From: Cubamyces lactineus
Taxonomy: Eukaryota > Basidiomycota > Agaricomycetes > Polyporales > Polyporaceae
Length of the DNA: 64,000 bases
Direction: 5' to 3'
Assembly (NCBI GenBank): GCA_022376465.1
Contig: JACDTU010000009.1
Location: forward strand, 682,001 to 746,000
Part shown: positions 1 through 64,000 of the stretch, in pieces
How the letters are laid out: every line of letters begins with the position of its first letter
Numbering within the stretch: position 1 is the first letter of the stretch
Made by a program: the position numbers and the translations under genes
The notes under the pieces: model-generated
What the model was told of the DNA's origin: nothing
Seen by the model: the letters and a program-made list of their open reading frames with translations, nothing else
The model's database searches: none

Positions 1-182
1 AGCGGTGGATTGACGCCCGTCGAGACGGAACCTGTTGTTTAGGCCTGCAACGAGCCGCTGGTAGTCGAACCGGCGACGGCCAATTACCGTGTATATCTTG
101 TTTTACACTCGCCGTAACGATGCACAAAAATACGACCAATACCCACACACGTCTCCCTCCCAGGGTGCGAGACTATGTCTAC

Positions 183-388
183 CTATTCCACGGCCTTGCG
201 CAGTGGCACCTCACGAAAGACGGTTTGGTTGGAATCCGCTGCGGAGACGCCGAACAATCGTTCGGTCAAGTAGCGGAAGCCGCCGAGGCGCATCGCGGTG
301 CCGGGCCTTGCCGAGATGCCGCAAGCGGTAAGTTGGATCACTTCTCGCGCTCACCTCGATGCTACGTAGCGCCTCGAGTGCATTGACC
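183..388 (-). pseudogene. 3' end of an unidentified gene, cut by the left transposon
   Basis: On the minus strand an exon fragment reading VNALEALRSIE ends at a GTGAGC donor near 350. A CTTAC branch-like site and a CAAG acceptor give an intron of about 48 nt. The next exon reads RLGGFRYLTERLFGV, then ends in EVPLRKAVE and a TAG at 183-185. The transposon begins at 389, so the upstream part has been separated. Across the insertion, at 16,822 onward, the same frame continues only a few codons to a TTGTAG acceptor-like site; further upstream exons were not found. Product not recognised. Composition and the splice sites suggest a real gene end, but the model is weak. Confidence 0.4.
381..388. repeat. 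Target-site duplication, left transposon, outer copy
   Basis: CATTGACC directly precedes the element and recurs at 16,822-16,829 directly after it. A preceding G at 380 also matches base 16,821, so the duplication may be 9 bp. Confidence 0.9.
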
Positions 389-401
389 TTGTCTCCCCTA
401 G

Positions 402-435
402 GCAGACGATGAATGTGTACCACATACACGTCTGC
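402..435. other. Subterminal hairpin of transposon end (left copy)
   Basis: GCAGACG at 402-408 and CGTCTGC at 429-435 are inverted repeats around a near-palindromic core (TGTGTACCACATACA). It lies 13 bp inside the terminus. GTCTGCTT in its right arm also matches the opposite transposon end read inward. This is a possible transposase binding site. Confidence 0.5.
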
Positions 436-576
436 TTTCAAACGCGCTCACCTTACTGGAGGGTCCCACATCAGAGATGCCGAGTGATCCGATGCTACCA
501 TAAACAGCGACTGCCCGATTGAGAGGTACCCTATATGGCAACCTCTAAATAGGGTTTAGCGTAGTCTTTATTTCTC

Positions 577-602
577 CGCGCACTTTACCCCCCCCTTGGC
601 AC
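577..602 (+). promoter_or_regulatory. 26-bp C8 promoter motif upstream of helicase (left copy)
   Basis: The core TTTACCCCCCCCTTGGCAC is preceded by CGCGCAC and lies about 105 bp upstream of the helicase ATG. The same motif with one mismatch lies 62 bp upstream of the DUF6589 ATG (15,757-15,782), in the same orientation relative to its gene. Confidence 0.55.
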
Positions 603-706
603 TTCGGTAGATGCCGCTTCACGTGCTGATCTCAATGCGTCAACATGGCATAACAACGCGTCTCGATGGCGCTCGTATTGTGTGAGTCTTGCAGAGGCCG
701 ATCGTC

Positions 707-3049
707 ATGGCCTCATCTGTCAATGCCACCCCGCGAGCACGCCCACCGTTCGTGTTCAGCACAGCGGAAGGAAGAATTCTAGTGCGACGTGTTCTACAAA
801 AGAAACTCCCGTATACTCCGCATGACTATCAACTCGAGGGCGTCTGCAAACTCCTCGACGGCATGGACCTTGTCGCCGTCTTACCCACAGGAGCAGGCAA
901 AACAGGCTTTTATATGATGTATATGCTCCTCTTGCTCGAGCTTTCGCAAAACCCAACTCTCTGTGATCCCCCATACGTTCCATTGACCAGAGACCCGTGT
1001 CTTATCATGGTATATCCTACCAATGGGTTAGAAGAGGAACAGGTGAGTAATAGTGCGGCCTTTGTGACGAGCCGTCCAACTGACAACCCCTACGTAGGCG
1101 AAAACCTTCGAGAGCGCTGGGATCAAGTCCCTCGTTATCAATCGCGAGACGCTCGCGACCGCGCGGGGCAAGAAGACCAGTCTATGGGTCATTGCGCGCA
1201 CAGACATATCAATACTGCTGCTCTCGCCTGAGCAGCTTGCTTCTCCCAGGTTTGAGTCTCTCCTGCGACACCCTGCCTTCTACTCTAGGATATGCGGCCT
1301 GGGCCTCGACGAGCTACATCTACTAGACTCTTGGGGCCTTGGCTTTCGTCAGTCATACCGGCAAATGGGATATGTGCATGCGCGTCTGCCTGCCTGGGCG
1401 CGTTTTCTTGGTGGCACTGCGACCATGCTCGTTGGGGACCCCCAGGACAGAGTCTTCAACATGCTTGGTCTACGGCAGGGTAGCTTCTACCTTTTGCGGC
1501 ACTCGAACATCCGGTGGAACGTGAGGACGATATTCCGCACGTTGACACGTGGGTTAGGTGGTTGGACATTTCCCGACCTCGCATGGATCATACAGAGTAA
1601 TCGCAAGACAATCATCCACTGTCGCACAATTACTCTGAGCTTCCGTGTTACGGTCTATCTACGACAACTCCTCGGCGCTTCCACCGGTATTGCTCAGTCC
1701 CAAAAGCGCGTCCGGATGTATAATGCACTCAACTGGCCTTCATACAATGCAGAGACACGGCGGCTCATTCAGCACGATCCCGACGCCCAGATTGTTGTTG
1801 CGACGGCAGCCCTGATGGTCGGGATTGACCTCCCCAACATTGCAGATGTCATCATCCTCGGCGCACTCCAGACTGCGGATGAGCACATCCAATGGGAAGG
1901 TCGGGCGGGACGAGATCCGCGCCATATTCAAGACGCCCGATGCATCACGTATACATCAAAGAAGACTCAGCTGGCCGCACGCGCACTCTGCGAGGGCGCT
2001 ACGCCCACCGGCCATGCGGCAAAGAAGACTACCGCAATGGGCAAGAAGGCCACCTCTGCTCCGATGGATGTCAGCATGGTGCGCTTGCTGCTGGCAGACT
2101 GCGCAACAGATGAACAGAACCAGCTCTACAGGAACCCTGCTTCCAACCCCCTCTGCTCGTGTCCCCGCTGCGCGGTTCCCTCCCCTACACATAGTACAGA
2201 CGGAGGCTCTCATACTACGCCCATCTGCCAGTGCAGCGGCTGCATTACAGACGACTTGCCGCCAACTCCTCTCTACAACAAGCCCATGCTGATGAACCCG
2301 GTCCCACGGAGCAAACGCCTGACCAAGGCGATGCGTCTCGCTGGCACTCAGCGTCTCGAGAAGGTGAGGATGAGTATCTACAGGGCAGCGAAGACTCCGA
2401 CCGCACGTTCCATCACCCCCAACATCTATCTTCCCGACTCCTCAATCAAGCAGATTCTCGACCGCTTTGCGCTCCTCGACACATGTGATGCCGTGCGCGA
2501 CTTGGTCGGTGACAATACCTATCTCCTTCCCCACCTTGATCTCCTCTGGTCTGCCATGCAAGAGCTTGTCGTCCAGTTCGAGGACATTTGAAGAGCAAGT
2601 CTCAGACCATCCAACTCGGAAGTGGCGCTCGGTGAGGTGGATGGTGCGCCCGTTCGGCCGCTCGCTTTCGAGGAGTGTTGCTCGGAGTTCCAGGTACACG
2701 GCGAGCTCACGCCTTGTACACCGCATGATCTGACTTCGCAGCTGTGAGTGTCATCTTGGGTATCCGTACTGGTGATACTTACAATGATCGGTTTGACAGG
2801 ACGTCTTGGGAAGACTCACACATCGGTTGGATCCCCCGACTTGATGGAGCACTTGACGGCGCATGGGAAGCAGTCCAACGACCGGGAGGAGATTCACGGA
2901 AGCGGTCAAGCACGGTGACTGCTTTGAAGTCCGAGCCTCGTCCAACAAGGCGACGACTCATGGACAATTCAAAGGTCAGTCACTTGTTGTTCACGCGCGA
3001 GTTATATACTGATGTTTCTCTCCTTAGAATAAGGAGAACATTGACCCGG
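707..3049 (+). pseudogene. RecQ-like DEAD/DELH helicase, left copy, broken by retrotransposon
   Basis: Exons are 707-1042, 1098-2743, 2800-2974 and 3028-3049, with GT-AG introns of 53-56 nt. The frame holds through every junction. Helicase motifs are in order: Q-like YQLE (residues 41-44), Walker A TGAGKT (61-66), DELH (183-186), GGTAT (217-221), GIDLPN (about 354-359) and QWEGRAGRD (377-385). A CxCxxC pair follows (465-470 and 489-494), a likely zinc site. A TGA at 2589-2591 (codon 610) interrupts the frame, which then continues open to the end. The last exon is split after NKENIDP by the LTR element at 3,050, so this copy lacks its native last three codons. The ATG at 707 was chosen because the frame further upstream offers only a TTG. 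Likely an accessory mobility protein of the transposon. Confidence 0.8.
3045..3049. repeat. Target-site duplication of the LTR retrotransposon, left
   Basis: CCCGG precedes the LTR and is repeated at 11,970-11,974. The empty site, with a single CCCGG, is preserved in the right transposon copy near 24,386. Confidence 0.95.
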
Positions 3050-3599
3050 TGTTACGCTTTCGAGCGTGACTCTTAAACTATCAAGCCTTAAGACGTCAAT
3101 GAATAGAGAGCTTGTATCTATTCAGCTACTAGCCCTAGCTTGTCGAAGATAAGCGCGTAGTAGTATTTGCAGTTGAAAGCGAGTTAACGAGCAACCAAAG
3201 TCGTATTTCGCGAAGAGACTGAAAGCTGAGGGTCGCTCTATGGCGTCGCCTCTTATATACATGTATACCAGCCTGTAGACGGAACGTTCTAGCGTATACA
3301 AGGACTTTCTGGTGCGTAGTAGTCAGCGCTAGTCGAACCTAGTAACACTGTGGCAGTGCTGCTGTGTACTGTGCAGAAGCGCTGTGCACTGCGCGGAAGC
3401 GACTGTGCACTGTGCAGAAGTAACTGTGCATGGAAAGTCCTAGAGCATCCTAGATAATACGAGACTGTTCCATAGAATCCGCCATATACAATCGTAGCTG
3501 GAGTCCCAGAGCCTACCATACTTGTATCGTACAGAGTAAGTACTAGAAACCGTTACCAGTTCGTCGAGACGTCGCAATACCTATTGTACATTCGTAACA
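3050..3599 (-). repeat. 3' LTR of the retrotransposon
   Basis: 550 bp, identical by reading to 11,420-11,969. It contains the same TATA box (3252-3259), self-primer copy (3216-3227) and short tandem repeats (3361-3431). Confidence 0.96.
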
Positions 3600-3613
3600 T
3601 CAGCTCCCCCTCC
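3600..3613 (-). other. Polypurine tract (plus-strand primer)
   Basis: On the minus strand GGAGGGGGAGCTGA abuts the 3' LTR, the expected position for the plus-strand DNA primer. Confidence 0.85.
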
Positions 3614-3633
3614 GCTGAAGGTCGTCCTCGACC

Positions 3634-4929
3634 TTAGAGGTGAACGATAGCATTGTTTCTCTCGACGACCTCAGGACGGAAGACATCCAGGGAGATCTGG
3701 ACGAGCTCCGCATCGCTACCTACTGCTCGAATGCAGTCCCATTGAGCAGTCTCTGCTGCCGACATGCCTAAAGCCTCGCGATAAGTAGTCGCGATGCGTT
3801 CAGCGTCGACCTTGAAGGCGGGGTAATTTCCACGCCGGGCGATGACATCGTCGATGAGTAGGGAGGCGGCTTGGGTGGTCCTGACTGAAGCTTCCGGCCA
3901 TCGGAGATGGTATGCGACCATGATCCGAACGTCAGAGATGCCGAAGGAACTGTTGGGGACCATGAAAATGTCGCCTCGAGAGTTGATGTATCCGAACCGA
4001 TCTTCTCCGGTTCCACGAAAGAAACCGCATCGTCCATGGGGTTCCTCGACGTGCTTGGTGATCGTAGTCGGGGGAGGAGGAGGCGGGGAAGGGGCCCTTA
4101 CTGCGACTTTCAGGGCTTCGTGGAACTCCTCTTCCGAGAGCTCGTCGATCGTGCTAAGCTCTAGTTGTTCGAGCTCAGGGAGTAAATCGAAAGACTCGAC
4201 TTCCGAATAGGAGGAGTCAGAACTTGAGGAGGATAGGGTCGGGGTCGACCCCTCAACTGAAGTCGGACCCCATTTGATGGCTTCCTCCTCAGGATCAGGA
4301 GTGGAAACCTTCCAAGGGTCAGTCGAGGGAATGGACCATCCACCATCCGAGCGTACCTCGTCCTCGTCTTCTTCCTCATCCGAAGAATCGACCTCGATAG
4401 CTTGCGGGTAGTCATCGAGGCGTTGCGGCCAAAAGACATGCCCCCAACTATGCGTACCGTGTTGGTTACGCAGGGGCATCAGGTCCGAGAGTGCTCCCGC
4501 GACCTGAGGGTTAGCGAGCATAGAAATTACTTTCTCTGCCGCTTGAACCACTGCCTGATAGGCCTCGCTCGCAACTTGAACTACCTTCTTCTTCTCGGAC
4601 TTGGGCGCCGACGTTCTCTGGTTGTGTTTGATGAGAACAGAGTAAGAGGGGGCGGCCCTGGCGAGAGCGCGGTAGACGTCGATGAGGTCCTTGACCTCAG
4701 GAAGATGGGCAATACGGGCCTCGACATGGCTGTAGAGGTCGGGGTGCACGATGACCCAGCCGACACGATCGGCGAGGGTGCCCTCGTCGTTGCACGAGAC
4801 GGTGTGTCGGGGAAGATGGTTGTAGAAAACAGTGCGCCGTGCCCTAATGAAGTTGGGGGGACGGGGAATGTTGCGACGAGTCGCCTCAGAGAAACGACGA
4901 CCAGTAAGACGAGTGTTGGTGTAGACCAT
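3634..4929 (-). CDS. Third ORF of the LTR retrotransposon, unknown protein (431 aa)
   Basis: It has a proper ATG and starts 67 bp after the pol stop. No family recognised. The N-terminal third is basic and mixed. The middle is acidic and Ser-rich (SSDEEEDEDE and several Ser runs), followed by a Pro run near residues 290-297. A compact-looking C-terminal part follows (GRCGFFRGTGEDRFGYINSR, then a helical stretch). I see no signal peptide or membrane segment, so an envelope role is not supported. Its position after integrase would need a spliced or subgenomic message, or reinitiation. It could be a captured host gene or an element-specific regulator. The frame is intact over 1.3 kb inside a young element. 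Confidence 0.75.
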   Translation of the reverse strand: MVYTNTRLTGRRFSEATRRNIPRPPNFIRARRTVFYNHLPRHTVSCNDEGTLADRVGWVIVHPDLYSHVEARIAHLPEVKDLIDVYRALARAAPSYSVLIKHNQRTSAPKSEKKKVVQVASEAYQAVVQAAEKVISMLANPQVAGALSDLMPLRNQHGTHSWGHVFWPQRLDDYPQAIEVDSSDEEEDEDEVRSDGGWSIPSTDPWKVSTPDPEEEAIKWGPTSVEGSTPTLSSSSSDSSYSEVESFDLLPELEQLELSTIDELSEEEFHEALKVAVRAPSPPPPPPTTITKHVEEPHGRCGFFRGTGEDRFGYINSRGDIFMVPNSSFGISDVRIMVAYHLRWPEASVRTTQAASLLIDDVIARRGNYPAFKVDAERIATTYREALGMSAAETAQWDCIRAVGSDAELVQISLDVFRPEVVERNNAIVHL

Positions 4930-4996
4930 AGTGAATAGAGGAGAAATTTGTTCAGAAAATTCGAAGAGATATTGGGTGAGGAGTGGGTTGAGTCCT

Positions 4997-7900
4997 TCAC
5001 GACAACTTGTGCCTCTTCTTATAGTTGCGCAAGATCGACTGCGCGTTCTTGAGATGTCTTTCTGGTTCCCAAGAATTTTCCGATGCGGGCCAGCCCTTCC
5101 AAGCCACTAGATACTGCTTTTGGGTACCTCTAGTGCGGTGGCTCAGAATTGCTTCTACCTCCCATTCCTCTCCTTCAGTTGATTCAGGAGTGGGAATCGG
5201 TGGAGGTCGGACATAGTCTGGTCCGTGCTCCTTAGTTGTGTGGTACGGGGTAAGTAGCGCTACGTGGAAGACGGGGTGTATCTTCCATTTCTCCGGAAGC
5301 TTTAACTTAAATGTAACCGGTCCCAAGACCTTGACGATGGTGAACGGTCCCACTCGTTTTGGAATCAACTTCCTGGAGACATATGGAAGCCTGAGGTTCT
5401 TTGTATCGAGAAGAACCTTGTCTCCGAGCTTCAGCGGAACTTGCGCAGCGGGGAGCCTTCTTGACATAGCTGCGGCGGCCTGCGCATGCGCCGCTATTGT
5501 ATTCTCCCTGGCTTCCTGAAGACTTTGAAGCCTCTGCTCCGTACTTGGATGCTTTGGGGTGGTTCGGACTGTCCCAACGGCCTCTGGCTGAAACCCGTAG
5601 AGTAGCTCAAACGGGGATTTTCCCGTGACAGAGTGTGTCCGCTGATTGTGCGCGAATTCGAATTGAGGCAGCAGTTTGGCCCAGTTCTCCGGATTGTTAG
5701 CACAGTAGAGCCGAAGTGCTAAGTCGAGTTCTTGATTTACTCGCTCCGTTTCCCCATCTGTCTGAGGATGGTAGGCCGTGCTGAGTGCCGTTTCAATTCC
5801 GAGGCTATTGTGTAGTTCTTTGAATGCCTTGGATATGAATTGCGGCCCCCGATCCGAGATGACCTTCGCAGGTAGTCCGAATCTGCGATACACATCCCTT
5901 TGCAGAATATCCATGGCTCCTTCTGCCGTAATATTCTTGGTGCAAGGGGAAAATACCGCTGCTTTGGATACATCATGGTCGACTACCACTTGGACGGCAT
6001 TAAAACCATCCGATTCTGGTAGATCGGTGATATAATCCATGGTAATTGTCCGGAAAGGCCTAGTATCCCCACTGTGTTGAATGGGAATTAAGCCTGGTTT
6101 AATGGGATGCGTATTGACCTTGCTTGTTTGGCAAGCGGCGCAACCTTTGACATATTGCGCGATGAATTTCCGCATGCCTGGCCACATATATTCCCGTTTA
6201 ACCAGATCATAGGTTTTCTGGACTCCTGGGTGTCCCATAATCGGTGCGTCGTGATGCATCTTGACTATATCACGATACAATTGATTATCTGGTGGAACGT
6301 ATACTCTGTTCTTGTACAGGAGTATTCCGTCGTCGTCGGACCAATCTTCTGGTTTGCCGAACTCTGGGCGTTTGGTAGCCTTTCCTTTTAGAGTAATGTA
6401 CTCTACTACCGAGTTGTCCCGTAGCTTGCTATCACGGATGCGCTCTTGTAGCTCAACGTTGACAGCTTTGGCAAAAAGTTCTGGCCCTAGTAATACGACG
6501 TCCTTGTTGTCATTTTCCCCCCCGTCATGCCCTGATCTCCGAGAAAGGGCGTCTGCTTGAGTGAGGGATTTTCCGGGCTGGTGCTTGATTACGATGTTGA
6601 ACTCCGAGAGGAATAAATGCCATCGCGCCTGTCTGCGATTTAACTTCTGCGCCGTACGGAAGTAGGTCAGATTTTTGTGATCTGATAGGATTTCTGTAGG
6701 GTGTGGGGAACCCTGCAAAAAATGTCGCCATGCTTCGAGAGCTCGAACAATGGCTAACAATTCTCTATCATAAATCTGATAGTTCCGTTCCGCAGGAGTA
6801 AAGGACTTGGACAAATAGGCACAAGGATGCCATAGTCCGTCCTCTCCTTGCTGTCGTAGTACAGCACCTGTTGCGACCTTAGAAGCATCGCACTCAATCT
6901 GAAATGGTTTCTCCGGATCCGGGATTTGTAGGATCGGTTCTTCAGTAAACCGCTTCTTGAGTGTATTGAATGCTTTCTGACAATCAGAGGTCCACAGAAA
7001 AGGCTGGTCCTTCTTGGTTAATTCCGTGAGGGGTCGGACTATCTTTGAATAATCCCGAATGAACCGTCGGTAGAAATTACCGAACCCTAGGAATGCCTGA
7101 ACCTGCTTGACTGTTTTCGGTGGTTCCCACTCGATAATTGCCTTGAGCTTTACTGGATCCATAGCGACTACCCCTGGCCGGATTATTGATCCTAGAAATT
7201 CGACTTCTTGTCTGTCGAATTCGCATTTTTCCGCCTTGAGGAATAGATCACTGTCTTGAAGTCGCTGTAAAGCTCTTCGCGTGCGTTTGTGATGGTCCTC
7301 GACATTGTCTGAGAATATCAGGATGTCGTCCATGTAAATGACCATCCATCCTTCCTGAAGCATGTCCCGGAAGAGATCGTTCATCATGTTCTGGAATGTG
7401 GCCGGTGCGTTGCACAAACCAAAAAACATGACTGTCGGTTCGAACAATCCGCTGGGTGTTATAAACGCAGCTTTCCACTCATCACCCTCTTTGATGCGAA
7501 CATTATTGTACCCTGCTCGCACGTCGAGCTTGGTGAATATTGTGGCCCCTTTCAGCCGGTCAATGATGTCGCTGATGAGCGGCAAGGGATATGCGTTTTT
7601 GATAGTCCCCTCGTTAAGAGCCCTGTAGTCTTGAACAGGTCGAAGACTCCCATCCTTCTTGGTGACAAAGAAAAATGGCGAGGCTAGTGGAGACTTGGAT
7701 TTTCGAATGTAGCCCTTCTCGAGGTTCTCCGCAATGAATTTGTCGAGTTCTATACGTTCCGTATAGGTCAGAGGGTAGATTTTCCTCCAAGACCCCTTGG
7801 TATGATGGTCGAAGTCCTTCTTGAATTCGATAGCATGGTCCCATGGTCTCGAGGGCGGAAATCTACTTGCTGCCTTTTTCTCAAAGACCTGTCGATAGTC

Positions 7901-8656
7901 CTTTACAAAATCAGGTAGGATTTCGTCCAAGGTCTTCTCCTTCTGGTCTTTCTTCGCTGCTATAGCGATCTCCGTAGACTTATTAATCTTTCGGATTTTC
8001 TTCTTGCGGTACCATAGCTCAATGGCCCTCGAAGGATTAAATGTAAGCCTTTCGGAGTCTGGGTCTGCGTCGTCCTCGTCCGGTATAGCACGTACGAACG
8101 ATACGACCAGATCTTGATTTAGAGGTTTTAGTGGGAAATTCCACAGCATCCCTTCGGGTGGGTCGTGCTCGCATTGGTATTTATGGATCTGCTGCTGCTT
8201 CTTGATAATATCCGACTTGAAAGTAATGCGTCCACTTTCCCAGTCGATATTAGGATTGTACTTGCGGATCCATGGCATGCCGAATAAGACATCGTCCCGC
8301 CCAATGTCGGCCACATACCAATTTGTTGGGAGCTTCTTCCCGTGTAGATTAAATGTCCCCTCCACCCGATGGGTAATGGTTCCCATGCTATTAACGCTAT
8401 CGTCCGCGTTCCGGAAAGTCAGAGTCTTCGGTAGTCTGACTGTCGGAAGATTGTACTTGTCCACAATCTTTTTATTGACGATCACGGCATCCGCACCAGT
8501 GTCGATGAGCCCCTTGATTTCGACGGCTTTGTCCTGAACCTGCATGTAACCGGGTATCAGCAGAGCACTGCGTCTCCGCTCTGTATTGGTTACAATAGTT
8601 ACATGCAGTTCCTTGGGCAAGTCAGGCGTCGAGTCTGCTTGCCTGCCTAAAAACCC
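4997..8656 (-). CDS. pol: Pol polyprotein: protease, reverse transcriptase, RNase H, integrase, chromodomain
   Basis: The frame is entered by a -1 shift at 8650-8656; no suitable ATG lies at its beginning. About 1,220 codons. Order: aspartic protease with LIDTGADAVIVN; RT with the YMDD core (VIYMDDILIF); RNase H with ECDASKVATGAVL and YDRELLAI; integrase zinc region with H...H and CAACQ; catalytic core with TMDYI, ISDRGPQF and GETERVNQ supplying D, D and E; then a GPF module (KRVGPFTIVK). The C-terminus is a chromodomain (WEVEAILSHR, YLVAWKGW, ENSWEPERHL), which directs integration to particular chromatin in this lineage. No stops or frameshifts are seen, so the enzyme looks functional. It encodes the replication and integration machinery of the element. 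Confidence 0.95.
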   Translation of the reverse strand, partial: GFLGRQADSTPDLPKELHVTIVTNTERRRSALLIPGYMQVQDKAVEIKGLIDTGADAVIVNKKIVDKYNLPTVRLPKTLTFRNADDSVNSMGTITHRVEGTFNLHGKKLPTNWYVADIGRDDVLFGMPWIRKYNPNIDWESGRITFKSDIIKKQQQIHKYQCEHDPPEGMLWNFPLKPLNQDLVVSFVRAIPDEDDADPDSERLTFNPSRAIELWYRKKKIRKINKSTEIAIAAKKDQKEKTLDEILPDFVKDYRQVFEKKAASRFPPSRPWDHAIEFKKDFDHHTKGSWRKIYPLTYTERIELDKFIAENLEKGYIRKSKSPLASPFFFVTKKDGSLRPVQDYRALNEGTIKNAYPLPLISDIIDRLKGATIFTKLDVRAGYNNVRIKEGDEWKAAFITPSGLFEPTVMFFGLCNAPATFQNMMNDLFRDMLQEGWMVIYMDDILIFSDNVEDHHKRTRRALQRLQDSDLFLKAEKCEFDRQEVEFLGSIIRPGVVAMDPVKLKAIIEWEPPKTVKQVQAFLGFGNFYRRFIRDYSKIVRPLTELTKKDQPFLWTSDCQKAFNTLKKRFTEEPILQIPDPEKPFQIECDASKVATGAVLRQQGEDGLWHPCAYLSKSFTPAERNYQIYDRELLAIVRALEAWRHFLQGSPHPTEILSDHKNLTYFRTAQKLNRRQARWHLFLSEFNIVIKHQPGKSLTQADALSRRSGHDGGENDNKDVVLLGPELFAKAVNVELQERIRDSKLRDNSVVEYITLKGKATKRPEFGKPEDWSDDDGILLYKNRVYVPPDNQLYRDIVKMHHDAPIMGHPGVQKTYDLVKREYMWPGMRKFIAQYVKGCAACQTSKVNTHPIKPGLIPIQHSGDTRPFRTITMDYITDLPESDGFNAVQVVVDHDVSKAAVFSPCTKNITAEGAMDILQRDVYRRFGLPAKVISDRGPQFISKAFKELHNSLGIETALSTAYHPQTDGETERVNQELDLALRLYCANNPENWAKLLPQFEFAHNQRTHSVTGKSPFELLYGFQPEAVGTVRTTPKHPSTEQRLQSLQEARENTIAAHAQAAAAMSRRLPAAQVPLKLGDKVLLDTKNLRLPYVSRKLIPKRVGPFTIVKVLGPVTFKLKLPEKWKIHPVFHVALLTPYHTTKEHGPDYVRPPPIPTPESTEGEEWEVEAILSHRTRGTQKQYLVAWKGWPASENSWEPERHLKNAQSILRNYKKRHKLS

Positions 8657-10521
8657 GTCTCAAAATCTGTAGCCCTGAGTGCGTTAATAGAAATATTGTC
8701 CTCTTCGTCCTCTTCGTCCTCTTCGTCTGAGATCTCCTCAGACTCGTCCTCTAAGTCCTCGTCGGTAACCTGTCGTACCTTCCGACTGACGGGTTTGCCG
8801 GGCTTCTTAGGTTTAGAAGGACAGTCTCTGGAAATATGTCCCGGCTTCCTGCACCGGAAACATAGTCCCTTGTCTTGCAGCTCCTGTCTCTCCTTGACAG
8901 AGAGCTTGTTAATATCGAGCGAGTCGTCCTCGATATTAACCGTCTTGACATTCTTCCTAGTCTTCGAGGTTTTGGCCTTGCGTCCTCTGCGATTAGCCAA
9001 AATCTTCTCCGTAAGGTGATAGCTATGGTCGATCTCCTTAGTCCTAGTCATCCACTCTTCAATGGTCGTCGGCGGAGGGTACGACATGGATATCTTCTTA
9101 AGTAAATATTCTGGAAGCGCATTCCTGTACAGGGCCAGTTGCGCTGCTGGGTCCAGAATTTTTCCCTTGAGAGCTAGATCCATGAACCTCGCATTGAACT
9201 CATCAACTGAAGAGTAGTCCTTGAGCTGTATTGTCGTGAGATTAACCATAGAGTCATCCACCTCGTCTACTGGGGCAAATGCGAGCAGGAAATTTCTCTT
9301 GAAGACCGGCCAAGAGTCAAATCCTCGATAGACTCCCGGTCTAATTTCCTCTTCAGCTCGCTGAATTGTGATGTCCTTCCAGTAGTTTATATTGTCCCCT
9401 TCCATGAAGGATAGGGCCGTCGCCACCTTCGTGTAATCATTAACGAAGTCGTGGGGTCGCGCCGTGAACAACAGGAACAGTTGATTGAGGAAGGACCTGG
9501 TTTTGTCTCGGTCTCCGTTGAAGACCTCAGGGTCCTTGATCTTGCCCTTTCCGTGTCCTTGCGGCGCATTTCCTGGAACTTCTTGCGGTTCCGGGTCTGG
9601 GTCTGGTCCTGGTGGTCCTCCTCCTGGGGAGTAGGGATCTGAAGGCTCAGGGTCAGGCCGACCTCCGGGCCTACCTGGTCCGCCTCCTCCTCCACCTCCA
9701 GAAGGATTGATAACTCCTCCAGAAATTGCCGTTGCCCGAGGGGCTGGTCCACTTGATAAAGACCCGTATCTTTCTCCTTCTGAGCCTTGCCCTTGCGGAG
9801 TGAACGCATATCTATGGGCTCCAGAAATGGACTCTCCTGTCGCTGTTCCCGACATGTACGATGGTACTGATTTTCGTACAAATTCTGGGGTTGCGCTGCG
9901 ACCAGTATACTCCAATTCAGATTTAGTCTCCTCGACCTCTGTCTGAATATGCTCTTCTCTCGGTTCAGGTGTTTCTGCCTCGACCCGAGTGTCTTCTGTT
10001 TTCGGTGCAGGTACTACGACCTTAATCCGAATAGTTTCTTCGATTTTCGGTTCAGGTGCTTCGACCGTCGTCCGAAAAGTCTCGTCCTCCTTGTCCGAGT
10101 CCTCTACCTTAGGCGGTTCGGTCTCCTTTCCTTTCTCCTTGAAGGATGGACCTGATTCCTTAGGTGATTCGGATTCTTGAGGTTTTGGGGTTCCTACTCT
10201 TGAAGTCGGAAACGATCCTGACACAACTCTCGGACTATTAATCCGACCAGTAGCTTTTCCAGCAAGTAGTGGCTTCTTGACTAACGCGGGTTGTCGTCCG
10301 TGGGTGTTAGTAATATCCCGCTCTTGTGAAGAGTGTGTTAGGATTAAAGCCGATGCGTGCTTGACGTTTGGAACCTCCTTAGTGTTGTACCGAAGTGGAC
10401 ACCTTTCGTTGGTGCAAAAATTCCACTTGTCTACGCTTTCTCGATAGTATACGTCCCGAGCTTTGTCGGAGTTGTAGAGATGATATAACCTTGAACAACT
10501 ATATGGTTCAGCTGAACTCAT
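8647..10521 (-). CDS. gag: Gag structural protein with CCHC zinc knuckle (624 aa)
   Basis: The ATG at 10,521 is the first AUG of the predicted transcript. The N-terminal half is low-complexity (Pro/Glu/Thr-rich, then a Gly run near residue 290). A Retrotrans_gag-like core follows from about residue 345 (FNGDRDKTRSFLNQL onward). The zinc knuckle CFRCRKPGHISRDC lies near residue 567, for genomic RNA binding. The C-terminus is acidic. The stop codon TAG lies directly after the slippery heptamer. The start overlaps the stop of the preceding frame as ATGA. Gag forms the virus-like particle in which reverse transcription occurs. Confidence 0.93.
   Translation of the reverse strand: MSSAEPYSCSRLYHLYNSDKARDVYYRESVDKWNFCTNERCPLRYNTKEVPNVKHASALILTHSSQERDITNTHGRQPALVKKPLLAGKATGRINSPRVVSGSFPTSRVGTPKPQESESPKESGPSFKEKGKETEPPKVEDSDKEDETFRTTVEAPEPKIEETIRIKVVVPAPKTEDTRVEAETPEPREEHIQTEVEETKSELEYTGRSATPEFVRKSVPSYMSGTATGESISGAHRYAFTPQGQGSEGERYGSLSSGPAPRATAISGGVINPSGGGGGGGPGRPGGRPDPEPSDPYSPGGGPPGPDPDPEPQEVPGNAPQGHGKGKIKDPEVFNGDRDKTRSFLNQLFLLFTARPHDFVNDYTKVATALSFMEGDNINYWKDITIQRAEEEIRPGVYRGFDSWPVFKRNFLLAFAPVDEVDDSMVNLTTIQLKDYSSVDEFNARFMDLALKGKILDPAAQLALYRNALPEYLLKKISMSYPPPTTIEEWMTRTKEIDHSYHLTEKILANRRGRKAKTSKTRKNVKTVNIEDDSLDINKLSVKERQELQDKGLCFRCRKPGHISRDCPSKPKKPGKPVSRKVRQVTDEDLEDESEEISDEEDEEDEEDNISINALRATDFETGF
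8650..8656 (-). promoter_or_regulatory. -1 ribosomal frameshift heptamer GGGTTTT at gag/pol junction
   Basis: In the gag frame the codons are ACG GGT TTT TAG. The heptamer G GGT TTT fits X XXY YYZ, and a one-base backward slip reads GGG TTT TTA GGC straight into the pol frame. The gag stop follows immediately. A downstream pseudoknot was not modelled. Confidence 0.8.
10518..10521 (-). promoter_or_regulatory. ATGA stop/start overlap between the AUG-less frame and gag
   Basis: ATG of gag (10,521-10,519) and TGA of the upstream frame (10,520-10,518) overlap. This arrangement is typical of termination-reinitiation coupling. Confidence 0.7.
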
Positions 10522-11414
10522 ACACGTTGTGCTTGTCGTAGGAAAGCCTGATGTAGTTCCCTAGCTCGGAGGCAACTACAAAATTTCCTAAGATTTTCTT
10601 CGAGGTCTATATCTGCGTAGTTCTCCGGATTGAGGACCTTTGCTCGCAGGTAGTCAATCTGGTTCTGAAGATATCCCGCAAAGTTCCGTACCCTCGTTGG
10701 AGGCGTAACAGCTTGTCTTGGAATAAATTCGAGTGTCTGGATGACCTGAGTTATGTATCGATGGGCTCGTTCGAGAGTCGCGTGATATCTCCTCGTGAAG
10801 TCTTCCTGTCCTAGTACTTCCAAGTTATCTGCTATAACTCGAAGTGTATCGATCGCGTGCACCGGAAGCTGTGTTCTCCGATAGAATATCCCTGCCGTTG
10901 AGGATGCTTCTTCAACACTAGTTTCTGGAGTCGATCGATCCGAACTATCCGTTCCTGGACTCGCTCGGGTTGGAATGGGTACGCCTATTGCTACTCCTGA
11001 TTCCGCCTGAATGGCCAGAGAATTCCTATATTCTCTCCACTCGTCTGTTCTCTGAAACGCGGGTTCTTGTTCCGATACTCGAGTGCTCCGACCCGACGAT
11101 GTCGAACTGGTACTTTCTACGTAAGGGATTGTCGAGCTAAAACCTCTTATCAAGGGGAATGGGGATCCTCCTGGCGATCTTGGGAGAGCAACTATATTCT
11201 CCGGGATCGCGAGTGGTGGTAAGCTCGGCAGTGTTTTGTTCCTTCCGCCTAGTACCCTGGGTGATTGTCGCAATGGGGGTTGTGTAGTTCCCTCCGTATT
11301 GACTATCGTCTCTCTGTACGTTACGAGCAAGAGAGAGTTCTGATGCGTTTCGTAGTCGTTGTCTTCCGACGTAGGCCTCTGCACTTTTAACAAGTGGAGG
11401 GTTAAAGCTTTCAG
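10518..11414 (-). CDS. AUG-less upstream frame (ORF0) of the retrotransposon, about 298 codons
   Basis: The open frame runs from a TAG inside the 5' LTR to the TGA overlapping gag. It contains no ATG codon. The encoded sequence looks like real protein: a Ser/Thr/Pro-rich first half, then a helical part with QLPVHAIDTLRVIADNLEVL, TQVIQTLEFIPRQ and YLQNQIDYLRAKVLNPENYA. A CTG at 11,414-11,412 with A at -3 (within the primer-binding site) is a possible near-cognate start; a TTG at 11,393 is another. No homology recognised; it may be a Gag N-terminal extension or separate capsid-associated protein. It could alternatively be a structured leader that is open by selection for lack of AUGs. The start chosen here is an inference. 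Confidence 0.55.
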   Translation of the reverse strand: MKALTLHLLKVQRPTSEDNDYETHQNSLLLVTYRETIVNTEGTTQPPLRQSPRVLGGRNKTLPSLPPLAIPENIVALPRSPGGSPFPLIRGFSSTIPYVESTSSTSSGRSTRVSEQEPAFQRTDEWREYRNSLAIQAESGVAIGVPIPTRASPGTDSSDRSTPETSVEEASSTAGIFYRRTQLPVHAIDTLRVIADNLEVLGQEDFTRRYHATLERAHRYITQVIQTLEFIPRQAVTPPTRVRNFAGYLQNQIDYLRAKVLNPENYADIDLEENLRKFCSCLRARELHQAFLRQAQRV

Positions 11415-11417
11415 TCT
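11406..11417 (-). other. Primer-binding site, complementary to the LTR (self-priming)
   Basis: Two bases after the 5' LTR, the minus strand reads AGACTGAAAGCT. It is an exact complement of AGCTTTCAGTCT inside the LTR at 11,597-11,586. It does not begin with TGG, the usual start of tRNA-primed sites. Confidence 0.75.
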
Positions 11418-11585
11418 AATGTTACGCTTTCGAGCGTGACTCTTAAACTATCAAGCCTTAAGACGTCAATGAATAGAGAGCTTGTATCTATTCAGCTACT
11501 AGCCCTAGCTTGTCGAAGATAAGCGCGTAGTAGTATTTGCAGTTGAAAGCGAGTTAACGAGCAACCAAAGTCGTATTTCGCGAAG

Positions 11586-11597
11586 AGACTGAAAGCT
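11586..11597 (-). other. Predicted transcript 5' end / self-primer
   Basis: AGCTTTCAGTCT starts 32 nt downstream of the first T of the TATA box, where transcription would be expected to begin. It would therefore be the first 12 nt of the RNA and can pair with the primer-binding site. Confidence 0.65.
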
Positions 11598-11621
11598 GAG
11601 GGTCGCTCTATGGCGTCGCCT

Positions 11622-11629
11622 CTTATATA
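11622..11629 (-). promoter_or_regulatory. TATA box of the 5' LTR
   Basis: The minus strand reads TATATAAG, followed at a canonical distance by the predicted RNA start at 11,597. Confidence 0.75.
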
Positions 11630-11969
11630 CATGTATACCAGCCTGTAGACGGAACGTTCTAGCGTATACAAGGACTTTCTGGTGCGTAGTAGTCAGCGCT
11701 AGTCGAACCTAGTAACACTGTGGCAGTGCTGCTGTGTACTGTGCAGAAGCGCTGTGCACTGCGCGGAAGCGACTGTGCACTGTGCAGAAGTAACTGTGCA
11801 TGGAAAGTCCTAGAGCATCCTAGATAATACGAGACTGTTCCATAGAATCCGCCATATACAATCGTAGCTGGAGTCCCAGAGCCTACCATACTTGTATCGT
11901 ACAGAGTAAGTACTAGAAACCGTTACCAGTTCGTCGAGACGTCGCAATACCTATTGTACATTCGTAACA

Positions 11970-11974
11970 CCCGG
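11970..11974. repeat. Target-site duplication of the LTR retrotransposon, right
   Basis: CCCGG, matching 3045-3049. Confidence 0.95.
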
Positions 11975-12021
11975 CGGGTGTTTGAGCAAGATGGCAGTTA
12001 CCTCATATGTCGCTACAATAG

Positions 12022-15000
12022 TCACATATCCTCATCCTCATAATCTGATACTTCCGAGTCCGCATCCTGCCCTCCGTTGTCATCGCCCTCGTCTAGTATA
12101 TCTTCGTCTTCCGAGTGCTCGTGGAACCCTTCTGCATCCCCATCCATGCCGTCCTGACCACTGACATACTCGTAGTAGCCGACAACAAGCTCGCCGTCGA
12201 CGAGCTGCATGCTCCCTCCCGTCAACTCTATAGGATCCCCGCTCAAGTCATCTTCAACTGGCTCCACGTCGTCGTCGAGTTCTTCATCGCTGTGGTTGCT
12301 ACGCTCACTTTCCTCTTCTGAGTCAGCAGCGGCATGGTCCCGGCCCACGTCTACGTTGTTCGTAAGTGGCTGTCCTTCTGAAGTGCAACCCTCATGTTGC
12401 GGATTGGACGCCGGCCGAGTGGTACGTGCTTGAGCCCGTGTGCTCTCCAGTATAAATCTTTTCAGCTTCTTCTTCTGCAGCTCTCTTACACCTTTGGCGA
12501 AGGTATTCACGGCCTCCACGGAGTCCTCGTAGGAGCGTCCACTGCGGAAGACATGCAACTGCTCTGACCGGTACGTTTCGAGTAACTTCCTGATCTCTGG
12601 TCGGCTGTGAGGGTCAGGGTGGTGTCCTCGACGTCTGGCAAGTCCGACGCCTGCGCCCCAGACATCTTTAAGCTCAATGAAGTGGTAGACATTCGGGGAG
12701 ATGACTTCGCGAAGGAACGGGTTGTCCCAATCGGCATCTTTCCGAGTGATAGCGTCCTCGAGCTGTTCGTTGATGTGCTCTTCAAACAGATCGCCCTCCA
12801 GCGTTTTGCCGGGACGTCCTGTAGGATTGACTAGCCAGTTCTTCAGGAAGGTGCGGCGAAGTGACTCGCTTGCCTCGAGTTCAAGGCTACAAGTCTGTTC
12901 AAGCATGTAACCACCGTACTTGGTATGGCTTGAACCCTCAAACTTGAACATCATGATCTAGCTCTTTTTGGTGAGCTCTTTACATCCTTCTAACAAAGGC
13001 ATACATGACTAACCTTGAGGTCATTCCACAGCCGGCCGACATCTCCTACTGCTACTGCCTCCGCGGCGTCTCGGGACAGCATCGTGTCCATGATGAACAA
13101 GATGGACTGCGCGAGGCTTCGATCTCCGGTGAATGTACTCTCTCCTCCATTCGTGGTAGCTGTTGACTTTGCTGTAACAGAGCTTGGCTCAGACGTCCAG
13201 GCAGTGCCCATTGTCCACCCCGCCTCTGTGGCAGCCTCTTCACCCTCCATAGCATTGTACCAGGCACGTTGGCATGAATAGCGCGCATGCAAAACCTTCG
13301 CAGCGTCTCGGAGCTCATCAAGGGTCGGTAACTTCTCCTCTGCAGCGAGTTTATCAAAGAACTGAAACAGATCGTCCGTGTTGTAGTGGATTCTACAGAA
13401 TCGCAAAGGTGAGAACCTAAACCTAAACCCCAAGCCTGGTCTGATGTAGTATACATACCGCCAGCAGTCTAGAAGGCGCGCATCTAGAACAATGTATGCA
13501 AGATAGCACGCAGGGTAGTAGTCGACCTTCTTCAGGTTTGAGGGTTCCTTCTGATCGATCTTGGCAGCACTGTGGCCAAGCGCAGATGGATCGGTGGTGA
13601 AGCGCTTCCCGAAGTGGACCTCGAAGATCATGCTGAGGTATGTCCATTGCGTGTGCCACGTTTCCAAGAAAGGCATGACAATGTCGAAGCGGCGAAAGTC
13701 GTTGTCTTGAAACTGCAGCTGATTCTTGATCTGGACCAGCTTCTCGAAGGTAAGGCCGTCACCGCCGACCGGGAGCAGGCGTGGCATGTGCGAGGTGTCA
13801 GTCTGCCCTAGCTGTCCCAGAAAGTCCACGAGCGTATCCCGTAGGTCAGTCATGATTGCTTCGTTCTTAGCGACGGTTCCTAACGCATGTATTGGCGTCT
13901 TCGTGTGTGATGCAGGAGAGGACATCTTCAAGTTGTCCGTCCGATACAGATCTGCGACTTGTGTCCGATAGCCCGCAAGCGCAGGCACGTAGCGCACCAA
14001 GACTTGGACCCATTGGAGAACAAAGCAAGACTCCGAGTAGTCCCAGTCTACGAGCTCCACCAGCTTGTTGACAGTGAGCCCCTTCCGGGGGTTCTGCGCA
14101 ATTCTCTGCCGTCGGTCATCCAGATCTGCTGCCGATGGCTCAAACTCGAGAGCCTCCGCAACCGTCCCTGCCACGCCGATCTCCATGACATTCTCACGTC
14201 CCATCCTGCGGTCGCGCTGCTTGTGGTATTGCTGAACGTTGTCAATGCGCATGATCGGCCATCGATCCCGGTCCCACCCCAGCTCCGCAATCACCTTTCT
14301 CTCCTGAGCGGCAAGTCTTTGAAGCATTCGGTACGTAGCACTCCAGCTCAACGTCTGACCGACCTGGCTACCATAGTCAAACAGGCTGCGCGGGATGCCA
14401 CATGCGAAGTACATGACTGAGCGGGCTGTTGGAAGAAGCCTTGCAAACCGCGTCCGTGAGAAGTTGAGCGTACTGAGGACCTCGGTCGCCACCTAGTCAG
14501 ATATGTGAGGATTCTTCCCTTTCGTTATGAGCATCGGACTGACCACTCCTGGTGGGCGTGACTTCCGGGCCACCACAGTGCCTGTATCATCATTCTTCTT
14601 CACCACCGGTGTCGCCAGTTCCGTGAGAAGCTTCAATGCGAGTGGCTGATATTTGGTGAGGATTCTGTTGACATTTGTAACCGTGTCCTGACCAATGTCA
14701 TCCCAGGATGGCTCCCGATGTCCATGCTGAGCCAGCGCACTACCATGCAGCCCACACGCGCCCTTTACTGCCCTTCTCTGCTCGACGCGAAGCCGCTTCT
14801 GACACAGCTGCATTGACATCGAGGTCAGAGCTACCCGTGCATGACGAGCATCTTCCCAGCACTGTTCTAGTGAGTACATCTTCCCATGCTCAGCATGTGT
14901 ACGCTTTGGACGCCCTGCCTCGTCATGTAGCCATGCTGACATGATCTCAGCGACTGTGTGCCGCATCTGACCGGCGAGGAAGGTTCCCACAATTGTGCCA

Positions 15001-15695
15001 TGTCGAAGGTCACGATGGACAGGGTTACCTCGCTCATCCTCCAGTCAAAAGAGCTGATACAGGAAGTCGGCGACGGTCCAGTTGATCGCCTTGAGCTCGT
15101 CAAGTATCTTTGTAAGTTTCTGACTGCGGTTCAACCGAGCCTTTTTGACAGATGCCGACGGCGTGATAGCTGGGTTAGCCTTGGCAGGAGCTAATACAGT
15201 ATAAGGGCATCGTTCCAACTGTTTTGGTTATGATTTGTATACGTACTACATACTGCTGGGCCTGGGTACTGAGCGTGCCTGGGTGACTCTTTGCGGGGAC
15301 TTTGATCTATGACTGTGTCTGACAGAATTCCGCTGGGCAAACAATCTTCTGACTCTTCCGTAGCGACTGAGGTTTACAATGATTATTACATCTGCCAGGC
15401 AACCCGAAAGACGGGTCCAGCTCTTACAGTGTAGGCTTGGACTCTGATGTCTCTGCGTGAATATACTCTCTTCGTATGCTGTACTCCGACTGAATGGACT
15501 CGGCGTGACAAAAGGCGAATCAAGATAGCGAGGCGATGGCACCTTGCTTGTTGACGGTGTCTGAGGCCTCAGGTCGCGCATTGCTTTCACTGAGCTGAAG
15601 GGGCTCTGAGCAGTAAGAACTTCGTACTTCACCAGGCTCGTCCTCGCCCTCTGGCATCCATGACTCATATGAATGACAGCATGAGACATAATCAT
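12022..15695 (-). CDS. DUF6589 protein, candidate transposase, left copy
   Basis: Exons on the minus strand: 15,695-15,254, 15,190-14,544, 14,492-13,459, 13,392-13,014 and 12,957-12,022. Introns are 51-66 nt GT-AG and the phases agree, giving 1,145 codons. The frame holds one in-frame TGA at 15,047-15,045 (codon 196). The DUF6589 signature is clear: RIDNVQ (D447), LLPVGGDGLTFEKL (D608), ETWHTQWTYL, DPSALGHSAAK, SNLKKVDYYP and, after the introns, FEGSSHTKYGGYMLEQTC and IELKDVW. The tail is very acidic. Conserved Asp residues in such blocks fit an RNase H-like nuclease, but that is inference. The 5' exon (Ser/Pro/Arg-rich) is the least certain part. Confidence 0.85.
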
Positions 15696-15756
15696 GCTGA
15701 CTGCTCGAATTCTCTCATTGGCTCGTGATCAGATAAGCGCCAAAGCCTGGAGCTAT

Positions 15757-15782
15757 GTGCCAAGGGGGGGGTAAAGAGCGCG
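15757..15782 (-). promoter_or_regulatory. 26-bp C8 promoter motif upstream of DUF6589 gene (left copy)
   Basis: The minus strand contains TTTACCCCCCCCTTGGCAC preceded by CGCGCTC, 62 bp upstream of the DUF6589 ATG. One mismatch to 577-602. Confidence 0.55.
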
Positions 15783-16064
15783 TAAAGGTGCAGACCGTTA
15801 TAAGAGAACGATCGATTGTCATCGGACTCTATTACGGTTAGCAACGGAGACTAGGTTTAGCGCCATTCCGGTTCTGCTGCAACCGCTCGATGCTGAGATG
15901 CTGAGAGCTCTGCAGCCTCTGCGCTCCTGCCACTACTATATGCTACTGAGCGTCCACCTCTAGGATTTCGCTATGCCTTTCGATGGGCCAATGAAGCCTC
16001 TGCAGTGGACTTGTCCTCTCTCAGGACTGCCTGAACCACGCCCGTTGCAACTTAACATCGAGAC

Positions 16065-16517
16065 GTGTGGGCTCTACCGACGCAGGACTTGTACTTCCGA
16101 AGCAAGGATGAACCCTACCTGTCTGCGACCACCATCAGCTCTCCGTCCCCCACTGCCAGCTGGCCCTCCTTTACGTCGCCAACCCTCACACCATGCTCGC
16201 CTGTTCAATCATTCGCGCCGAGTACTGTCCTCAATCAGACAATCCTCGCGACGGGTCACTCTGCAGAAACTAATCCATATAGCTATCCCATGACGCCGTT
16301 ACATCCCCGACGTCTCTCTACTGTGTTGAACATCCACCATCATTCCCCGTTACCCTTAGTTCCCTCCGTGTACACCCAGGCTCCACCACTGCGCCCTTGT
16401 AAACGCAAACACGATGAAAGCGATCCGATGCCGTACTCCACGCCACCGCCCCCGTCCCGACCACGCAAATATCACACCTCTCAGGATAAACTAAGTATTG
16501 TACTTGCTTTCCTTTAG
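16065..16517 (+). pseudogene. Truncated 5' end of a second DUF6589-type gene (left copy)
   Basis: A 150-codon frame, Ser/Thr/Pro-rich, ends in RPRKYHTSQDKLSIVLAF and a stop. Its end resembles RLNRSQKLTKILDEL in the full DUF6589 gene of the same element, just before the conserved domain starts. The frame stops at the junction with a truncated helicase start on the other strand. It is divergent from the full DUF6589 gene and shares its upstream region (15,696-15,972). I infer a deletion remnant; a small lineage-specific protein is possible. Confidence 0.5.
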
Positions 16518-16630
16518 TCATGAGGGGGGTAGCCTAGTTCATCAAGGATAATCCGGCGGCATAAGGCTTGCTCATCGGAAGAGCTAAATGTATAGTAGGC
16601 TCTCTGACCTGGCTGAGAAGTGTTGTCCAT
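16514..16630 (-). pseudogene. Truncated 5' end of a second helicase gene (left copy)
   Basis: The fragment begins MDNTSQPG and reads FSSSDEQALCRRIILDELGY then PPHD before a stop. It aligns with the start of the full helicase (FVFSTAEGRILVRRVLQKKL then PYTPHD), including the initial Met. It ends exactly where the conserved YQLEG motif should begin. So only about 38 codons of a related helicase remain, tail-to-tail with the truncated DUF6589 start. Confidence 0.6.
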
Positions 16631-16821
16631 TAGAGGGGCATAGTATAATGTAGCAGACAATGTAGCTGAGTAGTATGAATTTGAAGTTCTCCAGTACATC
16701 GACGCGACGTGAAATAAGCGCCGGTGTATAGATCTTGACGCGTCGTCGGAGATCAACTTGCGGCTGACAAATTCGAAAACCAGAGGCTCGTACTACAGGG
16801 CGGCAAATGCAAGCAGACTAG

Positions 16822-16829
16822 CATTGACC
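16822..16829. repeat. Target-site duplication, left transposon, inner copy
   Basis: CATTGACC, equal to 381-388. Confidence 0.9.
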
Positions 16830-17287
16830 CCTCTGCTACAACCAAACCATCGCTTTTGTCTCTCGTACAACTCTTTGTACCTTTGCAAAAATTCTCATGC
16901 ATCCGCCTATGTTGCATATGGGCCCTTGTTTTGCCATGTACTGTGTCCAACTCAATATCAGTACATATCAATTCGCGGCAAGGCTTCGCGCATGGCAGAG
17001 TAATCAATGGCCGCACGGAAAGCGGCCCAGCCCAGAGCCAATGAACAGGTACGAGGCGGCTTGTAAATTTCCACAGTCATGTTGTATCGCGGGAAAACCT
17101 TCACACCACATCTCAATTTCCGATTGCAAAACAACATGTCTATCGTACAAATGCTAGCGCGCTTAAGCAAAACCCCTCGCTTTGGAGTGAATATGGCCCA
17201 TTGAGAGAAGACACAGTGCAAGCTCATTCATCCATAAACTCGGCCTGGCTCAATATGTCAGTCATGTGCAAGGTGATACTGTGCCGT
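16830..17287. other. Intergenic, 3' side of the aldo-keto reductase
   Basis: No convincing gene. Short frames on both strands lack splice-consistent extensions. Confidence 0.5.
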
Positions 17288-18279
17288 TTACAAACTCACA
17301 TAGACACGGTGATGCTTCTTGGCGCCTTCCTCGTTAATCCTCTGGAACTCTTCCTCGGTCAGGTCCGGCAGATCCTCCGTAGCCAAGTACTCCTTGACCC
17401 GCTCAAGCTTCGAGCTCGAACTAGTACCGCAACCAGATGGTTTACGGGTGAGTAGCCTTCGTCAGCATGCGACTAGAAACTCACGTTATCTGGGGGATGC
17501 CTTGGTATCTCAGCCATAATCCGAGCACCTGCCCTTCGGTCACCGTCTTGCCAGTATCCTTCTCCAATCGCTCGCGGATGGATTTCAGCACCGGGTCGAC
17601 AGGACCGCCCTTGAGGTGCACGATCGGAGTAAGTCCTCCCCACGACGTCGCGAGGATGTTATGCTTCTTCATGTACTCAAGGAGAGGCTGCGAGGCTTTG
17701 TAGAGGTACGGGTTGTACTCGATCTGGGGTACCAAATACCGCATGTCTTAGCGTTTACTGTGTTATCAGCCGACGCTTGAAGGACATGCTTACCTGGTTC
17801 ACCGCGGGGACAACAGTCGCAACCTTGAGGAGCTCTTCAAAGTCCTTGATGCGGAAGTTCGACACGCCAATACTCTTGGCGAGGCCCTCCTGCTGGAACT
17901 TCTCAAACTCCTTCCACACCTCCTGGATCCGCCCTTCCAAAGTGCGCTTTGGGGTATGAATCAAGAGCAAGTCGACGTAGTCCAGGCGGAGGCGCTTGAG
18001 CGAGCCGAGGAACGACTCGCGCACGGTCATGCCCTCAGGCAAGTCCGCGATCTTCGTCGTCACGAAGAGGGTCTCGCGCGGAACACCCGACGCCGCGATC
18101 CCCGCGCCGAGGCTGTCTTCGTTCTCGTAGAGCTGGGCGCCGTCGAGGTGGACGATTCCGTGGGCGATCGCGTTGCGGACCCCCTCCGTCGCGTCCTTGT
18201 ACAGGAGCGCGGTGCCAGTGCCGAAGGCGAGCCACGGAATCTGACGGCCGTCGTTGAGCGGGATCATGCGAGTAGGCAT
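17288..18279 (-). CDS. Aldo-keto reductase (285 aa)
   Basis: Exons 18,279-17,794, 17,723-17,485 and 17,420-17,288, with introns of 70 and 64 nt. The product is an NAD(P)H-dependent cytosolic (beta/alpha)8-barrel reductase of carbonyl compounds; the substrate is unknown. The catalytic tetrad is visible: D and Y in LDGAQLYENED, K in TTKIADLP and H in LLLIHTPKR. KSIGVSNF and the AVNQIEYNPY block, joined across the first intron, are family hallmarks. The C-terminal cofactor region (SSSKLERVKEYLATEDL) follows the second intron. Length fits the AKR3-like group of fungal D-arabinose/xylose-type reductases. The gene sits alone between the two transposon copies and appears intact. Confidence 0.92.
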
Positions 18280-19528
18280 TGTGCAGGTGCAGTTGGATGT
18301 AGAAGGGAAGAAGAGGGCTTGGGCTCTGCAGGATGGTCACAGAGGTGTGCGCTGCACTTATACTACTACGGGGCGTGTACGTCGGTGAGCATCTGGTTCA
18401 AGACTGACATCTGCGAGATGACTGCTCATGGACACTCTCGGCAGACCATCCGAGCTTCGAAGGAGCACAATCGGACTCGTTCGAACTCTGCTTCAATGTG
18501 GCCTACACCAACGAAGTACGAATAGGCCGAAAGGACCGACCGATTCTAATGCACGTCGCTGTCTGGTAGCCATGCCTGGGCACATCATCGGAGGGAAGAC
18601 CGTCGGGGATAGCACATTCTACGTTCGCATCGCTCTCGCGCGCACAAACGCTTGTCGCAACTTCAAATTCCTCTCGAGGCCTCGGACGCGATATCCGATG
18701 CTCAAAGAATGCGCGTACGAGGTTGTCAATGCTGTTTCGTGTACGCATTGATCAACATAGCACAGTGTCTCACTTCTCCGGTTGCCGAGGCATGCGCACA
18801 GTCATTCCTCTATACCCATTGACGTACTGGCCACGCATATATTCATACAGAGCAGGCCAACTGACGGATTTCAGCGGTGACGCTTGGGCTCGCCCTATAG
18901 AGACAGCTCAACGGTACCAATCTCAGGCCGATGTCGAGTCGCACTAGGTGAATGACATCGTCGTCCAAGGATATTGTCTCGTACGACGTACAGATTGCCA
19001 GCGGCAGGCCACCAGGTGCTGAATCTCTCACCACATATGACGCCATGGTCTCCAATGACGATGTGTCTTTGTTTATATCACAGCTCATGACTCTACACGA
19101 ATCGTTCTGGGTAGCCCGGCGTCAGTATGATCCCCTGGTTGTTCAAATGATGAGCGCGATTCAGACGTCGGTCCGATGCCCGCAACCTAGCGACTCTGTT
19201 GCGCCCGGAGTGAGTCCGCCTCGTGGCATGTCGGAATGCAAGCTTGGTCTCTGCTGCCAGCACTGGTGCCGACGAGTCCGTCTACGCTCCAATGACCTGA
19301 CTGATCGACACAAGAGGTTGGAGACCTTGGGGATTGCGATGCGCAGCTAATAGGAGTCAATCCTGTCCGGTTTGAATCGGGTGGCTGTGATCCGCGGGGA
19401 ACATATATAACTCGACGATGTGCGAACCACCTTACAGGACACACGACCAGGTGTGCATAGTAACGAAGTTGAACGAGAATTACTGGCGACACTGGTACAT
19501 CATCGCGAGCGCCGGGTTTCGTGTTTCA
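18280..19528. other. Intergenic between aldo-keto reductase and right transposon
   Basis: Mostly featureless. A plus-strand frame at 18,952-19,350 (132 codons, with VSLFISQLMTLHESFWVARR) looks partly protein-like but has no recognised domain or splice partner. It may be a remnant gene; confidence in it is low. Confidence 0.35.
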
Positions 19529-19536
19529 ACAAGGAC
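19529..19536. repeat. Target-site duplication, right transposon, inner copy
   Basis: ACAAGGAC, repeated at 27,045-27,052. The next C (19,537 and 27,053) also matches, allowing 9 bp. Confidence 0.9.
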
Positions 19537-19727
19537 CTAGTCTGCTTGCATTTGCCGCCCTGTAGTACGAGCCTCTGGTTTTCGAATTTGTCAGCCGCAA
19601 GTTGATCTCCGACGACGCGTCAAGATCTATACACCGGCGCTTATTTCACGTCGCGTCGATGTACTGGAGAACTTCAAATTCATACTACTCAGCTACATTG
19701 TCTGCTACATTATACTATGCCCCTCTA

Positions 19728-19844
19728 ATGGACAACACTTCTCAGCCAGGTCAGAGAGCCTACTATACATTTAGCTCTTCCGATGAGCAAGCCTTATGCC
19801 GCCGGATTATCCTTGATGAACTAGGCTACCCCCCTCATGACTAA
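19728..19844 (+). pseudogene. Truncated 5' end of a second helicase gene (right copy)
   Basis: Mirror of 16,514-16,630. It has the same start MDNTSQPG and the same abrupt end after PPHD. Confidence 0.6.
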
Positions 19845-20293
19845 AGGAAAGCAAGTACAATACTTAGTTTATCCTGAGAGGTGTGATATTTGCGTGGTCG
19901 GGACGGGGGCGGTGGCGTGGAGTACGGCATCGGATCGCTTTCATCGTGTTTGCGTTTACAAGGGCGCAGTGGTGGAGCCTGGGTGTACACGGAGGGAACT
20001 AAGGGTAACGGGGAATGATGGTGGATGTTCAACACAGTAGAGAGACGTCGGGGATGTAACGGCGTCATGGGATAGCTATATGGATTAGTTTCTGCAGAGT
20101 GACCCGTCGCGAGGATTGTCTGATTGAGGACAGTACTCGGCGCGAATGATTGAACAGGCGAGCATGGTGTGAGGGTTGGCGACGTAAAGGAGGGCCAGCT
20201 GGCAGTGGGGGACGGAGAGCTGATGGTGGTCGCAGACAGGTAGGGTTCATCCTTGCTTCGGAAGTACAAGTCCTGCGTCGGTAGAGCCCACAC
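19841..20293 (-). pseudogene. Truncated 5' end of a second DUF6589-type gene (right copy)
   Basis: Mirror of 16,065-16,517, with an identical 150-codon translation. Confidence 0.5.
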
Positions 20294-20575
20294 GTCTCGA
20301 TGTTAAGTTGCAACGGGCGTGGTTCAGGCAGTCCTGAGAGAGGACAAGTCCACTGCAGAGGCTTCATTGGCCCATCGAAAGGCATAGCGAAATCCTAGAG
20401 GTGGACGCTCAGTAGCATATAGTAGTGGCAGGAGCGCAGAGGCTGCAGAGCTCTCAGCATCTCAGCATCGAGCGGTTGCAGCAGAACCGGAATGGCGCTA
20501 AACCTAGTCTCCGTTGCTAACCGTAATAGAGTCCGATGACAATCGATCGTTCTCTTATAACGGTCTGCACCTTTA

Positions 20576-20601
20576 CGCGCTCTTTACCCCCCCCTTGGCA
20601 C
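20576..20601 (+). promoter_or_regulatory. 26-bp C8 promoter motif upstream of DUF6589 gene (right copy)
   Basis: Mirror of 15,757-15,782, ending 62 bp before the ATG at 20,663. Confidence 0.55.
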
Positions 20602-20662
20602 ATAGCTCCAGGCTTTGGCGCTTATCTGATCACGAGCCAATGAGAGAATTCGAGCAGTCAGC

Positions 20663-23600
20663 ATGATTATGTCTCATGCTGTCATTCATATGAGTCATGG
20701 ATGCCAGAGGGCGAGGACGAGCCTGGTGAAGTACGAAGTTCTTACTGCTCAGAGCCCCTTCAGCTCAGTGAAAGCAATGCGCGACCTGAGGCCTCAGACA
20801 CCGTCAACAAGCAAGGTGCCATCGCCTCGCTATCTTGATTCGCCTTTTGTCACGCCGAGTCCATTCAGTCGGAGTACAGCATACGAAGAGAGTATATTCA
20901 CGCAGAGACATCAGAGTCCAAGCCTACACTGTAAGAGCTGGACCCGTCTTTCGGGTTGCCTGGCAGATGTAATAATCATTGTAAACCTCAGTCGCTACGG
21001 AAGAGTCAGAAGATTGTTTGCCCAGCGGAATTCTGTCAGACACAGTCATAGATCAAAGTCCCCGCAAAGAGTCACCCAGGCACGCTCAGTACCCAGGCCC
21101 AGCAGTATGTAGTACGTATACAAATCATAACCAAAACAGTTGGAACGATGCCCTTATACTGTATTAGCTCCTGCCAAGGCTAACCCAGCTATCACGCCGT
21201 CGGCATCTGTCAAAAAGGCTCGGTTGAACCGCAGTCAGAAACTTACAAAGATACTTGACGAGCTCAAGGCGATCAACTGGACCGTCGCCGACTTCCTGTA
21301 TCAGCTCTTTTGACTGGAGGATGAGCGAGGTAACCCTGTCCATCGTGACCTTCGACATGGCACAATTGTGGGAACCTTCCTCGCCGGTCAGATGCGGCAC
21401 ACAGTCGCTGAGATCATGTCAGCATGGCTACATGACGAGGCAGGGCGTCCAAAGCGTACACATGCTGAGCATGGGAAGATGTACTCACTAGAACAGTGCT
21501 GGGAAGATGCTCGTCATGCACGGGTAGCTCTGACCTCGATGTCAATGCAGCTGTGTCAGAAGCGGCTTCGCGTCGAGCAGAGAAGGGCAGTAAAGGGCGC
21601 GTGTGGGCTGCATGGTAGTGCGCTGGCTCAGCATGGACATCGGGAGCCATCCTGGGATGACATTGGTCAGGACACGGTTACAAATGTCAACAGAATCCTC
21701 ACCAAATATCAGCCACTCGCATTGAAGCTTCTCACGGAACTGGCGACACCGGTGGTGAAGAAGAATGATGATACAGGCACTGTGGTGGCCCGGAAGTCAC
21801 GCCCACCAGGAGTGGTCAGTCCGATGCTCATAACGAAAGGGAAGAATCCTCACATATCTGACTAGGTGGCGACCGAGGTCCTCAGTACGCTCAACTTCTC
21901 ACGGACGCGGTTTGCAAGGCTTCTTCCAACAGCCCGCTCAGTCATGTACTTCGCATGTGGCATCCCGCGCAGCCTGTTTGACTATGGTAGCCAGGTCGGT
22001 CAGACGTTGAGCTGGAGTGCTACGTACCGAATGCTTCAAAGACTTGCCGCTCAGGAGAGAAAGGTGATTGCGGAGCTGGGGTGGGACCGGGATCGATGGC
22101 CGATCATGCGCATTGACAACGTTCAGCAATACCACAAGCAGCGCGACCGCAGGATGGGACGTGAGAATGTCATGGAGATCGGCGTGGCAGGGACGGTTGC
22201 GGAGGCTCTCGAGTTTGAGCCATCGGCAGCAGATCTGGATGACCGACGGCAGAGAATTGCGCAGAACCCCCGGAAGGGGCTCACTGTCAACAAGCTGGTG
22301 GAGCTCGTAGACTGGGACTACTCGGAGTCTTGCTTTGTTCTCCAATGGGTCCAAGTCTTGGTGCGCTACGTGCCTGCGCTTGCGGGCTATCGGACACAAG
22401 TCGCAGATCTGTATCGGACGGACAACTTGAAGATGTCCTCTCCTGCATCACACACGAAGACGCCAATACATGCGTTAGGAACCGTCGCTAAGAACGAAGC
22501 AATCATGACTGACCTACGGGATACGCTCGTGGACTTTCTGGGACAGCTAGGGCAGACTGACACCTCGCACATGCCACGCCTGCTCCCGGTCGGCGGTGAC
22601 GGCCTTACCTTCGAGAAGCTGGTCCAGATCAAGAATCAGCTGCAGTTTCAAGACAACGACTTTCGCCGCTTCGACATTGTCATGCCTTTCTTGGAAACGT
22701 GGCACACGCAATGGACATACCTCAGCATGATCTTCGAGGTCCACTTCGGGAAGCGCTTCACCACCGATCCATCTGCGCTTGGCCACAGTGCTGCCAAGAT
22801 CGATCAGAAGGAACCCTCAAACCTGAAGAAGGTCGACTACTACCCTGCGTGCTATCTTGCATACATTGTTCTAGATGCGCGCCTTCTAGACTGCTGGCGG
22901 TATGTATACTACATCAGACCAGGCTTGGGGTTTAGGTTTAGGTTCTCACCTTTGCGATTCTGTAGAATCCACTACAACACGGACGATCTGTTTCAGTTCT
23001 TTGATAAACTCGCTGCAGAGGAGAAGTTACCGACCCTTGATGAGCTCCGAGACGCTGCGAAGGTTTTGCATGCGCGCTATTCATGCCAACGTGCCTGGTA
23101 CAATGCTATGGAGGGTGAAGAGGCTGCCACAGAGGCGGGGTGGACAATGGGCACTGCCTGGACGTCTGAGCCAAGCTCTGTTACAGCAAAGTCAACAGCT
23201 ACCACGAATGGAGGAGAGAGTACATTCACCGGAGATCGAAGCCTCGCGCAGTCCATCTTGTTCATCATGGACACGATGCTGTCCCGAGACGCCGCGGAGG
23301 CAGTAGCAGTAGGAGATGTCGGCCGGCTGTGGAATGACCTCAAGGTTAGTCATGTATGCCTTTGTTAGAAGGATGTAAAGAGCTCACCAAAAAGAGCTAG
23401 ATCATGATGTTCAAGTTTGAGGGTTCAAGCCATACCAAGTACGGTGGTTACATGCTTGAACAGACTTGTAGCCTTGAACTCGAGGCAAGCGAGTCACTTC
23501 GCCGCACCTTCCTGAAGAACTGGCTAGTCAATCCTACAGGACGTCCCGGCAAAACGCTGGAGGGCGATCTGTTTGAAGAGCACATCAACGAACAGCTCGA

Positions 23601-24336
23601 GGACGCTATCACTCGGAAAGATGCCGATTGGGACAACCCGTTCCTTCGCGAAGTCATCTCCCCGAATGTCTACCACTTCATTGAGCTTAAAGATGTCTGG
23701 GGCGCAGGCGTCGGACTTGCCAGACGTCGAGGACACCACCCTGACCCTCACAGCCGACCAGAGATCAGGAAGTTACTCGAAACGTACCGGTCAGAGCAGT
23801 TGCATGTCTTCCGCAGTGGACGCTCCTACGAGGACTCCGTGGAGGCCGTGAATACCTTCGCCAAAGGTGTAAGAGAGCTGCAGAAGAAGAAGCTGAAAAG
23901 ATTTATACTGGAGAGCACACGGGCTCAAGCACGTACCACTCGGCCGGCGTCCAATCCGCAACATGAGGGTTGCACTTCAGAAGGACAGCCACTTACGAAC
24001 AACGTAGACGTGGGCCGGGACCATGCCGCTGCTGACTCAGAAGAGGAAAGTGAGCGTAGCAACCACAGCGATGAAGAACTCGACGACGACGTGGAGCCAG
24101 TTGAAGATGACTTGAGCGGGGATCCTATAGAGTTGACGGGAGGGAGCATGCAGCTCGTCGACGGCGAGCTTGTTGTCGGCTACTACGAGTATGTCAGTGG
24201 TCAGGACGGCATGGATGGGGATGCAGAAGGGTTCCACGAGCACTCGGAAGACGAAGATATACTAGACGAGGGCGATGACAACGGAGGGCAGGATGCGGAC
24301 TCGGAAGTATCAGATTATGAGGATGAGGATATGTGA
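20663..24336 (+). CDS. DUF6589 protein, candidate transposase, right copy
   Basis: Exons 20,663-21,104, 21,168-21,814, 21,866-22,899, 22,966-23,344 and 23,401-24,336. Phases fit to the end (1,146 codons including the stop). The in-frame TGA is at 21,311-21,313, between FLYQLF and LEDERGNPVH; flanking codons look conserved on both sides, so a CGA-to-TGA change is likely. Domain blocks: RIDNVQ, GGDGLTFEKL, WHTQWTYL, DPSALGHSAAK and HTKYGGYMLEQTC, then an acidic tail. It is probably a nuclear DNA-binding or nuclease protein acting on the transposon ends. DUF6589 is widespread in basidiomycetes, and I know of no assigned function. The third intron contains a telomere-like GGGGTTTAGGTTTAGGTT (22,927-22,944). 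Confidence 0.87.
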
Positions 24337-24372
24337 CTATTGTAGCGACATATGAGGTAACTGCCATCTTGC

Positions 24373-26726
24373 TCAAACACCCGCCGGGTCAATGTTCTCC
24401 TTATTCTAAGGAGAGAAACATCAGTATATAACTCGCGCGTGAACAACAAGTGACTGACCTTTGAATTGTCCATGAGTCGTCGCCTTGTTGGACGAGGCTC
24501 GGACTTCAAAGCAGTCACCGTGCTTGACCGCTTCCGTGAATCTCCTCCCGGTCGTTGGACTGCTTCCCATGCGCCGTCAAGTGCTCCATCAAGTCGGGGG
24601 ATCCAACCGATGTGTGAGTCTTCCCAAGACGTCCTGTCAAACCGATCATTGTAAGTATCACCAGTACGGATACCCAAGATGACACTCACAGCTGCGAAGT
24701 CAGATCATGCGGTGTACAAGGCGTGAGCTCGCCGTGTACCTGGAACTCCGAGCAACACTCCTCGAAAGCGAGCGGCCGAACGGGCGCACCATCCACCTCA
24801 CCGAGCGCCACTTCCGAGTTGGATGGTCTGAGACTTGCTCTTCAAATGTCCTCGAACTGGACGACAAGCTCTTGCATGGCAGACCAGAGGAGATCAAGGT
24901 GGGGAAGGAGATAGGTATTGTCACCGACCAAGTCGCGCACGGCATCACATGTGTCGAGGAGCGCAAAGCGGTCGAGAATCTGCTTGATTGAGGAGTCGGG
25001 AAGATAGATGTTGGGGGTGATGGAACGTGCGGTCGGAGTCTTCGCTGCCCTGTAGATACTCATCCTCACCTTCTCGAGACGCTGAGTGCCAGCGAGACGC
25101 ATCGCCTTGGTCAGGCGTTTGCTCCGTGGGACCGGGTTCATCAGCATGGGCTTGTTGTAGAGAGGAGTTGGCGGCAAGTCGTCTGTAATGCAGCCGCTGC
25201 ACTGGCAGATGGGCGTAGTATGAGAGCCTCCGTCTGTACTATGTGTAGGGGAGGGAACCGCGCAGCGGGGACACGAGCAGAGGGGGTTGGAAGCAGGGTT
25301 CCTGTAGAGCTGGTTCTGTTCATCTGTTGCGCAGTCTGCCAGCAGCAAGCGCACCATGCTGACATCCATCGGAGCAGAGGTGGCCTTCTTGCCCATTGCG
25401 GTAGTCTTCTTTGCCGCATGGCCGGTGGGCGTAGCGCCCTCGCAGAGTGCGCGTGCGGCCAGCTGAGTCTTCTTTGATGTATACGTGATGCATCGGGCGT
25501 CTTGAATATGGCGCGGATCTCGTCCCGCCCGACCTTCCCATTGGATGTGCTCATCCGCAGTCTGGAGTGCGCCGAGGATGATGACATCTGCAATGTTGGG
25601 GAGGTCAATCCCGACCATCAGGGCTGCCGTCGCAACAACAATCTGGGCGTCGGGATCGTGCTGAATGAGCCGCCGTGTCTCTGCATTGTATGAAGGCCAG
25701 TTGAGTGCATTATACATCCGGACGCGCTTTTGGGACTGAGCAATACCGGTGGAAGCGCCGAGGAGTTGTCGTAGATAGACCGTAACACGGAAGCTCAGAG
25801 TAATTGTGCGACAGTGGATGATTGTCTTGCGATTACTCTGTATGATCCATGCGAGGTCGGGAAATGTCCAACCACCTAACCCACGTGTCAACGTGCGGAA
25901 TATCGTCCTCACGTTCCACCGGATGTTCGAGTGCCGCAAAAGGTAGAAGCTACCCTGCCGTAGACCAAGCATGTTGAAGACTCTGTCCTGGGGGTCCCCA
26001 ACGAGCATGGTCGCAGTGCCACCAAGAAAACGCGCCCAGGCAGGCAGACGCGCATGCACATATCCCATTTGCCGGTATGACTGACGAAAGCCAAGGCCCC
26101 AAGAGTCTAGTAGATGTAGCTCGTCGAGGCCCAGGCCGCATATCCTAGAGTAGAAGGCAGGGTGTCGCAGGAGAGACTCAAACCTGGGAGAAGCAAGCTG
26201 CTCAGGCGAGAGCAGCAGTATTGATATGTCTGTGCGCGCAATGACCCATAGACTGGTCTTCTTGCCCCGCGCGGTCGCGAGCGTCTCGCGATTGATAACG
26301 AGGGACTTGATCCCAGCGCTCTCGAAGGTTTTCGCCTACGTAGGGGTTGTCAGTTGGACGGCTCGTCACAAAGGCCGCACTATTACTCACCTGTTCCTCT
26401 TCTAACCCATTGGTAGGATATACCATGATAAGACACGGGTCTCTGGTCAATGGAACGTATGGGGGATCACAGAGAGTTGGGTTTTGCGAAAGCTCGAGCA
26501 AGAGGAGCATATACATCATATAAAAGCCTGTTTTGCCTGCTCCTGTGGGTAAGACGGCGACAAGGTCCATGCCGTCGAGGAGTTTGCAGACGCCCTCGAG
26601 TTGATAGTCATGCGGAGTATACGGGAGTTTCTTTTGTAGAACACGTCGCACTAGAATTCTTCCTTCCGCTGTGCTGAACACGAACGGTGGGCGTGCTCGC
26701 GGGGTGGCATTGACAGATGAGGCCAT
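24373..26726 (-). CDS. RecQ-like DEAD/DELH helicase, right copy
   Basis: Exons 26,726-26,391, 26,335-24,690, 24,633-24,459 and 24,405-24,373. With the TGA at 24,844-24,842 (codon 610) passed over, the frame continues to NKENIDPAGV and a TGA, 729 codons in all. The first 609 codons contain all helicase motifs and the CxCxxC pair; the part after the TGA holds about 120 codons of unknown function. If the TGA terminates translation, a 609-residue helicase still results. It is an ATP-dependent 3'-5' DNA helicase by family, perhaps unwinding ends during excision or replication. It converges on the DUF6589 gene and probably shares its promoter motif. Confidence 0.87.
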
Positions 26727-26830
26727 GACGATCGGCCTCTGCAAGACTCACACAATACGAGCGCCATCGAGACGCGTTGTTATGCCATGTTGACGCATTG
26801 AGATCAGCACGTGAAGCGGCATCTACCGAA

Positions 26831-26856
26831 GTGCCAAGGGGGGGGTAAAGTGCGCG
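26831..26856 (-). promoter_or_regulatory. 26-bp C8 promoter motif upstream of helicase (right copy)
   Basis: Mirror of 577-602, about 105 bp before the helicase ATG. Confidence 0.55.
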
Positions 26857-26997
26857 GAGAAATAAAGACTACGCTAAACCCTATTTAGAGGTTGCCATAT
26901 AGGGTACCTCTCAATCGGGCAGTCGCTGTTTATGGTAGCATCGGATCACTCGGCATCTCTGATGTGGGACCCTCCAGTAAGGTGAGCGCGTTTGAAA

Positions 26998-27031
26998 GCA
27001 GACGTGTATGTGGTACACATTCATCGTCTGC
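26998..27031. other. Subterminal hairpin of transposon end (right copy)
   Basis: Mirror of 402-435. Confidence 0.5.
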
Positions 27032-27044
27032 CTAGGGGAGACAA

Positions 27045-27052
27045 ACAAGGAC
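27045..27052. repeat. Target-site duplication, right transposon, outer copy
   Basis: ACAAGGAC, equal to 19,529-19,536. Confidence 0.9.
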
Positions 27053-27242
27053 CCGCTGGGAGTCCAATTTGAGGCAATTCAGACCACGCCAACAGGGGCT
27101 ACTGACTCTGCATCAACGCCCAGCCCCTTAGCTCCCGTCACGGACGACTTTCCGAGGACCTCCGCGTGACTTTCAGCAACCGTATAAGTATTCCCTCTTC
27201 ACATACGTGAGCCATCGCGCGTCCTCTTGCAACATCTCGGTC

Positions 27243-28735
27243 ATGTCCACCCCCGCCGCGGTCCTCGTAAGTGGTGCACGTTAGTGGAGACTGCCGTTTA
27301 CTCATGGCCGGGCCTAACTCACCCAACAGGTCACCGGTGCCTCTGGCTTCATTGGTGCCCATGTCACCTCTCAGCTGCTTGATGCTGGCTACCACGTTAA
27401 GGGGTTCGTTCACAACCCTTCCCCACGAGATGGACGTTCAGATCTCAAATACTGATGTGTGACGTCTGCCGTTCAACAGGACTGCGCGTGGAGCCAAGTT
27501 GCAGCGACTGCAATCGGTCTTTGGCTCCAACAAGAACTTCGAGGCAGTTGAGCTTGATGACATAGTCTCAGGCGACCTCACACCGACCCTATCAGGTTCG
27601 CAGCCATCTTGCGTTTATGCACAACTCAAGGATCTGATCTTCCATGCGGATTAGGTGTCGACGCAATCGTTCACTTGGCATCTCCGCTGGCCGGTAGGCA
27701 AGCTCCGGAGGATGCCCTTAACGTATGTCTTCGCTGGGCTATTATATGACTATGACGATCGACGGTCTTTGACATTACTATGGCCATCCGCAGAGCGCGA
27801 TCGAGGGTACCCTCAACGTGCTCCGTCAGGCTGTTAAGGCCGGCATCTCGAGGGTTGTTGTCACTAGTAGCTGGGCCACTACTTTGGATCGTGAGCGCGT
27901 TCAGGAGCATTACTGCTCGGCGACCACAGGCACTCACAATATGCCACACGGACAGCTTCACTTGCGGCGACATTCGCAGGCGTCACGTTCACAGAGAAAG
28001 GTGGTTTCTAATTTTGTTCGATATGCACAAACGAGCGGGACTCATTGCATCATAGACTGGGGGAACACTTCCTGCGAGGACCTACTGACAGATGGCCGGA
28101 CCCCACTGTACGTTTATTGCGGGACAAAGACCTTGGCAGAACTTGCCGGGTGGGAATTTGCTGCAAAGCACCGCGACCTCGACTTAGCAACCAGTACGTC
28201 GCACTGACATACCTCCCACGTGAGTCGACACGTTGCTAACATCGCGCCGTCACCAGTCAATCCTCCATTCGTCTACGGAAAGCCTGTAGACGGCCTATCG
28301 ACCGGTGGCGGCATAACGTCCTTGGGTTCGACCGCGCTCATCTACCAACTCATCGCCGGCGAACCGGGGCGCCCACTCCCCTTCCAGCTGCCGCCGTACT
28401 ACTGCAACGTGCGTGACGTCGCGCGCGCTCACATCCTCGCCTTGCAGCTACCGAAGCTCCCCTCCGGAGCAGATGTGCGCGACAAGCGTTTCATCGTGGC
28501 GGGACCGGGCGTTCTGCTTTGGGCAGATGCGGTCAAGGTCCTTCAAGAGAAGCGCCCGGCTCTTCGGGGCAGGCTCCCAACCCTGGAAAATGCTCCTCCC
28601 TTGCCTGGGCCTTTGTCCAAGGTGGATACCACTCGAGCGTGCGAAATCCTTGGCATGAAAGATTATGTAGACTGGGAAGGGACCCTTCTCGAGACTATCG
28701 ATGCTCTTGTCGACGCAGAGAAATCCTGGAAATAG
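27243..28735 (+). CDS. Extended short-chain dehydrogenase / NAD(P)-dependent epimerase-reductase (346 aa)
   Basis: Eight exons: 27,243-27,266, 27,330-27,403, 27,480-27,595, 27,655-27,722, 27,794-27,890, 27,956-28,000, 28,056-28,193 and 28,257-28,735. All junctions keep the frame. The Rossmann motif TGASGFIGAH is at residues 10-19, and a later VTSSWATTLD holds the active-site Ser region. FAGVTFTEKDWG and the catalytic YCGTK (Y-x3-K) follow. NPPFVYG and YYCNVRDVARAHILAL are typical of the dihydroflavonol-reductase/methylglyoxal-reductase branch. It likely reduces a carbonyl with NADPH in the cytosol; the substrate is not predictable. The ATG at 27,243 gives the proper N-terminal beta strand. 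Confidence 0.9.
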
Positions 28736-28897
28736 CAGGCTGAGTCCTGTGTCCTAGGTCCTTTGCTGTATCATTACATGTGCTATGGTATTACGATGGA
28801 GGATGTCTCGCCGGGTCCACTAATGGATGAAGGAATACAAGTCATGACAGCAGATCCGATAAAGCAAGAAGATACGTAAGGTTATGTTTCGCACGGG

Positions 28898-31800
28898 TCA
28901 TGCCTTAACCCTCTTATAAAACAGTATGTACGCAGGCTTGCCCTGTGAAATGCAGTGAGCAATCATGCCAAGAACAAATCCAAACGGTTGACACTTACGA
29001 CAACGTCCTTGGCTTCTGCTGGTGTTACACGGCTGTCGTCGCAATATAGCCAGCCACCACGGGATGCGATGAAGGCGGTATCTACGGTGGTCTAATCAGC
29101 GTGGCAGATCTAGCCGACGAAAGATGAGGAACGTACAATGCCCAGTGCTCAATGTACCAAAGTGGTTTGTCACACCATACAAATCATAACGATAAGGAGG
29201 TTGCTGGCACCGAGGATCGTCTGGAGATAGCTGGGAACCCGCATTCACGCCAGGAGGAAGGGGCGAGGGCATGTAGTTCGTCAGGTCCAGGCCCTTCAGC
29301 GGGAACTCGACGAAGGTCTCGATCTTGTCCGTGAAGGGACCCTTCGCCGAGAAGCGCTTTAGGTGGATGAGGAGCACGGGCGGGAGCCGCGAGAGCGATA
29401 GCCGCTTTGTGGCTTTCCGGAGCGTCTTGCAATGTGGGCAGTGCCTAGAACCGCACTGTGAGACGATTCGATCATCAGTTTGGAAAGGACACGGATGCTC
29501 ACCATGCATCAGACTTGTCCATGACCTCCTCCTTGACAAACGCGTCTATACATTGCTCCAGTGTGACCTTCGAGTTGCCGCGAATGGTCGGTATGGGCAA
29601 CGTGAGGTACATGAAGGTGTTGTATGTCGTCGATGTCTAGCACCGCCATCATCAGCGCCTACGCACCGCGACCCTGACGGAAGACCCTGGACACACCTTA
29701 TGACAGGTAAGGCACTCCATGCGGTTGCGGTACTGCCCCTGGAAGAAGTCCACGACGAGGCTGTCGTCGCGCATGCGGTAGATCTGCCACTCTTGTTCGC
29801 TCGCGAGCTGCGTCGGCAGTCGCTCGAGCTCGGCCTCTCGCGCGGGCGTCGATTCAATCTTGGGCTTCTCGATGATCCGGTTCAGGTCCTCGTGTAGCCC
29901 GTCAAGCAAGAAGCTCAAGAACTCCTGCGAGTCGTGCTGCTCGGAGCCCGAAAACTGCGGCGCGTGGCTGCAGAGCGAGCGCTAGAAGGGGCAAGGCGAA
30001 CATCGACGTCAGCGGCGCTCGTTCCTGCATACACATGCAGAGCATGTGTGATGAACTTACTCGGAAGGTCACAGGGGATAGGGTCCCGCCCTCGCCTTGC
30101 CACATATCACGCAGAATGTTGGCAAACGCGTTCGCCAGATTGCCTTTGGTACCCATAGGGTTGACCATATTGACTGCACTCTTCCACCGTCCATCTGTGC
30201 ATTGCTAGTCAGCTCATTGATTCCCACATGTGAGCCAATCCTGTCACCTGTAAAGAATCGCGCGAAAGGGACCGTTGCGCTCAAGCACTGAATAGTGGAG
30301 TTCATGTAGCAAGTGTTCCCTAGGTTCTTCAGTCCTGACGTGCCGATCTGGATGTCCGGCCAGTAAGTAACCGGATAGTCCGATTGGATCATCGGCGGCT
30401 TCGGCGCAGAATGCACAAGCGAAAGGGTATTCGTCGCCAGCTGCTGTGGAGGATGGGGCGGCATGATGCGAGGTCGATTATCGAGCGTCGAGGATGCAGC
30501 TGCGGGCGGAGGCCGTAGAATGTGCTGTGACGACAACTCGGGATAGTCAATTACTGTGCGGTTAGCGAGACCATTGATGGCCTCCTGCGACTGATCCACG
30601 TAGTCGCTCCTCCTGCGCGATAGCGGTGACGGGTTGATCGATGCTTGTGGTGGTAGCGAGACGAGTCCATTGGACGCGGGCGAAGGCGAGAACGACGAAC
30701 CAGATACTTGCGGGGATATATGGCGTGCAATTTGTGGGTATTGGATGGGAGAAGATCCGTTGACCATGCTGGAAGAGACATGTTGTACAGACATCTGCAA
30801 GGAATTTGTGAAGACGCGCAGTGGAAGAGCTTGGTGATAGCCACTCACGTTCTCTGGTATCACAGAGTTATACGGGTATGACACGGAATTTGAGCCGCTA
30901 CGCGACATTGCAGGCCGACGAGCCAAACGTTTCGATGGGTCGGACAGAGGTGGTATCGCGCCGTCGACGCTCACCCTGCCACGCCACGCGACCGTATTGA
31001 GCATGCGTGTCATCCCTGAGGACATAGGGATACTTACCGAGGAGAACTAGGAGTAGGCTCTAGAGGGCTGCGCATCCCTGCCTGCGGGATCCAAGGCCGG
31101 TGCGCGTACGGGTCCATTGATGGCTCTGTCCCCGAACGTTGGCGACCCATGCTGAGCCCCGCCAGATCAGTAAAGGGAGGTGCCGAAGGGACCGGGGCGA
31201 CGACGGACGACGATGACGATTCTGCCGGAGCCCGGATATGCCCAAGCCCTAACCCCTTCGTTTCCGTTGGCGGGGTACTAGGGTGCGCAGAGCCATTACC
31301 GTTTATGAGAGTGGACGAAGCCGTGCCATTCACGAGGCCCGTGAGTGGACTTGGGCGCCGAGGTGAAGCGGAGCCGGCACGGATGAGCTCGTTCTCGCCG
31401 AACTCGCGCTTCCACGCTTGCAGGCCGCCAACGAGCAACATCGGCATGTTCCTTAGGATCTTGCGGAACGCGTTGACGTAGATTGCTTGAAAGAGCGCTG
31501 ACACTGGCGACCGTGTATCGCTCATGTTCTCCGAGCAGTCGTCATATATTGCTACGAGATCGAATTTGTCCCGGTTTGAGAAGAGGACGGCCTCGTCTCG
31601 CGGGCCCACTGCCAGAGCATTCTCTATAGTCTCGCCTGTCACGCTGTAATATGTTCGTATTGAGTATGCCTGGCTGTCTACCGTGTATGTGAACGAAACT
31701 TACTTTTCACGTTGCAGTATCGATGGCTCGATGCAGACCACCGCATCTGCTCGTATATGCTCCCGCTCAAACTCCTCCCTCGTCCGCACGTCCAGCAACA

Positions 31801-33280
31801 ACACCTTGAAATTCGGTTTGTAGCGATACTCGTGTAGAATCCGCGGAAATAGCGTCTTGAACGGGAGCTCAGCTTTCTCTGCCGTAGGAGTCGCAGGCGG
31901 GATAACCGGCGACCTCTGTACGCTAGCGTTCAAAGCGAGATTGGACGGTTTCCGCGGAACGGTCGGAGAAAACGGTGCTCTAGCGGGCGAGCCTGGCCGG
32001 CTCTGGAACGTGTCGATAGTAGGTGGAATGGGTGTGCTTGATGGACGAGGACCCATATCCATGGGAAGCACAGGGAACGGCTTAGGGTGGTGCATCAACG
32101 GTGGTGAAGAGGGAGTTGCTTGCAAGTCCGCTGCGGATAATGCACCCGAACGAGAATCATTGCTGCTCGCACCTGTACCATCCGTGCGCAGCTTAAGCGC
32201 ATCCATCTCCTCTATCTCGTCAATCGAGGGGAAGGTCTGGGCGAAATCCTGCAAACTTAACACGGACATCCTTGGAGAAGAGGATGTCGATGAGGATGGT
32301 GAGGGCGGGCCGAGACTAGAGGTTGGAACAAGCGCATGGGGGGATGGTGCAGGCGGCGTCCCTAGGCTGGGGGAAGCTAGAGATTGGTGGAAGGCGGACG
32401 GCGCTGTAGTTGGCGGGGACAGAGTATGAAGGGACAACAGATGAGGCCGGGTGGCCTCCGGCGACAGCGGGGGTGACGCTACAGGGATTTCGCGGGAGAT
32501 ACGCTTGGTAGTCGACACCGACAGACCGGCATTGGCCAATGAACGCATACGGTCAGCTATGCTGCCACCACCTGTCTTGACTATCGGGCTCTGTGCGTCT
32601 TCGTCGCCATCTGTTTGCCTGCAGTCGTGGCGTTCAGCATAAATCATACAAAAAGGTCTAGCGAGGGAACGATGCTTGGGTCGGGGAAGGAGTAGACAGA
32701 CCCTCAGGCACAATACAGCATGATAGAAGACTTACTGAGATGCTGACCTCTCCAACTCTACCAATCTGGCCTCTATACTCTTCGTTTTCGTAACAAGATC
32801 CCGCCCATCGGTCTGAAGATCATGAGCTACGCGCCGGTGTGTCTGCGCATACACACGTACCTGCTGGAAATCAATGAATTCCTTGAACAATACACCTTTC
32901 TTTCCCGCATGCGACTCCGCCCGGAACTCCTGGCTACCCATAAGTAGCTGTATGAGGGATGCAGCTTTGGTAAACGAAGCGAGTGCGCCCTTGAGGTCTC
33001 CTTGATTCTCCTGGGCCTGTGCCAGTTGCATCTGACTGCGGGCACTCTTGAGAATGGTGGTGCCCGACGCCCCGCGTAATTGGGACACAGTAGCCTTTGC
33101 ATTCTCCTTGATCTCTGCTACTGTGTCGCGGTGATATGCACCTCCATTTTGCATCACTGAGAATAATGGCCGGGGTATGGGTCGATTCGGAACAGGGGAT
33201 TGTGGGACGCCCGACTTACCGGCAAAGTTGTGAGAGAAGCTGGTCGACGCGGAAGGCGGCAGGACAGCAACACCTGGCAT
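28898..33280 (-). CDS. Ubiquitin-specific protease, Doa4/USP8 type, with rhodanese-like domain
   Basis: A multi-exon gene. The N-terminal region (AEIKENAKATVSQLRGASG to QEFRAES) resembles the USP8 dimerisation/MIT-like helices. A long Ser/Pro-rich linker follows, then a rhodanese-like domain (FKVLLLDVRTREEFEREHI and LVAIYDDCSE). The catalytic USP domain has the Cys box GLKNLGNTCYMNSTIQCLS near 30,330, then the QEFLSFLLDGLHEDLN helix. Two CxxC pairs for zinc (CLTCHK, CPHCK) come next, then YGVTNHFGTLSTGH with the catalytic His; the following exon continues with the usual AFIASRGGWLYCDD block. The last exon reads GKPAYILFYKRVKA. It removes ubiquitin from substrates, in yeast at endosomes and the proteasome. 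The start at 33,280 and the small N-terminal exons are approximate. Confidence 0.9.
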
Positions 33281-34396
33281 GTACCGGCGCCGAGTTGGAA
33301 CGAGAATGAGATAGAATAAGGATATAGAGAGCAGACAGGGAGAGCACGTCGAAGTCGGGGATGTGGGGAAGGGCGTAGTAACATGGGCTCTGCACAGTCC
33401 CGACGCTCGTCCAAGCCGGGCAATGATTATGTAATACAGCACAAAAGCGCGTACTGCTAGGTACTGTCAATGCTCTTGGACTTCGTTCTTCTCTCGCCAT
33501 CTACTGCCGCTTAACCGCGCTCTCAGCATCTGCTCAATGATAGCATGCTCGCGAAATGGATCTGTCGACTGTAAACGTTTTGCAGACAATTACGGAGGTA
33601 ATAACTTTGCCGTACGCGCACCGCGATACCCAGAGTAAACTATCGGGGCCCGCATATGCAGTCATAGCTGAGTTCAGCTATTTTCATCCATATCTTTCGC
33701 CTGCGTCATCCAAATGCGCATAAGCGGAGACACGAGTATACATACATGTAGGCGTCAAGGCAGGTTGTCGAATATCTGAATATCTGAGGATTCATGCAGG
33801 GAGCGAGCCTCCGGCAGTACCAAATTAGTCCCCAAGCACGAGTATCTGCGCGGATCACATCTAACATCTTGCGCTGCTCTAGAACGCTGTGCGTACCATT
33901 GTTCATCAGCAAGGGCATCTTGCTCAGCAAGCCACCGTGGAGGCCGTCTTGTCCGTACACGGCGCGTTGGACGAGTTACTCGATAGGGGAACTCGCATGA
34001 TGCCGAGGCGGAGGTGAGCATATGACTTGCCCACGGCTAGCGCACCATATCCGTCTTTGCACTTGAACTTCCCTCGCTCTCTCCTTCGCCAGCGTTTCGT
34101 CAGTCGCTTGTGGTCGTATCGCTCGCAGACGGCCCACGGGCATCGATCACTTTGAGCTGGCTACGCCGCATCGGTCATGGCCAGAACGCATAACCGCAGA
34201 AGTCGCGCCCGGAGGCATAACTCAGCGCAGCGTCTACGCGATGTATACCCGATAGGGTTATTCAGATGACACAGTGCATCCATGTTCCGAGCGTCAATGC
34301 ATGAAGCTGGCATAGTATAAATTGACCATATGCCTTCACGCCGCCCTGTCATCTTACCCCGCCGCCCACGCCGGTCTATCCCTAGTCCCTCGCACG
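33281..34396. other. Divergent promoter region
   Basis: 1.1 kb between two divergently transcribed genes, the deubiquitinase (-) and the monooxygenase (+). No gene or strong repeat seen. Short frames on both strands look like chance. Confidence 0.5.
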
Positions 34397-37066
<2,670 letters not shown>

Positions 37067-37466
37067 GAAGCTGTTGTGATGGAATTCGTTTCCTATGGTT
37101 GCAAGGGTGTACTGTACCGTATAAGCAGGCAATATCTACATTTGTACAATAGAGGAAATGGCGTCTGGTCCGGACTGTTGGTTGATTATAGGCATGCATT
37201 CGAGGAGTGGCGACAAGAACGACGTGGCAGAAAATAATGCAGTGAATCTGATGCAATCAGAATCCGAACTCTGAGTTATAGACTACGTTGGCCGCAGCGC
37301 GTTCCTGACAGAGACTGATAGTAAGGCATACATGGTGTAAAGCGCATGAGATTATAGTCCTGATTATGAATGCGAGAATGGAGCTGTGATCTACAAGACA
37401 TGAGGGTAATAGCACAGATGACAATACTACATGATAGCGAAGCCCGGACGAACGACATTCCGACAT
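37067..37466. other. Convergent 3' intergenic
   Basis: 400 bp between two convergent gene ends. Nothing else recognised. Confidence 0.5.
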
Positions 37467-40400
37467 TTACGAGAGATGGAAACTACCGACACCTTCACGC
37501 ATCGCAACCAAGAGCTTCTCCAGCATGACCGCCTTCGACGAGTACTCGGGCAACTTGAGATAGTTAACGCACGTCATCACACTAGGGAGATAGTCGTCGG
37601 CGGTGAGCGGCGCCTCATGCGGCTTGCGCACAACGGTGAGAGGAGGATTCAAGCCCTTGAAGCCTGTGTATACTGTGAGATGCGAAATGAGACGCGACAA
37701 GAGTCATGCGTACCTCCAATGGGAAGCTTCGGACTACCAGTGATGAATTGCAGGTAGCTGCGGCGCGTCGAGACATCGAACTCGGACATGATCTCGATGA
37801 GATCCCTGATCGCTCGACTCTCTACATTGAATCCATGGTCTGCCTTCAACGCTTCGCTGAGGGCTATTGACCTAGTCAGTATCGTGTCTAATCTGCCGAA
37901 GCGCCTGAGATGCGTACTCTCGATGCTCCAATCCTCATCGGCATTACCGAAGAGCATAGCGAGCTCTTCCGATGTGAACGCCTGCAGGTCGCTAATCGGG
38001 AAGACCTTCGAAAAGCCTTCCCTGAAGGCTTGCGCCTGTGCCTGTGCTCCCTTGCCGATAATGGCATCGATGACCTCTTGTATGTATTCGTCGACGTTGT
38101 CTGCAGTCACAGGGGTGTCGCGACCTCCCGGCTATTCACATACAGTAAGAATGAGAACGCAGATAGACATTCCGTGGAGCTTACCCTCAGCTCGATGTCA
38201 TATCCTGGGACAGTGAAGTCTAGACCTAGGTCTTCTACGCTGACGCCATCCATGTCCTCGAGGGCGGCTAGCTTGCGACGAAGCTTCTCATTTGGGCTCT
38301 TGGCAGCTGCAGCGAGATTTTGAATCTTTGCCAGAGAGGCTGCAAGCTCCGGGTCGACGCGCTGCAGTTCACAGTGAGACGCCCGGTCACGTTGACCATG
38401 GGGTATTTCTGCTACTCACCTTGAGAGTCTCTAGGGTCAGGGGAACCTCCTCGCCCAATACCAGCTTCAGGAAGACCTTGTTGAAAGAGAGGTCTATGAT
38501 TCGTGAATCGAGCATAGCCTTCGCAACGAATTGGCCGATGACCCTGATGATATGCGTGCGCTTCCTAGTAATTGATGAGCTATCATATTGTTGCGACAAC
38601 TCCACATCCACTCACTGAACGCCGTCTTTCGCAATGTCATCTGGGCTGATTGGAGCGGGGAAAAGGCCCAGGGGATGATGAACATAAGGGTTTGACATGG
38701 TTGGATCAGCGTCACGCCAGACTTTGAGGTCTTTTCGGGCAAACTCCTTCGACACCAAGGAATAGAACTCCAATGTCGGACCAAGGCCTGTGCCAACTTC
38801 CTCGAAGTACTCAACCTCGAGGATAGATGATGACGAGCCGTAGAGTTCGAAGACCTTGACGGCCGATTCAAGTATATGCTTGCGGGAAATCCGAACCTTC
38901 TGCCGTTGCAGGCGTCCGAGGAATCCTACACTATCGTCCCGACGAGAGCTGTCTTGGCCACGACTTTGTTGGCTTTGCCACTTCAGGATGAGACGTGCGT
39001 ATCCAAACGATGTCGACTGCAGGAAGTTATAACGAGTGGCGAACGGGAAGAGGAAGGGGAAGTGTTGCGGTAGATCCAAAGCCCAGTCGGGCAAGCAGGA
39101 ACTATGAGTAGCGTTTTAAGTATCAAATCTCCCCATGATCGTCTGCGCATGACTCACCTTGCGACGATCATCGGCTCCTCCAACTGTCTGGTAAGTTTGG
39201 CCGTCAACTTGTTGTTAACGAATGACGAGGGTGCGAGTATGCGTTTGGCGGTAGCGGGGGTGGCGCGCTCGCTCTCTTGAGTATTAAGCTTGTGCAACAC
39301 GCGGAGTAACCGGAGAATCTTTGCATGACGTGCATCCTCGGGAAGTGAGGACAGGGAAGGACTTGGCGATCGACTCCGGACTCCAGTCTCCTCGGCACGT
39401 GCTGGGATCGATGGTGAGTAAGTCACTACACAACGCTACACGCAGACCTACAATCAGGCGAAGGGAGTGGTCCTGGCACTTTCTTGAACTTGATGCTATA
39501 AATGCCTTGCCAGATCATACTGGGGAGGAAAGGGGCACCGGATGCTTTGTGCTTGCGCAGCTCGTGTTGATGAATGGCGCCGTACACAGTGAGGTCTAAT
39601 GGAAGTTTATGCTCGTCCATAGAGAACTCCAGATGCCAGTCGCTTGGCTTCGCCTTGAGTGCGGCAGCATACGAAGTCTTTGGAGTTGAGGTACGGGGGG
39701 TGGGGGTGTTGAGCCCGCGAGACGAGCCGGGAGTTGGAACATGCGAGCCGTCTGGAGTTTGCGCCTCCACTTTCGACCCGTCTATGTTGCTTTAAGTATA
39801 TAGTACAGGGCACAGAACCTCCAAACATACCTTCTCCAACGGAGACATTGATGGTCTTGTCAGAGATAGAATTGTCGGGATCCTCTTCCTCGATCACCTG
39901 AAGTAGCAAACATAAGAGTCAAAAGTAGGAGAGCCCCAGAGACGACAGACATACCTCGGCGTCCACGTCAACTTCATCGTCCGTAAAGTCAGCAGTAAAT
40001 TCATCATCGTTGACAACAGTGTCGCTCGGCGCTGGCTCAGCAACTGACGCAACCGACTCGCCCTCAGCCATGTCAGATACGCCCTTCGCCTCTCCGGATG
40101 CTCCAATACTACCACCGACCGATTCCGTCGCCCCTTCTACACCTTCTCCGGCGGCCTTCTGTTTGGCACTGAGTCGAAGACTACGTCTCCTATTGACGCC
40201 TGCGGCACTTGCTGAAGACGCTGCTGCACTGGCTTCCGAAGCAGATGCAGCTGCTCTGGCTAAAGCGTCGGATAGCCCGAATCGCGACGATGGCGGTGTC
40301 AAACCTGACGCTGCAAGGGCAGCCAACATACCCGACAGCCTTGAACTACTTGAGAGAAGCCCAGCAACTCGAGGTCGAAGGTAGTCGTGCAGCGCTTGGA

Positions 40401-43400
40401 AAGTGGCGATGGCGTGGATGGATACCACGATGTTGTTGAGGTTGCGCGGTATATCGGAGTCTTCTGCGGCTATCAAGCGAAGACGCAATTGTCGAGCAAG
40501 GAGAGAGGGCGAGCTCCGCTTCGAGTCTGCGCACAAGCGAATGAGCCAACATGGAACGACAAGTAATCGATGTGGAAACTGACCGTCAGCACTTTGAGCT
40601 ACGCTGATGACCTCAAAGGATTCCATTCGCGTAAGGCTCTCCTGCAATTTCTTGACGAAAACTGCGAAGGGTGTCTGACCGCCAGTGCCCTTGGACTTTC
40701 TGGATGTGAACGCATTGAAGAAAAGCTCTTGGCGTCGACTCAATGGCACTGGAGAAACGTAGAATTAGTTTTTGCTTCACCTACTGCAACGTACTGTCGA
40801 CACACCTGCACGTTCCGTGTTCGCGAAAAACAGCAACAGTCCGTCAATCACACCACTCTGAAGAAGCTCAAAGCTGGACACCGATGTGTGCTGTGTGCCG
40901 AATAGCGCAGCCAACTCGACGAGAGCAGCGCCGAGGTCTTTCTCCGATATGATAGGATCAGTGATGCGTTCGACTAGTCGGCGTAGGTTGGCGAAGAGGT
41001 CGTCGGAACCACCAGAGTCATCAGACGCAAGATACTTGAAGCGAATGACGCGAGCACGTAGTGTTATAGCATCATCCGGTTCCACAGTGAGCGAGGACGC
41101 CTTCTTATACGATGCAGAGGTGATGATGGGAATGGACATGGGGGCTGCGGAGGCCACGCCAGTATCGGCAGGAGAAGGAGCTTCTGAGATGTCTTTGTCG
41201 GCGCCTTTGTCCTTCGACTTCGACGTGATCGTGCGGGAGGCTAACGTCTCGATTTCATGGAAGACACCCTCTCTCCTAAAGACAGGTTTGTACTCGGCGG
41301 GTACTTTCGCCAAAAGCAACTCGACAAGCTGCAAGGCGCCGATGACCAACGAGGGGTGGTCTTTGGAAGAGAGTATGGAGGACGCGAAACTGGCAACGGG
41401 AACGTACTGCGGGAGGTCGTGAGCTTCAGTCGCAGAGGGGCTGGTATGACTTACCGAGAAAACCTGCTTCAGTTCGTCGCCATCTAGGAAGCTCACAGCC
41501 TTCAACAGACCGGTCAAGGTCCTGACACGGACCGGAGTGTTCACACTTGCAGCGTAGACGTCGACCAAGATCGGAACTATGAGACGCAAGAACCGACCGA
41601 CCACCACTGGGTTCGAGCGCAAGAGCTCGGTCCGATCGACAACTACAGGTTCCCTCTCCAGCCGTGGCAGTGCGTCATCGCCCTCCAACGCGGAATGGGT
41701 ATCTAGATGCATAGCGTCGGATGGCTGGCTCTCCTCAGGGGGAGCAGATGGGGTAGCGGATAGAGCAGTGCGGGTTGCGGAACCAGACGTGCTAGCGGCA
41801 GCAGCAGCAGCAGCTTGACGTGCGGCAGCACGATCGGCCTTGGCTTTCGCTTTGATCATCTTGTTCAGCGCTTTCTCCGTGTAACCCTTGTGGTCGAAGA
41901 CACCGTCTACAAGCTACGTGAGGATTTATAGAGCAACGAACAAACCATAGCGTACCTTTGGGCAAGGGAGGCATCAACTCAGATACGAGGCTCAACGCTT
42001 CTTCAATCTGATCTTTAGGGCGATGCGCGAGGTTCTCCATGACCGTCATGTCGGCCAGGCCACCTCCAAGGCCTTGCCCACCAGCAGCATCACCTTGCTC
42101 TTCTTCGCCGTCGGAGGTGGGCGGTAAGACGCCAGTGAGGATTTGATACAGTGTATCCACAATGCCCGCCTCAAGTAGCACAAGAGTGATCTTCGGACTT
42201 ACCCGGGCACATGTAGCCAAAGCGCGCAGGAGCAAAGTGTAGGTACTGGCAGCGATTAGAGGCGAGCCACCAGCTGGGAGTAGCAACATATTGACGGCAC
42301 GGATCAACTCAGCGTCGACAAGAGCTTCGAGGTTCTCCGGGGACGAGCGGTAGTACGAGTCGATGATGCGGATGACACAGAGGCAAGCATACTCGACCAG
42401 TCGTTGGTCTGAGTACCCGAGGCAGTTGCGGATGATAGGCCAAACAGCGCGAATCATGGGGAAATGTTCGACTGAAACGTTGCGACAACAGTTCGCGGCA
42501 GCTTGAAGTGCGGTCCTCTGAACAGCTATCGAGAAGAAGTCGAGATAGTTCAACAACGCAGCTAGACCTCCTTCTCGTACGATGGAGCTAGGGAACTCCT
42601 CTGAGATCTTCTCCAATGTCTAAGATACAAATGAGTGGCATGATCGATGAGAGCAAGAACAAACTTGGAGAACATACACTCAAGGTCTGTTCTGCCAAAT
42701 CGATGTAAGAAATCTCGATCAATTTGCTGCAAAGAACGGGGATGGCGCCGTGGTAAACGACTGTGTGAGCGACACCAGGCAAGGCCTCCATGAGATTCGC
42801 GAGGCATCTGCAAGCTAGAACCTGGGCCTCCAGATTCTCATCGCCTTGGTATGCACCCCCACCTGCGCTCAACGCCAATGCGGCTGCGAGAGCCGCGTCC
42901 TCGTCTTGCTCGCCTGCATCGTCATCGTCGCCTTCGTCTTCATCGTTTCCTGTGCCTCCCAGTATCCTGACGAGCTCCCGGATGAAGGCCTCCACCTGGA
43001 AAGACCCTGCGAGGGTGTCCTCAGTACTGATGCTCAATAACTCGCTCAGTTCTTGCAATGTGACAAGCCGCGTGGTGGGATCTGCTGTCGGTTTGATGTT
43101 GTTAAGCATCGTCTTAAGCCTTCCTGAGATGCCCGACATATAGAATCCGAGCTGGCGGTAGTCGCCGAAGATAGACATCGCCGACGCCTCATTGCCAATG
43201 CCCCCAAGGGCGCTGGCGAAGTCTCTCTCAGCATCTTCATCATCATCGTCCTCGTCGCCGCCACCACCGTCCTCGCCGAGATCGTTGTGGTCATCACCAT
43301 CGTCGTGAGGATCGTCCTGAGACTCTCCGTCGTCACGGATGCACTCGACGTCGCCCATATTTACATCCTCGTCAGCAGCACGAGATGAACTCGCTGCAGC

Positions 43401-44054
43401 CATGAGGGCTCTACTCTTCGAAGTGATCTTGCTCTTGCCGGAGGTCGCACTTAGCGAAGTCGCCGTGTCAGTCAATCATACAACTATATGCGCTTTCGGA
43501 CCCACCGAGTCTTCCTGGTCATCTCAGACGGTGCCTGACTGTCTGTTCTTGGTCGGAGCGAATAAGCACTGGTAGGACGCCTGAGTTTCTTCGGTGCAGA
43601 TGATGCCGCAGCAGTATCGTCTTCTGAATGATCTTCCGGGGCAGCGCGTTTCTTGCCTTTGGTGTCCTTCGTCGGCTCGTTGATGGTGAGGGCAGACGTG
43701 GCTGGATATGTAGAACGACGTGCGCTGCAAACAAAGACGCAATTTAGGGCTGAGGTAATGCAATCTACAGGACGAGCATACGTACCGCTTGCTCGCTCGA
43801 GTGTCGTCGAGTACTTCCTTCCCTTTCCCTTTGTGAGAGCTACTGTCGCGAACACGTTTGGCGGAGGATGTTGTGGCTTGCTGGTTATCCGCGGAGGAGC
43901 GTTCCTTCTGTTTCTCCTTCTGTTTTGCGGCTTTAACTCGTGCGCTTGTGCGTAGGACCTTGGACCCGGAGGCGGTGGTCTGTGATGGCTCGTCGGTGTG
44001 CGCGGGATTCAGACTGCTGCTACTGGTCGCTGCTTGGGATTGGGTAGAGTCCAT
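37467..44054 (-). CDS. HECT-type E3 ubiquitin ligase, UFD4/TRIP12-like
   Basis: A large multi-exon gene of 6.6 kb. The basic, low-complexity N-terminus ([21 protein letters not shown]-like patches, Asp/Glu runs) is followed by armadillo-type repeats ([59 protein letters not shown]). The C-terminal HECT domain includes [28 protein letters not shown] and [17 protein letters not shown] with the catalytic Cys. In yeast and animals this family extends ubiquitin chains in the ubiquitin-fusion degradation pathway. The start ATG at 44,054 is the first in a clean frame. No disruption found. Internal exon borders were not all resolved. Confidence 0.92.
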
Positions 44055-44563
44055 TTAGAGCGTGCAGCCGGCCATCGATCCCCTGAACGTAGGCTATCGA
44101 ATGGAGGTAGTCCAAGAATGTGGTCGTCCACTTCGAGCTCTGTTGCCACACGCCCTTGTCCGCGGACCTAAGTCTTTCCGACTCCGCCTGAATTACTCAG
44201 CGGCCGTTCGGCACCTCACTTGCGCCGTCCTGCTGAACGGGACCGCGCCGCCACGCTCTACTGACAACGTTATAGAGATGAAATGGACGGATTGATACAT
44301 ATGCACATGACAGATTGAATTCTCTATCAATACGAAATCACAATTGCTTTCACTCGTGCGTAGTGCAATCAGCCACAACGGCGAGGCCCTTATACAAGAT
44401 CGCACACCGGCTGTAACGTGCAGGTATGCATGCATAATTCTTGGTATGTTGAGCGGTAAGCATTCGTAACATGATTTTCGCATAGTAGACAGCATTATAC
44501 ATCTAGTAGTAACGTAGCACACATCAGTCCGCTGACATCGGATATCATACAAAACGACCATCC
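44055..44563. other. Promoter region of the HECT ligase gene / 3' end of the G-patch gene
   Basis: 510 bp between two minus-strand genes. No feature recognised. Confidence 0.5.
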
Positions 44564-47500
44564 CTACAACGGCCGTTGGTCGGCCTTCGTAGCTCTTATA
44601 ACCATGTCCTCCAGCGTGATTGCACGGTATTCTCCGCCATCCAGAGCCCATACCGCGTCGTCGAGGATGTACACCAGGATTCCACCCTTGCCATCGGCGC
44701 TTTGGGAAACGCGGTACAACGGCATGCGGGACCGCTCGTCCACCCGCCCGGTAGGAATGAAAAGAAGATTGTGCGAGGCTGCGTAGTCCTCGACGATTGA
44801 CCGAAAAGTAATCTCTTGGGTCCTTGTCGGACGCGGCTTGTCCTTGTGTTTGATTGTGGGGGTAGAGGCAGCGGTAGATGGCGAAAGACGATGGTCGGGG
44901 CGCGGGAGGCGAGTGGGCGCTTCGGGGCCGAGCTCCAGCGCCTTGTTCATCATTTGCAGTCCGCGCGTAAAACCCTGCGCGACACCAGGCATGTTCTGCA
45001 CGTTCTCTGAAAAAGTGCTCTTCCAGAACGTGTACCATCGTGAAACCTCTTCGAAGCTGGGATTCGGCTGAATAAGCCATATGTGCAGTACGTCCAACCA
45101 CTTCGGGAAGAACTCCGTCTCGAGAATTTGGGAGAGGATGGACGGGCGAAGGAGCTGTTCCCAAGACATGACATCCTGCAGCGGTTGCATATCCTGCTGA
45201 CGAGGATTGACACGAAAGTCATCCCGCATTCGGGAGCCAAGCTTGGGTACAACGTACTTGAGTAACATCGTGTCCCAGTCGCCGATATCGAAGACCTGCT
45301 GCCATTGATGAGGGCGGCAGCTCTGGCAATAGAAGTTGAATTACGTACCTCGCGCCAAGCACCGAGATCTTCTGGGATGGCATCGGACACGGTCCAGGCC
45401 CTGAGGACACTCCTGACTTTGCGACGAGCATCCCCGAGGACTTCGTCCAAACGCAAACCAATGTGCGGCAGCCAGGGGAACACGAGTTTCTGCAGTGATA
45501 CCTTGCTCTTGCGTGGGTTCCAGTCACCGACAGCCTTGTTCACCTTAGGCAGGACAAGTTGATCGAAGAAGTTGTCGCGGATGAAGGGAGGAAGGAAAGG
45601 CGCCCAAGCTTCGTAAAGACGAACAGCGGGTAGTGGATCTTCAGGCACCCACTCGTTGTTCAGCGTCGAACGGACCCGCGGTAGCCATGTGTTCCACAGG
45701 AGACTTTCGTACGGCGTCATGGGTTTCTCTCTATATATGTTGTTAAAGGGGCACTGTGAGCGACAGTCGAATTACTTACTCCACCATAGGAGCCACAACA
45801 ACCGTGCTGTTTCCATATACTTGCACCTGATCGCGAGGCTTGTCTTCGGGAGCGGCCATCTTAAGCGCACGACGCCACGCGCGGAAGTTCGCTGTGAATG
45901 CGGTGGGGTCCTCGAGAGGGCGCCAGGACGCTAGCATTCTACGAATCTATGTGATAATGTTAGTCCCAAGACGGTAAATTATAAGTATGAGACATACCAC
46001 CGGAGCAATCGCAGCAACAACGACTTCATCCAGCCGATAGCGGTCGAACTCCCTTGCGTATTGGCCCAAGAGCTTATCGAAGCTGGTCGTGAACGGGTCG
46101 AGTGATGCCTCGTACATCGCAGCTGCCTCTCGCGACTGAGTATTTATCTCGTCCACAACCAAGTTCATCTGTTGCAGACGTGCTATCACTGCCAAAATGG
46201 GTTAGCATGAGACCATTGGCAAATTCAGAAAAATCACTTACGCTCTGCCTCCTCGTCCACTTGCTTCCGCAATCTCTGGTCTTCGGCCTGTATCCATTTC
46301 TTGCGCTCTTCCAGGGCACGAGCTTCGCGTGCAAGGCCGTCCAGGTCTGTGCGGCAAGATTCTGTGATGAGACGCAAGTTATGACGTATTTCAGGAAGTC
46401 GCATCGGGTCGGTCGTTGGCGTCCATGATGCCATAGATACGTCGGCCAAGGACGTGACTTCCCGGAGCTGAACCAATAGATCGTGAGCGTTATGCATTGT
46501 ATCAGCTTTCGTGCAGCTTACCGTAGCACCAGTAGCATCGATGATTTGCCCGAGGCCGGTTTGAGGAGCCTCTTGACCTGCCTCGGCAATGATCTCCTCG
46601 TAGGTCTTATGTTCAACCCTGGTCTTCCCTCGTTTAGGCTTCTTCCACGCTTCGCTTCTCTCTGCCCGTGACTTTGCAGTCTTCCGCGCCTTTCTTGAAG
46701 CGGCCTTGGACTCTTCGTCGTCGTCACTGACAATTTCGCCCCGCCGCCGTGCCTCGGCCTTGGACTGCTCGGTTTTCTCTTTGAAGCCCTTAAAGGCGAG
46801 ACCCATACCTTTCGGGCGCAGCTTGCTCTCGACCGGAGTCACAATGCCCTCACCTGTCGTACCGAGGCCTGAGCCTGCTTGCCACCCCATCTTTTCAAGC
46901 ATGCGGGCGCCGAATGTGCCTGCAAGCTTGCCGAAATGTTGCCGCTCCGCCGTGGTAAGAGGCGTCCCCGAGCGAGAGGCCCCGGTGCTGGCATCGGCTT
47001 TCCGAACGAAGGAACGTTGGGCGCGGGGTGCACCGAAGGCAGTCGGGAAGTCCTCCGCGAGAGCTGGCGCAGGTGAGGGCGAGGCGGATGATTCAGGCGC
47101 AGCAGGCTGCGAGGAGCCAATACCCCCACGCTGGAAGGATGTGAATGTAGAAGCGTTTCCTGTTCCGCCTTTAGACGAGCCTATGCCACGCTTCGAAGAG
47201 CCTATACCACCTTTGCCGGCACCTAGCCTAAATCCGCCAAACTGTGGCCGAGATTCCTCTTCATCCTCCTCTTCGCGTACCCGAGGGGATGCGGGTTTGG
47301 ATGGTTCGGAATGAGATGAGTCGGACGCTGCGTCATCAGGATCATCCGCACTCTCCGATGCAGCCTCGGAGCCGGTGTAGTCTTTCATTGGAACATCGGC
47401 CTCGAGAGTGACTTTCGCGCCTCCAGAAACAAAGGCGGGGGCCTTGGTACGAGCCTTTGCGCGGGGTCGGTCAGGAGTCTGGTCTTCATCGTCGCTACCG

Positions 47501-47688
47501 AAGACACCATAGATTGCATCATCCTTCCCGTCCTTCCTCCTCCGCTTTCGCTTGTATGGGTTTTCGAACAGCTCGCGCTCGGCGCGTGCGTCGGGGTCAT
47601 TGTCGTCAAAGTCGAAGGTTTCATCTACATCGGAGACAGGTGAGGAGTCGTCATCATCGTCAAGCAATTGGCGCTTTCTCCGCGCCAT
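44564..47688 (-). CDS. Spliceosome disassembly G-patch protein, TFIP11/Ntr1-like
   Basis: The start MARRKRQLLDDDDDSS at 47,688 fits the acidic N-terminal TIP domain; the open frame upstream of it is probably not translated. Lys/Arg-rich FENPYKRKRRRK resembles a nuclear signal. A G-patch lies at FGARMLEKMGWQAGSGLG with GIVTPVESKLRPKGMGLAF. After coiled regions comes the GCFC-type domain (LWNTWLPRVRSTLNNEWVP, LFPWLPHIGLRLDE-like, WLIQPNPSFEEVSRWYTFWK) and the usual C-terminal block (LEDMVIRATKADQRPL). It is the partner and activator of the DEAH helicase Prp43 in the release of intron lariats. Several short introns. It diverges from the ribosomal gene 310 bp away. Confidence 0.92.
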
Positions 47689-47997
47689 AGCAGAAAGGAT
47701 TGGTGGGATAGAAGCGAGAGTAGAGCCGAGAGTTACAGTGTCTAGTCCAGCGTACCTGCACCAGATCCTCCAAGACTCCAAGCACAATGCGATGTCACCA
47801 GAACACACATCTGATTAGTCAGCCAAGGACAGCGCCCAAGGTGCATGGGCGTCTGCCATATTTGTCTCTCAGCTGAACTCCGATTGATGAGCGCCCGGAC
47901 GACTCCGACCACCTGAACGCTATCGAAGTTTTGGAACGCCTGTACCAGCAAACGAGGCCGCCGCCGTCGCCAACGTCAAGCCCTCAAGACTCTCAAC
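47689..47997. promoter_or_regulatory. Bidirectional promoter region, G-patch gene / ribosomal protein gene
   Basis: 309 bp between two divergent start codons. It must contain both promoters. No TATA box stands out. Confidence 0.45.
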
Positions 47998-48607
47998 ATG
48001 GTCAGTATGCTGCTGCTCGTCGTCAGAATCGTCTGTGGAGAAGTCGCGATGAAAGGAGTGCATCTGGCGGCCTCGGAGGGTTGGATGCTGCTCTGGGTGT
48101 TCGGATGTACCTGGGATCTCTACGACAGTCCTGCCTTCTCCTCAATCGACCCTGGCGGCTCTGCGCTTTTACTAGCTCATGCTAACGGTTATTGACTCCG
48201 TTCCTAGGCCCGTGGACCCAAAAAGCACTTGAAGCGTCTCGCTGCGCCGTCCTCATGGATGCTGGACAAGCTCAGCGGCACCTACGTGCGTATAGCGGGT
48301 ACTTAGTCCTCACGGTCCTCTCAAGCAGATTATTTGTACAGGCTCCCCGTCCATCTCCTGGCCCCCACAAGCTTCGCGAATCCCTCCCTCTCACGATCTT
48401 CCTCCGTAACAGGCTGAAGTATGCCTTGACCGGCAAGGAGGTCACCTCTATTGTCGCGCAGCGCTTGATCAAGGTCGACGGCAAGGTCAGGACCGACCCC
48501 ACCTACCCCGCGGGCTTCATGGGTAAGTCATATTGGGGTGAAAATGCGTATACGCAGTTTTCTAAGTTGAAATGCGCATTGTAGATGTCATCTCCATCGA
48601 GAAGTCG

Positions 48608-48645
<38 letters not shown>

Positions 48646-49162
48646 TTTCACCATCCACCGCATCACCCCTGAGGAGGCGACCTACAAGCTCCTCAAGGTT
48701 CGCAAGATGGCGATTGGCAACAAGGGCGTACCTTACATCGTCACTCACGATGGCCGGACCATCCGCTACCCCGACCCTCTCATCAAGGTCAACGACACTG
48801 TTCGTTTCGACATTGAGCAGGGCAAGATCACCGACTTCGTCAAGTTCGATACCGGCAACCTTGTTTTCATCACCGGTGGTCGTAACAGGGGTCGTTGCGG
48901 TGTCATCGTGCACCGTGAGAAGCACGTCGGTGGCTTCGACATCGTCCACGTCAAAGACTCCCTTGACAGGACGTTCGCGACGCGGTAAGTCTTCAGAGAG
49001 CACACTTAGAATGCGCGTATTGACAATCCCGTTAGGATTTCCAACATCTTCGTCATTGGTGAGGGCACGAAGTCCTGGGTCTCCCTGCCGAAGGGCAAGG
49101 GTATCAAGCTCACCATCGCGGAGGAGCGTGATGTTCGGAGGAGACGTGCTGCCGAGCAATAA
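47998..49162 (+). CDS. RPS4: 40S ribosomal protein eS4
   Basis: Exons 47,998-48,000 (ATG only), 48,208-48,285, 48,342-48,532, 48,585-48,984 and 49,036-49,162. The single-codon first exon followed by a long (207-nt) intron is typical for fungal ribosomal protein genes. The product starts [20 protein letters not shown] and includes the RNA-binding S4 region ([29 protein letters not shown]). The central domain ([38 protein letters not shown]) and C-terminal KOW region ([20 protein letters not shown]) follow, with [19 protein letters not shown]. About 265 aa, normal for the family. Component of the small ribosomal subunit. Confidence 0.97.
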
Positions 49163-49698
49163 ACGGGTCTGTATCGTATCGCTGCTATGTTCACGCTCAC
49201 CATCCCGCCCTCGCATGCCTATGTCAATGCGCTCCTTTGTATGCCATTAGTACGCCACCAAAATCTTGCATGCATGGTTCATGTAGAGCGACATCTGGTG
49301 AAGTGTTGAAGGATGTTGGCCCTGTCGCTTTTGCTTTGGGTTTGTGGGTCCGCTCGGGCATCTCGTTGTATCGGGCCTTGTGCGACATATTCTTATGACA
49401 TGACCTCTCAAACACCTGAAAACTTTGCACGTTGTGCTTGAGAATGCGTGCAGCGACAGGCAACGAACGCGTCATTACGTAATCGTGCAAATTAACCAAA
49501 AGCCCAAAGTAGGTCTTCACCGACTTCCACACTCTTCCACACTTTGTTCACATCCCCTGTCGACACCCTCCATATCTCTTCTCATACGCATGCTCTGCTT
49601 TACGTCGTAACTTATTGTCTACCTCTATTAATCTCTGTCTGTATCCTAAAGTCACGGTCATCCAAGTGGATACCGCCATTTAATCCATTTCTGCGCAT
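49163..49698. other. Intergenic between ribosomal protein and PSO2 genes
   Basis: 536 bp; pyrimidine-rich near 49,510-49,650, probably the PSO2 promoter. No gene seen. Confidence 0.45.
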
Positions 49699-52470
49699 AT
49701 GGCGAAGAAACGCAAGCAGACACCACAGTCGTCAACGCTTCTCGATTTCTTTGGGAAGGGGCTCACTGCTCCCACAGCAACGTCCGCTAAGAAAGCGCGA
49801 CTCGCCGGCCCAGCCGTACCCAAGCAAAGTTTAGCGAAGACGTGCGTCGCGAATCCGGAAGACATCATAGTCATCGACTCTGATGATGACGAGGTTGTAT
49901 GTGTGCCTCCACGACCTGAACCAAAGCCTATACAAGATCGAAAGGACGGTCATCCACCAGCCCACCAGACTTGTGTATCACAGGTCGCTGATCCTGCCCC
50001 GGGAGAGCTCAGTGCGCGTGCATGTCCTTTAAGAAAACCTTCCGGGACTGATGCCCTTATAGGCGGCCTGAGGAATATCAAGAACGAACCGCAAGGGGTA
50101 TCATCGCCCCCAACCTCGACAGATATCTCTGCTCGTGATTCGCGAGAAGTATCGCCGTTCGGTTTCCCAGAGCTTCTGGTCCCGAAGGATATCGACGACG
50201 CAGTCGGATCACCCCTCATTACTCTGCAAGAATCTTCCCATCAGGGAGAGTCTTCACTGCAGACAGATACTCCCACTCAAGTTGATGGTACACTACTTGA
50301 AGGTACAGAATGGAATATGGGCGATGATGAGCTCGAGTTCATCGACGTTGGGTCAAGAGTCAAGACCGAAGTTTCGGAGGAAGTGGACATAGACTTGACT
50401 ATCGATGATGAGGACCTCTGTGGAAGCGATGGTGGTCCAGTGGAAAGTTGTCCTATCTGCACCAAGCGATTAGGTGGAATGACGGCACAGGTACATCTTT
50501 TAAGTCTCCTACTACAACAGCGTCCTCACATTGTCCGCCAGCAAATACACGAACACGTCGACCTCTGTATTAATACCCCTCCGGAATCGACCGTACCATG
50601 TGCGACGAGTACCCCATCGAGCTCCAAGACTTTGCGCCCATTGTCAAGTTTACAGACGCCTCAACCCTCGCAGGTGCTTGGCAGTGCCTCGGTCGAACCC
50701 GAGGTTGAAGGCATCGGCGGCAACAACATCTTCTCCACGCTCATGATTTCTTACAAGGAGAATGAGGCTTGGAAAGAAGCTTCTTCGGTTGAAGATCGTA
50801 ATATCCGCCCCACCAAAGCGAATGGCGGTCGTCGCAAGGCACCATTCTATAAAGTCCTGCAGGGCATGCCCATCGCTGTCGACGCTTTCCGCTATGGAAC
50901 CATACCCAACGTCACGGCATATTTCCTGACGTTAGTCTCCCTTAGACCGTTTGTTCGCTTTGTTGCATTGACATAACGGCATTCAGACATGCGCATTCGG
51001 ACCACTACACTAATTTGTCGGCTAACTGGCAAAGCGGTCCTATCTACTGCTCAGAAGGCACCGCCAACTTGATTATACATATGTTGAAGGTAGATCGCAA
51101 GTGGGTACACCCCTTGCCCATGGATGTACCGACCACAATACCAAATACTGGTGGAGTGCAAGTGACTCTCATAGAAGCCAATCATTGTATGCTATATAAC
51201 AAAACCTCCTCGACTCGATCGCTCGTTAATGTACGCTTCAGGTCCAGGATCGTGCCTCTTCCTATTCGAGGGCAAACAGACTGTGAACGCGGGCGATAGT
51301 GCGTACAAGTCGACACACGTCGGTTCATCGAAGACATTCCGTTATCTCCATTGTGGAGATTTCCGAGCGAGTCCTCGACATGCTCTTCATCCCGCGATCA
51401 AGGGTAAACGTATCGATCATGTTTACCTGGACACAACTTACTTGGATCCTAAGGTACAGTTCTTGACCCTCAGTCACGCCTGGCGCTACAATTGACGCAT
51501 TGCAGTACTGTTTCCCTCCTCAACCCCTCGTAATCTCCGCATGTGCGGAGCTATCGAAGCGCCTAGTCCAAGGTCACTCTATCGACGACAGCGCGGACAG
51601 TGAGAAAACTCGCACGATGAAAGGGTGGTTCACTCGTATAGAGAAGAGCGACAAGGGAAAGGACAAGGAAAAAGCGTCAACCGCGCCTAGGAAAGTTCTG
51701 GTCGTTGTTGGGTACGCCATCATCAACTCGTCGGATGTCCCCTACTGATGGTTCTTCATCCAGTACTTATTCGATCGGCAAGGAGCGTATTGTCAAGGGT
51801 ATGTTATCCCATCCAAGAGGCGTCTGGCGACACCTGACACTTTCGACAGCAATTGCGAAGGCTCTGGGCACAAAGGTATACTGCGATTCGCGCAAAGCGG
51901 CAATCCTTCGCTGTCAAGATGATCCTGAGCTACATGCTCTCCTCACCTCGGACCCGCTGGCTGCGGGCGTACATCTGGTTCCCCTTGGCGTCATCGCGTC
52001 AGATAGGTTGAAGCAGTACGTGGAGCGCTGGCAAGGACATTACAGCAAGGTTATCGGGTTCAGACCGACTGGGTGGACGTGAGTGTACCCTGAGTCGTCT
52101 TCGTCTACTTCCTATGCTTAATGGTTTCACTAGGTATACGCAACCAAACGGCAGTGACACCTTGCCTTCCATCTCAAGCGTCATCTCCCGTTCGCAAAGC
52201 CGTACCTTTACGTACGCGAACCTGCAGCCGATGCGGAACTCGACGTCGACGCTCCAGGTTTACGGAGTGCCCTATTCGGAACACAGTTCTTTCTTCGAAC
52301 TGACGTGCTTCGCCCTATCGTTGGACTGGGGACGCATGATTGCCACAGTCAACGTAGGAAGCGAGACCTCTAGGGGAAAGATGGCAAAATGGATCGAGCG
52401 ATGGGAAGCTGAGCGTAAGAAGCGGGGCGGCGCAAAAATTGTAGAATATCGCGCAGAGGACTACTGGTAG
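49699..52470 (+). CDS. PSO2: DNA interstrand crosslink repair nuclease PSO2/SNM1 (DCLRE1-like)
   Basis: The start MAKKRKQTPQSSTLLDFFGK contains a PIP-box-like STLLDFFG, fitting PCNA contact. An acidic linker with SUMO-interaction-like DIIVIDSDDDEVV follows, then a UBZ4-type zinc finger (CPICTKRLGG to HEHVDLC). The metallo-beta-lactamase fold has HAHSDHY (HxHxDH) assembled across a splice, then VTLIEANHCPGSCLFLFEG and FRYLHCGDFRASP. The beta-CASP region includes VYLDTTYLDP, RKVLVVVGTYSIGKERIVK and QVYGVPYSEHSSFFEL. It is a nuclear 5' exonuclease that trims crosslinked DNA. About seven introns. The frame is intact to EYRAEDYW. The gene stands 170 bp from a tRNA on the other strand. Confidence 0.94.
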
Positions 52471-52637
52471 TCACGCCCTTGTACAAAGTCCTACATCGCT
52501 TGGAAGGTACCCGGTATCTCTTGGAAGCCCTTCACAAGAGCATAATTTGTCCCGGGAATAAATTGCTCATGGCCCTTTGGGCTGTGGTAGTGATTTACCC
52601 ACCCTTCATCAGGCGTGAAGATAGAGTGCGGTAAAAA

Positions 52638-52721
52638 GGGCCTGGCCGGGAATTGAACCCGGGACCTCCTCCAAATGCCGTGAAGCCCTAAGAAGGAATC
52701 ATACTACTAGACCACCAGGCC
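52638..52721 (-). tRNA. tRNA-Pro (AGG) with a 12-nt intron
   Basis: The minus strand starts GGCCTGGTGGTC, pairing with 3' CCAGGCC. The D arm has TAGTAGTATGA, and the T arm is CCCGGGTTCAATTCCCGG. Anticodon stem CCTTC/GGAGG encloses loop TTAGGG...T with anticodon AGG and a 12-nt intron CTTCACGGCATT after position 37. A TTTTT run follows at 52,637-52,633 as Pol III terminator. Confidence 0.9.
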
Positions 52722-52873
52722 GTTAAGATGGAGGATTTAGGTAAATACATCCCTCGAGACCTTCGAGACAATTCTTAGCGCTGTCAACGGACGCGTCTAC
52801 TCTCAAGCTTACGCGTCGAACGCGCGTCTTCGCCATTACACCGACTGTTGCTCCTTCCACACTATCCGCCACC

Positions 52874-54533
52874 ATGAGCTCAACACAAGCGTCGACGTCA
52901 GCAAATACCATGGACCAAAGACGCAAGGACGCTTTGAAGGGTTATAGAGACGTATGTCGATTCACTCATGCTAGTTTGGCTGTCGTACTGAAGTCTACCG
53001 CAGAAAATGCGGCAACATGAGCACATGAGCCAGAACCTCAAGAACTGTGCGTCTTGGGGCCTCGCGATTATGTATTGCCGCTGTTGCTTACAATACTTAT
53101 AGTGAGGTTCTCGTTGAAGGATCTCGAGAAGGACTTTGAGAAGACAGAGGAAGATATCAAGGCAGTACAGTCAGTCGGCCAAATCATCGGCGAAGTAATG
53201 AAGCAACTAGACGACGAGCGATGTAGGTCGCCCTTAGCTCCTGTCCTCAGAAGCCACTAGTTGCTCATCAGTTCGTGCTAGTCATCGTGAAAGCCTCGTC
53301 AGGACCCCGCTATGTCGTATCGTACCGCCCCACACTTCCGGTCGCGAAGCTCAAGATGGGCACGCGTGTCTCCCTAGATATGACCACGCTCACAATCATG
53401 CGTATACTGCCACGCGAAGTTGACCCGCTGGTATACAAGATGAGCCTGGAGGACCCTGGAGGAGCGAGCTTCGCGGGCATCGGTGGCCTTGGAGAGCAAG
53501 TGAGGGAATTGCGCGAGGTATGGCGTTGTGAACACTCTGAGAGCGCATATGGCTTAAGACGTATCCACGAACCTTGTGCGCAGGTGATCGAGCTTCCCCT
53601 TCTTAACCCCGAACTGTTCCTGCGCGTCGGGATCAAACCGCCAAAGGGTGTACTCCTGTATGGCCCTCCGGGTACGGGGAAGACACTGCTCGCGCGTGCT
53701 GTTGCGGCTACATTGAACACGAACTTCCTGAAGGTGGTCTCGTCTGCGATCGTCGACAAATACATTGGCGAGTCGGCGCGAGTGGTTCGCGAGATGTTCG
53801 GTTACGCGCGCGAGCACGAGCCATGCGTCATCTTCATGGACGAGATCGACGCCATTGGTGGCCGCCGGTTCTCAGAGGGTACGAGTGCGGATCGTGAAAT
53901 TCAGCGGACACTCATGGAGGTAAATTCATGCTCATACTGATCGTCGTCGTTCGTGTTCAATCTGACATGCTTCGTCAGCTTCTTAACCAAATGGACGGCT
54001 TCGACTCGCTCGGACGTACAAAGATTATCATGGCCACAAATCGACCTGATACCCTCGACCCTGCGCTGCTTCGGCCAGGTCGTCTTGACAGGAAGATAGA
54101 AATTCCTCTGCCCAATGAGCAGGCCCGGTTGGAGATTCTCAAGATTCACGCGCAGCCCGTGAACAAGAGCGGGGAGATCGACTATGAGGCTATTGTCAAA
54201 GTAGGTTCCGCTCGATCTTCAGACGGTGCGGTATAGACAGCCTAATGTCCTTGGCAGCTGTCAGATGGCTTCAACGGTGCAGACTTGCGTAACGTCATCA
54301 CGGAGGCGGGTATGTTTGCCATTCGGGATGACCGGTAAGTAGCAGTCGACACACGACCTCAAAGCCGGTATTAATTGCACCACAGTGAGTATATCATCCA
54401 GGAGGATCTCACGAAGGCCGCCCGGAAAGTCGGAGAGGCGAAGAAGCATGAAAGTAAGTATACCCTCCACCGAGAAGACTTCCAATGCTGACTAAGCATC
54501 CCTATTACAGCCAAGCTCGAGTACTCTGCATAG
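52874..54533 (+). CDS. RPT4: 26S proteasome regulatory ATPase subunit Rpt4
   Basis: Nine exons: 52,874-52,951, 53,004-53,046, 53,103-53,222, 53,282-53,517, 53,584-53,919, 53,979-54,200, 54,258-54,334, 54,386-54,453 and 54,511-54,533. An N-terminal coiled coil ([20 protein letters not shown]) is followed by the OB domain ([18 protein letters not shown]) and the AAA+ domain. Walker A is GPPGTGKT, Walker [15 protein letters not shown], the SRH is [20 protein letters not shown], and sensor regions follow. The wording [20 protein letters not shown] matches Rpt4 better than other Rpt subunits. It unfolds substrates in the 19S base. Complete. Confidence 0.95.
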
Positions 54534-55527
54534 GCGTAGTAGTGGCCGCTTGCTTCTTGGACATGTTGTGTACCATACCATGCACTGTGTTATTTGGACT
54601 TTTCCCGCATGACCTCACTCAGGGCGGTGGGGGACACTTCCACTTTTCAGCAACTGCGCAAATTGCAAATATGAAGATAACAACTATGCGGCCCTTGAAC
54701 CAAGGCGCTGCTGTAACGGCATTTCAGGCATGAATTTGCAACTTGATGGTGGGCAGACATTCAGTACAGCTCGCATCGATGCTAAGGATCGTAGCCCGAC
54801 GAATGCGTCAACACTATTTTGCCGACCCTGCACGGTACCATTCGGCGATAGATTCGCTACGATTGACGGCTCGCGTGATCGCCGCGGTGGCTATGCGTAT
54901 GCATGCGCTTCTCCCTGTGGTTTTACAAGACTACACGACTATGCACGAGCATAAGTCATCGTAGTGAGGGGCTCGGATGCTTAGTGGCCTCGGTCAGACG
55001 AAGCAGCCAATTTTCCTCGTAATGATTGCTACTCATATCATGACAGCTCGCCGCGGCACTGCTACTTGCACCTCGCACATCTAGTTTGGATTCCGTATTC
55101 AACACCACTATACGGCACGCTCCCAAATTCACATACATTCTAACCCGGTATACTCGGGCAGAGGGACGCTATATCATTGCTCGAAAGTCGTATTAACCAC
55201 AGAGAAACCACCTTGTTCTCGCACAGACAATGCCGTAATGGTCTGCTATATGCGTGGCTACTGCCTTGGCTTTCACTGTGCCGATCGTCCGTGGTGCTGG
55301 CCGTGTAACCGTTTCATTTTTCTTGCGGGTGTGATAGGAGCATAATGGATTGCAATACTTCACTTGGCCTCCACGACCAGTATGACGTGTTCCAGCGACC
55401 AAAGACAACTCACAATGCATGCAAACATGATGGTAAAATCTAGTACTCATCAATTACTGACTTTACCAATATCTAATAGACAGGATGCTTATAATCCGAC
55501 CAGCCCTAAGCCTTGACGGAATTGCCA

Positions 55528-55542
55528 TAGGGTTAGGGTTAG
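55528..55542 (+). repeat. Short interstitial telomere-like repeat
   Basis: TAGGGTTAGGGTTAG equals 2.5 units of the fungal telomere repeat TTAGGG. Confidence 0.6.
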
Positions 55543-55930
55543 AACGACGGACCGACAAGAAAAATGGCCCGCCCGGCCCGAGGGCCGAAGCGGGACAGGA
55601 AAATATTTGGACGGTGCATGAGCCGAAGCCCATACAAACCGCAGGGTCCCCCTGAGGACAGGGTCGCCGTGCTATGAGAGGCCCCCACGGCCCACGAACC
55701 CTGGTACGTGAAGGGGCTCGTGCCATCAAGGTAAGTATGAGGTGCTGCAATGTCCGAAGGGTGGTTATATAGCGAGTGGTTGAGCGCACGGACCAAGACA
55801 GTTTAGGGCGAGTCTTTTGGGCGGGGAGAGTGGTGGGCGATGTGCGTATTGATGTCGGGTATCGGCGGAATACATGTGTACGAGGCGCTCGCGTCCAACT
55901 TGTCGAAATCCTTCTGGACTTGACTTGATC

Positions 55931-55986
55931 TGCACTCGCTGTCGGTATCACTCCTGTATGCACTCGCTGTCGGTATCACTCCTGTA
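55931..55986 (+). repeat. Perfect 28-bp tandem duplication
   Basis: The unit beginning TGCACTCGCTGTCGGTATCA is present twice head-to-tail with no mismatch, followed by TGC of a third unit. Confidence 0.85.
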
Positions 55987-56228
55987 TGCTCTTCAACGGA
56001 CATCCTGCTTCCTAGCTACCAGCAAGGATACTATGAACATGTTCTCAATGCATGGTCACTGTGACATCGATTCCTCTTCTTTTTGGCTATCGTCTCCTGC
56101 AGGCCTTCACCGGTTCTCGCGCATCGCCGCGCAGTCATATTCGTACCACCCTAGAGTTCTAGACTCGCACTGGAACCTATGACCTCAGCAAGACCTCTTG
56201 AATGGCATATGTTCTCACCTCGCTAAGA

Positions 56229-57158
56229 CTACGCATTCGCTTTCTCCACTGCTTCCGCCATGTCCCCAAGCGTCGAGAAGACGTACTTCGCCTCCTCGCC
56301 AGATATGCCTAGTCCCGTGACCGCGTTTGGCCTATTGATCCAGGCCGTGTCCATGCCCCGTCCCTTCGCAGGTATGATATCGTGCGTCATGCTCTGGGCG
56401 GTCATCAGCACCGCATCCTGCTCGATGCCAAAGTCCTCCTTCAGGTGCTTCAGCGCGTAGTCGAGCATCTCTGGGGCAGGCTTGTACGCGCCGGCGTCCT
56501 CCGCTGTGTAGACGGCGTCAAACGAGAACGCCAGGTGGGCGGGATCGTCGCCCTCCATGAGCTTGCGCGTCTTCGCGATCGTGTCGCGGTCGATGTTCGA
56601 GAGGATGATGAGCTTGAAGTGTCGCGAGAGCGTCACCAGCGCGGGGACCGTGTCCGGGAACGGCTGCCAGGTCGGCACGCTATGCGCGAAAGCTTCCGCC
56701 GGGCTTAGGCTGGTGGTATTGGCGACATCCGCGGATGTGCCTACGGGCGCGGATGCGACTTGTTCGGTGCCCTGCGGCGTATGGGCAGAGGCGACGACAG
56801 ACTCTCCGACGGATGTGTCGTCGCGGAGTGCGCCTGACGGGGTCTCTTTGTTCTGGAGACGTGCTTCAAGCGTGGTGTAGACCTTGGCGAGGATGTCTGT
56901 GTAGCGAAGTGTGGGGAACCGCGCTTCGAGATCGTGCTCGACGGAGGAGTACGCCTGGATGACGGTGCGCTTGTCAGAAGGCTTGCCGCTCTGCTCGAAC
57001 AGAGGCTTGAGGCTGCTGTAGATGCCAGCTTCCCAATCCTATTCCAGGAAAACTGGTCAGTTTAGGTGCATATATGCTGACGCAAAACTTACGATGAGGG
57101 TGCCATAGCAATCGAAGACGAGGGCTTTGTACTTCGAGAATGCGTTTCCAGCGGCCAT
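56229..57158 (-). CDS. HAD-superfamily hydrolase (haloacid dehalogenase type II-like)
   Basis: Two exons: 57,158-57,093 and 57,038-56,229, with an intron of 54 nt. The catalytic motif I is VFDCYGTLIDW, with Asp nucleophile and the second acidic position replaced by Y, as in the 2-haloacid dehalogenase subgroup. Motif II is LIILSNIDRD (Ser/Asn), the motif III Lys lies in AGAYKPAPEMLDYAL, and motif IV is TAQSMTHDIIPAKGRGMDTA with Asp. An insertion of about 70 residues rich in Ala/Ser/Thr (KETPSGALRDDTSVGESVV) lies in the cap region, larger than usual. It is a cytosolic hydrolase of C-halogen or phosphate bonds; substrate unknown. Confidence 0.9.
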
Positions 57159-57680
57159 TGTGTTTGAACTCGAAAGGATCCCGCAGACTCAATGCCTGAG
57201 GTACGTTCGTTCATGACTGCGTATCGCTCTTGTGGTTGGTACATACCGAGTATGATTGAAGTGCTGTACAAGGTTAACGCGGTGGGCGCAGTCCATATAT
57301 AGTCGCACTGGTCATGTAGCATCGAGATGCGGGTCCGGAGACTCGCTAACTACGTCAGATCCAGTCAGCGTCCCACTGCTCCATACTCAGTCTTGAGTGC
57401 GCGGCCAGCCGTGAACGTGGGCTACGAGATACATCCGGGAGATCCACATCTTGCGAAAGTCATTGCAATCCTATGCCCAGAACTTGCAGCCTCCAGGTCT
57501 GGTGTTACTTTGTCGAGAGACTTCTACTAGTTGAAGCAAAGAGGACGAGCAACGCCCGTGCCACAGGCGTAGTCACGATGTCGGGACCCCGGTCAGCGCT
57601 TATAGGTCGCGTCTTCTTTCGTCTCACGCTTGCATCCTGAACAACATCGCATGTGCATGAACAAACCTCGTGGCCTTCTT

Positions 57681-58203
57681 TCAAAGTTCTTTGCTTGTCG
57701 CGCCATTCAGCGTGTCGTTGACTATCTGCACCTCAGACGTAATATCGTTCGGCGAATGCACTCCAAACGCTCTAGGTCTCGATCGATTTACAAGAGGCAC
57801 ATACCACGCGACGCCCACTGGCCATGGCTCAGCGCTCATGGCTATCCCGAGTCGTCTCAGAGCCCCGAGCATCTGATCCCCACCATCGATGATCTGTCTC
57901 AAAGGTACCCCCAAAGCCTCCAGGGTGCGTACCCATAAAAACTCCGTGCTGTCGTAAACAAGCGATTATGCGTCGCCGTCCCCCTAAAATCAGAGCGGGG
58001 TCGTAGACAACATCCGTGCATAGTTATATGCCAGGGCCAGTCCTAAAGTCATGAGATGGGTAACGTTGAAGGCCGGATCTTCTCCACGATCGGCCAAGGC
58101 TTGGAGAACGATTCGCCCGAGCCACTCTCCTTGACTTGCCGGCGGTATATAGATAGCGTCCATGCAGGCTAACGGGGCTCCGTAGGCACTCCGTAGAGTA
58201 CTT
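57681..58203 (-). pseudogene. Possible degraded gene upstream of the aminotransferase
   Basis: Two protein-like stretches lie in one frame: SAYGAPLACMDAIYIPPASQ to LALAYNYARMLSTTPL, then VYDSTEFLWVRTLEALGVPL to NDTLNGATSKEL and a stop. Between them lie TGA, TAG and TAA codons (about 57,990-57,955) with only a poor splice pair (acceptor TTTACGACAG near 57,957). It may be an intron-containing gene with a start hidden in the promoter of the aminotransferase, or a decayed remnant. Family not recognised. Confidence 0.3.
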
Positions 58204-58263
58204 CTTGTGCCAATATCGCAACCATCCCGGTCCATCTCCCACATCTTTACTCGCACCCTGGCC

Positions 58264-59983
58264 ATGTCCTCATCCACAACCAATGGTGACGCAAAGTTCG
58301 GCTCGCGGCCGACAGCTATCCTGCACCGGACGCCTTGGCGTCCACCAGTCGCGTCGTCTGCTGAGGGCATCTATATCACTCTTGAAGACGGGAAGCAGCT
58401 CATCGACGCTGTCGGCGGTGCCGCGGTCGCGTGCATTGGCAATGGCCATCCGGCCGTGAAGAAAGCCATCAAGGAGCAAGTAGACAAGGTTTCTTGTGAG
58501 TGCCACCAGAAGCTTTGCCAGATTGGTTCCGGGTGTCGCTCAACAGCGTGTCCTAGATGTGTATAATATGCAACTGTCGAACGAGCCTGCGGAAGAGCTC
58601 GCGCACTACTTGATCGGCGCAAGCAAGGGTGCATTCGACTTGGTCGGCTTCGTTTCTGGAGGTGAATATATTTCTCAGTCGCTCTCGCGGCGGGAGAAAG
58701 CTTACATTATTGGGGATTTCAGGCTCTGAGGCAATGGAGGGCGTGATCAAGACAGCGCGCCAGTATTTCTACGAAACGGGCCAACCACAGCGCAAGAACT
58801 TCATCGCGCGCCAGCTTTCTTTCCACGGGAACACGCTCGCGACGCTCTCATTGGCGTACCACCCTACGCGTCGTGCCCCATATGCCGCGATCATGAACAC
58901 CGAGAACTTCCACCACGTATCGCCCGCGTATGCTGCACGCTTCAAGGGCAAGGACGAGACCGAGGAGCAGTACGTCGAGCGCCTGCGCAAAGAGCTCGAG
59001 GACAAATTCATCGAGCTTGGGCCCGATACCGTTATTGGCTGTGCGTATTCTGTCGCTAATGTCGACAGGAATACGTTGAGCTTATATGGGTGCACGGACA
59101 GTCGTCGCGGAGACGGTCGTTGGCGCCACCACCGGCGTTGTCGCCGCGCCCAAAGGGTACTTCAAGGCGATGAAGTCGGTATGCGACAAGTATGGGGCAC
59201 TTTTCATCCTGGACGAAGTCATGAGTGGCATGGGCAGTACGTACCTCTACAGTCTCAGACCACGCAATATCAATCAGCTATATTCGCAGGAATGGGGACT
59301 CTTCATGCGTGGGAGAGCTACGGGGATGGCATCTCCCCCGATCTCCAGGCCGTCGCGAAGGGCCTCGGTGGAGGGTGAGTGTATCCTCCAGTTTTCGCTC
59401 GCGCGCCTTTCTGACATGCATCACCCCTAGATATGCCGCGATTGGCGCAGTATTCATGTCGAAACGCGTCGCCGACGGCGTCCGGGACGCATCCGGGTTC
59501 TGGAAGCACGGGCACACCTACCAGGCCAACCCGCTCGCATGCGCGGCCTCGCTCGCGGTGCAAAAGGTGATCGCCGAGGAGAAGCTGCTCGACAACGTCG
59601 CCGTCGTCGGCCCGCACCTCGGCGCGCTCCTGCGTGCCCGCCTGCAAGGCCCCAACGCGCTCGCGGCGCCCTTCGTGTTCGATATTCGGGGCGGAGGCGC
59701 GTGGTGGGGGATCGAATTCGACTTTGACGGGCCCGACGCGGCGGGCAAGCTCGACCTAGGGAAAATCCGCGGTGGGGAGCCGTTCGCAATGGCTGTCCAG
59801 GCGCGCGCGCTGGAGAACGGGCTGGTCATCATGGGCTTCACGGGCGGCGCGAGCTTGGACGGGAAGAAAGGCCACCATTGTATGCTCTCCCCGGCGTACA
59901 ACGTCACGAAGGAGCAGGTGGAGACTATCGTCGATATCTTTGTGCGCAGCGTGGAGGAGGTCTTGAAGGAGGCTGGATTGTAA
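58264..59983 (+). CDS. Class III PLP-dependent aminotransferase
   Basis: The ATG at 58,264 begins MSSSTTNGDAKFGSRPTAIL. Exons join through about five introns. Markers: GVYITLEDGK-like substrate region (EGIYITLEDGKQLIDAVGGA), GFVSGGSEAMEGVIKTARQY (cofactor phosphate site), SFHGNTLATLSL, FVAETVVGATTGVVAAPKGY, LFILDEVMSGMGR (PLP-binding Asp) and AVAKGLGGGYAAIGAVF with the Schiff-base Lys. HGHTYQANPLACAAS follows. The pattern is that of omega/ornithine-type aminotransferases of about 450 aa. Acts in the cytosol or mitochondrion on an amine or omega-amino acid; the exact substrate is not readable. No break seen. Confidence 0.92.
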
Positions 59984-60208
59984 GTAACCTGGATGTTGTG
60001 GGTCCTACGACGAATGTACTCTGCGGAATGTATTAGACTGTGCTATATGATTGGGATATACATCGATACACATTATATCGGCGATAATTTCCAGTCCGCG
60101 GTCCATAGATTTTGTCGTCGTGGTGAATAATTGGTCGAACCAGGTATAACTTGCTGTCTCGCCCCCCATGTCTCCTAGTTACGAAGGAAAATAAACGACA
60201 AAAGATAA

Positions 60209-60280
60209 TGACCACCGCAGGGGTCGAACCTGCAATCTCCTGATTCGTAGTCAGACGCGATGCCATTTCGCCAGGCGGCC
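60209..60280 (-). tRNA. tRNA-Arg (ACG)
   Basis: The minus strand starts GGCCGCC and pairs with GGTGGTC at the 3' end. D arm TGGCGAAATGGCA; anticodon stem TCTGA/TCAGG with loop CTACGAA (anticodon ACG); T arm TGCAGGTTCGACCCCTGC. No intron. A TCTTTT run follows as possible terminator. Confidence 0.92.
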
Positions 60281-60848
60281 GTTGTAAGACCTATTGTATG
60301 TATAACAATGGACCGCTTGTAGGCCGAGGCCTACTCAACTCCTGTTCGAGCATTGCGCTACTTACACTCCTCCGCGACCCAGTGCTCACTGTGAACCATT
60401 CTACGAAGTCACTAATCACTACCAACTTCTCTATTCCAGAATCCTCCGGTTGCAACTGTTGATAATTTTGGAGAATCAAGATGGGTGGATGTCGGTCAAG
60501 GAGGTAGTAAGTGTCTTCAAATTCCCGGAACATTCACTAGGTGTGGACGGGCGGACGATTGTGTGGAGTAGAAACAAAATGTTTATCAGACTTGCTAGAG
60601 TGTGAGTAAATTGACGGATGTAACAGTGATGTTCTCGGGGATTGTCCCATGTTGGATCTCGACTGAACCGCCGATCTGAAGGTATGCAACCAGACTCAGC
60701 GATGAAGCACTTGCCCGAGAATTCACCGTACGCAGATTGGTAGCAATAGCATGCGACGACACGCTCGTGATCAACGGCAATACTTATTCGCTCGAGGCGA
60801 TATAGAAAGGCTCAGGTAGTGATACGGACGACGTCACGGTGTCGATGC
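60281..60848. other. Intergenic, 3' side of the endoglucanase
   Basis: 568 bp with no supported gene. A minus-strand frame at 60,595-60,780 lies downstream of the endoglucanase stop and is probably 3' UTR. Confidence 0.45.
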
Positions 60849-61719
60849 TCAAGGTGCAGTGCCTGTGTAGTCCGTCAGAGCTCGTAAGTGCTTCGACATT
60901 CGTCGTTCGGAGGACTGACCCTTGTTTCCACATCCAACAGCCGGCCAATTGGCGGCGTTTTCCCCAGCGATGCACGCGCCATTCCAGAGCTGGCCACCGT
61001 CCGAGCCGGACCATTGGCTGCACGAGACCTCGGTGTACGTACCCGTGAGCGCGTTGTGACCTGGTGGTTTCCGCCGAGGTTCATCGTAAACAGATATTCG
61101 CTCGGACGAATGGACGCAAGCCAACTACGTACCTGACGGGAAGAACGCTGCCGCGCCTCCCGTGTCCTCGCAAATGTCGAAGCTATGTGCGGTCATGATC
61201 AGCTCACCTTCAAACCTCAGAGACGGGCAATAGGACACCCAGACGTACTGCATAGCCGCGCCGTGCTGGTTGGTCGGGTTGCTTTGTGACTGACCGCACC
61301 ACTCCTCGTTACCTTGCGCCGGGCAAAGGTCAGTGACCTTCACGACGATGGTCTTGAATGGGCCTCCGAACGACGGAGAGTAGGGGTCCTTGTTCGCGGT
61401 GATCGCAAAGCAACGGCCGCAAGCGTCGCCTGGACCCAAGCCCGGGCCAGAACCAAAGGCGAGCTGGCTCACGGCGGCGGTGAAACCGGATGCGGGAATT
61501 CCGCAAGCTGGTCGAGTAGCGAGGATGTCAGCCCAAGAGTGTTCGGCCTTGGCAGGGATGGGGCCTACCTGGCTGGTTACATCCCGTGTATTGCGTGAAA
61601 GACGCGGTGCCAGAGGGGTTCTGCACATACCCACCCGCCGCCCTCTTGTCAGCGACAGAGAGGCAACTCGCGAGAGTCGCGACTGCGACGAATTGGAGAA
61701 AAGGTAAGATTCTCGTCAT
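60849..61719 (-). CDS. GH45 endoglucanase, secreted (Phanerochaete Cel45A type, 204 aa)
   Basis: Exons 61,719-61,569, 61,507-61,249, 61,182-61,133, 61,060-60,920 and 60,862-60,849. The signal peptide MTRILPFLQFVAVATLASC is followed by a mature start GGYVQNPSGTASFTQYTGC. Core: ACGIPASGFTAAVSQLAFGS, GPGDACGRCFAIT, VVKVTDLCPAQGNEEWCGQS, FDICEDTGGAAAFFP, TEVSCSQWSGSDGGQLWNGA and the end GNKGTAP. These blocks match the basidiomycete subfamily C of GH45, related to expansins and using an Asp acid without the classical second Asp. Eight or more Cys suggest a disulfide-rich secreted fold. It cleaves amorphous beta-1,4-glucan. No carbohydrate-binding module. Confidence 0.94.
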
Positions 61720-62415
61720 ACTAGCTGACGACCCACTAGCGAGAGGGTACTGTGTGATTGCGAGGAGGATGCGACTCCTCCCGCAGATATGTGTCGTTGA
61801 TATTTATACGCTACGACTTCCTGTGCGCATGGTACTGGGAGCATCAGTCCGGCGGTTTTAGCCGTCGGCACATTCAATGCGAGCGGATGGTAGGAGTCGT
61901 CGGGCGCATCAACATCGGAACGGGTTAAGCATTTTCCTGCGAAGGCGACGGCCGCTGTGACCACGTCATGGGGCCCGTGAGTACACACAGTGAGTACGCT
62001 CTGTGCTATGGAATGGCTCAAGGTTGGCAAACAGCCGGGCAAGTAGTAGTCGCAAGATATCCCATCGGGAAGGGAGTGAAGGGGCGAGAGCTATTCAGAC
62101 CTCCGTCACTAGGTACAGCCCCGACCTTCGCAACCTCGTGGATTAGAATCGCGCAGCGACGTCGCTACGAACATCACCCGCTGGTGGTGCGACGGGCTCG
62201 GTGCTCGTCGCGCCGGACAGTTGTTGTGCAGCGATGGACATTCTAGAGTCACAGTTGGATCGTTAGGAGCGCAACTACATGTAATGAAATGTACTATATC
62301 ATCTAATTGGTATGCGAATACTGAATCTAGTCTAGATACTGGCATCGCCGGCCTCGGTATCCTGCTGAACAGTTAGATCGACGTTGATTCCGTGATGATT
62401 AGTACACGATACCTT
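61720..62415. promoter_or_regulatory. Upstream region of the endoglucanase / 3' region of the acetyltransferase
   Basis: 696 bp. The endoglucanase promoter must lie in the low half. No clear TATA or operator could be assigned, and no gene is seen. Confidence 0.4.
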
Positions 62416-63901
62416 CTAACTTGGGCGAGAGTCAAGCAAGTCGCGTAATCCAGCTTTGTATCCTTGCAGAAATTCTTGACCAAACGCCTCGTCGAGCGAG
62501 GTCTTGCTCCAGCATACACTCACACCCAAACCTCCGGACTCTGCTCCGGCCACGTTCACGGTCAACGCCATACCCAGAGTAGGGTTAGCTTGCGCAAAAT
62601 AGACCTCTTCGATCTTCCATGGTCCGTCTGTCCGTACCGAGGATCCTTCGGGCTGTGCCTTAGCCACTTTGGGGAACGACCCGACATTGGAGAGCTCAAG
62701 CGCGGAGTCGCGCTTCTTCCCGAGCTTTCCCAGGAGATACTCGTCGTACTTGCCAGAGAGGTACTTCAGAAGTCCTATGGTGCGGCAGGAATACGGTGCC
62801 TCCCGTTGAAGTGTTGCGCTGAGGTCCGCTGCGAGGTCCCAAGGGAAATTCTCGGCCGACGTTGTTGCGTTAGAGGTCTTGTCGGCGGTTAGGAGAGGAT
62901 AGACGGCGCTGTATGCCGAGACGTGATTACAGAATGCGACGGGTGGTGTGTTTGTGTAGCGTCGAAGTGAGATGGGGACGGACATTGGCACAGAAATGTA
63001 CTCGGCAGCGTCAGGAAGTTTGCGAATGAGCCGAGACAGGACCATGAGCGCGAGCGTGTGCAGGATTCCCGTAAGTGTTGTGTTGTGCGAGCGGGAAAGC
63101 TGGAGAAGATGCTTCGTTTCTTTGGGAGAATAGTGCAGAAGGTGGACAGACATGCCGTACGTCGGTGCGTCGGGAACCGGGTTACCTGTCCACGCCATGG
63201 CCTCTTTACGCAGCCACGTAGGAAGGAGTCCCTTGGAGAGTTCCCGGACCAGCATTGTCAATGGAACAGATACGTCCATGCAGTCCTCCAAAGGGGGAGT
63301 CAACGCGACGTCAGTTGGGAAGTTCGAGAGTATCCCCGAGTGATCTGCAGCGGGCGATAGAGATGCTTGACGCAATGCTGAGAGCAATGTCGCATGAAAG
63401 GTCATTCCGCTCTGACCATCGCCGATAGTGTGTTCGTACGCGAACACGAGAGTCCCATTTTGAAGCACCAGCAGTTTCCAGGGTGGAACATCATCTGCAG
63501 AAGGCGCGGGAGCAGCGTACAGAGTCTCCAAGACATCTTCGAGCTGCGCAGGTTCCTCGTCGCGGAACTCTACGAGCCTGTTCAAGTCCACGGACGGGAG
63601 GCGAACCCAGGCCGGCGGTGTCGTGTGAGAAGTGCCAGTGGCTTGCAGACGGCAGGCGAGGACCGGGTGGGCATAGACGACCTGCTCCAAGGCGGCGAAG
63701 AGAGTAGGCTTGTCCAACGACACTCCGGCTTCATGGTGATATTTGGCTGTGACCGTCACCCAAAGCAGAAGCCCAAGCCGAACGCGAGCATAGAAATACT
63801 GCTCGAACCTCCCTGTAAGCATATGTGCATCAGTCTTTGTTGATAGTATGGTATGCGTATGACTGTTATGCTGATAACGAACCGGCTTCGCGCAGAGACA
63901 T
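62416..63901 (-). CDS. Alcohol acetyltransferase-like acyltransferase (471 aa)
   Basis: Exon 1 is 63,901-63,883 (MSLREAG) and exon 2 is 63,812-62,416, with a 70-nt intron. The open frame extends upstream through the intron, so a naive start would be wrong. Domain: alcohol acetyltransferase / condensation-like fold with catalytic HTIGDGQSG (HxxxDG) near residue 135, preceded by AALEQVVYAHPVLACRLQ and followed by TLTGILHTLALMVLSRLI and VPMSVPISLRRY; near the C-terminus LSNVGSFPK resembles the structural DFGWG-like region. It transfers an acyl group from CoA to an alcohol or similar acceptor. Soluble; no signal peptide. The acceptor is not predictable. Confidence 0.88.
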
Positions 63902-64000
63902 TGAGACTTCGGATCCACGGTTGCGGCCTTCCAGATGGGAGGTCGGTGGAGAGCGTTTGTAGAAAGTTGCGCTCTAAAAGCACTCCAGATCGAAGGCTGT

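Follow-up and report, generated by a model that had tools for sequence, protein, structure and literature searches.

Helicase-encoding DNA transposons of the AcademH lineage have been described from animals and fungi (Kojima 2020, cited in PMC10045372), and the account in the 2023 paper PMC10045372 connects their target duplications of 9 or 10 bp with the helicase. In a passage of PMC10799480, AcademH is reported at low copy number from Basidiomycota, Ascomycota and Mucoromycota. Target duplications of 8 bp are described for Zisupton and a Dileera, and of 7 bp for Kyakuja (PMC12730594). Besides, single transposon ends standing alone in a fungal genome are known as Styx solo-TIRs, and where these are described the three new solo-TIRs analysed derived from a triplication of the full element (PMC10853768). 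The transposon of the wood-rotting fungus Cubamyces lactineus characterized here shares with AcademH, as described, a helicase gene, the length of its target duplications and the occurrence in Basidiomycota, and it differs from AcademH in left-end stubs, which the descriptions cited above do not mention. It is probably an AcademH member, a likeness drawn from the published descriptions.

Self-comparison of the window (the whole stretch of 64,000 nucleotides analysed, part of contig C43 of the 36.3-Mb genome) showed that one unit is present twice, in opposite orientations (Table 1); the two copies were letter-for-letter identical once an LTR retrotransposon inside copy 1 was excluded. The flanks of the two copies were unrelated and each copy had its own duplication; the independent insertions and the recent activity proposed in the original prediction were both borne out. 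That the copies reflect a segmental duplication or an assembly artefact with no transposition could be imagined from their distance of 2.7 kb and their 100% identity, but it is extremely improbable given these flanks and duplications and the presence of more related insertions on other contigs. The element is a real, recently active and functional-looking DNA transposon. In the 9-bp register the unit comprised 7,507 bp with the ends TTGTCTCC...GCAGACTA. Instead of having almost no terminal inverted repeat, as had been proposed, it showed a short and imperfect one (6/8; TTGTCTCC / TAGTCTGC), which was clearer in two sister families. The LTRs of the retrotransposon (3050-3599 and 11420-11969, 550 bp each) were 100% identical and the insert was flanked by a 5-bp duplication (CCCGG); since it sits inside copy 1 with identical LTRs, it arrived after the transposon, and recently. 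A reading frame for an aldo/keto reductase, perhaps incomplete, was found between the copies (17755-18279; PF00248, E 7e-31).

Table 1. Features of the two transposon copies, by position in the window.
Feature	Position	Strand	Basis or remark
Transposon copy 1, interrupted by LTR retrotransposon	389..16820 (or 16821)	+	9-bp register; identical to copy 2 outside the insert
Transposon copy 2, uninterrupted, 7,507 bp	19538 (or 19537)..27044	-	Copy comparison
Target duplication of copy 1, left, GCATTGACC	380..388		Flank comparison
Target duplication of copy 1, right, GCATTGACC	16821..16829		Flank comparison
Target duplication of copy 2, next to the element's left end, GGTCCTTGT when read along the element	27045..27053		Flank comparison
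Target duplication of copy 2, element-right side	19529..19537		Flank comparison
Copy 1 right end, inward reading TA-GTCTGCTT	16811..16820	-	Sequence
Gypsy-type LTR retrotransposon inside copy 1, outside the unit proper	3050..11969	-	Self-comparison
RecQ-like SF2 helicase gene, copy 1	707..2591	+	Motifs TGAGKT, DELH, QWEGRAGR; profile matches
Helicase gene, copy 2	24842..26726	-	Identity of copies
Putative DUF6589 transposase gene, copy 1, several exons (public model P0001)	12022..14966	-	Profile match, public model
Putative DUF6589 transposase gene, copy 2	21392..24336	+	Copy identity, public model
Left-end 41 bp recurring alone as stubs elsewhere	389..429	+	Genome matches, duplications
Internal octamer GTCTGCTT right after the stub border, equal to the right-end octamer	430..437	+	Sequence
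Predicted left subterminal hairpin GCAGACG...CGTCTGC	402..435	+	Single-stranded DNA folding

Both copies in the window fit a duplication of 8 bp as well as one of 9 bp (GCATTGACC and GGTCCTTGT in the 9-bp version), and the base after GCAGACTA, a G in these copies and in copies C13 and C40b, can be read as part of the element. In copy C40a this base is an A that matches the left flank and is therefore part of the duplication, which settles the length at 9 bp; the 8-bp register was ruled out by this copy and by the sister families. Four copies of this family (family 1) with both ends were found outside the window: C13 (1,330 bp; duplication GGCAGCGGC), C40a (1,216 bp; AATCTCGAT), C40b (1,330 bp; GGGAAGATG, which fits 9 bp but also 11 bp owing to a chance TA at the end of its flank) and C11 (11-bp duplication), and the long copies C10 and C12:321064 were without a right end. 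In all, the duplication was 9 bp long in eight of the nine both-ended elements (two on C43, two on C40, and those on C13, C14 and C12 together with a nested one on C11); one of the eight also fits 11 bp, and the ninth has 11 bp. Thus, of the originally predicted two 7,508-bp copies with 8-bp duplications, the two identical, opposite copies stood, and the lengths were shown to be 7,507 bp and 9 bp.

Among 18 duplications, from which the 11-bp one of the C11 copy and that of stub L056 were excluded, position 1 was a purine in 16 and position 9 a pyrimidine in 13 (binomial 0.0007 and 0.048, for positions picked after inspection), and the target bases were similar in stubs and long copies. In five long derivatives (L045, L049, L050, L081 and L084 on C13, C40, C40, C11 and C10, respectively) the first 173 bp were 98-99% identical to the unit and the interiors 86-97%, which suggests a mosaic left end or strong constraint.

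The pair of full genes originally read from the unit, a helicase and a DUF6589 protein, was confirmed. The helicase comprises 609 aa in our own gene model (exons 707-1042 and 1098-2591). It matched the Helicase_C profile above its cut-off (E 2.7e-7) and the DEAD profile just below the cut-off of 26 (E 1.2e-5, 25.6 bits), and the sole PDB sequence match of exon 2 was RecQ4 (5lst, E 6e-4). Close relatives of the helicase exist in fungi, and related helicase genes recur next to DUF6589 genes in other fungi. Among the matches listed, at least 15 DUF6589 matches had a counterpart in a related helicase whose contig has the same length, and the locus tags were consecutive in five of the six such pairs with a tag given for both genes. 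This count set 50 of the 51 close helicase matches (P0074 excluded) against 67 DUF6589 matches; the helicase relatives were taken from the best 120 of 1456 matches, and P0119-P0187, being general RecQ, were left out. The helicase would act as an accessory, either by opening the ends or by unwinding an intermediate.

The DUF6589 protein comprises 923 aa in the public model P0001 (C8Q73DRAFT_828246, Cubamyces lactineus). A possible extra N-terminal exon (SQKLTKILDELKAINWTVADFLYQLF) was seen in frame upstream of this model at about 21110-21391 of the window, and the public model may be too short at its start. The predicted fold of the protein (pLDDT 82.4, pTM 0.78) resembles that of Hermes, and ranks 1-31 in VIA-align were taken by Hermes, the P element, Tn5, ISCth4 and RAG1. 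Matches in a Foldseek search with the model were below significance, and a DUF6589 sequence profile gave no match in the PDB at E <= 1. In an alignment of 39 of the 67 DUF6589 matches, selected mainly for coverage, D225 (RIDN), on the first strand of the predicted fold, was conserved in 39/39 sequences, D386 (GGDG), just past strand 381-385, in 38/39, and D668 and E672 in 39/39 each. Counting back without gaps from the ends of the aligned ranges, Hermes E572, RAG1 E962 and P-element E531 mapped to model residues 673, 672 and 674, and Tn5 E326 mapped to 668. All 39 sequences matched DUF6589 alone in Pfam at E 0.01. With regard to hAT, neither the transposase nor the dimerisation profile was thus among these matches, and the predicted fold is like that of Hermes.

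The assignment of DUF6589 as the transposase, with an RNase H-like DDE architecture, is strongly supported by prediction, as are D225, D386 and, probably, E672 as its catalytic residues; a helical part is predicted to follow the fifth core strand and to precede the last catalytic helix. The structure prediction thus agrees with the RNase H-like core proposed at the outset, and the two Asp residues named there (in RIDNVQ and GGDGLT) are the conserved D225 and D386 of the model. The transposase would cleave the ends and join them to the target with a 9-bp stagger, at a weakly preferred R.......Y site. DUF6589 is listed in Pfam as a family of unknown function; a testable function as a DDE transposase is now proposed for it, and it is tied to a class of helicase-bearing transposons. 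A search for DUF6589 in viral contigs gave 88 pattern matches, none of which was confirmed.

In this genome PF20231 matched 20 times, spread over 10 loci, including sister families of the transposon. An element of 7,532 bp on C12 (2416821-2424352), singled out among 128 shared 9-mers on the strength of its terminal repeat (12/14; runner-up 8), has the ends TAGGCTCGTCCCCA / TAGACTCGTTCCCA and a 9-bp duplication, TGGCACGAT, and encodes a divergent pair of helicase and DUF6589 protein. The same gene pair was found in an element on C14 that has GTAGGGGAG on both sides. Besides, a 32.7-kb insert nested in a family-1 copy (C11:477700-510409) has GCTCGTACT (9 bp) on either side and the ends TAGACTCGTACCC...GGGGACGAGCCTA and carries a DUF6589 gene; its length far exceeds the 7.5 kb of the C12 element, and other insertions may therefore lie within it. 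With the helicase frames of the sister families alone as queries, a helicase was found at most 3 kb upstream of DUF6589 on C39, and none within 2.9-3.1 kb of the gene on C1 and C8 or, for the nested gene on C11, within about 1.3 kb. Strong subterminal hairpins were predicted for the three sister ends that were folded (C14 left, C12 left and C12 right; z -4.4 to -5.7). In a search for stubs of the sister families, the family-2 left-end pattern matched just two elements. A common end pattern had eight exact places, of which six belong to three element pairs and the other two are single ends that lack a convincing duplication (7/9 in the better one). Matches of the common pattern with one mismatch, 3 of 17 of which were inspected, were discarded as noise (16 and 9 places in all, against 31 and 40 in the reversed control).

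The best explanation of the whole, to which we give a probability of about 0.78, is an autonomous DDE-type transposon of the AcademH kind with DUF6589 as its transposase, the helicase as an accessory and, more tentatively, left-end stubs made by the transposase. Compared with AcademH descriptions, the elements showed a duplication within the range of 9 or 10 bp (9 bp in eight of nine), and a helicase (Helicase_C above and DEAD just under the cut-off, RecQ4 match, fungal relatives). A predicted fold with conserved D225, D386 and E672 points to a DDD/E transposase, but the Foldseek matches of the model were not significant. An RNase H core that has a helical part ahead of the last catalytic helix, as predicted here, is shared with hAT (Hermes) and P-element transposases, to which DUF6589 shows 7-9% identity in the aligned parts. 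The hAT target duplication is 8 bp, against 9 bp here, and we know of no helicase carried by hAT or P-element transposons. Helitrons are likewise fungal DNA transposons with a helicase and a terminal hairpin, but they are not known to make a target duplication, in contrast to the 9-bp duplications and the predicted DDE fold found here. Zisupton, Dileera and Kyakuja are also fungal; they differ in their described duplications of 7-8 bp, and the proteins studied here had no Pfam match but DUF6589. The view that the element is unlike any known superfamily, taken in the original prediction, is unsupported, because AcademH as described has a helicase and 9 or 10 bp duplications in fungi. An undescribed DDE superfamily that combines DUF6589 with a RecQ-like helicase, and whose helicase and duplication length resemble AcademH by convergence, would suit the lack of any Pfam family besides DUF6589 at E 0.01 and a literature search in which no paper named DUF6589, PF20231 or IPR046496 in the sense of a transposase (the string PF20231 occurred in four papers, unrelated by title); it is nevertheless unlikely, since the helicase, the 9-bp duplications and the fungal host all match the AcademH description. 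Most likely the element belongs to AcademH; what is new is the functional reading of DUF6589, and the putative stub by-product is unusual.

These stubs, the part most worth specialist attention, are many short insertions of the left tip alone, often of exactly 41 bp, and they did not enter the original prediction because they lie outside the window. With the first 512 bp of the unit as query, 26 places were found in the genome, many of which spanned just about the first 41 bp. A left-tip 24-mer with up to three mismatches was found at 33 places (reversed control, 0), corresponding to two full copies, six long derivatives and 25 stubs, in which the partial left ends L086 and L087 are not counted. 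A right-tip 23-mer was found at six places (control, 0), all in copies that also have a left tip, so that 0/6 right tips stand alone. The similarity ended at position 40-43 in 15 of the 25 stubs and at 30-36 in some. At the 41|42 border, which was chosen after looking at the stub alignments, seven stubs showed a perfect 9-bp duplication (L046, L047, L048, L051, L058, L059 and L067) and two a duplication with one mismatch (L040 and L060); the chance of a 9-bp duplication with at most one base off at that border is about 1e-4 per stub. For L048 and L051, a 40-bp stub with a 10-bp duplication is another possible reading. In addition, a perfect duplication flanked a stub of 36 bp (L039), and one with a single mismatch flanked a stub of 51 bp (L056). 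No duplication by these criteria was seen at the remaining 14 stubs, many of them diverged; at two of these, L080 (border at 41) and L065 (border at 36), there were at most two mismatches. Single ends standing alone are shared with the Styx solo-TIRs as described, which differ from the often fixed 41 bp with a clean 9-bp duplication found here. Among the papers listed in literature searches (15 of 801 and 25 of 61), none reported such stubs in its title or abstract opening.

We infer that the stubs are either a by-product made by the transposase or a mobile unit of 41 bp. The right-end octamer GTCTGCTT occurs at positions 42-49 of the unit, and the left end therefore holds an internal end-like motif. 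Our leading, though tentative, explanation is that the transposase inserts a 41-bp single end, with no partner end and with a regular 9-bp duplication, through a cut at this motif. One side of the stub would be the true left end and the other a cut just before the internal GTCTGCTT; the border of the stub lies 2 nt into the end-like stretch, as would fit a transposase cut in which the second strand is cleaved 2 nt further inward. Copies that begin near position 40, which would be the reciprocal product, were absent from the 26 matches of the 512-bp query. A less probable but serious rival is a self-standing 41-bp MITE moved in trans, with copies breeding copies. It is serious because some stubs share variants that are absent from the tips of long copies, namely A21G with a C41G end in L056, L080 and L087 and G13T in L057, L060, L078 and L079, and the fixed length and the precise duplications at 7 to 9 sites would also be expected of such a unit. 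However, the right border of the stubs (...ACATACAC) is unlike either transposon end (4/8 positions by our own count), other stub lengths occur (36, about 31 and 51), and 41 bp is very short for the pairing of two transposase-bound ends.

More doubtful still are repair scars, in which repair of the gap after excision would have taken about 41 bp of left-end sequence from a template, come to a halt at the hairpin and ended in rejoining. Folded as single-stranded DNA, the left end gives a predicted hairpin (z -4.8 for the first 47 nt, -3.8 for the first 60 nt) and the right end of family 1 gives none (z +1.9); left stubs alone were found, and stubs with similarity ending at 30-36 exist. Interrupted repair accounts for this asymmetry between left and right, but not for the precise junctions: end joining should give ragged ones, whereas seven stubs have the 41-bp stretch with a perfect 9-bp duplication, and the border is predicted to lie within the stem and not at its edge. 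The idea that stubs end at hairpin landmarks was dropped, as position 41 falls within the stem of the predicted fold. If insertion of a 41-bp single end is what occurred, the stubs would rank with the shortest insertions known for DNA transposons, and they would preserve in readable form the one-ended or pseudo-end reactions of a DDE transposon linked to a helicase. As a natural record of the reaction at one end, they could tell a double-stranded from a single-stranded intermediate.

Two partial left ends without a tip on different contigs, L086 (C12:531881) and L087 (C23:683944), both read ACTTCAARCC from position 42. A stub of about 25-28 bp, L054 (C7:806656), showed a 10-bp flank repeat, ACGTAGTAGT, whose left copy lies 7 bp away from the tip.
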